In this document: one piece after another, positions 1 through 64,000 of the stretch | Position numbering within the stretch: the stretch's first letter is position 1 | Layout of the letters: each line of letters starts with the position of its first letter | Source of the DNA: Notolepis coatsorum | Lineage: Eukaryota; Chordata; Actinopteri; Aulopiformes; Paralepididae | Direction: 5' to 3' | Length of the DNA: 64,000 nucleotides | Assembly (NCBI GenBank): GCA_963971535.1 | Contig: OZ020586.1 | Coordinates: 76,608,703 to 76,672,702 of the forward strand | The notes under the pieces: generated by a model | The model's database searches: none | The model's input: only the letters and a program-made list of their open reading frames with translations | What the model was told of the DNA's origin: nothing | Made by a program: the position numbers and the translations under genes

Positions 1-493
1 TTTAATATTGTTTGGTTTACCTGGATTTGATGGAATCTGGAAAGAATTTAACACGTTATAATTCAACTAGGCCTCAGAGACAATGTTGGTTCAACTAAAC
101 TGTAGTTATCACGATCAATGAGATATAAATATGTTTTTAAATGTACCTTGACAAAACATTTGTTGGTTGACAAGCAGACTCTAATGTTGGTCTCAATGCT
201 TCTTCCTTTTCCTGACATCAATGCTGCCAATTGTTCCATTATCTGTAGAAAAGTGAAAGAGAATTAGGTATTTGGACATTATGAGGACAGTATGCTATCA
301 TATCACAACATGTTTAACAGTTTAAAGGTTTATAGCTGGTTCTTACCTCAAAGAAGGTGAGCATATTGTCTGGACAGTCTTGGAGGACAAAGGCAATCAT
401 TGCCAGGTAGGTGCTACAATTCTCAAACATCATTTTCCGGGTGCTGTTGGATGTCACATGGAGAGGCAGGGGAGCTCCAAAGTTCTCAGCCAT
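1..493 (-). CDS. foxh1-like: B0: FoxH1-like forkhead gene, B type, cut by the window edge
   Basis: Exon 1 is 493-347 (49 codons), exon 2 is 242-147 (32 codons), and exon 3 starts at 36 and leaves the window after 12 codons. Both introns have GT/AG ends. The start ATG has A at -3 and G at +4. Exon 1 begins MAENFGAPLP and carries the forkhead helix-1 motif TYLAMIAFVLQD. Exon 2 holds the recognition-helix region IRVCLSTNKCFVK. What is visible is intact. Unlike B1-B7, its upstream DNA beyond about 662 is an A-type promoter block with a LINE insertion, so this copy is a promoter chimera. Whether exon 3 is full length cannot be seen. Confidence 0.75.
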
Positions 494-662
494 GTTCTGC
501 TTCTTGTTGGTTGTAGAGTCAAGTCACACAGTGCATCAGAACCTCACTCAGTGGAGCTGTGGACCTGGACTGATGGAGTCCCAGACCTCTGATATAAGTC
601 CTGCCAGAACAATAGAACATTACAAGGTGTGCATTCCAGGTTGATGAGGGCCTTTTCATCTG

Positions 663-1302
663 GATGAGGTGGGGTCTTGATTGATTGATTGATTGAAAAC
701 TTTATTAACAGATTGCAGAATGGGTACAATACAGTACAGCTCAATACACACAATTGTTAAGGGGATGCAGACCAGAGAAAGACTTTCGTCTTGTTTACAT
801 CAGGGTCCCCCATTTTCAATTCATCAGGACATATATGACATACATGACATACAGATAGTCAGTACTGCTACATCTATACATTTATGACATACCAGATTTG
901 CAAATACAGTACTGTTTGTGATACAGAAGGAGTCAAGAAAAGGGAGTATATACATTTGACGTAGAAACTGTACATTGGAGGAGGTTGGGTGGGGGGGGGG
1001 GTCAATGGCCGTCATAACAGCCCACTTCCAACAAACCTATCTGGACCAATGGATGGTGATTGTACTTTTAGCTCTCTCTTACCATACTCTTGGGTTTAAT
1101 ATATTATAGTTTTATTGTCGTGTAAATTGTTTTCCTATATAGACTTGCTCAAACCAAACCTTTTTTGAATGTGTGAAATTCAACTTGAATGAATGAATGA
1201 ATCCTGAAAACATGTCATGGCCTGCCTCCCTGTTGCTCCTTATATATCACTAGTCTGTAGAGCTGCATACAATAGTTTGTTAGCATGGGAGATTTTGGAT
1301 TT
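663..1302 (-). repeat. Inverted copy of the A-gene upstream block
   Basis: This is the near-identical reverse complement of 5577-6216 (paired positions sum to about 6879), that is, the promoter region of A1 including its LINE insertion. It sits in the correct orientation to act as the upstream region of B0. It contains the conserved CCAAT element seen before both gene types. At about 1303 it joins abruptly to a 12-bp scrap of the end of A-type exon 3 (1303-1314). Confidence 0.85.
677..997 (-). mobile_element. LINE 3'-end fragment (or derived SINE), inverted copy
   Basis: This 321-bp insert is flanked by GGGGTC at 671-676 and 998-1003. It has a four-unit GATT repeat followed by AAAACTTTATT, the reverse of AATAAAGTTTT plus (CAAT)n, a tail typical of fish L2/CR1-type non-LTR retrotransposons. 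It is the same insertion as in A1-A6 in inverted orientation, so it was moved by rearrangement, not by a new insertion. The family assignment is tentative. Confidence 0.6.
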
Positions 1303-1876
1303 ATCCTCTACCAATACATTTACAGATTACAATATTTTGATAATGGTTAATATTTTGATAAAAGGTAATTTACTGTATTTGTATGGTATTTACATACTTA
1401 AAGTAGAAAAACAAAAGTAATCTCTAAAATAATACAGTGAAATTCAATTTTTTTAATTTGATTTCTTTTTACAGATTTTTTTACCTGAAACACTGGAGAA
1501 TAACTGCTTCATTTTACTTAGTTTCTTCGGTAGTAATGATATACTGTTGTATTACATTACATCATATATTTATGAATGATGTTGACAGATGGATGGCTGT
1601 ATTACTGAGAATGTAATGAAAGCATAACTCGAAGTGCTTTACAATGAAATAACTGCATATCTTTTTTCAGTATGGGAGAAAAAGTCTAATAATGCTTTTT
1701 ACAAAATTATGCACATCATTCCTGATGAGACTGCTCAATTTGAGGTATTACCAGTGACTGTGGTGCAAAAACTCTGGAGTTTGGGAAGGACTGACGGATG
1801 ATAGTCGCAGCAAAAAATAGACATGTTGGCTAAACCAATTGAATTTGAAGAGTTGTTTCTGCCTCTATTGCATTAT
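1303..1876. repeat. Junction block N1: exon-3 scrap plus right half of the MITE composite and flank
   Basis: After 12 bp of A-type exon 3 (1303-1314) comes the segment that also lies at 3589-4145 in the divergent spacer. It starts inside a MITE-like element (TACATTTACAG) and runs on through non-coding flank. The same block follows every A gene truncated at this breakpoint: 7477, 13589, 19701, 25813, 29653, 35821 and 39396. No canonical AATAAA occurs on either strand within it. I see no gene in it. Confidence 0.8.
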
Positions 1877-1959
1877 TGAGAAAGTTGCGCGTCACGTGCC
1901 TGTCGGGGCCAATCAGGCCTACCCCGGAAGTAACTTACTGTTGCGGATAAGCTATACGC
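1877..1959 (+). promoter_or_regulatory. 83-bp GC-rich filler with E-box, CCAAT and ETS motifs
   Basis: This stretch matches neither the N1 block on its left nor the B gene on its right, and does not occur in the complete B6 and B7 loci. It is GC-richer than its surroundings and contains CACGTG (1893-1898), CCAATCAG (1909-1916) and CCGGAAGT (1924-1931). That combination is typical of TATA-less housekeeping promoters (USF/TFE, NF-Y and ETS/GABP sites). Identical copies lie at 8039-8121, 14151-14233, 20263-20345 and 30215-30297. It supplies the new stop codon of B1-B5. A promoter origin is inferred from motifs only. Confidence 0.45.
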
Positions 1960-2855
1960 TGACTGGCCTGTTTCCAGAACCACTGAGTACATGGTCCACA
2001 CTGCCCCCTGCTGGGTAGAACTGGTCACTTCTACCTGCAGGTTGAAGAATGTGAATCTCCACAGGTGGAGCGTCCCAGCTGAACTTTCTCTTTGTTCCAA
2101 CTCCTTTCTCTGAGCACCATGGCTGCTGTTCTACTCTGACTGGCAGGCTGGAAATACCCAGAGGAGATGGTTTGGAACCCAGGCCAGAGGGACTGTCTTT
2201 CTTCAGGAGCGATTCGATGGAGAAAGGACTGCTGAACTTCACCTCACATTTAATCTGAACATCCAAAATGGAGACCAACTCGGGGAACCAGTCCATAACT
2301 CCCTTGAAGTGACGGCGCACCATCTTCTCTGTGATTTGACTGTGGTCAAGCTTCCAGTAGTTTTTAATATTGTTTGGTTTACCTGGATTTGATGGAATCT
2401 GGAAAGAATTTAACACGTTATAATTCAACTAGGCCTCAGAGACAATGTTGGTTCAACTAAACTGTAGTTATCACGATCAATGAGATATAAATATGTTTTT
2501 AAATGTACCTTGACAAAACATTTGTTGGTTGACAAGCAGACTCTAATGTTGGTCTCAATGCTTCTTCCTTTTCCTGACATCAATGCTGCCAATTGTTCCA
2601 TTATCTGTAGAAAAGTGAAAGAGAATTAGGTATTTGGACATTATGAGGACAGTATGCTATCATATCACAACATGTTTAACAGTTTAAAGGTTTATAGCTG
2701 GTTCTTACCTCAAAGAAGGTGAGCATATTGTCTGGACAGTCTTGGAGGACAAAGGCAATCATTGCCAGGTAGGTGCTACAATTCTCAAACATCATTTTCC
2801 GGGTGCTGTTGGATGTCACATGGAGAGGCAGGGGAGCTCCAAAGTTCTCAGCCAT
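1952..2855 (-). CDS. foxh1-like: B1: FoxH1-like gene, B type, 3'-truncated
   Basis: Exon 1 is 2855-2709, exon 2 is 2604-2509 and exon 3 is 2398-1952; predicted length 229 aa. The forkhead region and the eh1-like FSIESLL (residues about 140-146) are complete. At the C-terminus the native end after GNRPV (KRIRMCANP and on) is replaced by two residues and a stop supplied by the filler. The basic KRIR patch and the native 3' UTR and poly(A) signal are therefore missing. The exon 2 donor is GTACAT here and in B0, but GTAAAT in B2-B7. It converges on A-type DNA to its left and diverges from A1 on its right. Confidence 0.7.
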
Positions 2856-3120
2856 GTTCTGCTTCTTGTTGGTTGTAGAGTCAAGTCACACAGTGCATCA
2901 GAACCTCACTCAGTGGAGCTGTGGACCTGGACTGATGGAGTCCCAGACCTCTGATATAAGTCCTGCCAGAACAATAGAACATTACAAGGTGTGCATTCCA
3001 GGTTGATGAGGGCCTTTTCATCTGGATGAGGTGGGTGGGGTCAATGGCTGTGATAACAGCCCACTCCTGGACCAATGGATGGTGCTAATCTTTGCTAATA
3101 TACTTAGTTTAATATAGTGG
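2856..3120 (-). promoter_or_regulatory. Upstream region of the B gene with conserved CCAAT box
   Basis: This region is similar to the A-gene upstream region, so the promoter duplicated together with the gene. An inverted CCAAT box (3072-3076) lies about 217 bp before the B1 ATG. In A7, which lacks the LINE, the matching ATTGG (38074-38078) lies about 230 bp before the ATG. The surrounding CCATTGGTCCA core and the nearby GGGGTCAATGG element are kept in both. The transcription start is not identifiable from sequence. Confidence 0.5.
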
Positions 3121-3177
3121 GGAAAATACAGGCTCCCAAACATGCTTGTTCAAATCAAACACATCCCTGAATGCTTA

Positions 3178-3747
3178 CACTGTAAAAAATTAATGTTTTT
3201 TTCACAGGAAATTAACTGTATTATTTTACAGATTACTTTTGTTTTTCTACTTAAATGTAAATGCCATAAAAATACAGTAAATTACCTTTTATCAAAAGGC
3301 TCCTAAACATGCTTGTTCAAATCAAACACATCCCTGAATGCCTACAGTTATTATTTTTTTCATATATTGCTTCAAAATCAATAAGTTGGAAGTTGTATTT
3401 GTTGAGACACAGTTTACAAACATCTTCCTTTCGTATATACTGTATATATTATGATGCACAATCCATTCCTCGGATTGTAATGATTGCAATCCTATACACT
3501 GTGAAAAAGAAGTCTGTACAAAAAAACTGTAAATGTCTGGCAGCAACGGTTGTCAAATACTTACTGTTAAATTACAGTAAAATCTAATACATTTACAGAT
3601 TACAATATTTTGATAATGGTTAATATTTTGATAAAAGGTAATTTACTGTATTTGTATGGTATTTACATACTTAAAGTAGAAAAACAAAAGTAATCTCTAA
3701 AATAATACAGTGAAATTCCATTTTTTTAATTTGATTTCTTTTTACAG
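3178..3747. mobile_element. MITE-like composite with about 120-bp inverted arms
   Basis: The left arm 3178-3297 begins CACTGTAAAAAATTAATG. The right arm 3626-3747 is its diverged reverse complement and ends in TTTTTACAG. The interior is AT-rich, holds a second ACTGTAAA-type unit with a near-palindromic CTGGCAGCAACGGTTGTCA core, and repeats about 47 bp of left flank (3131-3177 and again from 3298). This resembles nested non-autonomous DNA transposons common in fish. Copies are at 9340, 15452, 21564, 31516, 45744 and 50506. Shortened copies are at 54344-54807, 58077-58540 and 61810-62273. Superfamily not determined. Confidence 0.55.
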
Positions 3748-5873
3748 ATTTTTTTACCTGAAACACTGGAGAATAACTGCTTCATTTTACTTAGTTTCTT
3801 CGGTAGTAATGATATACTGTTGTATTACATTACATCATATATTTGTAATGACAGATGGATGGCTGTATTACTGAGAATGTAATGAAAGCATAACTCGAAG
3901 TGCTTTACAATGAAATAACTGCATATCTTTTTTCAGTATGGGAGAAAAAGTCTAATAATGCTTTTTACAAAATTATGCACATCATTCCTGATGAGACTGC
4001 TCAATTTGAGGTATTACCAGTGACTGTGGTGCAAAAACTCTGGAGTTTGGGAAGGACAGACGGATGATAGTCGCAGCAAAAAATAGACATGTTGGCTAAA
4101 CCAATTGAATTTGAAGAGTTGTTTCTGCCTCTATTGCATTATATTGCAAGGGAGTTTAATGACATTATCGCATTCTGCAAAAACAAGTAGCCTATCAGAG
4201 GATATGGATGAGGTCAAGCTATGATTCCAAACATTCCAATGTTATAGTCCCGTGAAATACCGTCCTTGCCGAACTCAATGCCATAGATTCATCATTCAGC
4301 CCATTTTACCAGAGGCAATGACGTTTAGATCAAGGTGAAAATCATTGGAATGTGGGCACGGCCTGTACAGCAATACTCTAGTTTTAAATGCAAATGTGTA
4401 ATTCACACCTGCCCTCATGTTAACTAAATGTAGCCCCAATAGCTTCATCATTCAACACATTTGATCTGAGACAATGAAGTTTAGATGGGGTGAAAATCAC
4501 TGGAATGTGGGCCAAACCATAGTAACACACAGATTTTGGTTCAACTGATATCAGGCTAAGGTTCACTCAAACTAGATTTTTATCTCAAATGTGATATCCC
4601 CAATGCATATAATTTAACATTGAAACATTTTCTTCTTTGAATTTGAAATATTGTGTAACGTTACCGTTATCTAATTAGTAACTGGCAACTGCAGATGTCT
4701 GCCCCATGTCTATACCCCACAATGCAAAGTGTCTAACGCTATAGCTTAATTGTAGATTCTAAACATAATGAGGTAACACAGCTACCAAATGTTATCTTTA
4801 ATCAAAGTGTGTAATGTTAATCCACAACAGCGACTTTTGGTATATGACATATCAATAGAAATACATTTACAAAAATACAAATGAAATACATTTCAAATTA
4901 ATTCCACAATTCTTTGCGATAGACTTATATCAATACACAAACAAATTTAAATTGATGACATTAGATCGGGTGTAGCTAATCTAAATAGTGTGCATCATTT
5001 TCAAAACTATATACTGTATTTTGAGAGTAAATCAAGCATAATAAACATTCATGTTCTAATGAAGCCTGAGAAACCAAGTTTGCACTTCACTGCATAGGTC
5101 CTTGTGAATCGCTAATGTCTATTTTGTAGTTGTAAACAGTGATCCCCTCATTAAAGTGGCCAATATCTGAAGAGGGCAGTGATGGATGAAGTGTGATTGT
5201 TATTATTTAATAAGTATATAGGGTATACAATGGAAGGAATTTGTATTTCTTTAGTCTAAGATAGTGATCCATAATCAGAAAATGTCCATATTATTTCAGC
5301 TGCTTCTGTTCTAAATACACAGATCGCTATAGTCTTGGACCGTTATTCATATTCCAATGGTCCCCCTTTATCACTTCCATTGTCCTGTTTAAAGATAGAA
5401 AATAAAATTTAAATAAACAAATGAACATGACTGAGACCCAGTCTGGTACACATTAATAAACACATGAACAACATACTTCATGCATTTTCCTCTGGAGGGA
5501 CTGAATACAGTATATTTCTTACTGCTAATCTGCGATTTTAGGCAATATAGTGTTGCTATAGAAACATGTTTAAGAAATCCAAAATCTCCCATGCTAACAA
5601 ACTATTGTATGCAGCTCTACAGACTAGTGATATATAAGGAGCAACAGGGAGGCAGGCCATGACATGTTTTCAGGATTCATTCATTCATTCAAGTTGAATT
5701 TCACACATTCAAAAAAGGTTTGGTTTGAGCAAGTCTATATAGGAAAACAATTTACACGACAATAAAACTATAATATATTAAACCCAAGAGTATGGTAAGA
5801 GAGAGCTAAAAGTACAATCACCATCCATTGGTCCAGATAGGTTTGTTGGAAGTGGGCTGTTATGACGGCCATT
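3748..5873. other. Non-coding spacer (N2) between divergent B1 and A1
   Basis: About 2.1 kb of AT-rich DNA with only short, non-conserved-looking frames; I see no gene. It contains an old internal duplication (4288-4360 and 4444-4516), a GTAACGTTAC palindrome (4655-4664), and an ATTCATTCATTC microsatellite near 5677-5690. Its right end is the A-gene upstream region, with an inverted CCAAT box at 5827-5831. The same spacer precedes every A copy except A9. Confidence 0.7.
4288..4516 (+). repeat. Old internal direct duplication, 156-bp spacing
   Basis: Both TTCATCATTCA-initiated segments (4288-4360 and 4444-4516) run through AGGTGAAAATCATTGGAATG in the first copy and a diverged equivalent in the second. 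They differ at many positions, so this duplication is much older than the array, whose units are nearly identical. It recurs in every spacer. Confidence 0.7.
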
Positions 5874-5879
5874 GACCCC

Positions 5880-6201
5880 CCCCCCCCACCCAACCTCCTC
5901 CAATGTACAGTTTCTACGTCAAATGTATATACTCCCTTTTCTTGACTCCTTCTGTATCACAAACAGTACTGTATTTGCAAATCTGGTATGTCATAAATGT
6001 ATAGATGTAGCAGTACTGACTATCTGTATGTCATGTATGTCATATATGTCCTGATGAATTGAAAATGGGGGACCCTGATGTAAACAAGACGAAAGTCTTT
6101 CTCTGGTCTGCATCCCCTTAACAATTATGTGTATTGAGCTGTACTGTATTGTACCCATTCTGCAATCTGTTAATAAAGTTTTCAATCAATCAATCAATCA
6201 A
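5880..6201 (+). mobile_element. LINE 3'-end fragment (or derived SINE) in the A1 promoter
   Basis: This insert is flanked by GACCCC direct repeats (5874-5879 and 6202-6207), read as a target-site duplication. A C-run and CACCCAACCTCCTCC are at its left end, and AATAAAGTTTT plus (CAAT)n at its right end. The empty site is preserved at A7, A8 and A10-A12 as CCATTGACCCCACCTC, which proves insertion. It lies about 180 bp before the ATG and splits the conserved GGGGTCAATGG promoter element. No reverse-transcriptase coding remains. Confidence 0.65.
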
Positions 6202-6388
6202 GACCCCACCTCATCCAGATGAAAAGGCCCTCATCAACCTGGAATGCACACCTTGTAATGTTCTATTGTTCTGGCAGGACTTATATCCAGAAGTCTGGGA
6301 CTCCATCACTCCAGGTCCACAGCTCCACTGAGTGAGGTTCTGATACCACTGTGTGTGACTTGACTCTACAACCAACAAGAAGCAGAAC

Positions 6389-7502
6389 ATGGCTGAGAAC
6401 TTTGGAGCTCCCCTGCCTCTCCATGTGACACCCAACAGCACACAGAAAAAGATGTTTGAGAATTGTAACACCCACCTGGCAATGATTGCCTTTGTCCTCC
6501 AAGACTCTCCAGGCAATATGCTCACCTTCTGTGAGGTAAGAACAAGCAAGCAACATATTAAGTTTCATTTGACTTTAAAAATGTTGTGATGTGAAAGCAA
6601 AATGTCCTTCTAATGTCTGATGATGCCTAATTTTCAATGTAACTTCTTTTGCAGTTGCTGGGAAATTTGGAAGCATTGATCTCAGGAAACAGAAAAGGCC
6701 TTGATGCCAAAATTAGAGTCTGCTTGTCGACCAACAAATGTTTTGTCAAGGTAAATGGAAAAAATCTTTATATCTCATTGATCATGATCACTAATTTAGT
6801 TGAACCAACATAGTTTTGGGTTAAAGATGAATTCTAACTTGTGTGTTCAATTGTTTCCAGATTCCATCAAATCCAGAAAAACCAAACAGTAAGAAAAACT
6901 ACTGGAAGCTTGACCACAGTCAAATTACAGGGAAGATGGTGCGTCGTCACTTCAAGGGAATTCTGGACTGGTTCCCTGAGTTGGTCTCCAAAGTTATGGA
7001 GGCAGTCAGACCATCAGAGCACTACACTACTCTCCACTCCCCTGAACCTGCAGCCTACAGAGATGTTCAGATTAAATGTGAGGTGAAGTTCAGCAGTCCT
7101 TTTTCCATCGAATCCCTCCTGAAGAAAGACAGTCCCTCTGGCCTGGGCTCCAAGCCCTCTCCTCTGTTGGGCATTTCCAGCCTGCCAGTCAGAGTAGAAC
7201 AGCAGCCTTGGTGCTCAGAGAAAGGAGTTGGAACAAAGAGGAAGTTCAGCTGGGACGCTCCACCAGTGGAGATGCACATTCTTCAACCGGCAGGTAGAAG
7301 TTATGCCATCTACCCAGCAGGGGGCAGTGTGGACCATGGACTCAGTGGTTCTGGAAACAGGCCAGTCAAGAGGATTCGTATGTGTGCTGAGCCCTCAACC
7401 CTGATCTACACAAGACCCAGTGTTGCTCCTTATTTTACCAGCCGTCAGAACGGTTATGTCAATTATCCTCTACCAATACATTTACAGATTACAATATTTT
7501 GA
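6389..7502 (+). CDS. foxh1-like: A1: FoxH1-like gene, A type, replaced C-terminus
   Basis: Exon 1 is 6389-6535, exon 2 is 6655-6750 and exon 3 is 6861-7502; introns have GTAAGA and GTAAAT donors and TTTTGCAG and TTTCCAG acceptors. Predicted length is 294 aa. The forkhead region is residues about 26-123, the eh1-like FSIESLL is about 162-168, and a basic KRIR patch is kept near the end. After YVNYPLP the native end is replaced at 7476 by eight residues (IHLQITIF) read from the N1 block. The native 3' UTR and AATAAA are lost. It diverges from B1 and converges on B2, with exon-3 homologies about 0.74 kb apart. Confidence 0.7.
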
Positions 7503-8113
7503 TAATGGTTAATATTTTGATAAAAGGTAATTTACTGTATTTGTATGGTATTTACATACTTAAAGTAGAAAAACAAAAGTAATCTCTAAAATAATACAGT
7601 GAAATTCAATTTTTTTAATTTGATTTCTTTTTACAGATTTTTTTACCTGAAACACTGGAGAATAACTGCTTCATTTTACTTAGTTTCTTCGGTAGTAATG
7701 ATATACTGTTGTATTACATTACATCATATATTTATGAATGATGTTGACAGATGGATGGCTGTATTACTGAGAATGTAATGAAAGCATAACTCGAAGTGCT
7801 TTACAATGAAATAACTGCATATCTTTTTTCAGTATGGGAGAAAAAGTCTAATAATGCTTTTTACAAAATTATGCACATCATTCCTGATGAGACTGCTCAA
7901 TTTGAGGTATTACCAGTGACTGTGGTGCAAAAACTCTGGAGTTTGGGAAGGACTGACGGATGATAGTCGCAGCAAAAAATAGACATGTTGGCTAAACCAA
8001 TTGAATTTGAAGAGTTGTTTCTGCCTCTATTGCATTATTGAGAAAGTTGCGCGTCACGTGCCTGTCGGGGCCAATCAGGCCTACCCCGGAAGTAACTTAC
8101 TGTTGCGGATAAG

Positions 8114-9017
8114 CTATACGCTGACTGGCCTGTTTCCAGAACCACTGAGTACATGGTCCACACTGCCCCCTGCTGGGTAGAACTGGTCACTTCTACCTGC
8201 AGGTTGAAGAATGTGAATCTCCACAGGTGGAGCGTCCCAGCTGAACTTTCTCTTTGTTCCAACTCCTTTCTCTGAGCACCATGGCTGCTGTTCTACTCTG
8301 ACTGGCAGGCTGGAAATACCCAGAGGAGATGGTTTGGAACCCAGGCCAGAGGGACTGTCTTTCTTCAGGAGCGATTCGATGGAGAAAGGACTGCTGAACT
8401 TCACCTCACATTTAATCTGAACATCCAAAATGGAGACCAACTCGGGGAACCAGTCCATAACTCCCTTGAAGTGACGGCGCACCATCTTCTCTGTGATTTG
8501 ACTGTGGTCAAGCTTCCAGTAGTTTTTAATATTGTTTGGTTTACCTGGATTTGATGGAATCTGGAAAGAATTTAACACGTTATAATTCAACTAGGCCTCA
8601 GAGACAATGTTGGTTCAACTAAACTGTAGTTATCACGATCAATGAGATATAAATATGTTTTTAAATTTACCTTGACAAAACATTTGTTGGTTGACAAGCA
8701 GACTCTAATGTTGGTCTCAATGCTTCTTCCTTTTCCTGACATCAATGCTGCCAATTGTTCCATTATCTGTAGAAAAGTGAAAGAGAATTAGGTATTTGGA
8801 CATTATGAGGACAGTATGCTATCATATCACAACATGTTTAACAGTTTAAAGGTTTATAGCTGGTTCTTACCTCAAAGAAGGTGAGCATATTGTCTGGACA
8901 GTCTTGGAGGACAAAGGCAATCATTGCCAGGTAGGTGCTACAATTCTCAAACATCATTTTCCGGGTGCTGTTGGATGTCACATGGAGAGGCAGGGGAGCT
9001 CCAAAGTTCTCAGCCAT
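8114..9017 (-). CDS. foxh1-like: B2: FoxH1-like gene, B type, 3'-truncated
   Basis: Exon 1 is 9017-8871, exon 2 is 8766-8671 and exon 3 is 8560-8114; predicted length 229 aa, with the same replaced C-terminus as B1. The exon 2 donor is GTAAAT, closer to consensus than in B1. Its 3' end faces that of A1; the interval 7503-8113 has no AATAAA on either strand, only one ATTAAA variant on the minus strand. Confidence 0.7.
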
Positions 9018-12000
9018 GTTCTGCTTCTTGTTGGTTGTAGAGTCAAGTCACACAGTGCATCAGAACCTCACTCAGTGGAGCTGTGGACCTGGACTGATGG
9101 AGTCCCAGACCTCTGATATAAGTCCTGCCAGAACAATAGAACATTACAAGGTGTGCATTCCAGGTTGATGAGGGCCTTTTCATCTGGATGAGGTGGGTGG
9201 GGTCAATGGCTGTGATAACAGCCCACTCCTGGACCAATGGATGGTGCTAATCTTTGCTAATATACTTAGTTTAATATAGTGGGGAAAATACAGGCTCCCA
9301 AACATGCTTGTTCAAATCAAACACATCCCTGAATGCTTACACTGTAAAAAATTAATGTTTTTTTCACGGGAAATTAACTGTATTATTTTACAGATTACTT
9401 TTGTTTTTCTACTTAAATGTAAATGCCATAAAAATACAGTAAATTACCTTTTATCAAAAGGCTCCTAAACATGCTTGTTCAAATCAAACACATCCCTGAA
9501 TGCCTACAGTTATTATTTTTTTCATATATTGCTTCAAAATCAATAAGTTGGAAGTTGTATTTGTTGAGACACAGTTTACAAACATCTTCCTTTCGTATAT
9601 ACTGTATATATTATGATGCACAATCCATTCCTCGGATTGTAATGATTGCAATCCTATACACTGTGAAAAAGAAGTCTGTACAAAAAAACTGTAAATGTCT
9701 GGCAGCAACGGTTGTCAAATACTTACTGTTAAATTACAGTAAAATCTAATACATTTACAGATTACAATATTTTGATAATGGTTAATATTTTGATAAAAGG
9801 TAATTTACTGTATTTGTATGGTATTTACATACTTAAAGTAGAAAAACAAAAGTAATCTCTAAAATAATACAGTGAAATTCCATTTTTTTAATTTGATTTC
9901 TTTTTACAGATTTTTTTACCTGAAACACTGGAGAATAACTGCTTCATTTTACTTAGTTTCTTCGGTAGTAATGATATACTGTTGTATTACATTACATCAT
10001 ATATTTATGAATGATGTTGACAGATGGATGGCTGTATTACTGAGAATGTAATGAAAGCATAACTCGAAGTGCTTTACAATGAAATAACTGCATATCTTTT
10101 TTCAGTATGGGAGAAAAAGTCTAATAATGCTTTTTACAAAATTATGCACATCATTCCTGATGAGACTGCTCAATTTGAGGTATTACCAGTGACTGTGGTG
10201 CAAAAACTCTGGAGTTTGGGAAGGACAGACGGATGATAGTCGCAGCAAAAAATAGACATGTTGGCTAAACCAATTGAATTTGAAGAGTTGTTTCTGCCTC
10301 TATTGCATTATATTGCAAGGGAGTTTAATGACATTATCGCATTCTGCAAAAACAAGTAGCCTATCAGAGGATATGGATGAGGTCAAGCTATGATTCCAAA
10401 CATTCCAATGTTATAGTCCCGTGAAATACCGTCCTTGCCGAACTCAATGCCATAGATTCATCATTCAGCCCATTTTACCAGAGGCAATGACGTTTAGATC
10501 AAGGTGAAAATCATTGGAATGTGGGCACGGCCTGTACAGCAATACTCTAGTTTTAAATGCAAATGTGTAATTCACACCTGCCCTCATGTTAACTAAATGT
10601 AGCCCCAATAGCTTCATCATTCAACACATTTGATCTGAGACAATGAAGTTTAGATGGGGTGAAAATCACTGGAATGTGGGCCAAACCATAGTAACACACA
10701 GATTTTGGTTCAACTGATATCAGGCTAAGGTTCACTCAAACTAGATTTTTATCTCAAATGTGATATCCCCAATGCATATAATTTAACATTGAAACATTTT
10801 CTTCTTTGAATTTGAAATATTGTGTAACGTTACCGTTATCTAATTAGTAACTGGCAACTGCAGATGTCTGCCCCATGTCTATACCCCACAATGCAAAGTG
10901 TCTAACGCTATAGCTTAATTGTAGATTCTAAACATAATGAGGTAACGCAGCTACCAAATGTTATCTTTAATCAAAGTGTGTAATGTTAATCCACAACAGC
11001 GACTTTTGGTATATGACATATCAATAGAAATACATTTACAAAAATACAAATGAAATACATTTCAAATTAATTCCACAATTCTTTGCGATAGACTTATATC
11101 AATACACAAACAAATTTAAATTGATGACATTAGATCGGGTGTAGCTAATCTAAATAGTGTGCATCATTTTCAAAACTATATACTGTATTTTGAGAGTAAA
11201 TCAAGCATAATAAACATTCATGTTCTAATGAAGCCTGAGAAACCAAGTTTGCACTTCACCGCATAGGTCCTTGTGAATCGCTAATGTCTATTTTGTAGTT
11301 GTAAACAGTGATCCCCTCATTAAAGTGGCCAATATCTGAAGAGGGCAGTGATGGATGAAGTGTGATTGTTATTATTTAATAAGTATATAGGGTATACAAT
11401 GGAAGGAATTTGTATTTCTTTAGTCTAAGATAGTGATCCATAATCAGAAAATGTCCATATTATTTCAGCTGCTTCTGTTCTAAATACACAGATCGCTATA
11501 GTCTTGGACCGTTATTCATATTCCAATGGTCCCCCTTTATCACTTCCATTGTCCTGTTTAAAGATAGAAAATAAAATTTAAATAAACAAATGAACATGAC
11601 TGAGACCCAGTCTGGTACACATTAATAAACACATGAACAACATACTTCATGCATTTTCCTCTGGAGGGACTGAATACAGTATATTTCTTACTGCTAATCT
11701 GCGATTTTAGGCAATATAGTGTTGCTATAGAAACATGTTTAAGAAATCCAAAATCTCCCATGCTAACAAACTATTGTATGCAGCTCTACAGACTAGTGAT
11801 ATATAAGGAGCAACAGGGAGGCAGGCCATGACATGTTTTCAGGATTCATTCATTCATTCAAGTTGAATTTCACACATTCAAAAAAGGTTTGGTTTGAGCA
11901 AGTCTATATAGGAAAACAATTTACACGACAATAAAACTATAATATATTAAACCCAAGAGTATGGTAAGAGAGAGCTAAAAGTACAATCACCATCCATTGG

Positions 12001-12048
12001 TCCAGATAGGTTTGTTGGAAGTGGGCTGTTATGACGGCCATTGACCCC

Positions 12049-12369
12049 CCCCCCCACCCAACCTCCTCCAATGTACAGTTTCTACGTCAAATGTATATAC
12101 TCCCTTTTCTTGACTCCTTCTGTATCACAAACAGTACTGTATTTGCAAATCTGGTATGTCATAAATGTATAGATGTAGCAGTACTGACTATCTGTATGTC
12201 ATGTATGTCATATATGTCCTGATGAATTGAAAATGGGGGACCCTGATGTAAACAAGACGAAAGTCTTTCTCTGGTCTGCATCCCCTTAACAATTGTGTGT
12301 ATTGAGCTGTACTGTATTGTACCCATTCTGCAATCTGTTAATAAAGTTTTCAATCAATCAATCAATCAA
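12049..12369 (+). mobile_element. LINE 3'-end fragment in the A2 promoter
   Basis: Same insertion, same GACCCC flanks (12043-12048 and 12370-12375) and same orientation as at A1, so it was copied with the unit. Confidence 0.65.
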
Positions 12370-12556
12370 GACCCCACCTCATCCAGATGAAAAGGCCCTC
12401 ATCAACCTGGAATGCACACCTTGTAATGTTCTATTGTTCTGGCAGGACTTATATCCAGAAGTCTGGGACTCCATCACTCCAGGTCCACAGCTCCACTGAG
12501 TGAGGTTCTGATACCACTGTGTGTGACTTGACTCTACAACCAACAAGAAGCAGAAC

Positions 12557-13614
12557 ATGGCTGAGAACTTTGGAGCTCCCCTGCCTCTCCATGTGACACC
12601 CAACAGCACACAGAAAAAGATGTTTGAGAATTGTAACACCCACCTGGCAATGATTGCCTTTGTCCTCCAAGACTCTCCAGGCAATATGCTCACCTTCTGT
12701 GAGGTAAGAACAAGCAAGCAACATATTAAGTTTCATTTGACTTTAAAAATGTTGTGATGTGAAAGCAAAATGTCCTTCTAATGTCTGATGATGCCTAATT
12801 TTCAATGTAACTTCTTTTGCAGTTGCTGGGAAATTTGGAAGCATTGATCTCAGGAAACAGAAAAGGCCTTGATGCCAAAATTAGAGTCTGCTTGTCGACC
12901 AACTAATTTAGTTGAACCAACATAGTTTTGGGTTAAAGATGAATTCTAACTTGTGTGTTCAATTGTTTCCAGATTCCATCAAATCCAGAAAAACCAAACA
13001 GTAAGAAAAACTACTGGAAGCTTGACCACAGTCAAATTACAGGGAAGATGGTGCGTCGTCACTTCAAGGGAATTCTGGACTGGTTCCCTGAGTTGGTCTC
13101 CAAAGTTATGGAGGCAGTCAGACCATCAGAGCACTACACTACTCTCCACTCCCCTGAACCTGCAGCCTACAGAGATGTTCAGATTAAATGTGAGGTGAAG
13201 TTCAGCAGTCCTTTTTCCATCGAATCCCTCCTGAAGAAAGACAGTCCCTCTGGCCTGGGCTCCAAGCCCTCTCCTCTGTTGGGCATTTCCAGCCTGCCAG
13301 TCAGAGTAGAACAGCAGCCTTGGTGCTCAGAGAAAGGAGTTGGAACAAAGAGGAAGTTCAGCTGGGACGCTCCACCAGTGGAGATGCACATTCTTCAACC
13401 GGCAGGTAGAAGTTATGCCATCTACCCAGCAGGGGGCAGTGTGGACCATGGACTCAGTGGTTCTGGAAACAGGCCAGTCAAGAGGATTCGTATGTGTGCT
13501 GAGCCCTCAACCCTGATCTACACAAGACCCAGTGTTGCTCCTTATTTTACCAGCCGTCAGAACGGTTATGTCAATTATCCTCTACCAATACATTTACAGA
13601 TTACAATATTTTGA
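12557..13614 (+). pseudogene. foxh1-like: A2: FoxH1-like pseudogene, exon 2 broken
   Basis: Exon 1 (12557-12703) and exon 3 (12973-13614) look normal, but a 56-bp deletion joins exon 2 after CLSTN (12903) to the middle of intron 2. The deletion removes the last five codons of exon 2 and the splice donor. A TAA follows at 12904-12906, giving about 76 aa that end inside the recognition-helix region. Microhomology at the breakpoint is two bases (AC). Skipping exon 2 would keep the frame, as it has 96 nt, but would remove the recognition helix. Confidence 0.8.
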
Positions 13615-14225
13615 TAATGGTTAATATTTTGATAAAAGGTAATTTACTGTATTTGTATGGTATTTACATACTTAAAGTAGAAAAACAAAAGTAATCTCTA
13701 AAATAATACAGTGAAATTCAATTTTTTTAATTTGATTTCTTTTTACAGATTTTTTTACCTGAAACACTGGAGAATAACTGCTTCATTTTACTTAGTTTCT
13801 TCGGTAGTAATGATATACTGTTGTATTACATTACATCATATATTTATGAATGATGTTGACAGATGGATGGCTGTATTACTGAGAATGTAATGAAAGCATA
13901 ACTCGAAGTGCTTTACAATGAAATAACTGCATATCTTTTTTCAGTATGGGAGAAAAAGTCTAATAATGCTTTTTACAAAATTATGCACATCATTCCTGAT
14001 GAGACTGCTCAATTTGAGGTATTACCAGTGACTGTGGTGCAAAAACTCTGGAGTTTGGGAAGGACTGACGGATGATAGTCGCAGCAAAAAATAGACATGT
14101 TGGCTAAACCAATTGAATTTGAAGAGTTGTTTCTGCCTCTATTGCATTATTGAGAAAGTTGCGCGTCACGTGCCTGTCGGGGCCAATCAGGCCTACCCCG
14201 GAAGTAACTTACTGTTGCGGATAAG

Positions 14226-15129
14226 CTATACGCTGACTGGCCTGTTTCCAGAACCACTGAGTACATGGTCCACACTGCCCCCTGCTGGGTAGAACTGGTC
14301 ACTTCTACCTGCAGGTTGAAGAATGTGAATCTCCACAGGTGGAGCGTCCCAGCTGAACTTTCTCTTTGTTCCAACTCCTTTCTCTGAGCACCATGGCTGC
14401 TGTTCTACTCTGACTGGCAGGCTGGAAATACCCAGAGGAGATGGTTTGGAACCCAGGCCAGAGGGACTGTCTTTCTTCAGGAGCGATTCGATGGAGAAAG
14501 GACTGCTGAACTTCACCTCACATTTAATCTGAACATCCAAAATGGAGACCAACTCGGGGAACCAGTCCATAACTCCCTTGAAGTGACGGCGCACCATCTT
14601 CTCTGTGATTTGACTGTGGTCAAGCTTCCAGTAGTTTTTAATATTGTTTGGTTTACCTGGATTTGATGGAATCTGGAAAGAATTTAACACGTTATAATTC
14701 AACTAGGCCTCAGAGACAATGTTGGTTCAACTAAACTGTAGTTATCACGATCAATGAGATATAAATATGTTTTTAAATTTACCTTGACAAAACATTTGTT
14801 GGTTGACAAGCAGACTCTAATGTTGGTCTCAATGCTTCTTCCTTTTCCTGACATCAATGCTGCCAATTGTTCCATTATCTGTAGAAAAGTGAAAGAGAAT
14901 TAGGTATTTGGACATTATGAGGACAGTATGCTATCATATCACAACATGTTTAACAGTTTAAAGGTTTATAGCTGGTTCTTACCTCAAAGAAGGTGAGCAT
15001 ATTGTCTGGACAGTCTTGGAGGACAAAGGCAATCATTGCCAGGTAGGTGCTACAATTCTCAAACATCATTTTCCGGGTGCTGTTGGATGTCACATGGAGA
15101 GGCAGGGGAGCTCCAAAGTTCTCAGCCAT
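14226..15129 (-). CDS. foxh1-like: B3: FoxH1-like gene, B type, 3'-truncated
   Basis: Exon 1 is 15129-14983, exon 2 is 14878-14783 and exon 3 is 14672-14226. The predicted 229-aa product is open throughout, with the shared artificial C-terminus. It converges on pseudogene A2. Confidence 0.7.
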
Positions 15130-18100
15130 GTTCTGCTTCTTGTTGGTTGTAGAGTCAAGTCACACAGTGCATCAGAACCTCACTCAGTGGAGCTGTGGAC
15201 CTGGACTGATGGAGTCCCAGACCTCTGATATAAGTCCTGCCAGAACAATAGAACATTACAAGGTGTGCATTCCAGGTTGATGAGGGCCTTTTCATCTGGA
15301 TGAGGTGGGTGGGGTCAATGGCTGTGATAACAGCCCACTCCTGGACCAATGGATGGTGCTAATCTTTGCTAATATACTTAGTTTAATATAGTGGGGAAAA
15401 TACAGGCTCCCAAACATGCTTGTTCAAATCAAACACATCCCTGAATGCTTACACTGTAAAAAATTAATGTTTTTTTCACGGGAAATTAACTGTATTATTT
15501 TACAGATTACTTTTGTTTTTCTACTTAAATGTAAATGCCATAAAAATACAGTAAATTACCTTTTATCAAAAGGCTCCTAAACATGCTTGTTCAAATCAAA
15601 CACATCCCTGAATGCCTACAGTTATTATTTTTTTCATATATTGCTTCAAAATCAATAAGTTGGAAGTTGTATTTGTTGAGACACAGTTTACAAACATCTT
15701 CCTTTCGTATATACTGTATATATTATGATGCACAATCCATTCCTCGGATTGTAATGATTGCAATCCTATACACTGTGAAAAAGAAGTCTGTACAAAAAAA
15801 CTGTAAATGTCTGGCAGCAACGGTTGTCAAATACTTACTGTTAAATTACAGTAAAATCTAATACATTTACAGATTACAATATTTTGATAATGGTTAATAT
15901 TTTGATAAAAGGTAATTTACTGTATTTGTATGGTATTTACATACTTAAAGTAGAAAAACAAAAGTAATCTCTAAAATAATACAGTGAAATTCCATTTTTT
16001 TAATTTGATTTCTTTTTACAGATTTTTTTACCTGAAACACTGGAGAATAACTGCTTCATTTTACTTAGTTTCTTCGGTAGTAATGATATACTGTTGTATT
16101 ACATTACATCATATATTTATGAATGATGTTGACAGATGGATGGCTGTATTACTGAGAATGTAATGAAAGCATAACTCGAAGTGCTTTACAATGAAATAAC
16201 TGCATATCTTTTTTCAGTATGGGAGAAAAAGTCTAATAATGCTTTTTACAAAATTATGCACATCATTCCTGATGAGACTGCTCAATTTGAGGTATTACCA
16301 GTGACTGTGGTGCAAAAACTCTGGAGTTTGGGAAGGACAGACGGATGATAGTCGCAGCAAAAAATAGACATGTTGGCTAAACCAATTGAATTTGAAGAGT
16401 TGTTTCTGCCTCTATTGCATTATATTGCAAGGGAGTTTAATGACATTATCGCATTCTGCAAAAACAAGTAGCCTATCAGAGGATATGGATGAGGTCAAGC
16501 TATGATTCCAAACATTCCAATGTTATAGTCCCGTGAAATACCGTCCTTGCCGAACTCAATGCCATAGATTCATCATTCAGCCCATTTTACCAGAGGCAAT
16601 GACGTTTAGATCAAGGTGAAAATCATTGGAATGTGGGCACGGCCTGTACAGCAATACTCTAGTTTTAAATGCAAATGTGTAATTCACACCTGCCCTCATG
16701 TTAACTAAATGTAGCCCCAATAGCTTCATCATTCAACACATTTGATCTGAGACAATGAAGTTTAGATGGGGTGAAAATCACTGGAATGTGGGCCAAACCA
16801 TAGTAACACACAGATTTTGGTTCAACTGATATCAGGCTAAGGTTCACTCAAACTAGATTTTTATCTCAAATGTGATATCCCCAATGCATATAATTTAACA
16901 TTGAAACATTTTCTTCTTTGAATTTGAAATATTGTGTAACGTTACCGTTATCTAATTAGTAACTGGCAACTGCAGATGTCTGCCCCATGTCTATACCCCA
17001 CAATGCAAAGTGTCTAACGCTATAGCTTAATTGTAGATTCTAAACATAATGAGGTAACGCAGCTACCAAATGTTATCTTTAATCAAAGTGTGTAATGTTA
17101 ATCCACAACAGCGACTTTTGGTATATGACATATCAATAGAAATACATTTACAAAAATACAAATGAAATACATTTCAAATTAATTCCACAATTCTTTGCGA
17201 TAGACTTATATCAATACACAAACAAATTTAAATTGATGACATTAGATCGGGTGTAGCTAATCTAAATAGTGTGCATCATTTTCAAAACTATATACTGTAT
17301 TTTGAGAGTAAATCAAGCATAATAAACATTCATGTTCTAATGAAGCCTGAGAAACCAAGTTTGCACTTCACCGCATAGGTCCTTGTGAATCGCTAATGTC
17401 TATTTTGTAGTTGTAAACAGTGATCCCCTCATTAAAGTGGCCAATATCTGAAGAGGGCAGTGATGGATGAAGTGTGATTGTTATTATTTAATAAGTATAT
17501 AGGGTATACAATGGAAGGAATTTGTATTTCTTTAGTCTAAGATAGTGATCCATAATCAGAAAATGTCCATATTATTTCAGCTGCTTCTGTTCTAAATACA
17601 CAGATCGCTATAGTCTTGGACCGTTATTCATATTCCAATGGTCCCCCTTTATCACTTCCATTGTCCTGTTTAAAGATAGAAAATAAAATTTAAATAAACA
17701 AATGAACATGACTGAGACCCAGTCTGGTACACATTAATAAACACATGAACAACATACTTCATGCATTTTCCTCTGGAGGGACTGAATACAGTATATTTCT
17801 TACTGCTAATCTGCGATTTTAGGCAATATAGTGTTGCTATAGAAACATGTTTAAGAAATCCAAAATCTCCCATGCTAACAAACTATTGTATGCAGCTCTA
17901 CAGACTAGTGATATATAAGGAGCAACAGGGAGGCAGGCCATGACATGTTTTCAGGATTCATTCATTCATTCAAGTTGAATTTCACACATTCAAAAAAGGT
18001 TTGGTTTGAGCAAGTCTATATAGGAAAACAATTTACACGACAATAAAACTATAATATATTAAACCCAAGAGTATGGTAAGAGAGAGCTAAAAGTACAATC

Positions 18101-18160
18101 ACCATCCATTGGTCCAGATAGGTTTGTTGGAAGTGGGCTGTTATGACGGCCATTGACCCC

Positions 18161-18481
18161 CCCCCCCACCCAACCTCCTCCAATGTACAGTTTCTACGTC
18201 AAATGTATATACTCCCTTTTCTTGACTCCTTCTGTATCACAAACAGTACTGTATTTGCAAATCTGGTATGTCATAAATGTATAGATGTAGCAGTACTGAC
18301 TATCTGTATGTCATGTATGTCATATATGTCCTGATGAATTGAAAATGGGGGACCCTGATGTAAACAAGACGAAAGTCTTTCTCTGGTCTGCATCCCCTTA
18401 ACAATTGTGTGTATTGAGCTGTACTGTATTGTACCCATTCTGCAATCTGTTAATAAAGTTTTCAATCAATCAATCAATCAA
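18161..18481 (+). mobile_element. LINE 3'-end fragment in the A3 promoter
   Basis: Copied with the unit; GACCCC flanks at 18155-18160 and 18482-18487. Confidence 0.65.
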
Positions 18482-18668
18482 GACCCCACCTCATCCAGAT
18501 GAAAAGGCCCTCATCAACCTGGAATGCACACCTTGTAATGTTCTATTGTTCTGGCAGGACTTATATCCAGAAGTCTGGGACTCCATCACTCCAGGTCCAC
18601 AGCTCCACTGAGTGAGGTTCTGATACCACTGTGTGTGACTTGACTCTACAACCAACAAGAAGCAGAAC

Positions 18669-19726
18669 ATGGCTGAGAACTTTGGAGCTCCCCTGCCTCT
18701 CCATGTGACACCCAACAGCACACAGAAAAAGATGTTTGAGAATTGTAACACCCACCTGGCAATGATTGCCTTTGTCCTCCAAGACTCTCCAGGCAATATG
18801 CTCACCTTCTGTGAGGTAAGAACAAGCAAGCAACATATTAAGTTTCATTTGACTTTAAAAATGTTGTGATGTGAAAGCAAAATGTCCTTCTAATGTCTGA
18901 TGATGCCTAATTTTCAATGTAACTTCTTTTGCAGTTGCTGGGAAATTTGGAAGCATTGATCTCAGGAAACAGAAAAGGCCTTGATGCCAAAATTAGAGTC
19001 TGCTTGTCGACCAACTAATTTAGTTGAACCAACATAGTTTTGGGTTAAAGATGAATTCTAACTTGTGTGTTCAATTGTTTCCAGATTCCATCAAATCCAG
19101 AAAAACCAAACAGTAAGAAAAACTACTGGAAGCTTGACCACAGTCAAATTACAGGGAAGATGGTGCGTCGTCACTTCAAGGGAATTCTGGACTGGTTCCC
19201 TGAGTTGGTCTCCAAAGTTATGGAGGCAGTCAGACCATCAGAGCACTACACTACTCTCCACTCCCCTGAACCTGCAGCCTACAGAGATGTTCAGATTAAA
19301 TGTGAGGTGAAGTTCAGCAGTCCTTTTTCCATCGAATCCCTCCTGAAGAAAGACAGTCCCTCTGGCCTGGGCTCCAAGCCCTCTCCTCTGTTGGGCATTT
19401 CCAGCCTGCCAGTCAGAGTAGAACAGCAGCCTTGGTGCTCAGAGAAAGGAGTTGGAACAAAGAGGAAGTTCAGCTGGGACGCTCCACCAGTGGAGATGCA
19501 CATTCTTCAACCGGCAGGTAGAAGTTATGCCATCTACCCAGCAGGGGGCAGTGTGGACCATGGACTCAGTGGTTCTGGAAACAGGCCAGTCAAGAGGATT
19601 CGTATGTGTGCTGAGCCCTCAACCCTGATCTACACAAGACCCAGTGTTGCTCCTTATTTTACCAGCCGTCAGAACGGTTATGTCAATTATCCTCTACCAA
19701 TACATTTACAGATTACAATATTTTGA
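18669..19726 (+). pseudogene. foxh1-like: A3: FoxH1-like pseudogene, exon 2 broken
   Basis: Exon 1 is 18669-18815, the exon 2 remnant is 18935-19018 (ending in a stop created by the shared 56-bp deletion) and exon 3 is 19085-19726. It has the same breakpoint as A2, so the copies descend from one deleted ancestor. Confidence 0.8.
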
Positions 19727-20337
19727 TAATGGTTAATATTTTGATAAAAGGTAATTTACTGTATTTGTATGGTATTTACATACTTAAAGTAGAAAAACAA
19801 AAGTAATCTCTAAAATAATACAGTGAAATTCAATTTTTTTAATTTGATTTCTTTTTACAGATTTTTTTACCTGAAACACTGGAGAATAACTGCTTCATTT
19901 TACTTAGTTTCTTCGGTAGTAATGATATACTGTTGTATTACATTACATCATATATTTATGAATGATGTTGACAGATGGATGGCTGTATTACTGAGAATGT
20001 AATGAAAGCATAACTCGAAGTGCTTTACAATGAAATAACTGCATATCTTTTTTCAGTATGGGAGAAAAAGTCTAATAATGCTTTTTACAAAATTATGCAC
20101 ATCATTCCTGATGAGACTGCTCAATTTGAGGTATTACCAGTGACTGTGGTGCAAAAACTCTGGAGTTTGGGAAGGACTGACGGATGATAGTCGCAGCAAA
20201 AAATAGACATGTTGGCTAAACCAATTGAATTTGAAGAGTTGTTTCTGCCTCTATTGCATTATTGAGAAAGTTGCGCGTCACGTGCCTGTCGGGGCCAATC
20301 AGGCCTACCCCGGAAGTAACTTACTGTTGCGGATAAG

Positions 20338-21241
20338 CTATACGCTGACTGGCCTGTTTCCAGAACCACTGAGTACATGGTCCACACTGCCCCCTGCTGG
20401 GTAGAACTGGTCACTTCTACCTGCAGGTTGAAGAATGTGAATCTCCACAGGTGGAGCGTCCCAGCTGAACTTTCTCTTTGTTCCAACTCCTTTCTCTGAG
20501 CACCATGGCTGCTGTTCTACTCTGACTGGCAGGCTGGAAATACCCAGAGGAGATGGTTTGGAACCCAGGCCAGAGGGACTGTCTTTCTTCAGGAGCGATT
20601 CGATGGAGAAAGGACTGCTGAACTTCACCTCACATTTAATCTGAACATCCAAAATGGAGACCAACTCGGGGAACCAGTCCATAACTCCCTTGAAGTGACG
20701 GCGCACCATCTTCTCTGTGATTTGACTGTGGTCAAGCTTCCAGTAGTTTTTAATATTGTTTGGTTTACCTGGATTTGATGGAATCTGGAAAGAATTTAAC
20801 ACGTTATAATTCAACTAGGCCTCAGAGACAATGTTGGTTCAACTAAACTGTAGTTATCACGATCAATGAGATATAAATATGTTTTTAAATTTACCTTGAC
20901 AAAACATTTGTTGGTTGACAAGCAGACTCTAATGTTGGTCTCAATGCTTCTTCCTTTTCCTGACATCAATGCTGCCAATTGTTCCATTATCTGTAGAAAA
21001 GTGAAAGAGAATTAGGTATTTGGACATTATGAGGACAGTATGCTATCATATCACAACATGTTTAACAGTTTAAAGGTTTATAGCTGGTTCTTACCTCAAA
21101 GAAGGTGAGCATATTGTCTGGACAGTCTTGGAGGACAAAGGCAATCATTGCCAGGTAGGTGCTACAATTCTCAAACATCATTTTCCGGGTGCTGTTGGAT
21201 GTCACATGGAGAGGCAGGGGAGCTCCAAAGTTCTCAGCCAT
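20338..21241 (-). CDS. foxh1-like: B4: FoxH1-like gene, B type, 3'-truncated
   Basis: Exon 1 is 21241-21095, exon 2 is 20990-20895 and exon 3 is 20784-20338. Open 229-aa frame with the filler-derived stop; converges on pseudogene A3. Confidence 0.7.
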
Positions 21242-24200
21242 GTTCTGCTTCTTGTTGGTTGTAGAGTCAAGTCACACAGTGCATCAGAACCTCACTCAGT
21301 GGAGCTGTGGACCTGGACTGATGGAGTCCCAGACCTCTGATATAAGTCCTGCCAGAACAATAGAACATTACAAGGTGTGCATTCCAGGTTGATGAGGGCC
21401 TTTTCATCTGGATGAGGTGGGTGGGGTCAATGGCTGTGATAACAGCCCACTCCTGGACCAATGGATGGTGCTAATCTTTGCTAATATACTTAGTTTAATA
21501 TAGTGGGGAAAATACAGGCTCCCAAACATGCTTGTTCAAATCAAACACATCCCTGAATGCTTACACTGTAAAAAATTAATGTTTTTTTCACGGGAAATTA
21601 ACTGTATTATTTTACAGATTACTTTTGTTTTTCTACTTAAATGTAAATGCCATAAAAATACAGTAAATTACCTTTTATCAAAAGGCTCCTAAACATGCTT
21701 GTTCAAATCAAACACATCCCTGAATGCCTACAGTTATTATTTTTTTCATATATTGCTTCAAAATCAATAAGTTGGAAGTTGTATTTGTTGAGACACAGTT
21801 TACAAACATCTTCCTTTCGTATATACTGTATATATTATGATGCACAATCCATTCCTCGGATTGTAATGATTGCAATCCTATACACTGTGAAAAAGAAGTC
21901 TGTACAAAAAAACTGTAAATGTCTGGCAGCAACGGTTGTCAAATACTTACTGTTAAATTACAGTAAAATCTAATACATTTACAGATTACAATATTTTGAT
22001 AATGGTTAATATTTTGATAAAAGGTAATTTACTGTATTTGTATGGTATTTACATACTTAAAGTAGAAAAACAAAAGTAATCTCTAAAATAATACAGTGAA
22101 ATTCCATTTTTTTTATTTGATTTCTTTTTACAGATTTTTTTACCTGAAACACTGGAGAATAACTGCTTCATTTTACTTAGTTTCTTCGGTAGTAATGATA
22201 TACTGTTGTATTACATTACATCATATATTTATGAATGATGTTGACAGATGGATGGCTGTATTACTGAGAATGTAATGAAAGCATAACTCGAAGTGCTTTA
22301 CAATGAAATAACTGCATATCTTTTTTCAGTATGGGAGAAAAAGTCTAATAATGCTTTTTACAAAATTATGCACATCATTCCTGATGAGACTGCTCAATTT
22401 GAGGTATTACCAGTGACTGTGGTGCAAAAACTCTGGAGTTTGGGAAGGACAGACGGATGATAGTCGCAGCAAAAAATAGACATGTTGGCTAAACCAATTG
22501 AATTTGAAGAGTTGTTTCTGCCTCTATTGCATTATATTGCAAGGGAGTTTAATGACATTATCGCATTCTGCAAAAACAAGTAGCCTATCAGAGGATATGG
22601 ATGAGGTCAAGCTATGATTCCAAACATTCCAATGTTATAGTCCCGTGAAATACCGTCCTTGCCGAACTCAATGCCATAGATTCATCATTCAGCCCATTTT
22701 ACCAGAGGCAATGACGTTTAGATCAAGGTGAAAATCATTGGAATGTGGGCACGGCCTGTACAGCAATACTCTAGTTTTAAATGCAAATGTGTAATTCACA
22801 CCTGCCCTCATGTTAACTAAATGTAGCCCCAATAGCTTCATCATTCAACACATTTGATCTGAGACAATGAAGTTTAGATGGGGTGAAAATCACTGGAATG
22901 TGGGCCAAACCATAGTAACACACAGATTTTGGTTCAACTGATATCAGGCTAAGGTTCACTCAAACTAGATTTTTATCTCAAATGTGATATCCCCAATGCA
23001 TATAATTTAACATTGAAACATTTTCTTCTTTGAATTTGAAATATTGTGTAACGTTACCGTTATCTAATTAGTAACTGGCAACTGCAGATGTCTGCCCCAT
23101 GTCTATACCCCACAATGCAAAGTGTCTAACGCTATAGCTTAATTGTAGATTCTAAACATAATGAGGTAACGCAGCTACCAAATGTTATCTTTAATCAACC
23201 TGTGTAATGTTAATCCACAACAGCGACTTTTGGTATATGACATATCAATAGAAATACATTTACAAAAATACAAATGAAATACATTTCAAATTAATTCCAC
23301 AATTCTTTGCGATAGACTTATATCAATACACAAACAAATTTAAATTGATGACATTAGATCGGGTGTAGCTAATCTAAATAGTGTGCATCATTTTCAAAAC
23401 TATATACTGTATTTTGAGAGTAAATCAAGCATAATAAACATTCATGTTCTAATGAAGCCTGAGAAACCAAGTTTGCACTTCACCGCATAGGTCCTTGTGA
23501 ATCGCTAATGTCTATTTTGTAGTTGTAAACAGTGATCCCCTCATTAAAGTGGCCAATATCTGAAGAGGGCAGTGATGGATGAAGTGTGATTGTTATTATT
23601 TAATAAGTATATAGGGTATACAATGGAAGGAATTTGTATTTCTTTAGTCTAAGATAGTGATCCATAATCAGAAAATGTCCATATTATTTCAGCTGCTTCT
23701 GTTCTAAATACACAGATCGCTATAGTCTTGGACCGTTATTCATATTCCAATGGTCCCCCTTTATCACTTCCATTGTCCTGTTTAAAGATAGAAAATAAAA
23801 TTTAAATAAACAAATGAACATGACTGAGACCCAGTCTGGTACACATTAATAAACACATGAACAACATACTTCATGCATTTTCCTCTGGAGGGACTGAATA
23901 CAGTATATTTCTTACTGCTAATCTGCGATTTTAGGCAATATAGTGTTGCTATAGAAACATGTTTAAGAAATCCAAAATCTCCCATGCTAACAAACTATTG
24001 TATGCAGCTCTACAGACTAGTGATATATAAGGAGCAACAGGGAGGCAGGCCATGACATGTTTTCAGGATTCATTCATTCATTCAAGTTGAATTTCACACA
24101 TTCAAAAAAGGTTTGGTTTGAGCAAGTCTATATAGGAAAACAATTTACACGACAATAAAACTATAATATATTAAACCCAAGAGTATGGTAAGAGAGAGCT

Positions 24201-24272
24201 AAAAGTACAATCACCATCCATTGGTCCAGATAGGTTTGTTGGAAGTGGGCTGTTATGACGGCCATTGACCCC

Positions 24273-24593
24273 CCCCCCCACCCAACCTCCTCCAATGTAC
24301 AGTTTCTACGTCAAATGTATATACTCCCTTTTCTTGACTCCTTCTGTATCACAAACAGTACTGTATTTGCAAATCTGGTATGTCATAAATGTATAGATGT
24401 AGCAGTACTGACTATCTGTATGTCATGTATGTCATATATGTCCTGATGAATTGAAAATGGGGGACCCTGATGTAAACAAGACGAAAGTCTTTCTCTGGTC
24501 TGCATCCCCTTAACAATTGTGTGTATTGAGCTGTACTGTATTGTACCCATTCTGCAATCTGTTAATAAAGTTTTCAATCAATCAATCAATCAA
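24273..24593 (+). mobile_element. LINE 3'-end fragment in the A4 promoter
   Basis: Copied with the unit; GACCCC flanks at 24267-24272 and 24594-24599. Confidence 0.65.
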
Positions 24594-24780
24594 GACCCCA
24601 CCTCATCCAGATGAAAAGGCCCTCATCAACCTGGAATGCACACCTTGTAATGTTCTATTGTTCTGGCAGGACTTATATCCAGAAGTCTGGGACTCCATCA
24701 CTCCAGGTCCACAGCTCCACTGAGTGAGGTTCTGATACCACTGTGTGTGACTTGACTCTACAACCAACAAGAAGCAGAAC

Positions 24781-25838
24781 ATGGCTGAGAACTTTGGAGC
24801 TCCCCTGCCTCTCCATGTGACACCCAACAGCACACAGAAAAAGATGTTTGAGAATTGTAACACCCACCTGGCAATGATTGCCTTTGTCCTCCAAGACTCT
24901 CCAGGCAATATGCTCACCTTCTGTGAGGTAAGAACAAGCAAGCAACATATTAAGTTTCATTTGACTTTAAAAATGTTGTGATGTGAAAGCAAAATGTCCT
25001 TCTAATGTCTGATGATGCCTAATTTTCAATGTAACTTCTTTTGCAGTTGCTGGGAAATTTGGAAGCATTGATCTCAGGAAACAGAAAAGGCCTTGATGCC
25101 AAAATTAGAGTCTGCTTGTCGACCAACTAATTTAGTTGAACCAACATAGTTTTGGGTTAAAGATGAATTCTAACTTGTGTGTTCAATTGTTTCCAGATTC
25201 CATCAAATCCAGAAAAACCAAACAGTAAGAAAAACTACTGGAAGCTTGACCACAGTCAAATTACAGGGAAGATGGTGCGTCGTCACTTCAAGGGAATTCT
25301 GGACTGGTTCCCTGAGTTGGTCTCCAAAGTTATGGAGGCAGTCAGACCATCAGAGCACTACACTACTCTCCACTCCCCTGAACCTGCAGCCTACAGAGAT
25401 GTTCAGATTAAATGTGAGGTGAAGTTCAGCAGTCCTTTTTCCATCGAATCCCTCCTGAAGAAAGACAGTCCCTCTGGCCTGGGCTCCAAGCCCTCTCCTC
25501 TGTTGGGCATTTCCAGCCTGCCAGTCAGAGTAGAACAGCAGCCTTGGTGCTCAGAGAAAGGAGTTGGAACAAAGAGGAAGTTCAGCTGGGACGCTCCACC
25601 AGTGGAGATGCACATTCTTCAACCGGCAGGTAGAAGTTATGCCATCTACCCAGCAGGGGGCAGTGTGGACCATGGACTCAGTGGTTCTGGAAACAGGCCA
25701 GTCAAGAGGATTCGTATGTGTGCTGAGCCCTCAACCCTGATCTACACAAGACCCAGTGTTGCTCCTTATTTTACCAGCCGTCAGAACGGTTATGTCAATT
25801 ATCCTCTACCAATACATTTACAGATTACAATATTTTGA
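24781..25838 (+). pseudogene. foxh1-like: A4: FoxH1-like pseudogene, exon 2 broken
   Basis: Exon 1 is 24781-24927, the exon 2 remnant is 25047-25130 and exon 3 is 25197-25838. It carries the shared 56-bp deletion. Unlike A1-A3 it is followed by another A unit in the same direction, with no convergent B. Confidence 0.8.
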
Positions 25839-28800
25839 TAATGGTTAATATTTTGATAAAAGGTAATTTACTGTATTTGTATGGTATTTACATACTTAAA
25901 GTAGAAAAACAAAAGTAATCTCTAAAATAATACAGTGAAATTCAATTTTTTTAATTTGATTTCTTTTTACAGATTTTTTTACCTGAAACACTGGAGAATA
26001 ACTGCTTCATTTTACTTAGTTTCTTCGGTAGTAATGATATACTGTTGTATTACATTACATCATATATTTATGAATGATGTTGACAGATGGATGGCTGTAT
26101 TACTGAGAATGTAATGAAAGCATAACTCGAAGTGCTTTACAATGAAATAACTGCATATCTTTTTTCAGTATGGGAGAAAAAGTCTAATAATGCTTTTTAC
26201 AAAATTATGCACATCATTCCTGATGAGACTGCTCAATTTGAGGTATTACCAGTGACTGTGGTGCAAAAACTCTGGAGTTTGGGAAGGACTGACGGATGAT
26301 AGTCGCAGCAAAAAATAGACATGTTGGCTAAACCAATTGAATTTGAAGAGTTGTTTCTGCCTCTATTGCATTATATTGCAAGGGAGTTTAATGGCATTAT
26401 CGCATTCTGCAAAAACAAGTAGCCTATCAGAGGATATGGATGAGGTCAAGCTATGATTCCAAACATTCCAATGTTATAGTCCCGTGAAATACCGTCCTTG
26501 CCGAACTCAATGCCATAGATTCATCATTCAGCCCATTTTACCAGAGGCAATGATGTTTAGATCAAGGTGAAAATCATTGGAATGTGGGCACGGCCTGTAC
26601 AGCAATACTCTAGTTTTAAATGCAAATGTGTAAATTCACACCTGCCCTCATGTTAACTAAATGTAGCCCCAATAGCTTCATCATTCAACACATTTGATCT
26701 GAGACAATGAAGTTTAGATGGGGTGAAAATCACTGGAATGTGGGCCAAACCATAGTAACACACAGATTTTGGTTCAACTGATATCAGGCTAAGGTTCACT
26801 CAAACTAGATTTTTATCTCAAATGTGATATCCCCAATGCATATAATTTAACATTGAAACATTTTCTTCTTTGAATTTGAAATATTGTGTAACGTTACCGT
26901 TATCTAATTAGTAACTGGCAACTGCAGATGTCTGCCCCATGTCTATACCCCACAATGCAAAGTGTCTAACGCTATAGCTTAATTGTAGATTCTAAACATA
27001 ATGAGGTAACGCAGCTACCAAATGTTATCTTTAATCAACCTGTGTAATGTTAATCCACAACAGCGACTTTTGGTATATGACATATCAATAGAAATACATT
27101 TACAAAAATACAAATGAAATACATTTCAAATTAATTCCACAATTCTTTGCGATAGACTTATATCAATACACAAACAAATTTAAATTGATGACATTAGATC
27201 GGGTGTAGCTAATCTAAATAGTGTGCATCATTTTCAAAACTATATACTGTATTTTGAGAGTAAATCAAGCATAATAAACATTCATGTTCTAATGAAGCCT
27301 GAGAAACCAAGTTTGCACTTCACCGCATAGGTCCTTGTGAATCGCTAATGTCTATTTTGTAGTTGTAAACAGTGATCCCCTCATTAAAGTGGCCAATATC
27401 TGAAGAGGGCAGTGATGGATGAAGTGTGATTGTTATTATTTAATAAGTATATAGGGTATACAATGGAAGGAATTTGTATTTCTTTAGTCTAAGATAGTGA
27501 TCCATAATCAGAAAATGTCCATATTATTTCAGCTGCTTCTGTTCTAAATACACAGATCGCTATAGTCTTGGACCGTTATTCATATTCCAATGGTCCCCCT
27601 TTATCACTTCCATTGTCCTGTTTAAAGATAGAAAATAAAATTTAAATAAACAAATGAACATGACTGAGACCCAGTCTGGTACACATTAATAAACACATGA
27701 ACAACATACTTCATGCATTTTCCTCTGGAGGGACTGAATACAGTATATTTCTTACTGCTAATCTGCGATTTTAGGCAATATAGTGTTGCTATAGAAACAT
27801 GTTTAAGAAATCCAAAATCTCCCATGCTAACAAACTATTGTATGCAGCTCTACAGACTAGTGATATATAAGGAGCAACAGGGAGGCAGGCCATGACATGT
27901 TTTCAGGATTCATTCATTCATTCAAGTTGAATTTCACACATTCAAAAAAGGTTTGGTTTGAGCAAGTCTATATAGGAAAACAATTTACACGACAATAAAA
28001 CTATAATATATTAAACCCAAGAGTATGGTAAGAGAGAGCTAAAAGTACAATCACCATCCATTGGTCCAGATAGGTTTGTTGGAAGTGGGCTGTTATGACG
28101 GCCATTGACCCCCCCCCCCACCCAACCTCCTCCAATGTACAGTTTCTACGTCAAATGTATATACTCCCTTTTCTTGACTCCTTCTGTATCACAAACAGTA
28201 CTGTATTTGCAAATCTGGTATGTCATAAATGTATAGATGTAGCAGTACTGACTATCTGTATGTCATGTATGTCATATATGTCCTGATGAATTGAAAATGG
28301 GGGACCCTGATGTAAACAAGACGAAAGTCTTTCTCTGGTCTGCATCCCCTTAACAATTGTGTGTATTGAGCTGTACTGTATTGTACCCATTCTGCAATCT
28401 GTTAATAAAGTTTTCAATCAATCAATCAATCAAGACCCCACCTCATCCAGATGAAAAGGCCCTCATCAACCTGGAATGCACACCTTGTAATGTTCTATTG
28501 TTCTGGCAGGACTTATATCCAGAAGTCTGGGACTCCATCACTCCAGGTCCACAGCTCCACTGAGTGAGGTTCTGATACCACTGTGTGTGACTTGACTCTA
28601 CAACCAACAAGAAGCAGAACATGGCTGAGAACTTTGGAGCTCCCCTGCCTCTCCATGTGACACCCAACAGCACACAGAAAAAGATGTTTGAGAATTGTAA
28701 CACCCACCTGGCAATGATTGCCTTTGTCCTCCAAGACTCTCCAGGCAATATGCTCACCTTCTGTGAGGTAAGAACAAGCAAGCAACATATTAAGTTTCAT

Positions 28801-29652
28801 TTGACTTTAAAAATGTTGTGATGTGAAAGCAAAATGTCCTTCTAATGTCTGATGATGCCTAATTTTCAATGTAACTTCTTTTGCAGTTGCTGGGAAATTT
28901 GGAAGCATTGATCTCAGGAAACAGAAAAGGCCTTGATGCCAAAATTAGAGTCTGCTTGTCGACCAACTAATTTAGTTGAACCAACATAGTTTTGGGTTAA
29001 AGATGAATTCTAACTTGTGTGTTCAATTGTTTCCAGATTCCATCAAATCCAGAAAAACCAAACAGTAAGAAAAACTACTGGAAGCTTGACCACAGTCAAA
29101 TTACAGGGAAGATGGTGCGTCGTCACTTCAAGGGAATTCTGGACTGGTTCCCTGAGTTGGTCTCCAAAGTTATGGAGGCAGTCAGACCATCAGAGCACTA
29201 CACTACTCTCCACTCCCCTGAACCTGCAGCCTACAGAGATGTTCAGATTAAATGTGAGGTGAAGTTCAGCAGTCCTTTTTCCATCGAATCCCTCCTGAAG
29301 AAAGACAGTCCCTCTGGCCTGGGCTCCAAGCCCTCTCCTCTGTTGGGCATTTCCAGCCTGCCAGTCAGAGTAGAACAGCAGCCTTGGTGCTCAGAGAAAG
29401 GAGTTGGAACAAAGAGGAAGTTCAGCTGGGACGCTCCACCAGTGGAGATGCACATTCTTCAACCGGCAGGTAGAAGTTATGCCATCTACCCAGCAGGGGG
29501 CAGTGTGGACCATGGACTCAGTGGTTCTGGAAACAGGCCAGTCAAGAGGATTCGTATGTGTGCTGAGCCCTCAACCCTGATCTACACAAGACCCAGTGTT
29601 GCTCCTTATTTTACCAGCCGTCAGAACGGTTATGTCAATTATCCTCTACCAA
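25813..29652. repeat. Tandem unit U5 (3,840 bp, A only)
   Basis: N1 runs straight into the N2 spacer (ATTGCATTATATTGCAAGGG near 26366), with no filler, no B gene and no left half of the MITE. LINE 28113-28433 and A5 follow. It shares spacer variants with U7 and U8 (ATGGCATTA near 26393, ATGATGTTTAG near 26550) and the exon-2 deletion and LINE with U4, so it is a mosaic. Confidence 0.88.
28113..28433 (+). mobile_element. LINE 3'-end fragment in the A5 promoter
   Basis: Copied insertion with GACCCC flanks at 28107-28112 and 28434-28439. Confidence 0.65.
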
Positions 29653-29678
29653 TACATTTACAGATTACAATATTTTGA
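28621..29678 (+). pseudogene. foxh1-like: A5: FoxH1-like pseudogene, exon 2 broken
   Basis: Exon 1 is 28621-28767, the exon 2 remnant is 28887-28970 and exon 3 is 29037-29678. Last of the four copies with the 56-bp deletion. It converges on B5. Confidence 0.8.
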
Positions 29679-30289
29679 TAATGGTTAATATTTTGATAAA
29701 AGGTAATTTACTGTATTTGTATGGTATTTACATACTTAAAGTAGAAAAACAAAAGTAATCTCTAAAATAATACAGTGAAATTCAATTTTTTTAATTTGAT
29801 TTCTTTTTACAGATTTTTTTACCTGAAACACTGGAGAATAACTGCTTCATTTTACTTAGTTTCTTCGGTAGTAATGATATACTGTTGTATTACATTACAT
29901 CATATATTTATGAATGATGTTGACAGATGGATGGCTGTATTACTGAGAATGTAATGAAAGCATAACTCGAAGTGCTTTACAATGAAATAACTGCATATCT
30001 TTTTTCAGTATGGGAGAAAAAGTCTAATAATGCTTTTTACAAAATTATGCACATCATTCCTGATGAGACTGCTCAATTTGAGGTATTACCAGTGACTGTG
30101 GTGCAAAAACTCTGGAGTTTGGGAAGGACTGACGGATGATAGTCGCAGCAAAAAATAGACATGTTGGCTAAACCAATTGAATTTGAAGAGTTGTTTCTGC
30201 CTCTATTGCATTATTGAGAAAGTTGCGCGTCACGTGCCTGTCGGGGCCAATCAGGCCTACCCCGGAAGTAACTTACTGTTGCGGATAAG

Positions 30290-31193
30290 CTATACGCTGA
30301 CTGGCCTGTTTCCAGAACCACTGAGTACATGGTCCACACTGCCCCCTGCTGGGTAGAACTGGTCACTTCTACCTGCAGGTTGAAGAATGTGAATCTCCAC
30401 AGGTGGAGCGTCCCAGCTGAACTTTCTCTTTGTTCCAACTCCTTTCTCTGAGCACCATGGCTGCTGTTCTACTCTGACTGGCAGGCTGGAAATACCCAGA
30501 GGAGATGGTTTGGAACCCAGGCCAGAGGGACTGTCTTTCTTCAGGAGCGATTCGATGGAGAAAGGACTGCTGAACTTCACCTCACATTTAATCTGAACAT
30601 CCAAAATGGAGACCAACTCGGGGAACCAGTCCATAACTCCCTTGAAGTGACGGCGCACCATCTTCTCTGTGATTTGACTGTGGTCAAGCTTCCAGTAGTT
30701 TTTAATATTGTTTGGTTTACCTGGATTTGATGGAATCTGGAAAGAATTTAACACGTTATAATTCAACTAGGCCTCAGAGACAATGTTGGTTCAACTAAAC
30801 TGTAGTTATCACGATCAATGAGATATAAATATGTTTTTAAATTTACCTTGACAAAACATTTGTTGGTTGACAAGCAGACTCTAATGTTGGTCTCAATGCT
30901 TCTTCCTTTTCCTGACATCAATGCTGCCAATTGTTCCATTATCTGTAGAAAAGTGAAAGAGAATTAGGTATTTGGACATTATGAGGACAGTATGCTATCA
31001 TATCACAACATGTTTAACAGTTTAAAGGTTTATAGCTGGTTCTTACCTCAAAGAAGGTGAGCATATTGTCTGGACAGTCTTGGAGGACAAAGGCAATCAT
31101 TGCCAGGTAGGTGCTACAATTCTCAAACATCATTTTCCGGGTGCTGTTGGATGTCACATGGAGAGGCAGGGGAGCTCCAAAGTTCTCAGCCAT
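30290..31193 (-). CDS. foxh1-like: B5: FoxH1-like gene, B type, 3'-truncated
   Basis: Exon 1 is 31193-31047, exon 2 is 30942-30847 and exon 3 is 30736-30290. Open 229-aa frame; the filler-derived stop is at 30290-30292. Converges on pseudogene A5, diverges from A6. Confidence 0.7.
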
Positions 31194-34100
31194 GTTCTGC
31201 TTCTTGTTGGTTGTAGAGTCAAGTCACACAGTGCATCAGAACCTCACTCAGTGGAGCTGTGGACCTGGACTGATGGAGTCCCAGACCTCTGATATAAGTC
31301 CTGCCAGAACAATAGAACATTACAAGGTGTGCATTCCAGGTTGATGAGGGCCTTTTCATCTGGATGAGGTGGGTGGGGTCAATGGCTGTGATAACAGCCC
31401 ACTCCTGGACCAATGGATGGTGCTAATCTTTGCTAATATACTTAGTTTAATATAGTGGGGAAAATACAGGCTCCCAAACATGCTTGTTCAAATCAAACAC
31501 ATCCCTGAATGCTTACACTGTAAAAAATTTATGTTTTTTTCACGGGAAATTAACTGTATTATTTTACAGATTACTTTTGTTTTTCTACTTAAATGTAAAT
31601 GCCATAAAAATACAGTAAATTACCTTTTATCAAAAGGCTCCTAAACATGCTTGTTCAAATCAAACACATCCCTGAATGCCTACAGTTATTATTTTTTTCA
31701 TATATTGCTTCAAAATCAATAAGTTGGAAGTTGTATTTGTTGAGACACAGTTTACAAACATCTTCCTTTCGTATATACTGTATATATTATGATGCACAAT
31801 CCATTCCTCGGATTGTAATGATTGCAATCCTATACACTGTGAAAAAGAAGTCTGTACAAAAAAACTGTAAATGTCTGGCAGCAACGGTTGTCAAATACTT
31901 ACTGTTAAATTACAGTAAAATCTAATACATTTACAGATTACAATATTTTGATAATGGTTAATATTTTGATAAAAGGTAATTTACTGTATTTGTATGGTAT
32001 TTACATACTTAAAGTAGAAAAACAAAAGTAATCTCTAAAATAATACAGTGAAATTCCATTTTTTTAATTTGATTTCTTTTTACAGATTTTTTTACCTGAA
32101 ACACTGGAGAATAACTGCTTCATTTTACTTAGTTTCTTCGGTAGTAATGATATACTGTTGTATTACATTACATCATATATTTATGAATGATGTTGACAGA
32201 TGGATGGCTGTATTACTGAGAATGTAATGAAAGCATAACTCGAAGTGCTTTACAATGAAATAACTGCATATCTTTTTTCAGTATGGGAGAAAAAGTCTAA
32301 TAATGCTTTTTACAAAATTATGCACATCATTCCTGATGAGACTGCTCAATTTGAGGTATTACCAGTGACTGTGGTGCAAAAACTCTGGAGTTTGGGAAGG
32401 ACAGACGGATGATAGTCGCAGCAAAAAATAGACATGTTGGCTAAACCAATTGAATTTGAAGAGTTGTTTCTGCCTCTATTGCATTATATTGCAAGGGAGT
32501 TTAATGACATTATCGCATTCTGCAAAAACAAGTAGCCTATCAGAGGATATGGATGAGGTCAAGCTATGATTCCAAACATTCCAATGTTATAGTCCCGTGA
32601 AATACCGTCCTTGCCGAACTCAATGCCATAGATTCATCATTCAGCCCATTTTACCAGAGGCAATGACGTTTAGATCAAGGTGAAAATCATTGGAATGTGG
32701 GCACGGCCTGTACAGCAATACTCTAGTTTTAAATGCAAATGTGTAATTCACACCTGCCCTCATGTTAACTAAATGTAGCCCCAATAGCTTCATCATTCAA
32801 CACATTTGATCTGAGACAATGAAGTTTAGATGGGGTGAAAATCACTGGAATGTGGGCCAAACCATAGTAACACACAGATTTTGGTTCAACTGATATCAGG
32901 CTAAGGTTCACTCAAACTAGATTTTTATCTCAAATGTGATATCCCCAATGCATATAATTTAACATTGAAACATTTTCTTCTTTGAATTTGAAATATTGTG
33001 TAACGTTACCGTTATCTAATTAGTAACTGGCAACTGCAGATGTCTGCCCCATGTCTATACCCCACAATGCAAAGTGTCTAACGCTATAGCTTAATTGTAG
33101 ATTCTAAACATAATGAGGTAACGCAGCTACCAAATGTTATCTTTAATCAAAGTGTGTAATGTTAATCCACAACAGCGACTTTTGGTATATGACATATCAA
33201 TAGAAATACATTTACAAAAATACAAATGAAATACATTTCAAATTAATTCCACAATTCTTTGCGATAGACTTATATCAATACACAAACAAATTTAAATTGA
33301 TGACATTAGATCGGGTGTAGCTAATCTAAATAGTGTGCATCATTTTCAAAACTATATACTGTATTTTGAGAGTAAATCAAGCATAATAAACATTCATGTT
33401 CTAATGAAGCCTGAGAAACCAAGTTTGCACTTCACCGCATAGGTCCTTGTGAATCGCTAATGTCTATTTTGTAGTTGTAAACAGTGATCCCCTCATTAAA
33501 GTGGCCAATATCTGAAGAGGGCAGTGATGGATGAAGTGTGATTGTTATTATTTAATAAGTATATAGGGTATACAATGGAAGGAATTTGTATTTCTTTAGT
33601 CTAAGATAGTGATCCATAATCAGAAAATGTCCATATTATTTCAGCTGCTTCTGTTCTAAATACACAGATCGCTATAGTCTTGGACCGTTATTCATATTCC
33701 AATGGTCCCCCTTTATCACTTCCATTGTCCTGTTTAAAGATAGAAAATAAAATTTAAATAAACAAATGAACATGACTGAGACCCAGTCTGGTACACATTA
33801 ATAAACACATGAACAACATACTTCATGCATTTTCCTCTGGAGGGACTGAATACAGTATATTTCTTACTGCTAATCTGCGATTTTAGGCAATATAGTGTTG
33901 CTATAGAAACATGTTTAAGAAATCCAAAATCTCCCATGCTAACAAACTATTGTATGCAGCTCTACAGACTAGTGATATATAAGGAGCAACAGGGAGGCAG
34001 GCCATGACATGTTTTCAGGATTCATTCATTCATTCAAGTTGAATTTCACACATTCAAAAAAGGTTTGGTTTGAGCAAGTCTATATAGGAAAACAATTTAC

Positions 34101-34224
34101 ACGACAATAAAACTATAATATATTAAACCCAAGAGTATGGTAAGAGAGAGCTAAAAGTACAATCACCATCCATTGGTCCAGATAGGTTTGTTGGAAGTGG
34201 GCTGTTATGACGGCCATTGACCCC

Positions 34225-34545
34225 CCCCCCCACCCAACCTCCTCCAATGTACAGTTTCTACGTCAAATGTATATACTCCCTTTTCTTGACTCCTTCTGTA
34301 TCACAAACAGTACTGTATTTGCAAATCTGGTATGTCATAAATGTATAGATGTAGCAGTACTGACTATCTGTATGTCATGTATGTCATATATGTCCTGATG
34401 AATTGAAAATGGGGGACCCTGATGTAAACAAGACGAAAGTCTTTCTCTGGTCTGCATCCCCTTAACAATTGTGTGTATTGAGCTGTACTGTATTGTACCC
34501 ATTCTGCAATCTGTTAATAAAGTTTTCAATCAATCAATCAATCAA
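34225..34545 (+). mobile_element. LINE 3'-end fragment in the A6 promoter
   Basis: GACCCC flanks at 34219-34224 and 34546-34551; filled and empty sites differ by exactly 327 bp (321 plus a 6-bp target duplication) when A6 and A7 are compared. Last unit carrying the insertion. Confidence 0.68.
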
Positions 34546-34732
34546 GACCCCACCTCATCCAGATGAAAAGGCCCTCATCAACCTGGAATGCACACCTTGT
34601 AATGTTCTATTGTTCTGGCAGGACTTATATCCAGAAGTCTGGGACTCCATCACTCCAGGTCCACAGCTCCACTGAGTGAGGTTCTGATACCACTGTGTGT
34701 GACTTGACTCTACAACCAACAAGAAGCAGAAC

Positions 34733-35846
34733 ATGGCTGAGAACTTTGGAGCTCCCCTGCCTCTCCATGTGACACCCAACAGCACACAGAAAAAGATGTT
34801 TGAGAATTGTAACACCCACCTGGCAATGATTGCCTTTGTCCTCCAAGACTCTCCAGGCAATATGCTCACCTTCTGTGAGGTAAGAACAAGCAAGCAACAT
34901 ATTAAGTTTCATTTGACTTTAAAAATGTTGTGATGTGAAAGCAAAATGTCCTTCTAATGTCTGATGATGCCTAATTTTCAATGTAACTTCGTTTGCAGTT
35001 GCTGGGAAATTTGGAAGCATTGATCTCAGGAAACAGAAAAGGCCTTGATGCCAAAATTAGAGTCTGCTTGTCGACCAACAAATGTTTTGTCAAGGTAAAT
35101 GGAAAAAATCTTTATATCTCATTGATCATGATCACTAATTTAGTTGAACCAACATAGTTTTGGGTTAAAGATGAATTCTAACTTGTGTGTTCAATTGTTT
35201 CCAGATTCCATCAAATCCAGAAAAACCAAACAGTAAGAAAAACTACTGGAAGCTTGACCACAGTCAAATTACAGGGAAGATGGTGCGTCGTCACTTCAAG
35301 GGAATTCTGGACTGGTTCCCTGAGTTGGTCTCCAAAGTTATGGAGGCAGTCAGACCATCAGAGCACTACACTACTCTCCACTCCCCTGAACCTGCAGCCT
35401 ACAGAGATGTTCAGATTAAATGTGAGGTGAAGTTCAGCAGTCCTTTTTCCATCGAATCCCTCCTGAAGAAAGACAGTCCCTCTGGCCTGGGCTCCAAGCC
35501 CTCTCCTCTGTTGGGCATTTCCAGCCTGCCAGTCAGAGTAGAACAGCAGCCTTGGTGCTCAGAGAAAGGAGTTGGAACAAAGAGGAAGTTCAGCTGGGAC
35601 GCTCCACCAGTGGAGATGCACATTCTTCAACCGGCAGGTAGAAGTTATGCCATCTACCCAGCAGGGGGCAGTGTGGACCATGGACTCAGTGGTTCTGGAA
35701 ACAGGCCAGTCAAGAGGATTCGTATGTGTGCTGAGCCCTCAACCCTGATCTACACAAGACCCAGTGTTGCTCCTTATTTTACCAGCCGTCAGAACGGTTA
35801 TGTCAATTATCCTCTACCAATACATTTACAGATTACGATATTTTGA
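34733..35846 (+). CDS. foxh1-like: A6: FoxH1-like gene, A type, replaced C-terminus
   Basis: Exon 1 is 34733-34879, exon 2 is 34999-35094 and exon 3 is 35205-35846; predicted 294 aa with intact splice sites. The exon 2 acceptor reads TTCGTTTGCAG, a variant shared with A7 and A10-A12 but not with A1-A5 or A8. The last eight residues come from the N1 block, as in A1. Confidence 0.7.
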
Positions 35847-38800
35847 TAATGGTTAATATTTTGATAAAAGGTAATTTACTGTATTTGTATGGTATTTACA
35901 TACTTAAAGTAGAAAAACAAAAGTAATCTCTAAAATAATACAGTGAAATTCAATTTTTTTAATTTGATTTCTTTTTACAGATTTTTTTACCTGAAACACT
36001 GGAGAATAACTGCTTCATTTTACTTAGTTTCTTCGGTAGTAATGATATACTGTTGTATTACATTACATCATATATTTATGAATGATGTTGACAGATGGAT
36101 GGCTGTATTACTGAGAATGTAATGAAAGCATAACTCGAAGTGCTTTACAATGAAATAACTGCATATATTTTTTCAGTATGGGAGAAAAAGTCTAATAATG
36201 CTTTTTACAAAATTATGCACATCATTCCTGATGAGACTGCTCAATTTGAGGTATTACCAGTGACTGTGGTGCAAAAACTCTGGAGTTTGGGAAGGACTGA
36301 CGGATGATAGTCGCAGCAAAAAATAGACATGTTGGCTAAACCAATTGAATTTGAAGAGTTGTTTCTGCCTCTATTGCATTATATTGCAAGGGAGTTTAAT
36401 GGCATTATCGCATTCTGCAAAAACAAGTAGCCTATCAGAGGATATGGATGAGGTCAAGCTATGATTCCAAACATTCCAATGTTATAGTCCCGTGAAATAC
36501 CGTCCTTGCCGAACTCAATGCCATAGATTCATCATTCAGCCCATTTTACCAGAGGCAATGATGTTTAGATCAAGGTGAAAATCATTGGAATGTGGGCACG
36601 GCCTGTACAGCAATACTCTAGTTTTAAATGCAAATGTGTAAATTCACACCTGCCCTCATGTTAACTAAATGTAGCCCCAATAGCTTCATCATTCAACACA
36701 TTTGATCTGAGACAATGAAGTTTAGATGGGGTGAAAATCACTGGAATGTGGGCCAAACCATAGTAACACACAGATTTTGGTTCAACTGATATCAGGCTAA
36801 GGTTCACTCAAACTAGATTTTTATCTCAAATGTGATATCCCCAATGCATATAATTTAACATTGAAACATTTTCTTCTTTGAATTTGAAATATTGTGTAAC
36901 GTTACCGTTATCTAATTAGTAACTGGCAACTGCAGATGTCTGCCCCATGTCTATACCCCACAATGCAAAGTGTCTAACGCTATAGCTTAATTGTAGATTC
37001 TAAACATAATGAGGTAACGCAGCTACCAAATGTTATCTTTAATCAACCTGTGTAATGTTAATCCACAACAGCGACTTTTGGTATATGACATATCAATAGA
37101 AATACATTTACAAAAATACAAATGAAATACATTTCAAATTAATTCCACAATTCTTTGCGATAGACTTATATCAATACACAAACAAATTTAAATTGATGAC
37201 ATTAGATCGGGTGTAGCTAATCTAAATAGTGTGCATCATTTTCAAAACTATATACTGTATTTTGAGAGTAAATCAAGCATAATAAACATTCATGTTCTAA
37301 TGAAGCCTGAGAAACCAAGTTTGCACTTCACCGCATAGGTCCTTGTGAATCGCTAATGTCTATTTTGTAGTTGTAAACAGTGATCCCCTCATTAAAGTGG
37401 CCAATATCTGAAGAGGGCAGTGATGGATGAAGTGTGATTGTTATTATATGTACTTAATAAGTATATAGGGTATACAATGGAAGGAATTTGTATTTCTTTA
37501 GTCTAAGATAGTGATCCATAATCAGAAAATGTCCATATTATTTCAGCTGCTTCTGTTCTAAATACACAGATCGCTATAGTCTTGGACCGTTATTCATATT
37601 CCAATGGTCCCCCTTTATCACTTCCATTGTCCTGTTTAAAGATAGAAAATAAAATTTAAATAAACAAATGAACATGACTGAGACCCAGTCTGGTACACAT
37701 TAATAAACACATGAACAACATACTTCATGCATTTTCCTCTGGAGGGACTGAATACAGTATATTTCTTACTGCTAATCTGCGATTTTAGGCAATATAGTGT
37801 TGCTATAGAAACATGTTTAAGAAATCCAAAATCTCCCATGCTAACAAACTATTGTATGCAGCTCTACAGACTAGTGATATATAAGGAGCAACAGGGAGGC
37901 AGGCCATGACATGTTTTCAGGATTCATTCATTCATTCAAGTTGAATTTCACACATTCAAAAAAGGTTTGGTTTGAGCAAGTCTATATAGGAAAACAATTT
38001 ACACGACAATAAAACTATAATATATTAAACCCAAGAGTATGGTAAGAGAGAGCTAAAAGTACAATCACCATCCATTGGTCCAGATAGGTTTGTTGGAAGT
38101 GGGCTGTTATGACGGCCATTGACCCCACCTCATCCAGATGAAAAGGCCCTCATCAACCTGGAATGCACACCTTGTAATGTTCTATTGTTCTGGCAGGACT
38201 TATATCCAGAAGTCTGGGACTCCATCACTCCAGGTCCACAGCTCCACTGAGTGAGGTTCTGATACCACTGTGTGTGACTTGACTCTACAACCAACAAGAA
38301 GCAGAACATGGCTGAGAACTTTGGAGCTCCCCTGCCTCTCCATGTGACACCCAACAGCACACAGAAAAAGATGTTTGAGAATTGTAACACCCACCTGGCA
38401 ATGATTGCCTTTGTCCTCCAAGACTCTCCAGGCAATATGCTCACCTTCTGTGAGGTAAGAACAAGCAAGCAACATATTAAGTTTCATTTGACTTTAAAGA
38501 TGTTGTGATGTGAAAGCAAAATGTCCTTCTAATGTCTGATGATGCCTAATTTTCAATGTAACTTCGTTTGCAGTTGCTGGGAAATTTGGAAGCATTGATC
38601 TCAGGAAACAGAAAAGGCCTTGATGCCAAAATTAGAGTCTGCTTGTCGACCAACAAATGTTTTGTCAAGGTAAATGGAAAAAATCTTTATATCTCATTGA
38701 TCATGATCACTAATTTAGTTGAACCAACATAGTTTTGGGTTAAAGATGAATTCTAACTTGTGTGTTCAATTGTTTCCAGATTCCATCAAATCCAGAAAAA

Positions 38801-39395
38801 CCAAACAGTAAGAAAAACTACTGGAAGCTTGACCACAGTCAAATTACAGGGAAGATGGTGCGTCGTCACTTCAAGGGAATTCTGGACTGGTTCCCTGAGT
38901 TGGTCTCCAAAGTTATGGAGGCAGTCAGACCATCAGAGCACTACACTACTCTCCACTCCCCTGAACCTGCAGCCTACAGAGATGTTCAGATTAAATGTGA
39001 GGTGAAGTTCAGCAGTCCTTTTTCCATCGAATCCCTCCTGAAGAAAGACAGTCCCTCTGGCCTGGGCTCCAAGCCCTCTCCTCTGTTGGGCATTTCCAGC
39101 CTGCCAGTCAGAGTAGAACAGCAGCCTTGGTGCTCAGAGAAAGGAGTTGGAACAAAGAGGAAGTTCAGCTGGGACGCTCCACCAGTGGAGATGCACATTC
39201 TTCAACCGGCAGGTAGAAGTTATGCCATCTACCCAGCAGGGGGCAGTGTGGACCATGGACTCAGTGGTTCTGGAAACAGGCCAGTCAAGAGGATTCGTAT
39301 GTGTGCTGAGCCCTCAACCCTGATCTACACAAGACCCAGTGTTGCTCCTTATTTTACCAGCCGTCAGAACGGTTATGTCAATTATCCTCTACCAA
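35821..39395. repeat. Tandem unit U7 (3,575 bp, A only, no LINE)
   Basis: N1 continues directly into N2, then A7. The promoter shows the uninterrupted GGCCATTGACCCCACCTC, the pre-insertion state. A 6-bp spacer insertion (TTATTATATGTACTTAATAAG near 37441) is shared only with U8. Confidence 0.9.
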
Positions 39396-39421
39396 TACAT
39401 TTACAGATTACAATATTTTGA
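38308..39421 (+). CDS. foxh1-like: A7: FoxH1-like gene, A type, replaced C-terminus
   Basis: Exon 1 is 38308-38454, exon 2 is 38574-38669 and exon 3 is 38780-39421; predicted 294 aa, all splice sites intact. The promoter lacks the LINE, placing the conserved CCAAT box (38074-38078, inverted) 230 bp before the ATG. The C-terminus is replaced as in A1 and A6. The next gene, A8, follows in the same direction. Confidence 0.7.
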
Positions 39422-42400
39422 TAATGGTTAATATTTTGATAAAAGGTAATTTACTGTATTTGTATGGTATTTACATACTTAAAGTAGAAAAACAAAAGTA
39501 ATCTCTAAAATAATACAGTGAAATTCAATTTTTTTAATTTGATTTCTTTTTACAGATTTTTTTACCTGAAACACTGGAGAATAACTGCTTCATTTTACTT
39601 AGTTTCTTCGGTAGTAATGATATACTGTTGTATTACATTACATCATATATTTATGAATGATGTTGACAGATGGATGGCTGTATTACTGAGAATGTAATGA
39701 AAGCATAACTCGAAGTGCTTTACAATGAAATAACTGCATATATTTTTTCAGTATGGGAGAAAAAGTCTAATAATGCTTTTTACAAAATTATGCACATCAT
39801 TCCTGATGAGACTGCTCAATTTGAGGTATTACCAGTGACTGTGGTGCAAAAACTCTGGAGTTTGGGAAGGACTGACGGATGATAGTCGCAGCAAAAAATA
39901 GACATGTTGGCTAAACCAATTGAATTTGAAGAGTTGTTTCTGCCTCTATTGCATTATATTGCAAGGGAGTTTAATGGCATTATCGCATTCTGCAAAAACA
40001 AGTAGCCTATCAGAGGATATGGATGAGGTCAAGCTATGATTCCAAACATTCCAATGTTATAGTCCCGTGAAATACCGTCCTTGCCGAACTCAATGCCATA
40101 GATTCATCATTCAGCCCATTTTACCAGAGGCAATGATGTTTAGATCAAGGTGAAAATCATTGGAATGTGGGCACGGCCTGTACAGCAATACTCTAGTTTT
40201 AAATGCAAATGTGTAAATTCACACCTGCCCTCATGTTAACTAAATGTAGCCCCAATAGCTTCATCATTCAACACATTTGATCTGAGACAATGAAGTTTAG
40301 ATGGGGTGAAAATCACTGGAATGTGGGCCAAACCATAGTAACACACAGATTTTGGTTCAACTGATATCAGGCTAAGGTTCACTCAAACTAGATTTTTATC
40401 TCAAATGTGATATCCCCAATGCATATAATTTAACATTGAAACATTTTCTTCTTTGAATTTGAAATATTGTGTAACGTTACCGTTATCTAATTAGTAACTG
40501 GCAACTGCAGATGTCTGCCCCATGTCTATACCCCACAATGCAAAGTGTCTAACGCTATAGCTTAATTGTAGATTCTAAACATAATGAGGTAACGCAGCTA
40601 CCAAATGTTATCTTTAATCAACCTGTGTAATGTTAATCCACAACAGCGACTTTTGGTATATGACATATCAATAGAAATACATTTACAAAAATACAAATGA
40701 AATACATTTCAAATTAATTCCACAATTCTTTGCGATAGACTTATATCAATACACAAACAAATTTAAATTGATGACATTAGATCGGGTGTAGCTAATCTAA
40801 ATAGTGTGCATCATTTTCAAAACTATATACTGTATTTTGAGAGTAAATCAAGCATAATAAACATTCATGTTCTAATGAAGCCTGAGAAACCAAGTTTGCA
40901 CTTCACCGCATAGGTCCTTGTGAATCGCTAATGTCTATTTTGTAGTTGTAAACAGTGATCCCCTCATTAAAGTGGCCAATATCTGAAGAGGGCAGTGATG
41001 GATGAAGTGTGATTGTTATTATATGTACTTAATAAGTATATAGGGTATACAATGGAAGGAATTTGTATTTCTTTAGTCTAAGATAGTGATCCATAATCAG
41101 AAAATGTCCATATTATTTCAGCTGCTTCTGTTCTAAATACACAGATCGCTATAGTCTTGGACCGTTATTCATATTCCAATGGTCCCCCTTTATCACTTCC
41201 ATTGTCCTGTTTAAAGATAGAAAATAAAATTTAAATAAACAAATGAACATGACTGAGACCCAGTCTGGTACACATTAATAAACACATGAACAACATACTT
41301 CATGCATTTTCCTCTGGAGGGACTGAATACAGTATATTTCTTACTGCTAATCTGCGATTTTAGGCAATATAGTGTTGCTATAGAAACATGTTTAAGAAAT
41401 CCAAAATCTCCCATGCTAACAAACTATTGTATGCAGCTCTACAGACTAGTGATATATAAGGAGCAACAGGGAGGCAGGCCATGACATGTTTTCAGGATTC
41501 ATTCATTCATTCAAGTTGAATTTCACACATTCAAAAAAGGTTTGGTTTGAGCAAGTCTATATAGGAAAACAATTTACACGACAATAAAACTATAATATAT
41601 TAAACCCAAGAGTATGGTAAGAGAGAGCTAAAAGTACAATCACCATCCATTGGTCCAGATAGGTTTGTTGGAAGTGGGCTGTTATGACGGCCATTGACCC
41701 CACCTCATCCAGATGAAAAGGCCCTCATCAACCTGGAATGCACACCTTGTAATGTTCTATTGTTCTGGCAGGACTTATATCCAGAAGTCTGGGACTCCAT
41801 CACTCCAGGTCCACAGCTCCACTGAGTGAGGTTCTGATACCACTGTGTGTGACTTGACTCTACAACCAACAAGAAGCAGAACATGGCTGAGAACTTTGGA
41901 GCTCCCCTGCCTCTCCATGTGACACCCAACAGCACACAGAAAAAGATGTTTGATAATTGTAACACCCACCTGGCAATGATTGCCTTTGTCCTCCAAGACT
42001 CTCCAGGCAATATGCTCACCTTCTGTGAGGTAAGAACAAGCAAGCAACATATTAAGTTTCATTTGACTTTAAAAATGTTGTGATGTGAAAGCAAAATGTC
42101 CTTCTAATGTCTGATGATGCCTAATTTTCAATGTAACTTCTTTTGCAGTTGCTGGGAAATTTGGAAGCATTGATCTCAGGAAACAGAAAAGGCCTTGATG
42201 CCAAAATTAGAGTCTGCTTGTCGACCAACAAATGTTTTGTCAAGGTAAATGGAAAAAATCTTTATATCTCATTGATCATGATCACTAATTTAGTTGAACC
42301 AACATAGTTTTGGGTTAAAGATGAATTCTAACTTGTGTGTTCAATTGTTTCCAGATTTCATCAAATCCAGAAAAACCAAACAGTAAGAAAAACTACTGGA

Positions 42401-42961
42401 AGCTTGACCACAGTCAAATTACAGGGAAGATGGTGCGTCGTCACTTCAAGGGAATTCTGGACTGGTTCCCTGAGTTGGTCTCCAAAGTTATGGAGGCAGT
42501 CAGACCATCAGAGCACTACACTACTCTCCACTCCCCTGAACCTGCAGCCTACAGAGATGTTCAGATTAAATGTGAGGTGAAGTTCAGCAGTCCTTTTTCC
42601 ATCGAATCCCTCCTGAAGAAAGACAGTCCCTCTGGCCTGGGCTCCAAGCCCTCTCCTTTTTCCAGCCTGCCAGTCAGAGTAGAACAGCAGCCTTGGTGCT
42701 CAGAGAAAGGAGTTGGAACAAAGAGGAAGTTCAGCTGGGACGCTCCACCAGTGGAGATGCACATTCTTCAACCGGCAGGTAGAAGTTATGCCATCTACCC
42801 AGCAGGGGGCAGTGTGGACCATGGACTCAGTGGTTCTGGAAACAGGCCAGTCAAGAGGATTCGTATGTGTGCTGAGCCCTCAACCCTGATCTACACAAGA
42901 CCCAGTGTTGCTCCTTATTTTACCAGCCGTCAGAACGGTTATGTCAATTATCCTCTACCAA
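39396..42961. repeat. Unit U8 (A only), ending in a complete A gene
   Basis: The N1-N2 spacer is as in U7, then A8. The unit leaves the repeat pattern at 42961, where A8 keeps its native 3' end (ACATATCCCTG) instead of the N1 junction. Confidence 0.88.
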
Positions 42962-42999
42962 CATATCCCTGTGATGTTAAACGTTATTGTAAAATGTAA
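41883..42999 (+). CDS. foxh1-like: A8: full-length FoxH1-like forkhead gene, A type
   Basis: Exon 1 is 41883-42029, exon 2 is 42149-42244 and exon 3 is 42355-42999; 295 aa. Only A copy with all three exons and a native end (YPCDVKRYCKM). Forkhead-like features in order: THLAMIAFVLQD (helix 1, about residues 28-39), the LLGNLEAL segment, KIRVCLSTNKCFVK (about 68-81), PEKPNSKKNYWKLD (wing, about 85-98). The pattern LAMIA..LQ.SP, CFVK, P.KP and NYW followed by a basic helix fits FoxH1 better than other Fox classes; FoxH1 acts in the nucleus with SMAD2/3-SMAD4. The canonical RHNLS is RVCLS. An eh1-like FSIESLL suggests Groucho/TLE binding. A 9-nt deletion (PSPFSSLP instead of PSPLLGISSLP) is private. 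AATAAA lies at 43088. FoxH1 orthology is inferred. Confidence 0.8.
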
Positions 43000-43100
43000 A
43001 TGTAAATGTAAAATGTTTTTTTTTGTACATGCCACTTCTGCACTTATTTGTACATTATATTTGCTTACTTATCTTGGCACCTTTTTCAATAAAACACAAA
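43000..43100 (+). terminator. 3' UTR and poly(A) signal of A8
   Basis: AATAAA at 43088-43093, about 90 bp after the stop, preceded by a GTAAATGTAAATGTAAA run and T-rich DNA. The matching signal after A9 is at 47837-47842. None of the truncated A copies retains it. Confidence 0.75.
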
Positions 43101-43177
43101 AACAAACATTGTTACTTACTGCTATCATTTATTTGTATGCATACAGATCTGAGATGAAGAATTTATAACTGAACATA

Positions 43178-43340
43178 ATCAGAATCAGAAAGATCTTTAT
43201 TGCCAAGTAAGTTTGCACACATACAAGGAATTTGTATTGGTTGTTGCAACATTAACAGACAATTAAAGTAGAACCATCAGTCATATATAAACTAAATTAG
43301 AATAAAAGTACAATAGAATATGGGCTGTACAATTGTGCAG
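43178..43340 (-). mobile_element. LINE 3'-end fragment (L2-like), different family from the promoter insert
   Basis: AATCAGAATCAGAAAG followed by ATCTTTATTGCCAAGTAAG and ACACATACAAGGAATTTG is a very widespread 3' tail in fish non-LTR retrotransposons, here reversed. The right boundary is uncertain. The copy in the duplicated block is at about 47938-48100. Confidence 0.5.
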
Positions 43341-44340
43341 TATTGTGCAAAAAGTATGAATAATCACGAAAAACTAACTATTAAAATAGTTTTACAGAAT
43401 TACTTAATTGATTTAATAACATATTGTAAAATATTATTATCCTGTATAAGTATAATACATGTGTATCAGGCTCAGTAATGTACCTTCCATACACCATTGA
43501 CCTCTCACCTCAAGATATATGAATGAAAACAGGCTCAATTGAACCACTCCACAGCTGATTTATGGTAGTGTGTTGCCATTTTGGGCCAATACCATGCTGT
43601 TTTAGGCATGCGGTACAAATGTGTTGTCACAAATATATATTAGCCTATTCCATGGATTAGGTGTGGCTTTAAAGTTGAGACTTTTTTGGAATCCGGTGAT
43701 GAAGCTTCCCACTTGGCAGGCCAAAAACATCTGATTGGTTATTGATGCATGCAGCTGTTGTTTTGGTCAATCAGATTTGAATCTGATAATAAATGAGTTA
43801 TGGCTATTATGCCTTAATCTGGTAAATGTAATGTTGCTTTGTGGTGGAATTTCCCTTTACAAATGGAATTACAGACACAGAATGTTCTCAATGTAAGATT
43901 GTGAACCACTAAAATTAACATTAAATTAACAAATAGTAGTGTAACAGTAGGTGTAACAGGCTGTTGGGATTTGTTGCGTGTGTCTTCATTAGTGGAATTA
44001 ATTTATTAACAATTGACAGAAAGGAATACATAAATATATAAATAATTTAAATGTCATTATAGAATTGAAAATGTTTCGTTTTCTCATGTATAAATATTGA
44101 ATCTCAATCACAAGGTAACATTGAATTTTTTTATACCACATATGATGTTGGTGGCCAACAGCAGGGTTCATCCCCGGAACATTTAGGGCCAGAAGACCAA
44201 ATTCCACAACATAATCTAGTATTATTATATATTATATTTGGTCTACATTGATGCAGTTTACCTATTGAGAGTGAACAACTAGTTAACTATTAACAAGGTA
44301 TAATACAATACAAATACAAAATAATATATGATAGCAAAAC
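43341..44340. other. Convergent spacer between A8 and B6, no gene seen
   Basis: AT-rich DNA with no convincing coding frame or RNA gene. It holds a short imperfect inverted repeat around CTGATTGGTTATTGATGCATG and GGTCAATCAGAT (about 43731-43778), which contains two opposed CCAAT-type motifs. This is the ancestral-looking sequence missing from all 3'-truncated units. A second copy is at 48101-49119. Confidence 0.6.
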
Positions 44341-44357
44341 ATAGTTTGGTTTAATAT

Positions 44358-44363
44358 TTTATT
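44358..44363 (-). terminator. Poly(A) signal of B6
   Basis: TTTATT on the plus strand (AATAAA on the minus strand), 122-127 bp past the B6 stop. The B7 counterpart is at 49120-49125. Absent from B1-B5. Confidence 0.7.
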
Positions 44364-45430
44364 GAAAAAAATATCTTCACAAGAAGGCAAGTATATATAT
44401 AACATATTTACAGATTATGACATAACACAGGGACATTTGAGACAGAATAATCGGCCTGGGTTGGAAAGGAGCAATTCTGGGTCTTCAGATCACATAGATC
44501 AGGAATGAGGGATTAGCACACATACGAATCCTCTTGACTGGCCTGTTTCCAGAACCACTGAGTACATGGTCCACACTGCCCCCTGCTGGGTAGAACTGGT
44601 CACTTCTACCTGCAAGTTGAAGAATGTGAATCTCCACAGGTGGAGCGTCCCAGCTGAACTTTCTCTTTGTTCCAACTCCTTTCTCTGAGCACCATGGCTG
44701 CTGTTCTACTCTGACTGGCAGGCTGGAAATACCCAGAGGAGATGGTTTGGAACCCAGGCCAGAGGGACTGTCTTTCTTCAGGAGCGATTCGATGGAGAAA
44801 GGACTGCTGAACTTCACCTCACATTTAATCTGAACATCCAAAATGGAGACCAACTCGGGGAACCAGTCCATAACTCCCTTGAAGTGACGGCGCACCATCT
44901 TCTCTGTGATTTGACTGTGGTCAAGCTTCCAGTCGTTTTTAATATTGTTTGGTTTACCTGGATTTGATGGAATCTGGAAAGAATTTAACACGTTATAATT
45001 CAACTAGGCCTCAGAGACAATGTTGGTTCAACTAAACTGTAGTTATCACGATCAATGAGATATAAATATGTTTTTAAATTTACCTTGACAAAACATTTGT
45101 TGGTTGACAAGCAGACTCTAATGTTGGTCTCAATGCTTCTTCCTTTTCCTGACATCAATGCTGCCAATTGTTCCATTATCTGTAGAAAAGTGAAAGAGAA
45201 TTAGGTATTTGGACATTATGAGGACAGTATGCTATCATATCACAACATGTTTAATAGTTTAAAGGTTTATAGCTGGTTCTTACCTCAAAGAAGGTGAGCA
45301 TATTGTCTGGACAGTCTTGGAGGACAAAGGCAATCATTGCCAGGTAGGTGCTACAATTCGCAAACATCATTTTCCGGGTGCTGTTGGATGTCACATGGAG
45401 AGGCAGGGGAGCTCCAAAGTTCTCAGCCAT
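44358..45430 (-). CDS. foxh1-like: B6: full-length FoxH1-like forkhead gene, B type
   Basis: Exon 1 is 45430-45284, exon 2 is 45179-45084 and exon 3 is 44973-44485 (coding end 44485); 243 aa. A minus-strand AATAAA at 44363-44358 ends the 3' UTR. The native C-terminus is KRIRMCANPSFLIYVI. Compared with A-type, B lacks 23 residues after ELVS and ends soon after the KRIR patch, where A continues for about 37 more residues. The eh1-like FSIESLL is at about 140-146. Private changes include Glu to Ala in the helix-1 lead (MMFANCS), a CGACTGG difference in the NYW region giving NDW, and a 6-bp promoter deletion shared with B7. Loss of the aromatic residue in NYW may weaken the wing. Confidence 0.75.
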
Positions 45431-46996
45431 GTTCTGCTTCTTGTTGGTTGTAGAGTCAAGTGCATCAGAACCTCACTCAGTGGAGCTGTGGACCTGGACT
45501 GATGGAGTCCCAGACCTCTGATATAAGTCCTGCCAGAACAATAGAACATTACAAGGTGTGCATTCCAGGTTGATGAGGGCCTTTTCATCTGGATGAGGTG
45601 GGTGGGGTCAATGGCTGTGATAACAGCCCACTCCTGGACCAATGGATGGTGCTAATCTTTGCTAATATACTTAGTTTAATATAGTGGGAAAATACAGGCT
45701 CCTAAACATGCTTGTTCAAATCAAACACATCCCTGAATGCTTACACTGTAAAAAAATAATGTTTTTTTCACGGGAAATTAACTGTATTATTTTACAGATT
45801 ACTTTTGTTTTTCTACTTAAATGTAAATGCCATAAAAATACAGTAAATTACCTTTTATCAAAAGGCTCCTAAACATGCTTGTTCAAATCAAACACATCCC
45901 TGAATGCCTACAGTTATTATTTTTTTCATATATTGCTTCAAAATCAATAAGTTGGAAGTTGTATTTGTTGAGACACAGTTTACAAACATCTTCCTTTCGT
46001 ATATACTGTATATATTATGATGCACAATCCATTCCTCGGATTGTAATGATTGCAATCCTATACACTGTGAAAAAGAAGTCTGTACAAAAAAACTGTAAAT
46101 GTCTGGCAGCAACGGTTGTCAAATACTTACTGTTAAATTACAGTAAAATCTAATACATTTACAGATTACAATATTTTGATAATGGTTAATATTTTGATAA
46201 AAGGTAATTTACTGTATTTGTATGGTATTTACATACTTAAAGTAGAAAAACAAAAGTAATCTCTAAAATAATACAGTGAAATTCCATTTTTTTAATTTGA
46301 TTTCTTTTTACAGATTTTTTTACCTGAAACACTGGAGAATAACTGCTTCATTTTACTTAGTTTCTTCGGTAGTAATGATACTGTTGTATTACATTACATC
46401 ATATATTTATGAATGATGTTGACAGATGGATGGCTGTATTACTGAGAATGTAATGAAAGCATAACTCGAAGTGCTTTACAATGAAATAACTGCATATCTT
46501 TTTTCAGATTACAATATTTTGATAATGGTTAATATTTTGATAAAAGGTAATTTACTGTATTTGTATGGTATTTACATACTTAAAGTAGAAAAACAAAAGT
46601 AATCTCTAAAATAATACAGTGAAATTCCATTTTTTTTATTTGATTTCTTTTTACAGATTTTTTTACCTGAAACACTGGAGAATAACTGCTTCATTTTACT
46701 TAGTTTCTTCGGTAGTAATGATATACTGTTGTATTACATTACATCATATATTTATGAATGATGTTGACAGATGGATGGCTGTATTACTGAGAATGTAATG
46801 AAAGCATAACTTGAAGTGCTTTACAATGAAATAACTGCATATCTTTTTTCAGTATGGGAGAAAACGTCTAATAATGCTTTTTACAAAATTATGCACATCA
46901 TTCCTGATGAGACTGCTCAATTTGAGGTATTACCAGTGACTGTGGTGCAAAAACTCTGGAGTTTGGGAAGGACAGACGGATGATAGTCGCAGCAAG
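45431..46996. other. Spacer between B6 and A9: B promoter, MITE composite and a 343-bp N1 duplication
   Basis: Contains the B6 upstream region, the MITE composite 45744-46313, then N1 twice: ATTACAATATTTTG recurs at 46165 and 46508, joined at a CAG microhomology. The spacer then jumps from GTCGCAGCAA directly into intron 2 of A9. The N2 spacer and A exons 1-2 are missing. No gene seen. Confidence 0.75.
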
Positions 46997-47760
46997 GTAA
47001 ATGGAAAAAATCTTTATATCTCATTGATCATGATCACTAATTTAGTTGAACCAACATAGTTTTGGGTTAAAGATGAATTCTAACTTGTGTGTTCAATTGT
47101 TTCCAGATTCCATCAAATCCAGAAAAACCAAACAGTAAGAAAAACTACTGGAAGCTTGACCACAGTCAAATTACAGGGAAGATGGTGCGTCGTCACTTCA
47201 AGGGAATTCTGGACTGGTTCCCTGAGTTGGTCTCCAAAGTTATGGAGGCAGTCAGACCATCAGAGCACTACACTACTCTCCACTCCCCTGAACCTGCAGC
47301 CTACAGAGATGTTCAGATTAAATGTGAGGTGAAGTTCAGCAGTCCTTTTTCCATCGAATCCCTCCTGAAGAAAGACAGTCCCTCTGGCCTGGGCTCCAAG
47401 CCCTCTCCTCTGTTGGGCATTTCCAGCCTGCCAGTCAGAGTAGAACAGCAGCCTTGGTGCTCAGAGAAAGGAGTTGGAACAAAGAGGAAGTTCAGCTGGG
47501 ACGCTCCACCAGTGGAGATGCACATTCTTCAACCGGCAGGTAGAAGTTATGCCATCTACCCAGCAGGGGGCAGTGTGGACCATGGACTCAGTGGTTCTGG
47601 AAACAGGCCAGTCAAGAGGATTCGTATGTGTGCTGAGGCCTCAACCCTGATCTACACAAGACCCAGTGTTGCTCCTTATTTTACCAGCCGTCAGAACGGT
47701 TATGTAAATTATCCTCTACCAACATATCCCTGTGATGTTAAACGTTATTGTAAAATGTAA
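46997..47760 (+). pseudogene. foxh1-like: A9: FoxH1-like pseudogene, exon 3 only
   Basis: Exon 3 (47107-47760) is complete, with the native end YPCDVKRYCKM and without the 9-nt deletion of A8. Exons 1 and 2 and the promoter are gone: the copy begins with the GTAAAT donor of intron 2 fused to N1 DNA at 46996. It could be expressed only as a downstream exon of another transcript. The AATAAA at 47837-47842 is kept. Confidence 0.8.
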
Positions 47761-49119
47761 ATGTAAATGTAAAATGTTTTTTTTTGTACATGCCACTTGT
47801 ACATTATATTTGCTTACTTATCTTGGCACCTTTTTCAATAAAACACAAAAACAAACATTGTTACTTACTGCTATCATTTATTTGTATGCATACAGATCTG
47901 AGATGAAGAATTTATAACTGAACATAATCAGAATCAGAAAGATCTTTATTGCCAAGTAAGTTTGCACACATACAAGGAATTTGTATTGGTTGTTGCAACA
48001 TTAACAGACAATTAAAGTAGAACCATCAGTCATATATAAACTAAATTAGAATAAAAGTACAATAGAATATGGGCTGTACAATTGTGCAGTATTGTGCAAA
48101 AAGTATGAATAATCACGAAAAACTAACTATTAAAATAGTTTTACAGAATTACTTAATTGATTTAATAACATATTGTAAAATATTATTATCCTGTATAAGT
48201 ATAATACATGTGTATCAGGCTCAGTAATGTACCTTCCATACACCATTGACCTCTCACCTCAAGATATATGAATGAAAACAGGCTCAATTGAACCACTCCA
48301 CAGCTGATTTATGGTAGTGTGTTGCCATTTGGGGCCAATACCATGCTGTTTTAGGCATGCGGTACAAATGTGTTGTCACAAATATATATTAGCCTATTCC
48401 ATGGATTAGGTGTGGCTTTAAAGTTGAGACTTTTTTGGAATCCGGTGATGAAGCTTCCCACTTGGCAGGCCAAAAACATCTGATTGGTTATTGATGCATG
48501 CAGCTGTTGTTTTGGTCAATCAGATTTGAATCTGATAATAAATGAGTTATGGCTATTATGCCTTAATCTGGTAAATGTAATGTTGCTTTGTGGTGGAATT
48601 TCCCTTTACAAATGGAATTACAGACACAGAATGTTCTCAATGTAAGATTGTGAACCACTAAAATTAACATTAAATTAACAAATAGTAGTGTAACAGTAGG
48701 TGTAACAGGCTGTTGGGATTTGTTGCGTGTCTTCATTAGTGGAATTAATTTATTAACAATTGACAGAAAGGAATACATAAATATATAAATAATTTAAATG
48801 TCATTATAGAATTGAGAATGTTTCGTTTTCTCATGTATAAATATTGAATCTCAATCACAAGGTAACATTGAATTTTTTTATACCACATATGATGTTGGTG
48901 GCCGACAGCAGGGTTCATCCCCGGAACATTTAGGGCCAGAAGACCAAATTCCACAACATAATCTAGTATTATTAATCAGAGTATTATTATATATTATATT
49001 TGGTCTACATTGATGCAGTTTACCTATTGAGAGTGAACAACTAGTTAACTATTAACAAGGTATAATACAATACAAATACAAAATAATATATGATAGCAAA
49101 ACATAGTTTGGTTTAATAT
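47761..49119. other. Convergent spacer between A9 and B7, no gene seen
   Basis: Second copy of 43000-44357, including the L2-like LINE tail (about 47938-48100) and the opposed CCAAT motifs (about 48480-48530). Small differences include a deletion near 47798 and an extra TAATCAGAGTATTAT near 48973. I see no coding frame I would defend. Confidence 0.65.
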
Positions 49120-50192
49120 TTTATTGAAAAAAATATCTTCACAAGAAGGCAAGTATATATATAACATATTTACAGATTATGACATAACACAGGGACATTT
49201 GAGACAGAATAATCGTCCTGGGTTGGAAAGGAGCAATTCTGGGTCTTCAGATCACATAGATCAGGAATGAGGGATTAGCACACATACGAATCCTCTTGAC
49301 TGGCCTGTTTCCAGAACCACTGAGTACATGGTCCACACTGCCCCCTGCTGGGTAGAACTGGTCACTTCTACCTGCAAGTTTAAGAATGTGAATCTCCACA
49401 GGTGGAACGTCCCAGCTGAACTTTCTCTTTGTTCCAACTCCTTTCTCTGAGCACCATGGCTGCTGTTCTACTCTGACTGGCAGGCTGGAAATACCCAGAG
49501 GAGATGGTTTGGAACCCAGGCCAGAGGGACTGTCTTTCTTCAGGAGCGATTCGATGGAGAAAGGACTGCTGAACTTCACCTCACATTTAATCTGAACATC
49601 CAAAATGGAGACCAACTCGGGGAACCAGTCCATAACTCCCTTGAAGTGACGGCGCACCATCTTCTCTGTGATTTGACTGTGGTCAAGCTTCCAGTAGTTT
49701 TTAATATTGTTTGGTTTACCTGGATTTGATGGAATCTGGAAAGAATTTAACACGTTATAATTCAACTAGGCCTCAGAGACAATGTTGGTTCAACTAAACT
49801 GTAGTTATCACGATCAATGAGATATAAATATGTTTTTAAATTTACCTTGACAAAACATTTGTTGGTTGACAAGCAGACTCTAATGTTGGTCTCAATGCTT
49901 CTTCCTTTTCCTGACATCAATGCTGCCAATTGTTCCATTATCTGTAGAAAAGTGAAAGAGAATTAGGTATTTGGACATTATGAGGACAGTATGCTATCAT
50001 ATCACAACATGTTTAATAGTTTAAAGGTTTATAGCTGGTTCTTACCTCAAAGAAGGTGAGCATATTGTCTGGACAGTCTTGGAGGACAAAGGCAATCATT
50101 GCCAGGTAGGTGCTACAATTCTCAAACATCATTTTCCGGGTGCTGTTGGATGTCACATGGAGAGGCAGGGGAGCTCCAAAGTTCTCAGCCAT
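49120..50192 (-). CDS. foxh1-like: B7: full-length FoxH1-like forkhead gene, B type
   Basis: Exon 1 is 50192-50046, exon 2 is 49941-49846 and exon 3 is 49735-49247 (coding end 49247); 243 aa, poly(A) signal at 49125-49120. It keeps NYW in the wing and Glu in MMFENCS, where B6 has changed, so it is the best candidate for a functional B gene in this window. Private changes include Ala to Val (SWDVPPVE) and Gln to Lys (HILKLAG). The promoter shares a 6-bp deletion with B6. Confidence 0.8.
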
Positions 50193-53100
50193 GTTCTGCT
50201 TCTTGTTGGTTGTAGAGTCAAGTGCATCAGAACCTCACTCAGTGGAGCTGTGGACCTGGACTGATGGAGTCCCAGACCTCTGATATAAGTCCTGCCAGAA
50301 CAATAGAACATTACAAGGTGTGCATTCCAGGTTGATGAGGGCCTTTTCATCTGGATGAGGTGGGTGGGGTCAATGGCTGTGATAACAGCCCACTCCTGGA
50401 CCAATGGATGGTGCTAATCTTTGCTAATATACTTAGTTTAATATAGTGGGAAAATACAGGCTCCTAAACATGCTTGTTCAAATCAAACACATCCCTAAAT
50501 GCTTACACTGTAAAAAATTAATGTTTTTTTCACGGGAAATTAACTGTATTATTTTACAGATTACTTTTGTTTTTCTACTTAAATGTAAATGCCATAAAAA
50601 TACAGTAAATTACCTTTTATCAAAGGCTCCTAAACATGCTTGTTCAAATCAAACACATCCCTGAATGCCTACAGTTATTATTTTTTTCATATATTGCTTC
50701 AAAATCAATAAGTTGGAAGTTGTATTTGTTGAGACACAGTTTACAAACATCTTCCTTTCGTATATACTGTATATATTATGATGCACAATCCATTCCTCGG
50801 ATTGTAATGATTGCAATCCTATACACTGTGAAAAAGAAGTCTGTACAAAAAAACTGTAAATGTCTGGCAGCAACGGTTGTCAAATACTTACTGTTAAATT
50901 ACAGTAAAATCTAATACATTTACAGATTACAATATTTTGATAATGGTTAATATTTTGATAAAAGGTAATTTACTGTATTTGTATGGTATTTACATACTTA
51001 AAGTAGAAAAACAAAAGTAATCTCTAAAATAATACAGTGAAATTCCATTTTTTTAATTTGATTTCTTTTTACAGATTTTTTTACCTGAAACACTGGAGAA
51101 TAACTGCTTCATTTTACTTAGTTTCTTCGGTAGTAATGATACTGTTGTATTACATTACATCATATATTTATGAATGATGTTGACAGATGGATGGCTGTAT
51201 TACTGAGAATGTAATGAACGCATAACTCGAAGTGCTTTACAATGAAATAACTGCATATCTTTTTTCAGTATGGGAGAAAAAGTCTAATAATGCTTTTTAC
51301 AAAATTATGCACATCATTCCTGATGAGACTGCTCAATTTGAGGTATTACCAGTGACTGTGGTGCAAAAACTCTGGAGTTTGGGAAGGACAGACGGATGAT
51401 AGTCGCAGCAAAAAATAGACATGTTGGCTAAACCAATTGAATTTGAAGAGTTGTTTCTGCCTCTATTGCATTATATTGCAAGGGAGTTTAATGGCATTAT
51501 CGCATTCTGCAAAAACAAGTAGCCTATCAGAGGATATGGATGAGGTCAAGCTATGATTCCAAACATACCAATGTTATAGTCCCGTGAAATACCGTCCTTG
51601 CCGAACTCAATGCCATAGATTCATCATTCAGCCCATTTTACCAGAGGCAATGACGTTTAGATCAAGGTGAAAATCATTGGAATGTGGGCACGGCCTGTAC
51701 AGCAATACTCTAGTTTTAAATGCAAATGTATAATTCACACCTGCCCTCATGTTAACTAAATGTAGCCCCAATAGCTTCATCATTCAACACATTTGATCTG
51801 AGACAATGAAGTTTAGATGGGGTGAAAATCACTGGAATGTGGGCCAAACCATAGTAACACACAGATTTTGGTTCAACTGATATCAGGCTAAGGTTCACTC
51901 AAACTAGATTTTTATCTCAAATGTGATATCCCCAATGCATATAATTTAACATTGAAACATTTTCTTCTTTGAATTTGAAATATTGTGTAACGTTACCGTT
52001 ATCTAATTAGTAACTGGCAACTGCAGATGTCTGCCCCATGTCTATACCCCACAATGCAAAGTGTCTAACGCTATAGCTTAATTGTAGATTCTAAACATAA
52101 TGAGGTAACGCAGCTACCAAATGTTATCTTTAATCAAAGTGTGTAATGTTAATCCACAACAGCGACTTTTGGTATATGACATATCAATAGAAATACATTT
52201 ACAAAAATACAAATGAAATACATTTCAAATTAATTCCACAATTCTTTGCGATAGACTTATATCAATACACAAACAAATTTAAATTGATGACATTAGATCG
52301 GGTGTAGCTAATCTAAATAGTGTGCATCATTTTCAAAACTATATACTGTATTTTGAGAGTAAATCAAGCATAATAAACATTCATGTTCTAATGAAGCCTG
52401 AGAAACCAAGTTTGCACTTCACCGCATAGGTCCTTGTGAATAGCTAATGTCTATTTTGTAGTTGTAAACAGTGATCCCCTCATTAAAGTGGCCAATATCT
52501 GAAGAGGGCAGTGATGGATGAAGTGTGATTGTTATTATTTAATAAGTATATAGGGTATACAATGGAAGGAATTTGTATTTCTTTAGTCTAAGATAGTGAT
52601 CCATAATCAGAAAATGTCCATATTATTTCAGCTGCTTCTGTTCTAAATACACAGATCGCTATAGTCTTGGACCGTTATTCATATTCCAATGGTCCCCCTT
52701 TATCACTTCCATTGTCCTGTTTAAAGATAGAAAATAAAATTTAAATAAACAAATGAACATGACTGAGACCCAGTCTGGTACACATTAATAAACACATGAA
52801 CAACATACTTCATGCATTTTCCTCTGGAGGGACTGAATACAGTATATTTCTTACTGCTAATCTGCGATTTTAGGCAATATAGTGTTGCTATAGAAACATG
52901 TTTAAGAAATCCAAAATCTCCCATGCTAACAAACTATTGTATGCAGCTCTACAGACTAGTGATATATAAGGAGCAACAGGGAGGCAGGCCATGACATGTT
53001 TTCAGGATTCATTCATTCATTCAAGTTGAATTTCACACATTCAAAAAAGGTTTGGTTTGAGCAAGTCTATATAGGAAAACAATTTACACGACAATAAAAC

Positions 53101-53214
53101 TATAATATATTAAACCCAAGAGTATGGTAAGAGAGAGCTAAAAGTACAATCACCATCCATTGGTCCAGATAGGTTTGTTGGAAGTGGGCTGTTATGACGG
53201 CCATTGACCCCACC
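50193..53214. other. Divergent spacer between B7 and A10
   Basis: B7 promoter, MITE composite 50506-51074, N1, then the full N2 spacer with the old internal duplication, ending in the uninterrupted A promoter (CCATTGACCCCACCTC, no LINE). With 46997-50192 this is a B-spacer-A arrangement with an intact B, probably close to the state from which the 6.1-kb units formed. No gene seen. Confidence 0.7.
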
Positions 53215-53392
53215 TCATCCAGATGAAAAGGCCCTCATCAACCTGGAATGCACACCTTGTAATGTTCTATTGTTCTGGCAGGACTTATATCCATAAGTCT
53301 GGGACTCCATCACTCCAGGTCCACAGCTCCACTGAGTGAGGTTCTGATACCACTGTGTGTGACTTGACTCTACAACCAACAAGAAGCAGAAC

Positions 53393-54284
53393 ATGGCTGA
53401 GAACTTTGGAGCTCCCCTGCCTCTCCATGTGACACCCAACAGCACACAGAAAAAGATGTTTGATAATTGTAACACCCACCTGGCAATGATTGCCTTTGTC
53501 CTCCAAGACTCTCCAGGCAATATGCTCACCTTCTGTGAGGTAAGAACAAGCAAGCAACATATTAAGTTTCATTTGACTTTAAAAATGTTGTGATGTGAAA
53601 GCAAAATGTCCTTCTAATGTCTGATGATGCCTAATTTTCAATGTAACTTCGTTTGCAGTTGCTGGGAAATTTGGAAGCATTGATCTCAGGAAACAGAAAA
53701 GGCCTTGATGCCAAAATTAGAGTCTGCTTGTCGACCAACAAATGTTTTGTCAAGGTAAATGGAAAAAATCTTTATATCTCATTGATCATGATCACTAATT
53801 TAGTTGAACCAACATAGTTTTGGGTTAAAGATGAATTCTAACTTGTGTGTTCAATTGTTTCCAGATTCCATCAAATCCAGAAAAACCAAACAGTAAGAAA
53901 AACTACTGGAAGCTTGACCACAGTCAAATTACAGGGAAGATGGTGCGTCGTCACTTCAAGGGAATTCTGGACTGGTTCCCTGAGTTGGTCTCCAAAGTTA
54001 TGGAGGCAGTCAGACCATCAGAGCACTACACTACTCTCCACTCCCCTGAACCTGCAGCCTACAGAGATGTTCAGATTAAATGTGAGGTGAAGTTCAGCAG
54101 TCCTTTTTCCATCGAATCCCTCCTGAAGAAAGACAGTCCCTCTGGCCTGGGCTCCAAGCCCTCTCCTCTGTTGGGCATTTCCAGCCTGCCAGTCAGAGTA
54201 GAACAGCAGCCTTGGTGCTCAGAGAAAGGAGTTGGAACAAAGAGGAAGTTGCTAATCTTTGCTAATATACTTAGTTTAATATAG
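53393..54284 (+). CDS. foxh1-like: A10: FoxH1-like gene, A type, truncated at a second breakpoint
   Basis: Exon 1 is 53393-53539, exon 2 is 53659-53754 and exon 3 is 53865-54284; predicted 220 aa. Exon 3 breaks after GVGTKRK (54250), where it joins the upstream region of a B gene (GCTAATCTTTGC), adding LLIFANILSLI and a stop. The forkhead region and FSIESLL remain; the last third of exon 3, the KRIR patch and the poly(A) signal are gone. Shares MFDNC with A8 and the TTCGTTTGCAG acceptor with A6 and A7. Confidence 0.7.
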
Positions 54285-57200
54285 TGGGAAAATACAGGCT
54301 CCTAAACATGCTTGTTCAAATCAAACACATCCCTGAATGCTTACACTGTAAAAAATTAATGTTTTTTTCACTGGAAATTAACTGTATTATTTTACAGATT
54401 ACTTTTGTTTTTCTACTTAAATGTAAATGCCATACAAATACAGTAAATTACCTTTTATCAAAAGGCTCCTAAACATGCTTGTTCAAATCAAACACATCCC
54501 TGAATGCCTACAGTTATTATTTTTTTCATATATTGCTTCAAAATCAATAAGTTGGAAGTTGTATTTGTTGAGACACAGTTTACAAACATCTTCCTTTCGT
54601 ATATACTGTATATATTATGATGCACAATCCATTCCTCGGATTGTAATGATTGCAATCCTATACACTGTTTTGATAATGGTTAATATTTTGATAAAAGGTA
54701 ATTTACTGTATTTGTATGGTATTTACATACTTAAAGTAGAAAAACAAAAGTAATCTCTAAAATAATACAGTGAAATTCAATTTTTTTAATTTGATTTCTT
54801 TTTACAGATTTTTTTACCTGAAACACTGGAGAATAACTGCTTCATTTTACTTAGTTTCTTCGGTAGTAATGATACTGTTGTATTACATTACATCATATAT
54901 TTATGAATGATGTTGACAGATGGATGGCTGTATTACTGAGAATGTAATGAAAGCATAACTCGAAGTGCTTTACAATGAAATAACTGCATATCTTTTTTCA
55001 GTATGGGAGAAAAAGTCTAATAATGCTTTTTACAAAATTATGCACATCATTCCTGATGAGACTGCTCAATTTGAGGTATTACCAGTGACTGTGGTGCAAA
55101 AACTCTGGAGTTTGGGAAGGACAGACGGATGATAGTCGCAGCAAAAAATAGACATGTTGGCTAAACCAATTGAATTTGAAGAGTTGTTTCTGCCTCTATT
55201 GCATTATATTGCAAGGGAGTTTAATGGCATTATCGCATTCTGCAAAAACAAGTAGCCTATCAGAGGATATGGATGAGGTCAAGCTATGATTCCAAACATT
55301 CCAATGTTATAGTCCCGTGAAATACCGTCCTTGCCGAACTCAATGCCATAGATTCATCATTCAGCCCATTTTACCAGAGGCAATGACGTTTAGATCAAGG
55401 TGAAAATCATTGGAATGTGGGCACGGCCTGTACAGCAATACTCTAGTTTTAAATGCAAATGTGTAATTCACACCTGCCCTCATGTTAACTAAATGTAGCC
55501 CCAATAGCTTCATCATTCAACACATTTGATCTGAGACAATGAAGTTTAGATGGGGTGAAAATCACTGGAATGTGGGCCAAACCATTGTAACACACAGATT
55601 TTGGTTCAACTGATATCAGGCTAAGGTTCACTCAAACTAGATTTTTATCTCAAATGTGATATCCCCAATGCATATAATTTAACATTGAAACATTTTCTTC
55701 TTTGAATTTGAAATATTGTGTAACGTTACCGTTATCTAATTAGTAACTGGCAACTGCAGATGTCTGCCCCATGTCTATACCCCACAATGCAAAGTGTCTA
55801 ACGCTATAGCTTAATTGTAGATTCTAAACATAATGAGGTAACGCAGCTACCAAATGTTATCTTTAATCAAAGTGTGTAATGTTAATCCACAACAGCGACT
55901 TTTGGTATATGACATATCAATAGAAATACATTTACAAAAATACAAATGAAATACATTTCAAATTAATTCCACAATTCTTTGCGATAGACTTATATCAATA
56001 CACAAACAAATTTAAATTGATGACATTAGATCGGGTGTAGCTAATCTAAATAGTGTGCATCATTTTCAAAACTATATACTGTATTTTGAGAGTAAATCAA
56101 GCATAATAAACATTCATGTTCTAATGAAGCCTGAGAAACCAAGTTTGCACTTCACCGCATAGGTCCTTGTGAATAGCTAATGTCTATTTTGTAGTTGTAA
56201 ACAGTGATCCCCTCATTAAAGTGGCCAATATCTGAAGAGGGCAGTGATGGATGAAGTGTGATTGTTATTATTTAATAAGTATATAGGGTATACAATGGAA
56301 GGAATTTGTATTTCTTTAGTCTAAGATAGTGATCCATAATCAGAAAATGTCCATATTATTTCAGCTGCTTCTGTTCTAAATACACAGATCGCTATAGTCT
56401 TGGACCGTTATTCATATTCCAATGGTCCCCCTTTATCACTTCCATTGTCCTGTTTAAAGATAGAAAATAAAATTTAAATAAACAAATGAACATGACTGAG
56501 ACCCAGTCTGGTACACATTAATAAACACATGAACAACATACTTCATGCATTTTCCTCTGGAGGGACTGAATACAGTATATTTCTTACTGCTAATCTGCGA
56601 TTTTAGGCAATATAGTGTTGCTATAGAAACATGTTTAAGAAATCCAAAATCTCCCATGCTAACAAACTATTGTATGCAGCTCTACAGACTAGTGATATAT
56701 AAGGAGCAACAGGGAGGCAGGCCATGACATGTTTTCAGGATTCATTCATTCATTCAAGTTGAATTTCACACATTCAAAAAAGGTTTGGTTTGAGCAAGTC
56801 TATATAGGAAAACAATTTACACGACAATAAAACTATAATATATTAAACCCAAGAGTATGGTAAGAGAGAGCTAAAAGTACAATCACCATCCATTGGTCCA
56901 GATAGGTTTGTTGGAAGTGGGCTGTTATGACGGCCATTGACCCCACCTCATCCAGATGAAAAGGCCCTCATCAACCTGGAATGCACACCTTGTAATGTTC
57001 TATTGTTCTGGCAGGACTTATATCCATAAGTCTGGGACTCCATCACTCCAGGTCCACAGCTCCACTGAGTGAGGTTCTGATACCACTGTGTGTGACTTGA
57101 CTCTACAACCAACAAGAAGCAGAACATGGCTGAGAACTTTGGAGCTCCCCTGCCTCTCCATGTGACACCCAACAGCACACAGAAAAAGATGTTTGATAAT

Positions 57201-57983
57201 TGTAACACCCACCTGGCAATGATTGCCTTTGTCCTCCAAGACTCTCCAGGCAATATGCTCACCTTCTGTGAGGTAAGAACAAGCAAGCAACATATTAAGT
57301 TTCATTTGACTTTAAAAATGTTGTGATGTGAAAGCAAAATGTCCTTCTAATGTCTGATGATGCCTAATTTTCAATGTAACTTCGTTTGCAGTTGCTGGGA
57401 AATTTGGAAGCATTGATCTCAGGAAACAGAAAAGGCCTTGATGCCAAAATTAGAGTCTGCTTGTCGACCAACAAATGTTTTGTCAAGGTAAATGGAAAAA
57501 ATCTTTATATCTCATTGATCATGATCACTAATTTAGTTGAACCAACATAGTTTTGGGTTAAAGATGAATTCTAACTTGTGTGTTCAATTGTTTCCAGATT
57601 CCATCAAATCCAGAAAAACCAAACAGTAAGAAAAACTACTGGAAGCTTGACCACAGTCAAATTACAGGGAAGATGGTGCGTCGTCACTTCAAGGGAATTC
57701 TGGACTGGTTCCCTGAGTTGGTCTCCAAAGTTATGGAGGCAGTCAGACCATCAGAGCACTACACTACTCTCCACTCCCCTGAACCTGCAGCCTACAGAGA
57801 TGTTCAGATTAAATGTGAGGTGAAGTTCAGCAGTCCTTTTTCCATCGAATCCCTCCTGAAGAAAGACAGTCCCTCTGGCCTGGGCTCCAAGCCCTCTCCT
57901 CTGTTGGGCATTTCCAGCCTGCCAGTCAGAGTAGAACAGCAGCCTTGGTGCTCAGAGAAAGGAGTTGGAACAAAGAGGAAGTT
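54251..57983. repeat. Tandem unit of the second A-only class (3,733 bp)
   Basis: B-promoter fragment, shortened MITE composite (54344-54807, with its middle removed at CTATACACTG/TTTTGATAATGG near 54668), N1, N2, promoter without LINE, A11. The next unit starts at 57984. Confidence 0.92.
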
Positions 57984-58017
57984 GCTAATCTTTGCTAATA
58001 TACTTAGTTTAATATAG
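57126..58017 (+). CDS. foxh1-like: A11: FoxH1-like gene, A type, truncated at the second breakpoint
   Basis: Exon 1 is 57126-57272, exon 2 is 57392-57487 and exon 3 is 57598-58017; predicted 220 aa, same replacement tail as A10. All landmarks are exactly 3,733 bp from A10. Confidence 0.7.
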
Positions 58018-61000
58018 TGGGAAAATACAGGCTCCTAAACATGCTTGTTCAAATCAAACACATCCCTGAATGCTTACACTGTAAAAAATTAATGTTTTTT
58101 TCACTGGAAATTAACTGTATTATTTTACAGATTACTTTTGTTTTTCTACTTAAATGTAAATGCCATACAAATACAGTAAATTACCTTTTATCAAAAGGCT
58201 CCTAAACATGCTTGTTCAAATCAAACACATCCCTGAATGCCTACAGTTATTATTTTTTTCATATATTGCTTCAAAATCAATAAGTTGGAAGTTGTATTTG
58301 TTGAGACACAGTTTACAAACATCTTCCTTTCGTATATACTGTATATATTATGATGCACAATCCATTCCTCGGATTGTAATGATTGCAATCCTATACACTG
58401 TTTTGATAATGGTTAATATTTTGATAAAAGGTAATTTACTGTATTTGTATGGTATTTACATACTTAAAGTAGAAAAACAAAAGTAATCTCTAAAATAATA
58501 CAGTGAAATTCAATTTTTTTAATTTGATTTCTTTTTACAGATTTTTTTACCTGAAACACTGGAGAATAACTGCTTCATTTTACTTAGTTTCTTCGGTAGT
58601 AATGATACTGTTGTATTACATTACATCATATATTTATGAATGATGTTGACAGATGGATGGCTGTATTACTGAGAATGTAATGAAAGCATAACTCGAAGTG
58701 CTTTACAATGAAATAACTGCATATCTTTTTTCAGTATGGGAGAAAAAGTCTAATAATGCTTTTTACAAAATTATGCACATCATTCCTGATGAGACTGCTC
58801 AATTTGAGGTATTACCAGTGACTGTGGTGCAAAAACTCTGGAGTTTGGGAAGGACAGACGGATGATAGTCGCAGCAAAAAATAGACATGTTGGCTAAACC
58901 AATTGAATTTGAAGAGTTGTTTCTGCCTCTATTGCATTATATTGCAAGGGAGTTTAATGGCATTATCGCATTCTGCAAAAACAAGTAGCCTATCAGAGGA
59001 TATGGATGAGGTCAAGCTATGATTCCAAACATTCCAATGTTATAGTCCCGTGAAATACCGTCCTTGCCGAACTCAATGCCATAGATTCATCATTCAGCCC
59101 ATTTTACCAGAGGCAATGACGTTTAGATCAAGGTGAAAATCATTGGAATGTGGGCACGGCCTGTACAGCAATACTCTAGTTTTAAATGCAAATGTGTAAT
59201 TCACACCTGCCCTCATGTTAACTAAATGTAGCCCCAATAGCTTCATCATTCAACACATTTGATCTGAGACAATGAAGTTTAGATGGGGTGAAAATCACTG
59301 GAATGTGGGCCAAACCATTGTAACACACAGATTTTGGTTCAACTGATATCAGGCTAAGGTTCACTCAAACTAGATTTTTATCTCAAATGTGATATCCCCA
59401 ATGCATATAATTTAACATTGAAACATTTTCTTCTTTGAATTTGAAATATTGTGTAACGTTACCGTTATCTAATTAGTAACTGGCAACTGCAGATGTCTGC
59501 CCCATGTCTATACCCCACAATGCAAAGTGTCTAACGCTATAGCTTAATTGTAGATTCTAAACATAATGAGGTAACGCAGCTACCAAATGTTATCTTTAAT
59601 CAAAGTGTGTAATGTTAATCCACAACAGCGACTTTTGGTATATGACATATCAATAGAAATACATTTACAAAAATACAAATGAAATACATTTCAAATTAAT
59701 TCCACAATTCTTTGCGATAGACTTATATCAATACACAAACAAATTTAAATTGATGACATTAGATCGGGTGTAGCTAATCTAAATAGTGTGCATCATTTTC
59801 AAAACTATATACTGTATTTTGAGAGTAAATCAAGCATAATAAACATTCATGTTCTAATGAAGCCTGAGAAACCAAGTTTGCACTTCACCGCATAGGTCCT
59901 TGTGAATAGCTAATGTCTATTTTGTAGTTGTAAACAGTGATCCCCTCATTAAAGTGGCCAATATCTGAAGAGGGCAGTGATGGATGAGGTGTGATTGTTA
60001 TTATTTAATAAGTATATAGGGTATACAATGGAAGGAATTTGTATTTCTTTAGTCTAAGATAGTGATCCATAATCAGAAAATGTCCATATTATTTCAGCTG
60101 CTTCTGTTCTAAATACACAGATCGCTATAGTCTTGGACCGTTATTCATATTCCAATGGTCCCCCTTTATCACTTCCATTGTCCTGTTTAAAGATAGAAAA
60201 TAAAATTTAAATAAACAAATGAACATGACTGAGACCCAGTCTGGTACACATTAATAAACACATGAACAACATACTTCATGCATTTTCCTCTGGAGGGACT
60301 GAATACAGTATATTTCTTACTGCTAATCTGCGATTTTAGGCAATATAGTGTTGCTATAGAAACATGTTTAAGAAATCCAAAATCTCCCATGCTAACAAAC
60401 TATTGTATGCAGCTCTACAGACTAGTGATATATAAGGAGCAACAGGGAGGCAGGCCATGACATGTTTTCAGGATTCATTCATTCATTCAAGTTGAATTTC
60501 ACACATTCAAAAAAGGTTTGGTTTGAGCAAGTCTATATAGGAAAACAATTTACACGACAATAAAACTATAATATATTAAACCCAAGAGTATGGTAAGAGA
60601 GAGCTAAAAGTACAATCACCATCCATTGGTCCAGATAGGTTTGTTGGAAGTGGGCTGTTATGACGGCCATTGACCCCACCTCATCCAGATGAAAAGGCCC
60701 TCATCAACCTGGAATGCACACCTTGTAATGTTCTATTGTTCTGGCAGGACTTATATCCATAAGTCTGGGACTCCATCACTCCAGGTCCACAGCTCCACTG
60801 AGTGAGGTTCTGATACCACTGTGTGTGACTTGACTCTACAACCAACAAGAAGCAGAACATGGCTGAGAACTTTGGAGCTCCCCTGCCTCTCCATGTGACA
60901 CCCAACAGCACACAGAAAAAGATGTTTGATAATTGTAACACCCACCTGGCAATGATTGCCTTTGTCCTCCAAGACTCTCCAGGCAATATGCTCACCTTCT

Positions 61001-61716
61001 GTGAGGTAAGAACAAGCAAGCAACATATTAAGTTTCATTTGACTTTAAAAATGTTGTGATGTGAAAGCAAAATGTCCTTCTAATGTCTGATGATGCCTAA
61101 TTTTCAATGTAACTTCGTTTGCAGTTGCTGGGAAATTTGGAAGCATTGATCTCAGGAAACAGAAAAGGCCTTGATGCCAAAATTAGAGTCTGCTTGTCGA
61201 CCAACAAATGTTTTGTCAAGGTAAATGGAAAAAATCTTTATATCTCATTGATCATGATCACTAATTTAGTTGAACCAACATAGTTTTGGGTTAAAGATGA
61301 ATTCTAACTTGTGTGTTCAATTGTTTCCAGATTCCATCAAATCCAGAAAAACCAAACAGTAAGAAAAACTACTGGAAGCTTGACCACAGTCAAATTACAG
61401 GGAAGATGGTGCGTCGTCACTTCAAGGGAATTCTGGACTGGTTCCCTGAGTTGGTCTCCAAAGTTATGGAGGCAGTCAGACCATCAGAGCACTACACTAC
61501 TCTCCACTCCCCTGAACCTGCAGCCTACAGAGATGTTCAGATTAAATGTGAGGTGAAGTTCAGCAGTCCTTTTTCCATCGAATCCCTCCTGAAGAAAGAC
61601 AGTCCCTCTGGCCTGGGCTCCAAGCCCTCTCCTCTGTTGGGCATTTCCAGCCTGCCAGTCAGAGTAGAACAGCAGCCTTGGTGCTCAGAGAAAGGAGTTG
61701 GAACAAAGAGGAAGTT
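57984..61716. repeat. Second 3,733-bp unit
   Basis: Shortened MITE composite 58077-58540, N1, N2, promoter, A12. Nearly identical to the previous unit; one visible difference is GATGAGGTG near 59983 versus GATGAAGTG. Confidence 0.92.
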
Positions 61717-61750
61717 GCTAATCTTTGCTAATATACTTAGTTTAATATAG
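60859..61750 (+). CDS. foxh1-like: A12: FoxH1-like gene, A type, truncated at the second breakpoint
   Basis: Exon 1 is 60859-61005, exon 2 is 61125-61220 and exon 3 is 61331-61750; predicted 220 aa. Same structure as A10 and A11. The array evidently continues beyond the window. Confidence 0.7.
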
Positions 61751-64000
61751 TGGGAAAATACAGGCTCCTAAACATGCTTGTTCAAATCAAACACATCCCT
61801 GAATGCTTACACTGTAAAAAATTAATGTTTTTTTCACTGGAAATTAACTGTATTATTTTACAGATTACTTTTGTTTTTCTACTTAAATGTAAATGCCATA
61901 CAAATACAGTAAATTACCTTTTATCAAAAGGCTCCTAAACATGCTTGTTCAAATCAAACACATCCCTGAATGCCTACAGTTATTATTTTTTTCATATATT
62001 GCTTCAAAATCAATAAGTTGGAAGTTGTATTTGTTGAGACACAGTTTACAAACATCTTCCTTTCGTATATACTGTATATATTATGATGCACAATCCATTC
62101 CTCGGATTGTAATGATTGCAATCCTATACACTGTTTTGATAATGGTTAATATTTTGATAAAAGGTAATTTACTGTATTTGTATGGTATTTACATACTTAA
62201 AGTAGAAAAACAAAAGTAATCTCTAAAATAATACAGTGAAATTCAATTTTTTTAATTTGATTTCTTTTTACAGATTTTTTTACCTGAAACACTGGAGAAT
62301 AACTGCTTCATTTTACTTAGTTTCTTCGGTAGTAATGATACTGTTGTATTACATTACATCATATATTTATGAATGATGTTGACAGATGGATGGCTGTATT
62401 ACTGAGAATGTAATGAAAGCATAACTCGAAGTGCTTTACAATGAAATAACTGCATATCTTTTTTCAGTATGGGAGAAAAAGTCTAATAATGCTTTTTACA
62501 AAATTATGCACATCATTCCTGATGAGACTGCTCAATTTGAGGTATTACCAGTGACTGTGGTGCAAAAACTCTGGAGTTTGGGAAGGACAGACGGATGATA
62601 GTCGCAGCAAAAAATAGACATGTTGGCTAAACCAATTGAATTTGAAGAGTTGTTTCTGCCTCTATTGCATTATATTGCAAGGGAGTTTAATGGCATTATC
62701 GCATTCTGCAAAAACAAGTAGCCTATCAGAGGATATGGATGAGGTCAAGCTATGATTCCAAACATTCCAATGTTATAGTCCCGTGAAATACCGTCCTTGC
62801 CGAACTCAATGCCATAGATTCATCATTCAGCCCATTTTACCAGAGGCAATGACGTTTAGATCAAGGTGAAAATCATTGGAATGTGGGCACGGCCTGTACA
62901 GCAATACTCTAGTTTTAAATGCAAATGTGTAATTCACACCTGCCCTCATGTTAACTAAATGTAGCCCCAATAGCTTCATCATTCAACACATTTGATCTGA
63001 GACAATGAAGTTTAGATGGGGTGAAAATCACTGGAATGTGGGCCAAACCATTGTAACACACAGATTTTGGTTCAACTGATATCAGGCTAAGGTTCACTCA
63101 AACTAGATTTTTATCTCAAATGTGATATCCCCAATGCATATAATTTAACATTGAAACATTTTCTTCTTTGAATTTGAAATATTGTGTAACGTTACCGTTA
63201 TCTAATTAGTAACTGGCAACTGCAGATGTCTGCCCCATGTCTATACCCCACAATGCAAAGTGTCTAACGCTATAGCTTAATTGTAGATTCTAAACATAAT
63301 GAGGTAACGCAGCTACCAAATGTTATCTTTAATCAAAGTGTGTAATGTTAATCCACAACAGCGACTTTTGGTATATGACATATCAATAGAAATACATTTA
63401 CAAAAATACAAATGAAATACATTTCAAATTAATTCCACAATTCTTTGCGATAGACTTATATCAATACACAAACAAATTTAAATTGATGACATTAGATCGG
63501 GTGTAGCTAATCTAAATAGTGTGCATCATTTTCAAAACTATATACTGTATTTTGAGAGTAAATCAAGCATAATAAACATTCATGTTCTAATGAAGCCTGA
63601 GAAACCAAGTTTGCACTTCACCGCATAGGTCCTTGTGAATAGCTAATGTCTATTTTGTAGTTGTAAACAGTGATCCCCTCATTAAAGTGGCCAATATCTG
63701 AAGAGGGCAGTGATGGATGAAGTGTGATTGTTATTATTTAATAAGTATATAGGGTATACAATGGAAGGAATTTGTATTTCTTTAGTCTAAGATAGTGATC
63801 CATAATCAGAAAATGTCCATATTATTTCAGCTGCTTCTGTTCTAAATACACAGATCGCTATAGTCTTGGACCGTTATTCATATTCCAATGGTCCCCCTTT
63901 ATCACTTCCATTGTCCTGTTTAAAGATAGAAAATAAAATTTAAATAAACAAATGAACATGACTGAGACCCAGTCTGGTACACATTAATAAACACATGAAC
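61717..64000. repeat. Third 3,733-bp unit, cut by the window edge
   Basis: Shortened MITE composite 61810-62273, N1 and most of the N2 spacer. By analogy the next A gene would begin about 590 bp past the right edge. No gene within the visible part. Confidence 0.9.

Follow-up and report, generated by a model that had tools for sequence, protein, structure and literature searches.

The 64,000-nt stretch analysed here (the window) is a slice of a larger array on contig C7, and contains 12 plus-strand copies (type A) and eight minus-strand copies (type B) of a gene with three exons and two introns (Table 1). The copies were located by blastn with a single exon of each type as queries, and their number and orientation are those given in the initial annotation. 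In seven of the A copies, GT/AG sites are present and every one of the three exons is open, the encoded proteins having 294 aa (three copies), 295 aa (one copy), or 220 aa (three copies). Of the other A copies, four are broken by a short deletion that removed the exon-2 donor, and one is reduced to exon 3, leaving five of the 12 unable to make a three-exon protein. Seven of the eight B copies fall entirely within the window, all with open exons (229 aa in five and 243 aa in two), and the eighth runs off the edge. Each of the 19 window ORFs with a length of 120 aa or more belongs to the array gene, and an Rfam scan of the window gave no family at or above threshold, in agreement with the annotated absence of any other gene; in a Pfam scan of three spacer ORFs, the single match was sub-threshold.

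Table 1. Copies of the array gene and the promoter-proximal block in the window.
Feature	Position	Strand	Description
A copy	6389..7502	+	Exons 6389-6535, 6655-6750, 6861-7502; 294 aa, last residues altered
A copy	12557..13614	+	Broken; exon-2 end and donor deleted
A copy	18669..19726	+	Broken; exon-2 end and donor deleted; 6112-bp period
A copy	24781..25838	+	Broken; exon-2 end and donor deleted
A copy	28621..29678	+	Broken; exon-2 end and donor deleted
A copy	34733..35846	+	Three open exons, 294 aa
A copy	38308..39421	+	Three open exons, 294 aa
A copy	41883..42999	+	295 aa from three open exons, exon 3 starting at 42355; C-terminus like the fullest copies
A copy	47107..47760	+	Reduced to exon 3, without exons 1 and 2
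A copy	53393..54284	+	Exon 3 shortened, 220 aa; 3733-bp period
A copy	57126..58017	+	Exon 3 shortened, 220 aa
A copy	60859..61750	+	Exon 3 shortened, 220 aa
B copy	1..493	-	Cut by left window edge; exon 3 runs into the neighbouring 10 kb (L012)
B copy	1952..2855	-	Three open exons, 229 aa
B copy	8114..9017	-	Three open exons, 229 aa
B copy	14226..15129	-	Three open exons, 229 aa
B copy	20338..21241	-	Three open exons, 229 aa
B copy	30290..31193	-	Three open exons, 229 aa
B copy	44485..45430	-	Three open exons, 243 aa
B copy	49247..50192	-	Three open exons, 243 aa
Promoter-proximal block of A	6209..6388	+	Near-unchanged in B; TTATAT at -108 (TATA-like, by eye)

An exon-1 search of the assembly returned at least 126 matches, every one on C7, with none on a second contig among the matches listed. 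At least 106 are complete or nearly complete (at least 47 of 49 residues covered, without a stop; the counts are lower bounds), comprising 51 A and 55 B copies, so the 20 copies originally given for the array were an undercount. The array spans positions 76,582,339 to 77,133,777 of C7, approximately 0.55 Mb. Among the copies with a complete or nearly complete exon 1, the strand rule holds throughout, A being on the plus strand in 51 of 51 and B on the minus strand in 55 of 55. In the first part of exon 3, window copies of the same type are almost identical (A-A, 99.5-100% in 66 pairs; B-B, 99.3-100% in 21 pairs from seven of the eight B copies), whereas the A-B identity is 92.1-92.7% in 84 pairs. 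The units recur at exact periods of 6112, 3574, and 3733 bp, with, for example, 3 mismatches in 13.5 kb. The identity of 99-100% within each type fits a very recent amplification, as had been suggested earlier. A possible link to miR-430 was looked for with one miR-430c string (a single isoform only), which gave 0 matches.

The spliced array protein is a forkhead protein (Pfam E-value 5.8e-9), with PF00250 scores of 36.4 bits for A and 37.6 bits for B against a cut-off of 27. Single exons of the gene never reached the cut-off in Pfam, so that the spliced protein is needed, and in a PF00250 profile search of the genome the array exons were not among the matches listed, which indicates that profile searches miss this family. 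The best match in the PDB is FoxH1 (2.3e-12), and the top non-FoxH1 match has a value of 6.4e-8. In a tree of 23 forkheads, the kind of check that the initial annotation had proposed, A and B grouped with four FoxH1 proteins at a support of 99/98, to be read with a long-branch warning and an unsettled bootstrap; the array branch is very long (1.73), and L006 (near copy), L043 (partial), L045 (stop), and L048 (partial) were left out. Both introns of the array gene lie inside the forkhead at aligned positions and in phase 0, identical to those of foxh1 on contig C29, and among the matches listed in the genome search, only the C29 foxh1 pair has a forkhead split at profile positions 29 and 64. 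The same search gave seven FoxO-like split pairs, one of which (L038) was compared with a FoxO string; these pairs suggest that the genome, a very large one, is that of a teleost. When A was compared by BLASTP with C29 foxh1, no significant match lay beyond the forkhead. The array gene is a strongly diverged, fast-evolving relative of foxh1, a gene of embryo patterning, and not foxh1 itself. The initial annotation had described the amplification of a FoxH1-like gene and contrasted it with FoxH1 as a single-copy regulator in most vertebrates; the kinship is upheld by Pfam, PDB, tree, and introns, but the amplification of foxh1 itself is not, since the ordinary foxh1 is found on C29 in two tandem copies and encodes a protein of 528 aa with an intact helix 3, eh1, and a PPNK-containing C-terminus.

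The PPNK motif of the C-terminal SMAD-interaction region of FoxH1 is absent from A (298 aa) and B (243 aa), neither of which gave a significant BLASTP match beyond the forkhead, and the array protein lacks this region. The eh1 (Groucho-binding) motif reads FSIESLL in both A and B and is aligned by MAFFT with FAIDSLL of C29 foxh1, the assignment resting on the motif and this alignment. The eh1 of C29 foxh1 is FAIDSLLH, and the same string is given for zebrafish FoxH1 in the available part of PMC1939712. The helix 3 of FoxH1 contacts bases through Asp143, Arg146, and His147 (PMC9701222, available excerpt); the aligned residues are Ala/Arg/Val in A and Thr/Arg/Val in B, so that one of the three contacts is kept. 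Like FoxH1, the vertebrate Nodal/SMAD2 partner, the array protein has a forkhead fold remnant with the same two intron positions and phase, a KP..K.N(F/Y)W stretch, and an eh1 after the forkhead. Unlike FoxH1, it has no equivalents of Asp143 and His147, no forkhead start (KPPYSY), and no PPNK/SMAD-interaction region, its length is 243-298 aa versus 528 aa in C29 foxh1, and it is encoded by more than 100 copies. Amplification of canonical foxh1 as the origin of the array was rejected on these motif grounds. The reading of the array protein as a dominant-negative FoxH1 is weakened by the portion of PMC6664792 that is available.

In exon 3, the comparison of A with B gave a dN of 0.072 and a dS of 0.20 (dN/dS 0.36; Fisher p 0.0011). 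The two types differ at 40 of the 489 exon-3 positions that precede the B stop versus 54 of 166 just past it, at 28 of 104 and 16 of 106 positions of the introns (15-27%), and, in the proximal 180 bp, at 5 of the 176 bases that could be aligned between the A and B copies compared. Up to the B stop, the only coding indels are of 66 and 3 nt, both in-frame, while the two introns together have seven indels, most of which are not multiples of 3. In a neutral-substitution simulation, both frames stayed open in 2.7% of 20,000 runs. At the sequence level, exon 3 and the proximal promoter are constrained between A and B, although the low divergence of the promoter could be due to gene conversion instead of selection. 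In exons 1-2, which encode most of the forkhead, dN exceeds dS (24 vs. about 3 changes), without significance (p 0.22), and this part looks unconstrained or diversifying.

We propose that a long-diverged foxh1 paralogue would first have been present as an inverted pair, with A on one strand and B on the other, and that this pair may have expanded through repeated unequal exchange to more than 100 copies on one chromosome, each type being made nearly uniform. The A and B proteins would be made, probably at high dose in the germline or early embryo, would no longer read the TGTGKATT sites of FoxH1, and would bind Groucho/TLE corepressors through the eh1-bearing C-terminal half. They might then be decoys, relieving the repression of FoxH1 targets, or repressors that some other partner holds in place. 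Taking together the structure, the descent, the loss of DNA contacts and of the SMAD region, the eh1, and the constraint on exon 3 and promoter, we consider it probable that the locus is a FoxH1-derived inverted-pair array encoding a functional protein family. A TLE/Groucho-binding repressor or decoy mechanism is put forward only tentatively. More speculative still is the conversion of a Nodal-pathway transcription factor into a multi-copy, DNA-contact-poor, SMAD-blind corepressor binder with its dose set by copy number, which might serve as a lineage-specific Groucho/TLE brake or decoy in oocytes or early embryos, or be a selfish foxh1-derived element that works by drive or a maternal effect.

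There is an appreciable but lesser chance that the array is a largely functionless gene-derived tandem repeat, multiplied by recombination, in which the A-B coding constraint predates the amplification. Damage does spread with the units, as seen in the exon-2 deletion and the 220-aa truncation in the window and in an exon-3 frameshift common to the array-edge copies L029, L031, L032, L034, and L035, and chimeric tails are frequent among the copies. On the other hand, none of the 106 exon-1 copies that are complete or nearly so contains a stop, and most window copies are open (B) or both open and spliceable (A); because very recent copying alone would also keep frames open, this observation is not decisive.

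A sex-linked or drive-related amplicon, with its copy number selected via sex-chromosome transmission or sex determination, seems improbable. Such amplicons are resembled in the high copy number, the inverted pairs, and the restriction to one chromosome, and ricefield eel FoxH1 has a higher expression in the ovary and represses the cyp19a1a promoter, according to the accessible text of PMC10531137. However, the inverted arms in the window consist of the gene and some flank, are about 0.8-1.3 kb long and 86-93% alike, and are not the long, near-identical arms of such palindromes. The array was also not found on a second contig of the assembly among the matches listed. With an A-B identity of about 92-93% in exon 3, and far less in the introns, the inverted copies are old, unlike recently formed palindromes of sex chromosomes.

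An assembly artefact that falsely multiplied a few copies is very unlikely. The exact periods with near-zero differences are hard to assemble, and the unit number may therefore be locally wrong, but the many distinguishable unit types (six distinct sequences among 11 A genes in the window alone), the several different spacings, the degraded edge copies, and the A/B divergence are not explicable by one or two genes. Although the array gene is of FoxH1 descent, amplification of a working foxh1 to raise Nodal-effector dosage is hardly credible, as its protein has lost the SMAD-interaction region and two of the three helix-3 residues that contact bases, and an ordinary foxh1 is present on C29.

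As a FoxH1-derived coding family, the array can be compared with the amplified clusters of Nodal-pathway ligands in Xenopus, nodal3/5 and vg1, with which it shares the local multiplication of early-embryo Nodal-pathway genes; it differs in being a transcription-factor derivative, in its A-plus/B-minus arrangement, and in its higher copy number. Like the divergent second FoxH of Xenopus (FoxH3/XFast-3), the array gene is a diverged FoxH paralogue. In FoxH3 the eh1 is lost and the protein is predicted to act only with Smads (PMC1939712, available part), and the array protein is the reverse, with the eh1 kept and the Smad region absent. No report of a FoxH1 array or a FoxH1-like expansion was found among the open-access papers listed. 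FoxH1 is an essential maternal pioneer factor, as stated in the available part of PMC9701222, and a lineage in which foxh1 is kept beside a multiplied relative that lacks the SMAD region and most DNA contacts would offer a natural experiment on the role of the eh1/Groucho half of FoxH1 alone. The array would also test whether copy-number arrays tune early patterning or bias transmission. Homogenised within each orientation class (99-100%), with inverted partners about 8% apart in exon 3, it offers a clean case in which to study concerted evolution. A beta-catenin exon is visible in its left flank, and the loci L051-L053, which lie at the right edge, past it, and in the middle part devoid of copies, contain array fragments and retrotransposon-like ORFs, as judged by eye.

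The array is real and striking, and it is bigger than the 20 copies of the initial annotation: on contig C7, which carries the window at 76,608,703–76,672,702, 106 matches cover at least 47 of the 49 exon-1 residues with no stop, comprising 51 A copies (all plus) and 55 B copies (all minus). Neighbor pairs along the chromosome are AB in 33 cases, BA in 32, BB in 22 and AA in 18. In the assembly holding the window (3.42 Gb, 4,787 contigs), all 126 exon-1 matches are located on C7, and exon 3 gives 198 hits at E ≤ 0.01, every one of the 150 listed being on C7. Beyond the near-complete copies, degraded array fragments occur, some in reverse orientation (76.43, 76.56, 76.57 Mb). The nearest gene recognized on the left side, where 76.432–76.58 Mb was read in small pieces only, is a beta-catenin exon; about 8 kb separate it from the first fragment of the array, and 160 kb from the first complete exon-1 copy.

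Within the window, the 12 A (plus) and 8 B (minus) copies counted earlier were recovered by BLAST with one A exon and one B exon, and all ORFs of at least 120 aa belong to the array gene, in agreement with the claim that the window holds no other gene. No Rfam family was found in the window above threshold. The unit spacing is mixed, with A exon-1 starts recurring every 6112 bp in one run and every 3733 bp in a second. Three open, spliceable exons are present in seven of the 12 A copies (294, 294, 294, 295, 220, 220 and 220 aa), while four have lost the exon-2 donor and one retains exon 3 alone. The seven B copies lying wholly within the window, of eight, are all open (five of 229 aa, two of 243 aa). 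The longest A protein, a composite of exons 1–2 from the window and exon 3 from L013, a stretch fetched from the same assembly, is 298 aa, and the B protein is 243 aa. Directly upstream of A, a stretch of about 320 bp (window 5880–6201 and similar sites), present in some units and absent from others, ends in AATAAA and TCAATCAATC repeats and looks like a transposon insertion. A 57-aa spacer ORF is repeated (7790–7963 and 10063–10236), and its Pfam match to a transposase helix-turn-helix is below threshold (0.091).

Positions of the array gene and related loci (L009–L011, L024 and L026 are fetched stretches of the same assembly)
Feature	Position	Strand	Remarks
A gene model	window: exon 1 6389-6535, exon 2 6655-6750, exon 3 from 6861	+	GT/AG introns, phase 0
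Near-complete exon-1 copies	C7:76,582,339 to 77,133,777	A plus, B minus	106 matches
Beta-catenin exon	L024:1582-1728, C7 ~76.4226 Mb		best PDB 7e-19 vs plakoglobin 6e-16
Decayed solitary array-gene copy	C7:68,324,000-68,329,000 (L026), exon 1 at 68,320,576		8 Mb away
Ordinary foxh1 tandem pair	C29:37,145,000-37,172,000 (L009-L011)		BLAST pieces 96.5-99.2% identical

The Pfam forkhead is matched by spliced A (5.8e-9) and spliced B (2.3e-9), and the first three PDB matches are FoxH1 chains (2.3e-12 to 6.5e-10), followed by HNF-3-type forkheads (6.4e-8 and weaker). In a forkhead tree of 23 rows, A and B cluster with four FoxH1 rows with support of 99/98, on an array branch of 1.73 changes/site; the program cautioned about long branches and a bootstrap that had not settled. 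Both intron places are common to A and the foxh1 on contig C29, with 36% identity across the forkhead by BLASTP and no significant BLASTP match outside it. The FoxH1-like reading stands insofar as the array is a FoxH1-derived family (Pfam, PDB, tree, introns), but it is not amplified foxh1 itself; the ordinary gene lies on C29 in two tandem copies separated by 18.4 kb.

The available text of PMC9701222 gives helix-3 Asp143, Arg146 and His147 as the major-groove contacts of FoxH1; at the positions aligned with them, A reads Ala/Arg/Val and B reads Thr/Arg/Val. In the alignment, the array protein also misses the three residues preceding helix 3 and the KPPYSY start, and neither A nor B has the PPNK stretch from the SMAD-interaction end. 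The eh1 motif is kept (FSIESLL; FAIDSLL in the C29 foxh1, FAIDSLLH in zebrafish FoxH1 in the available text of PMC1939712). In contrast, Xenopus FoxH3 is described there with the opposite loss.

Between A and B, exon 3 has a dN of 0.072 and a dS of 0.20 (ratio 0.36, 162 codons, p 0.0011), and the ratios of 2.45 in exon 1 and 3.12 in exon 2 rest on few changes (pooled p 0.22). Comparing one A (L013) with one B (L037, another fetched stretch), differences amount to 10/147 in exon 1, 28/104 in intron 1, 18/96 in exon 2, 16/106 in intron 2, 40/489 in exon 3 as far as the B stop and 54/166 past it. Gaps between this pair are 66 and 3 nt in coding sequence, 6 nt at the B stop itself, and 10, 2, 3, 1, 2, 1 and 4 nt in introns. 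In a neutral simulation with no indels, both frames stayed open in 2.7%. Judged from these ratios, differences, gap sizes and the simulation, exon 3 was under coding constraint across much of the A/B split, and the forkhead half appears to have been without it. From -180 to the ATG, the same pair differs at 5/176 aligned bases, a low promoter divergence that gene conversion could alternatively explain.

The proposed mechanism takes as established the array, its FoxH1 descent, the losses and the exon 3 constraint. In the available text of PMC6664792, FoxH1 forms that lack either the SID or DNA binding have a dominant interfering effect on miR-430 repression, and a forkhead without the SID and with a DNA-binding mutation has no major effect. 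The array protein is predicted to be without both functions, like the latter form, which argues against a plain dominant-negative role. The same source ascribes to the FoxH1 eh1 a Nodal-independent repression via Groucho/TLE. The array protein, presumably made and useful, would bind Groucho/TLE via its eh1 without reading FoxH1 sites, and its dose may be set by copy number.
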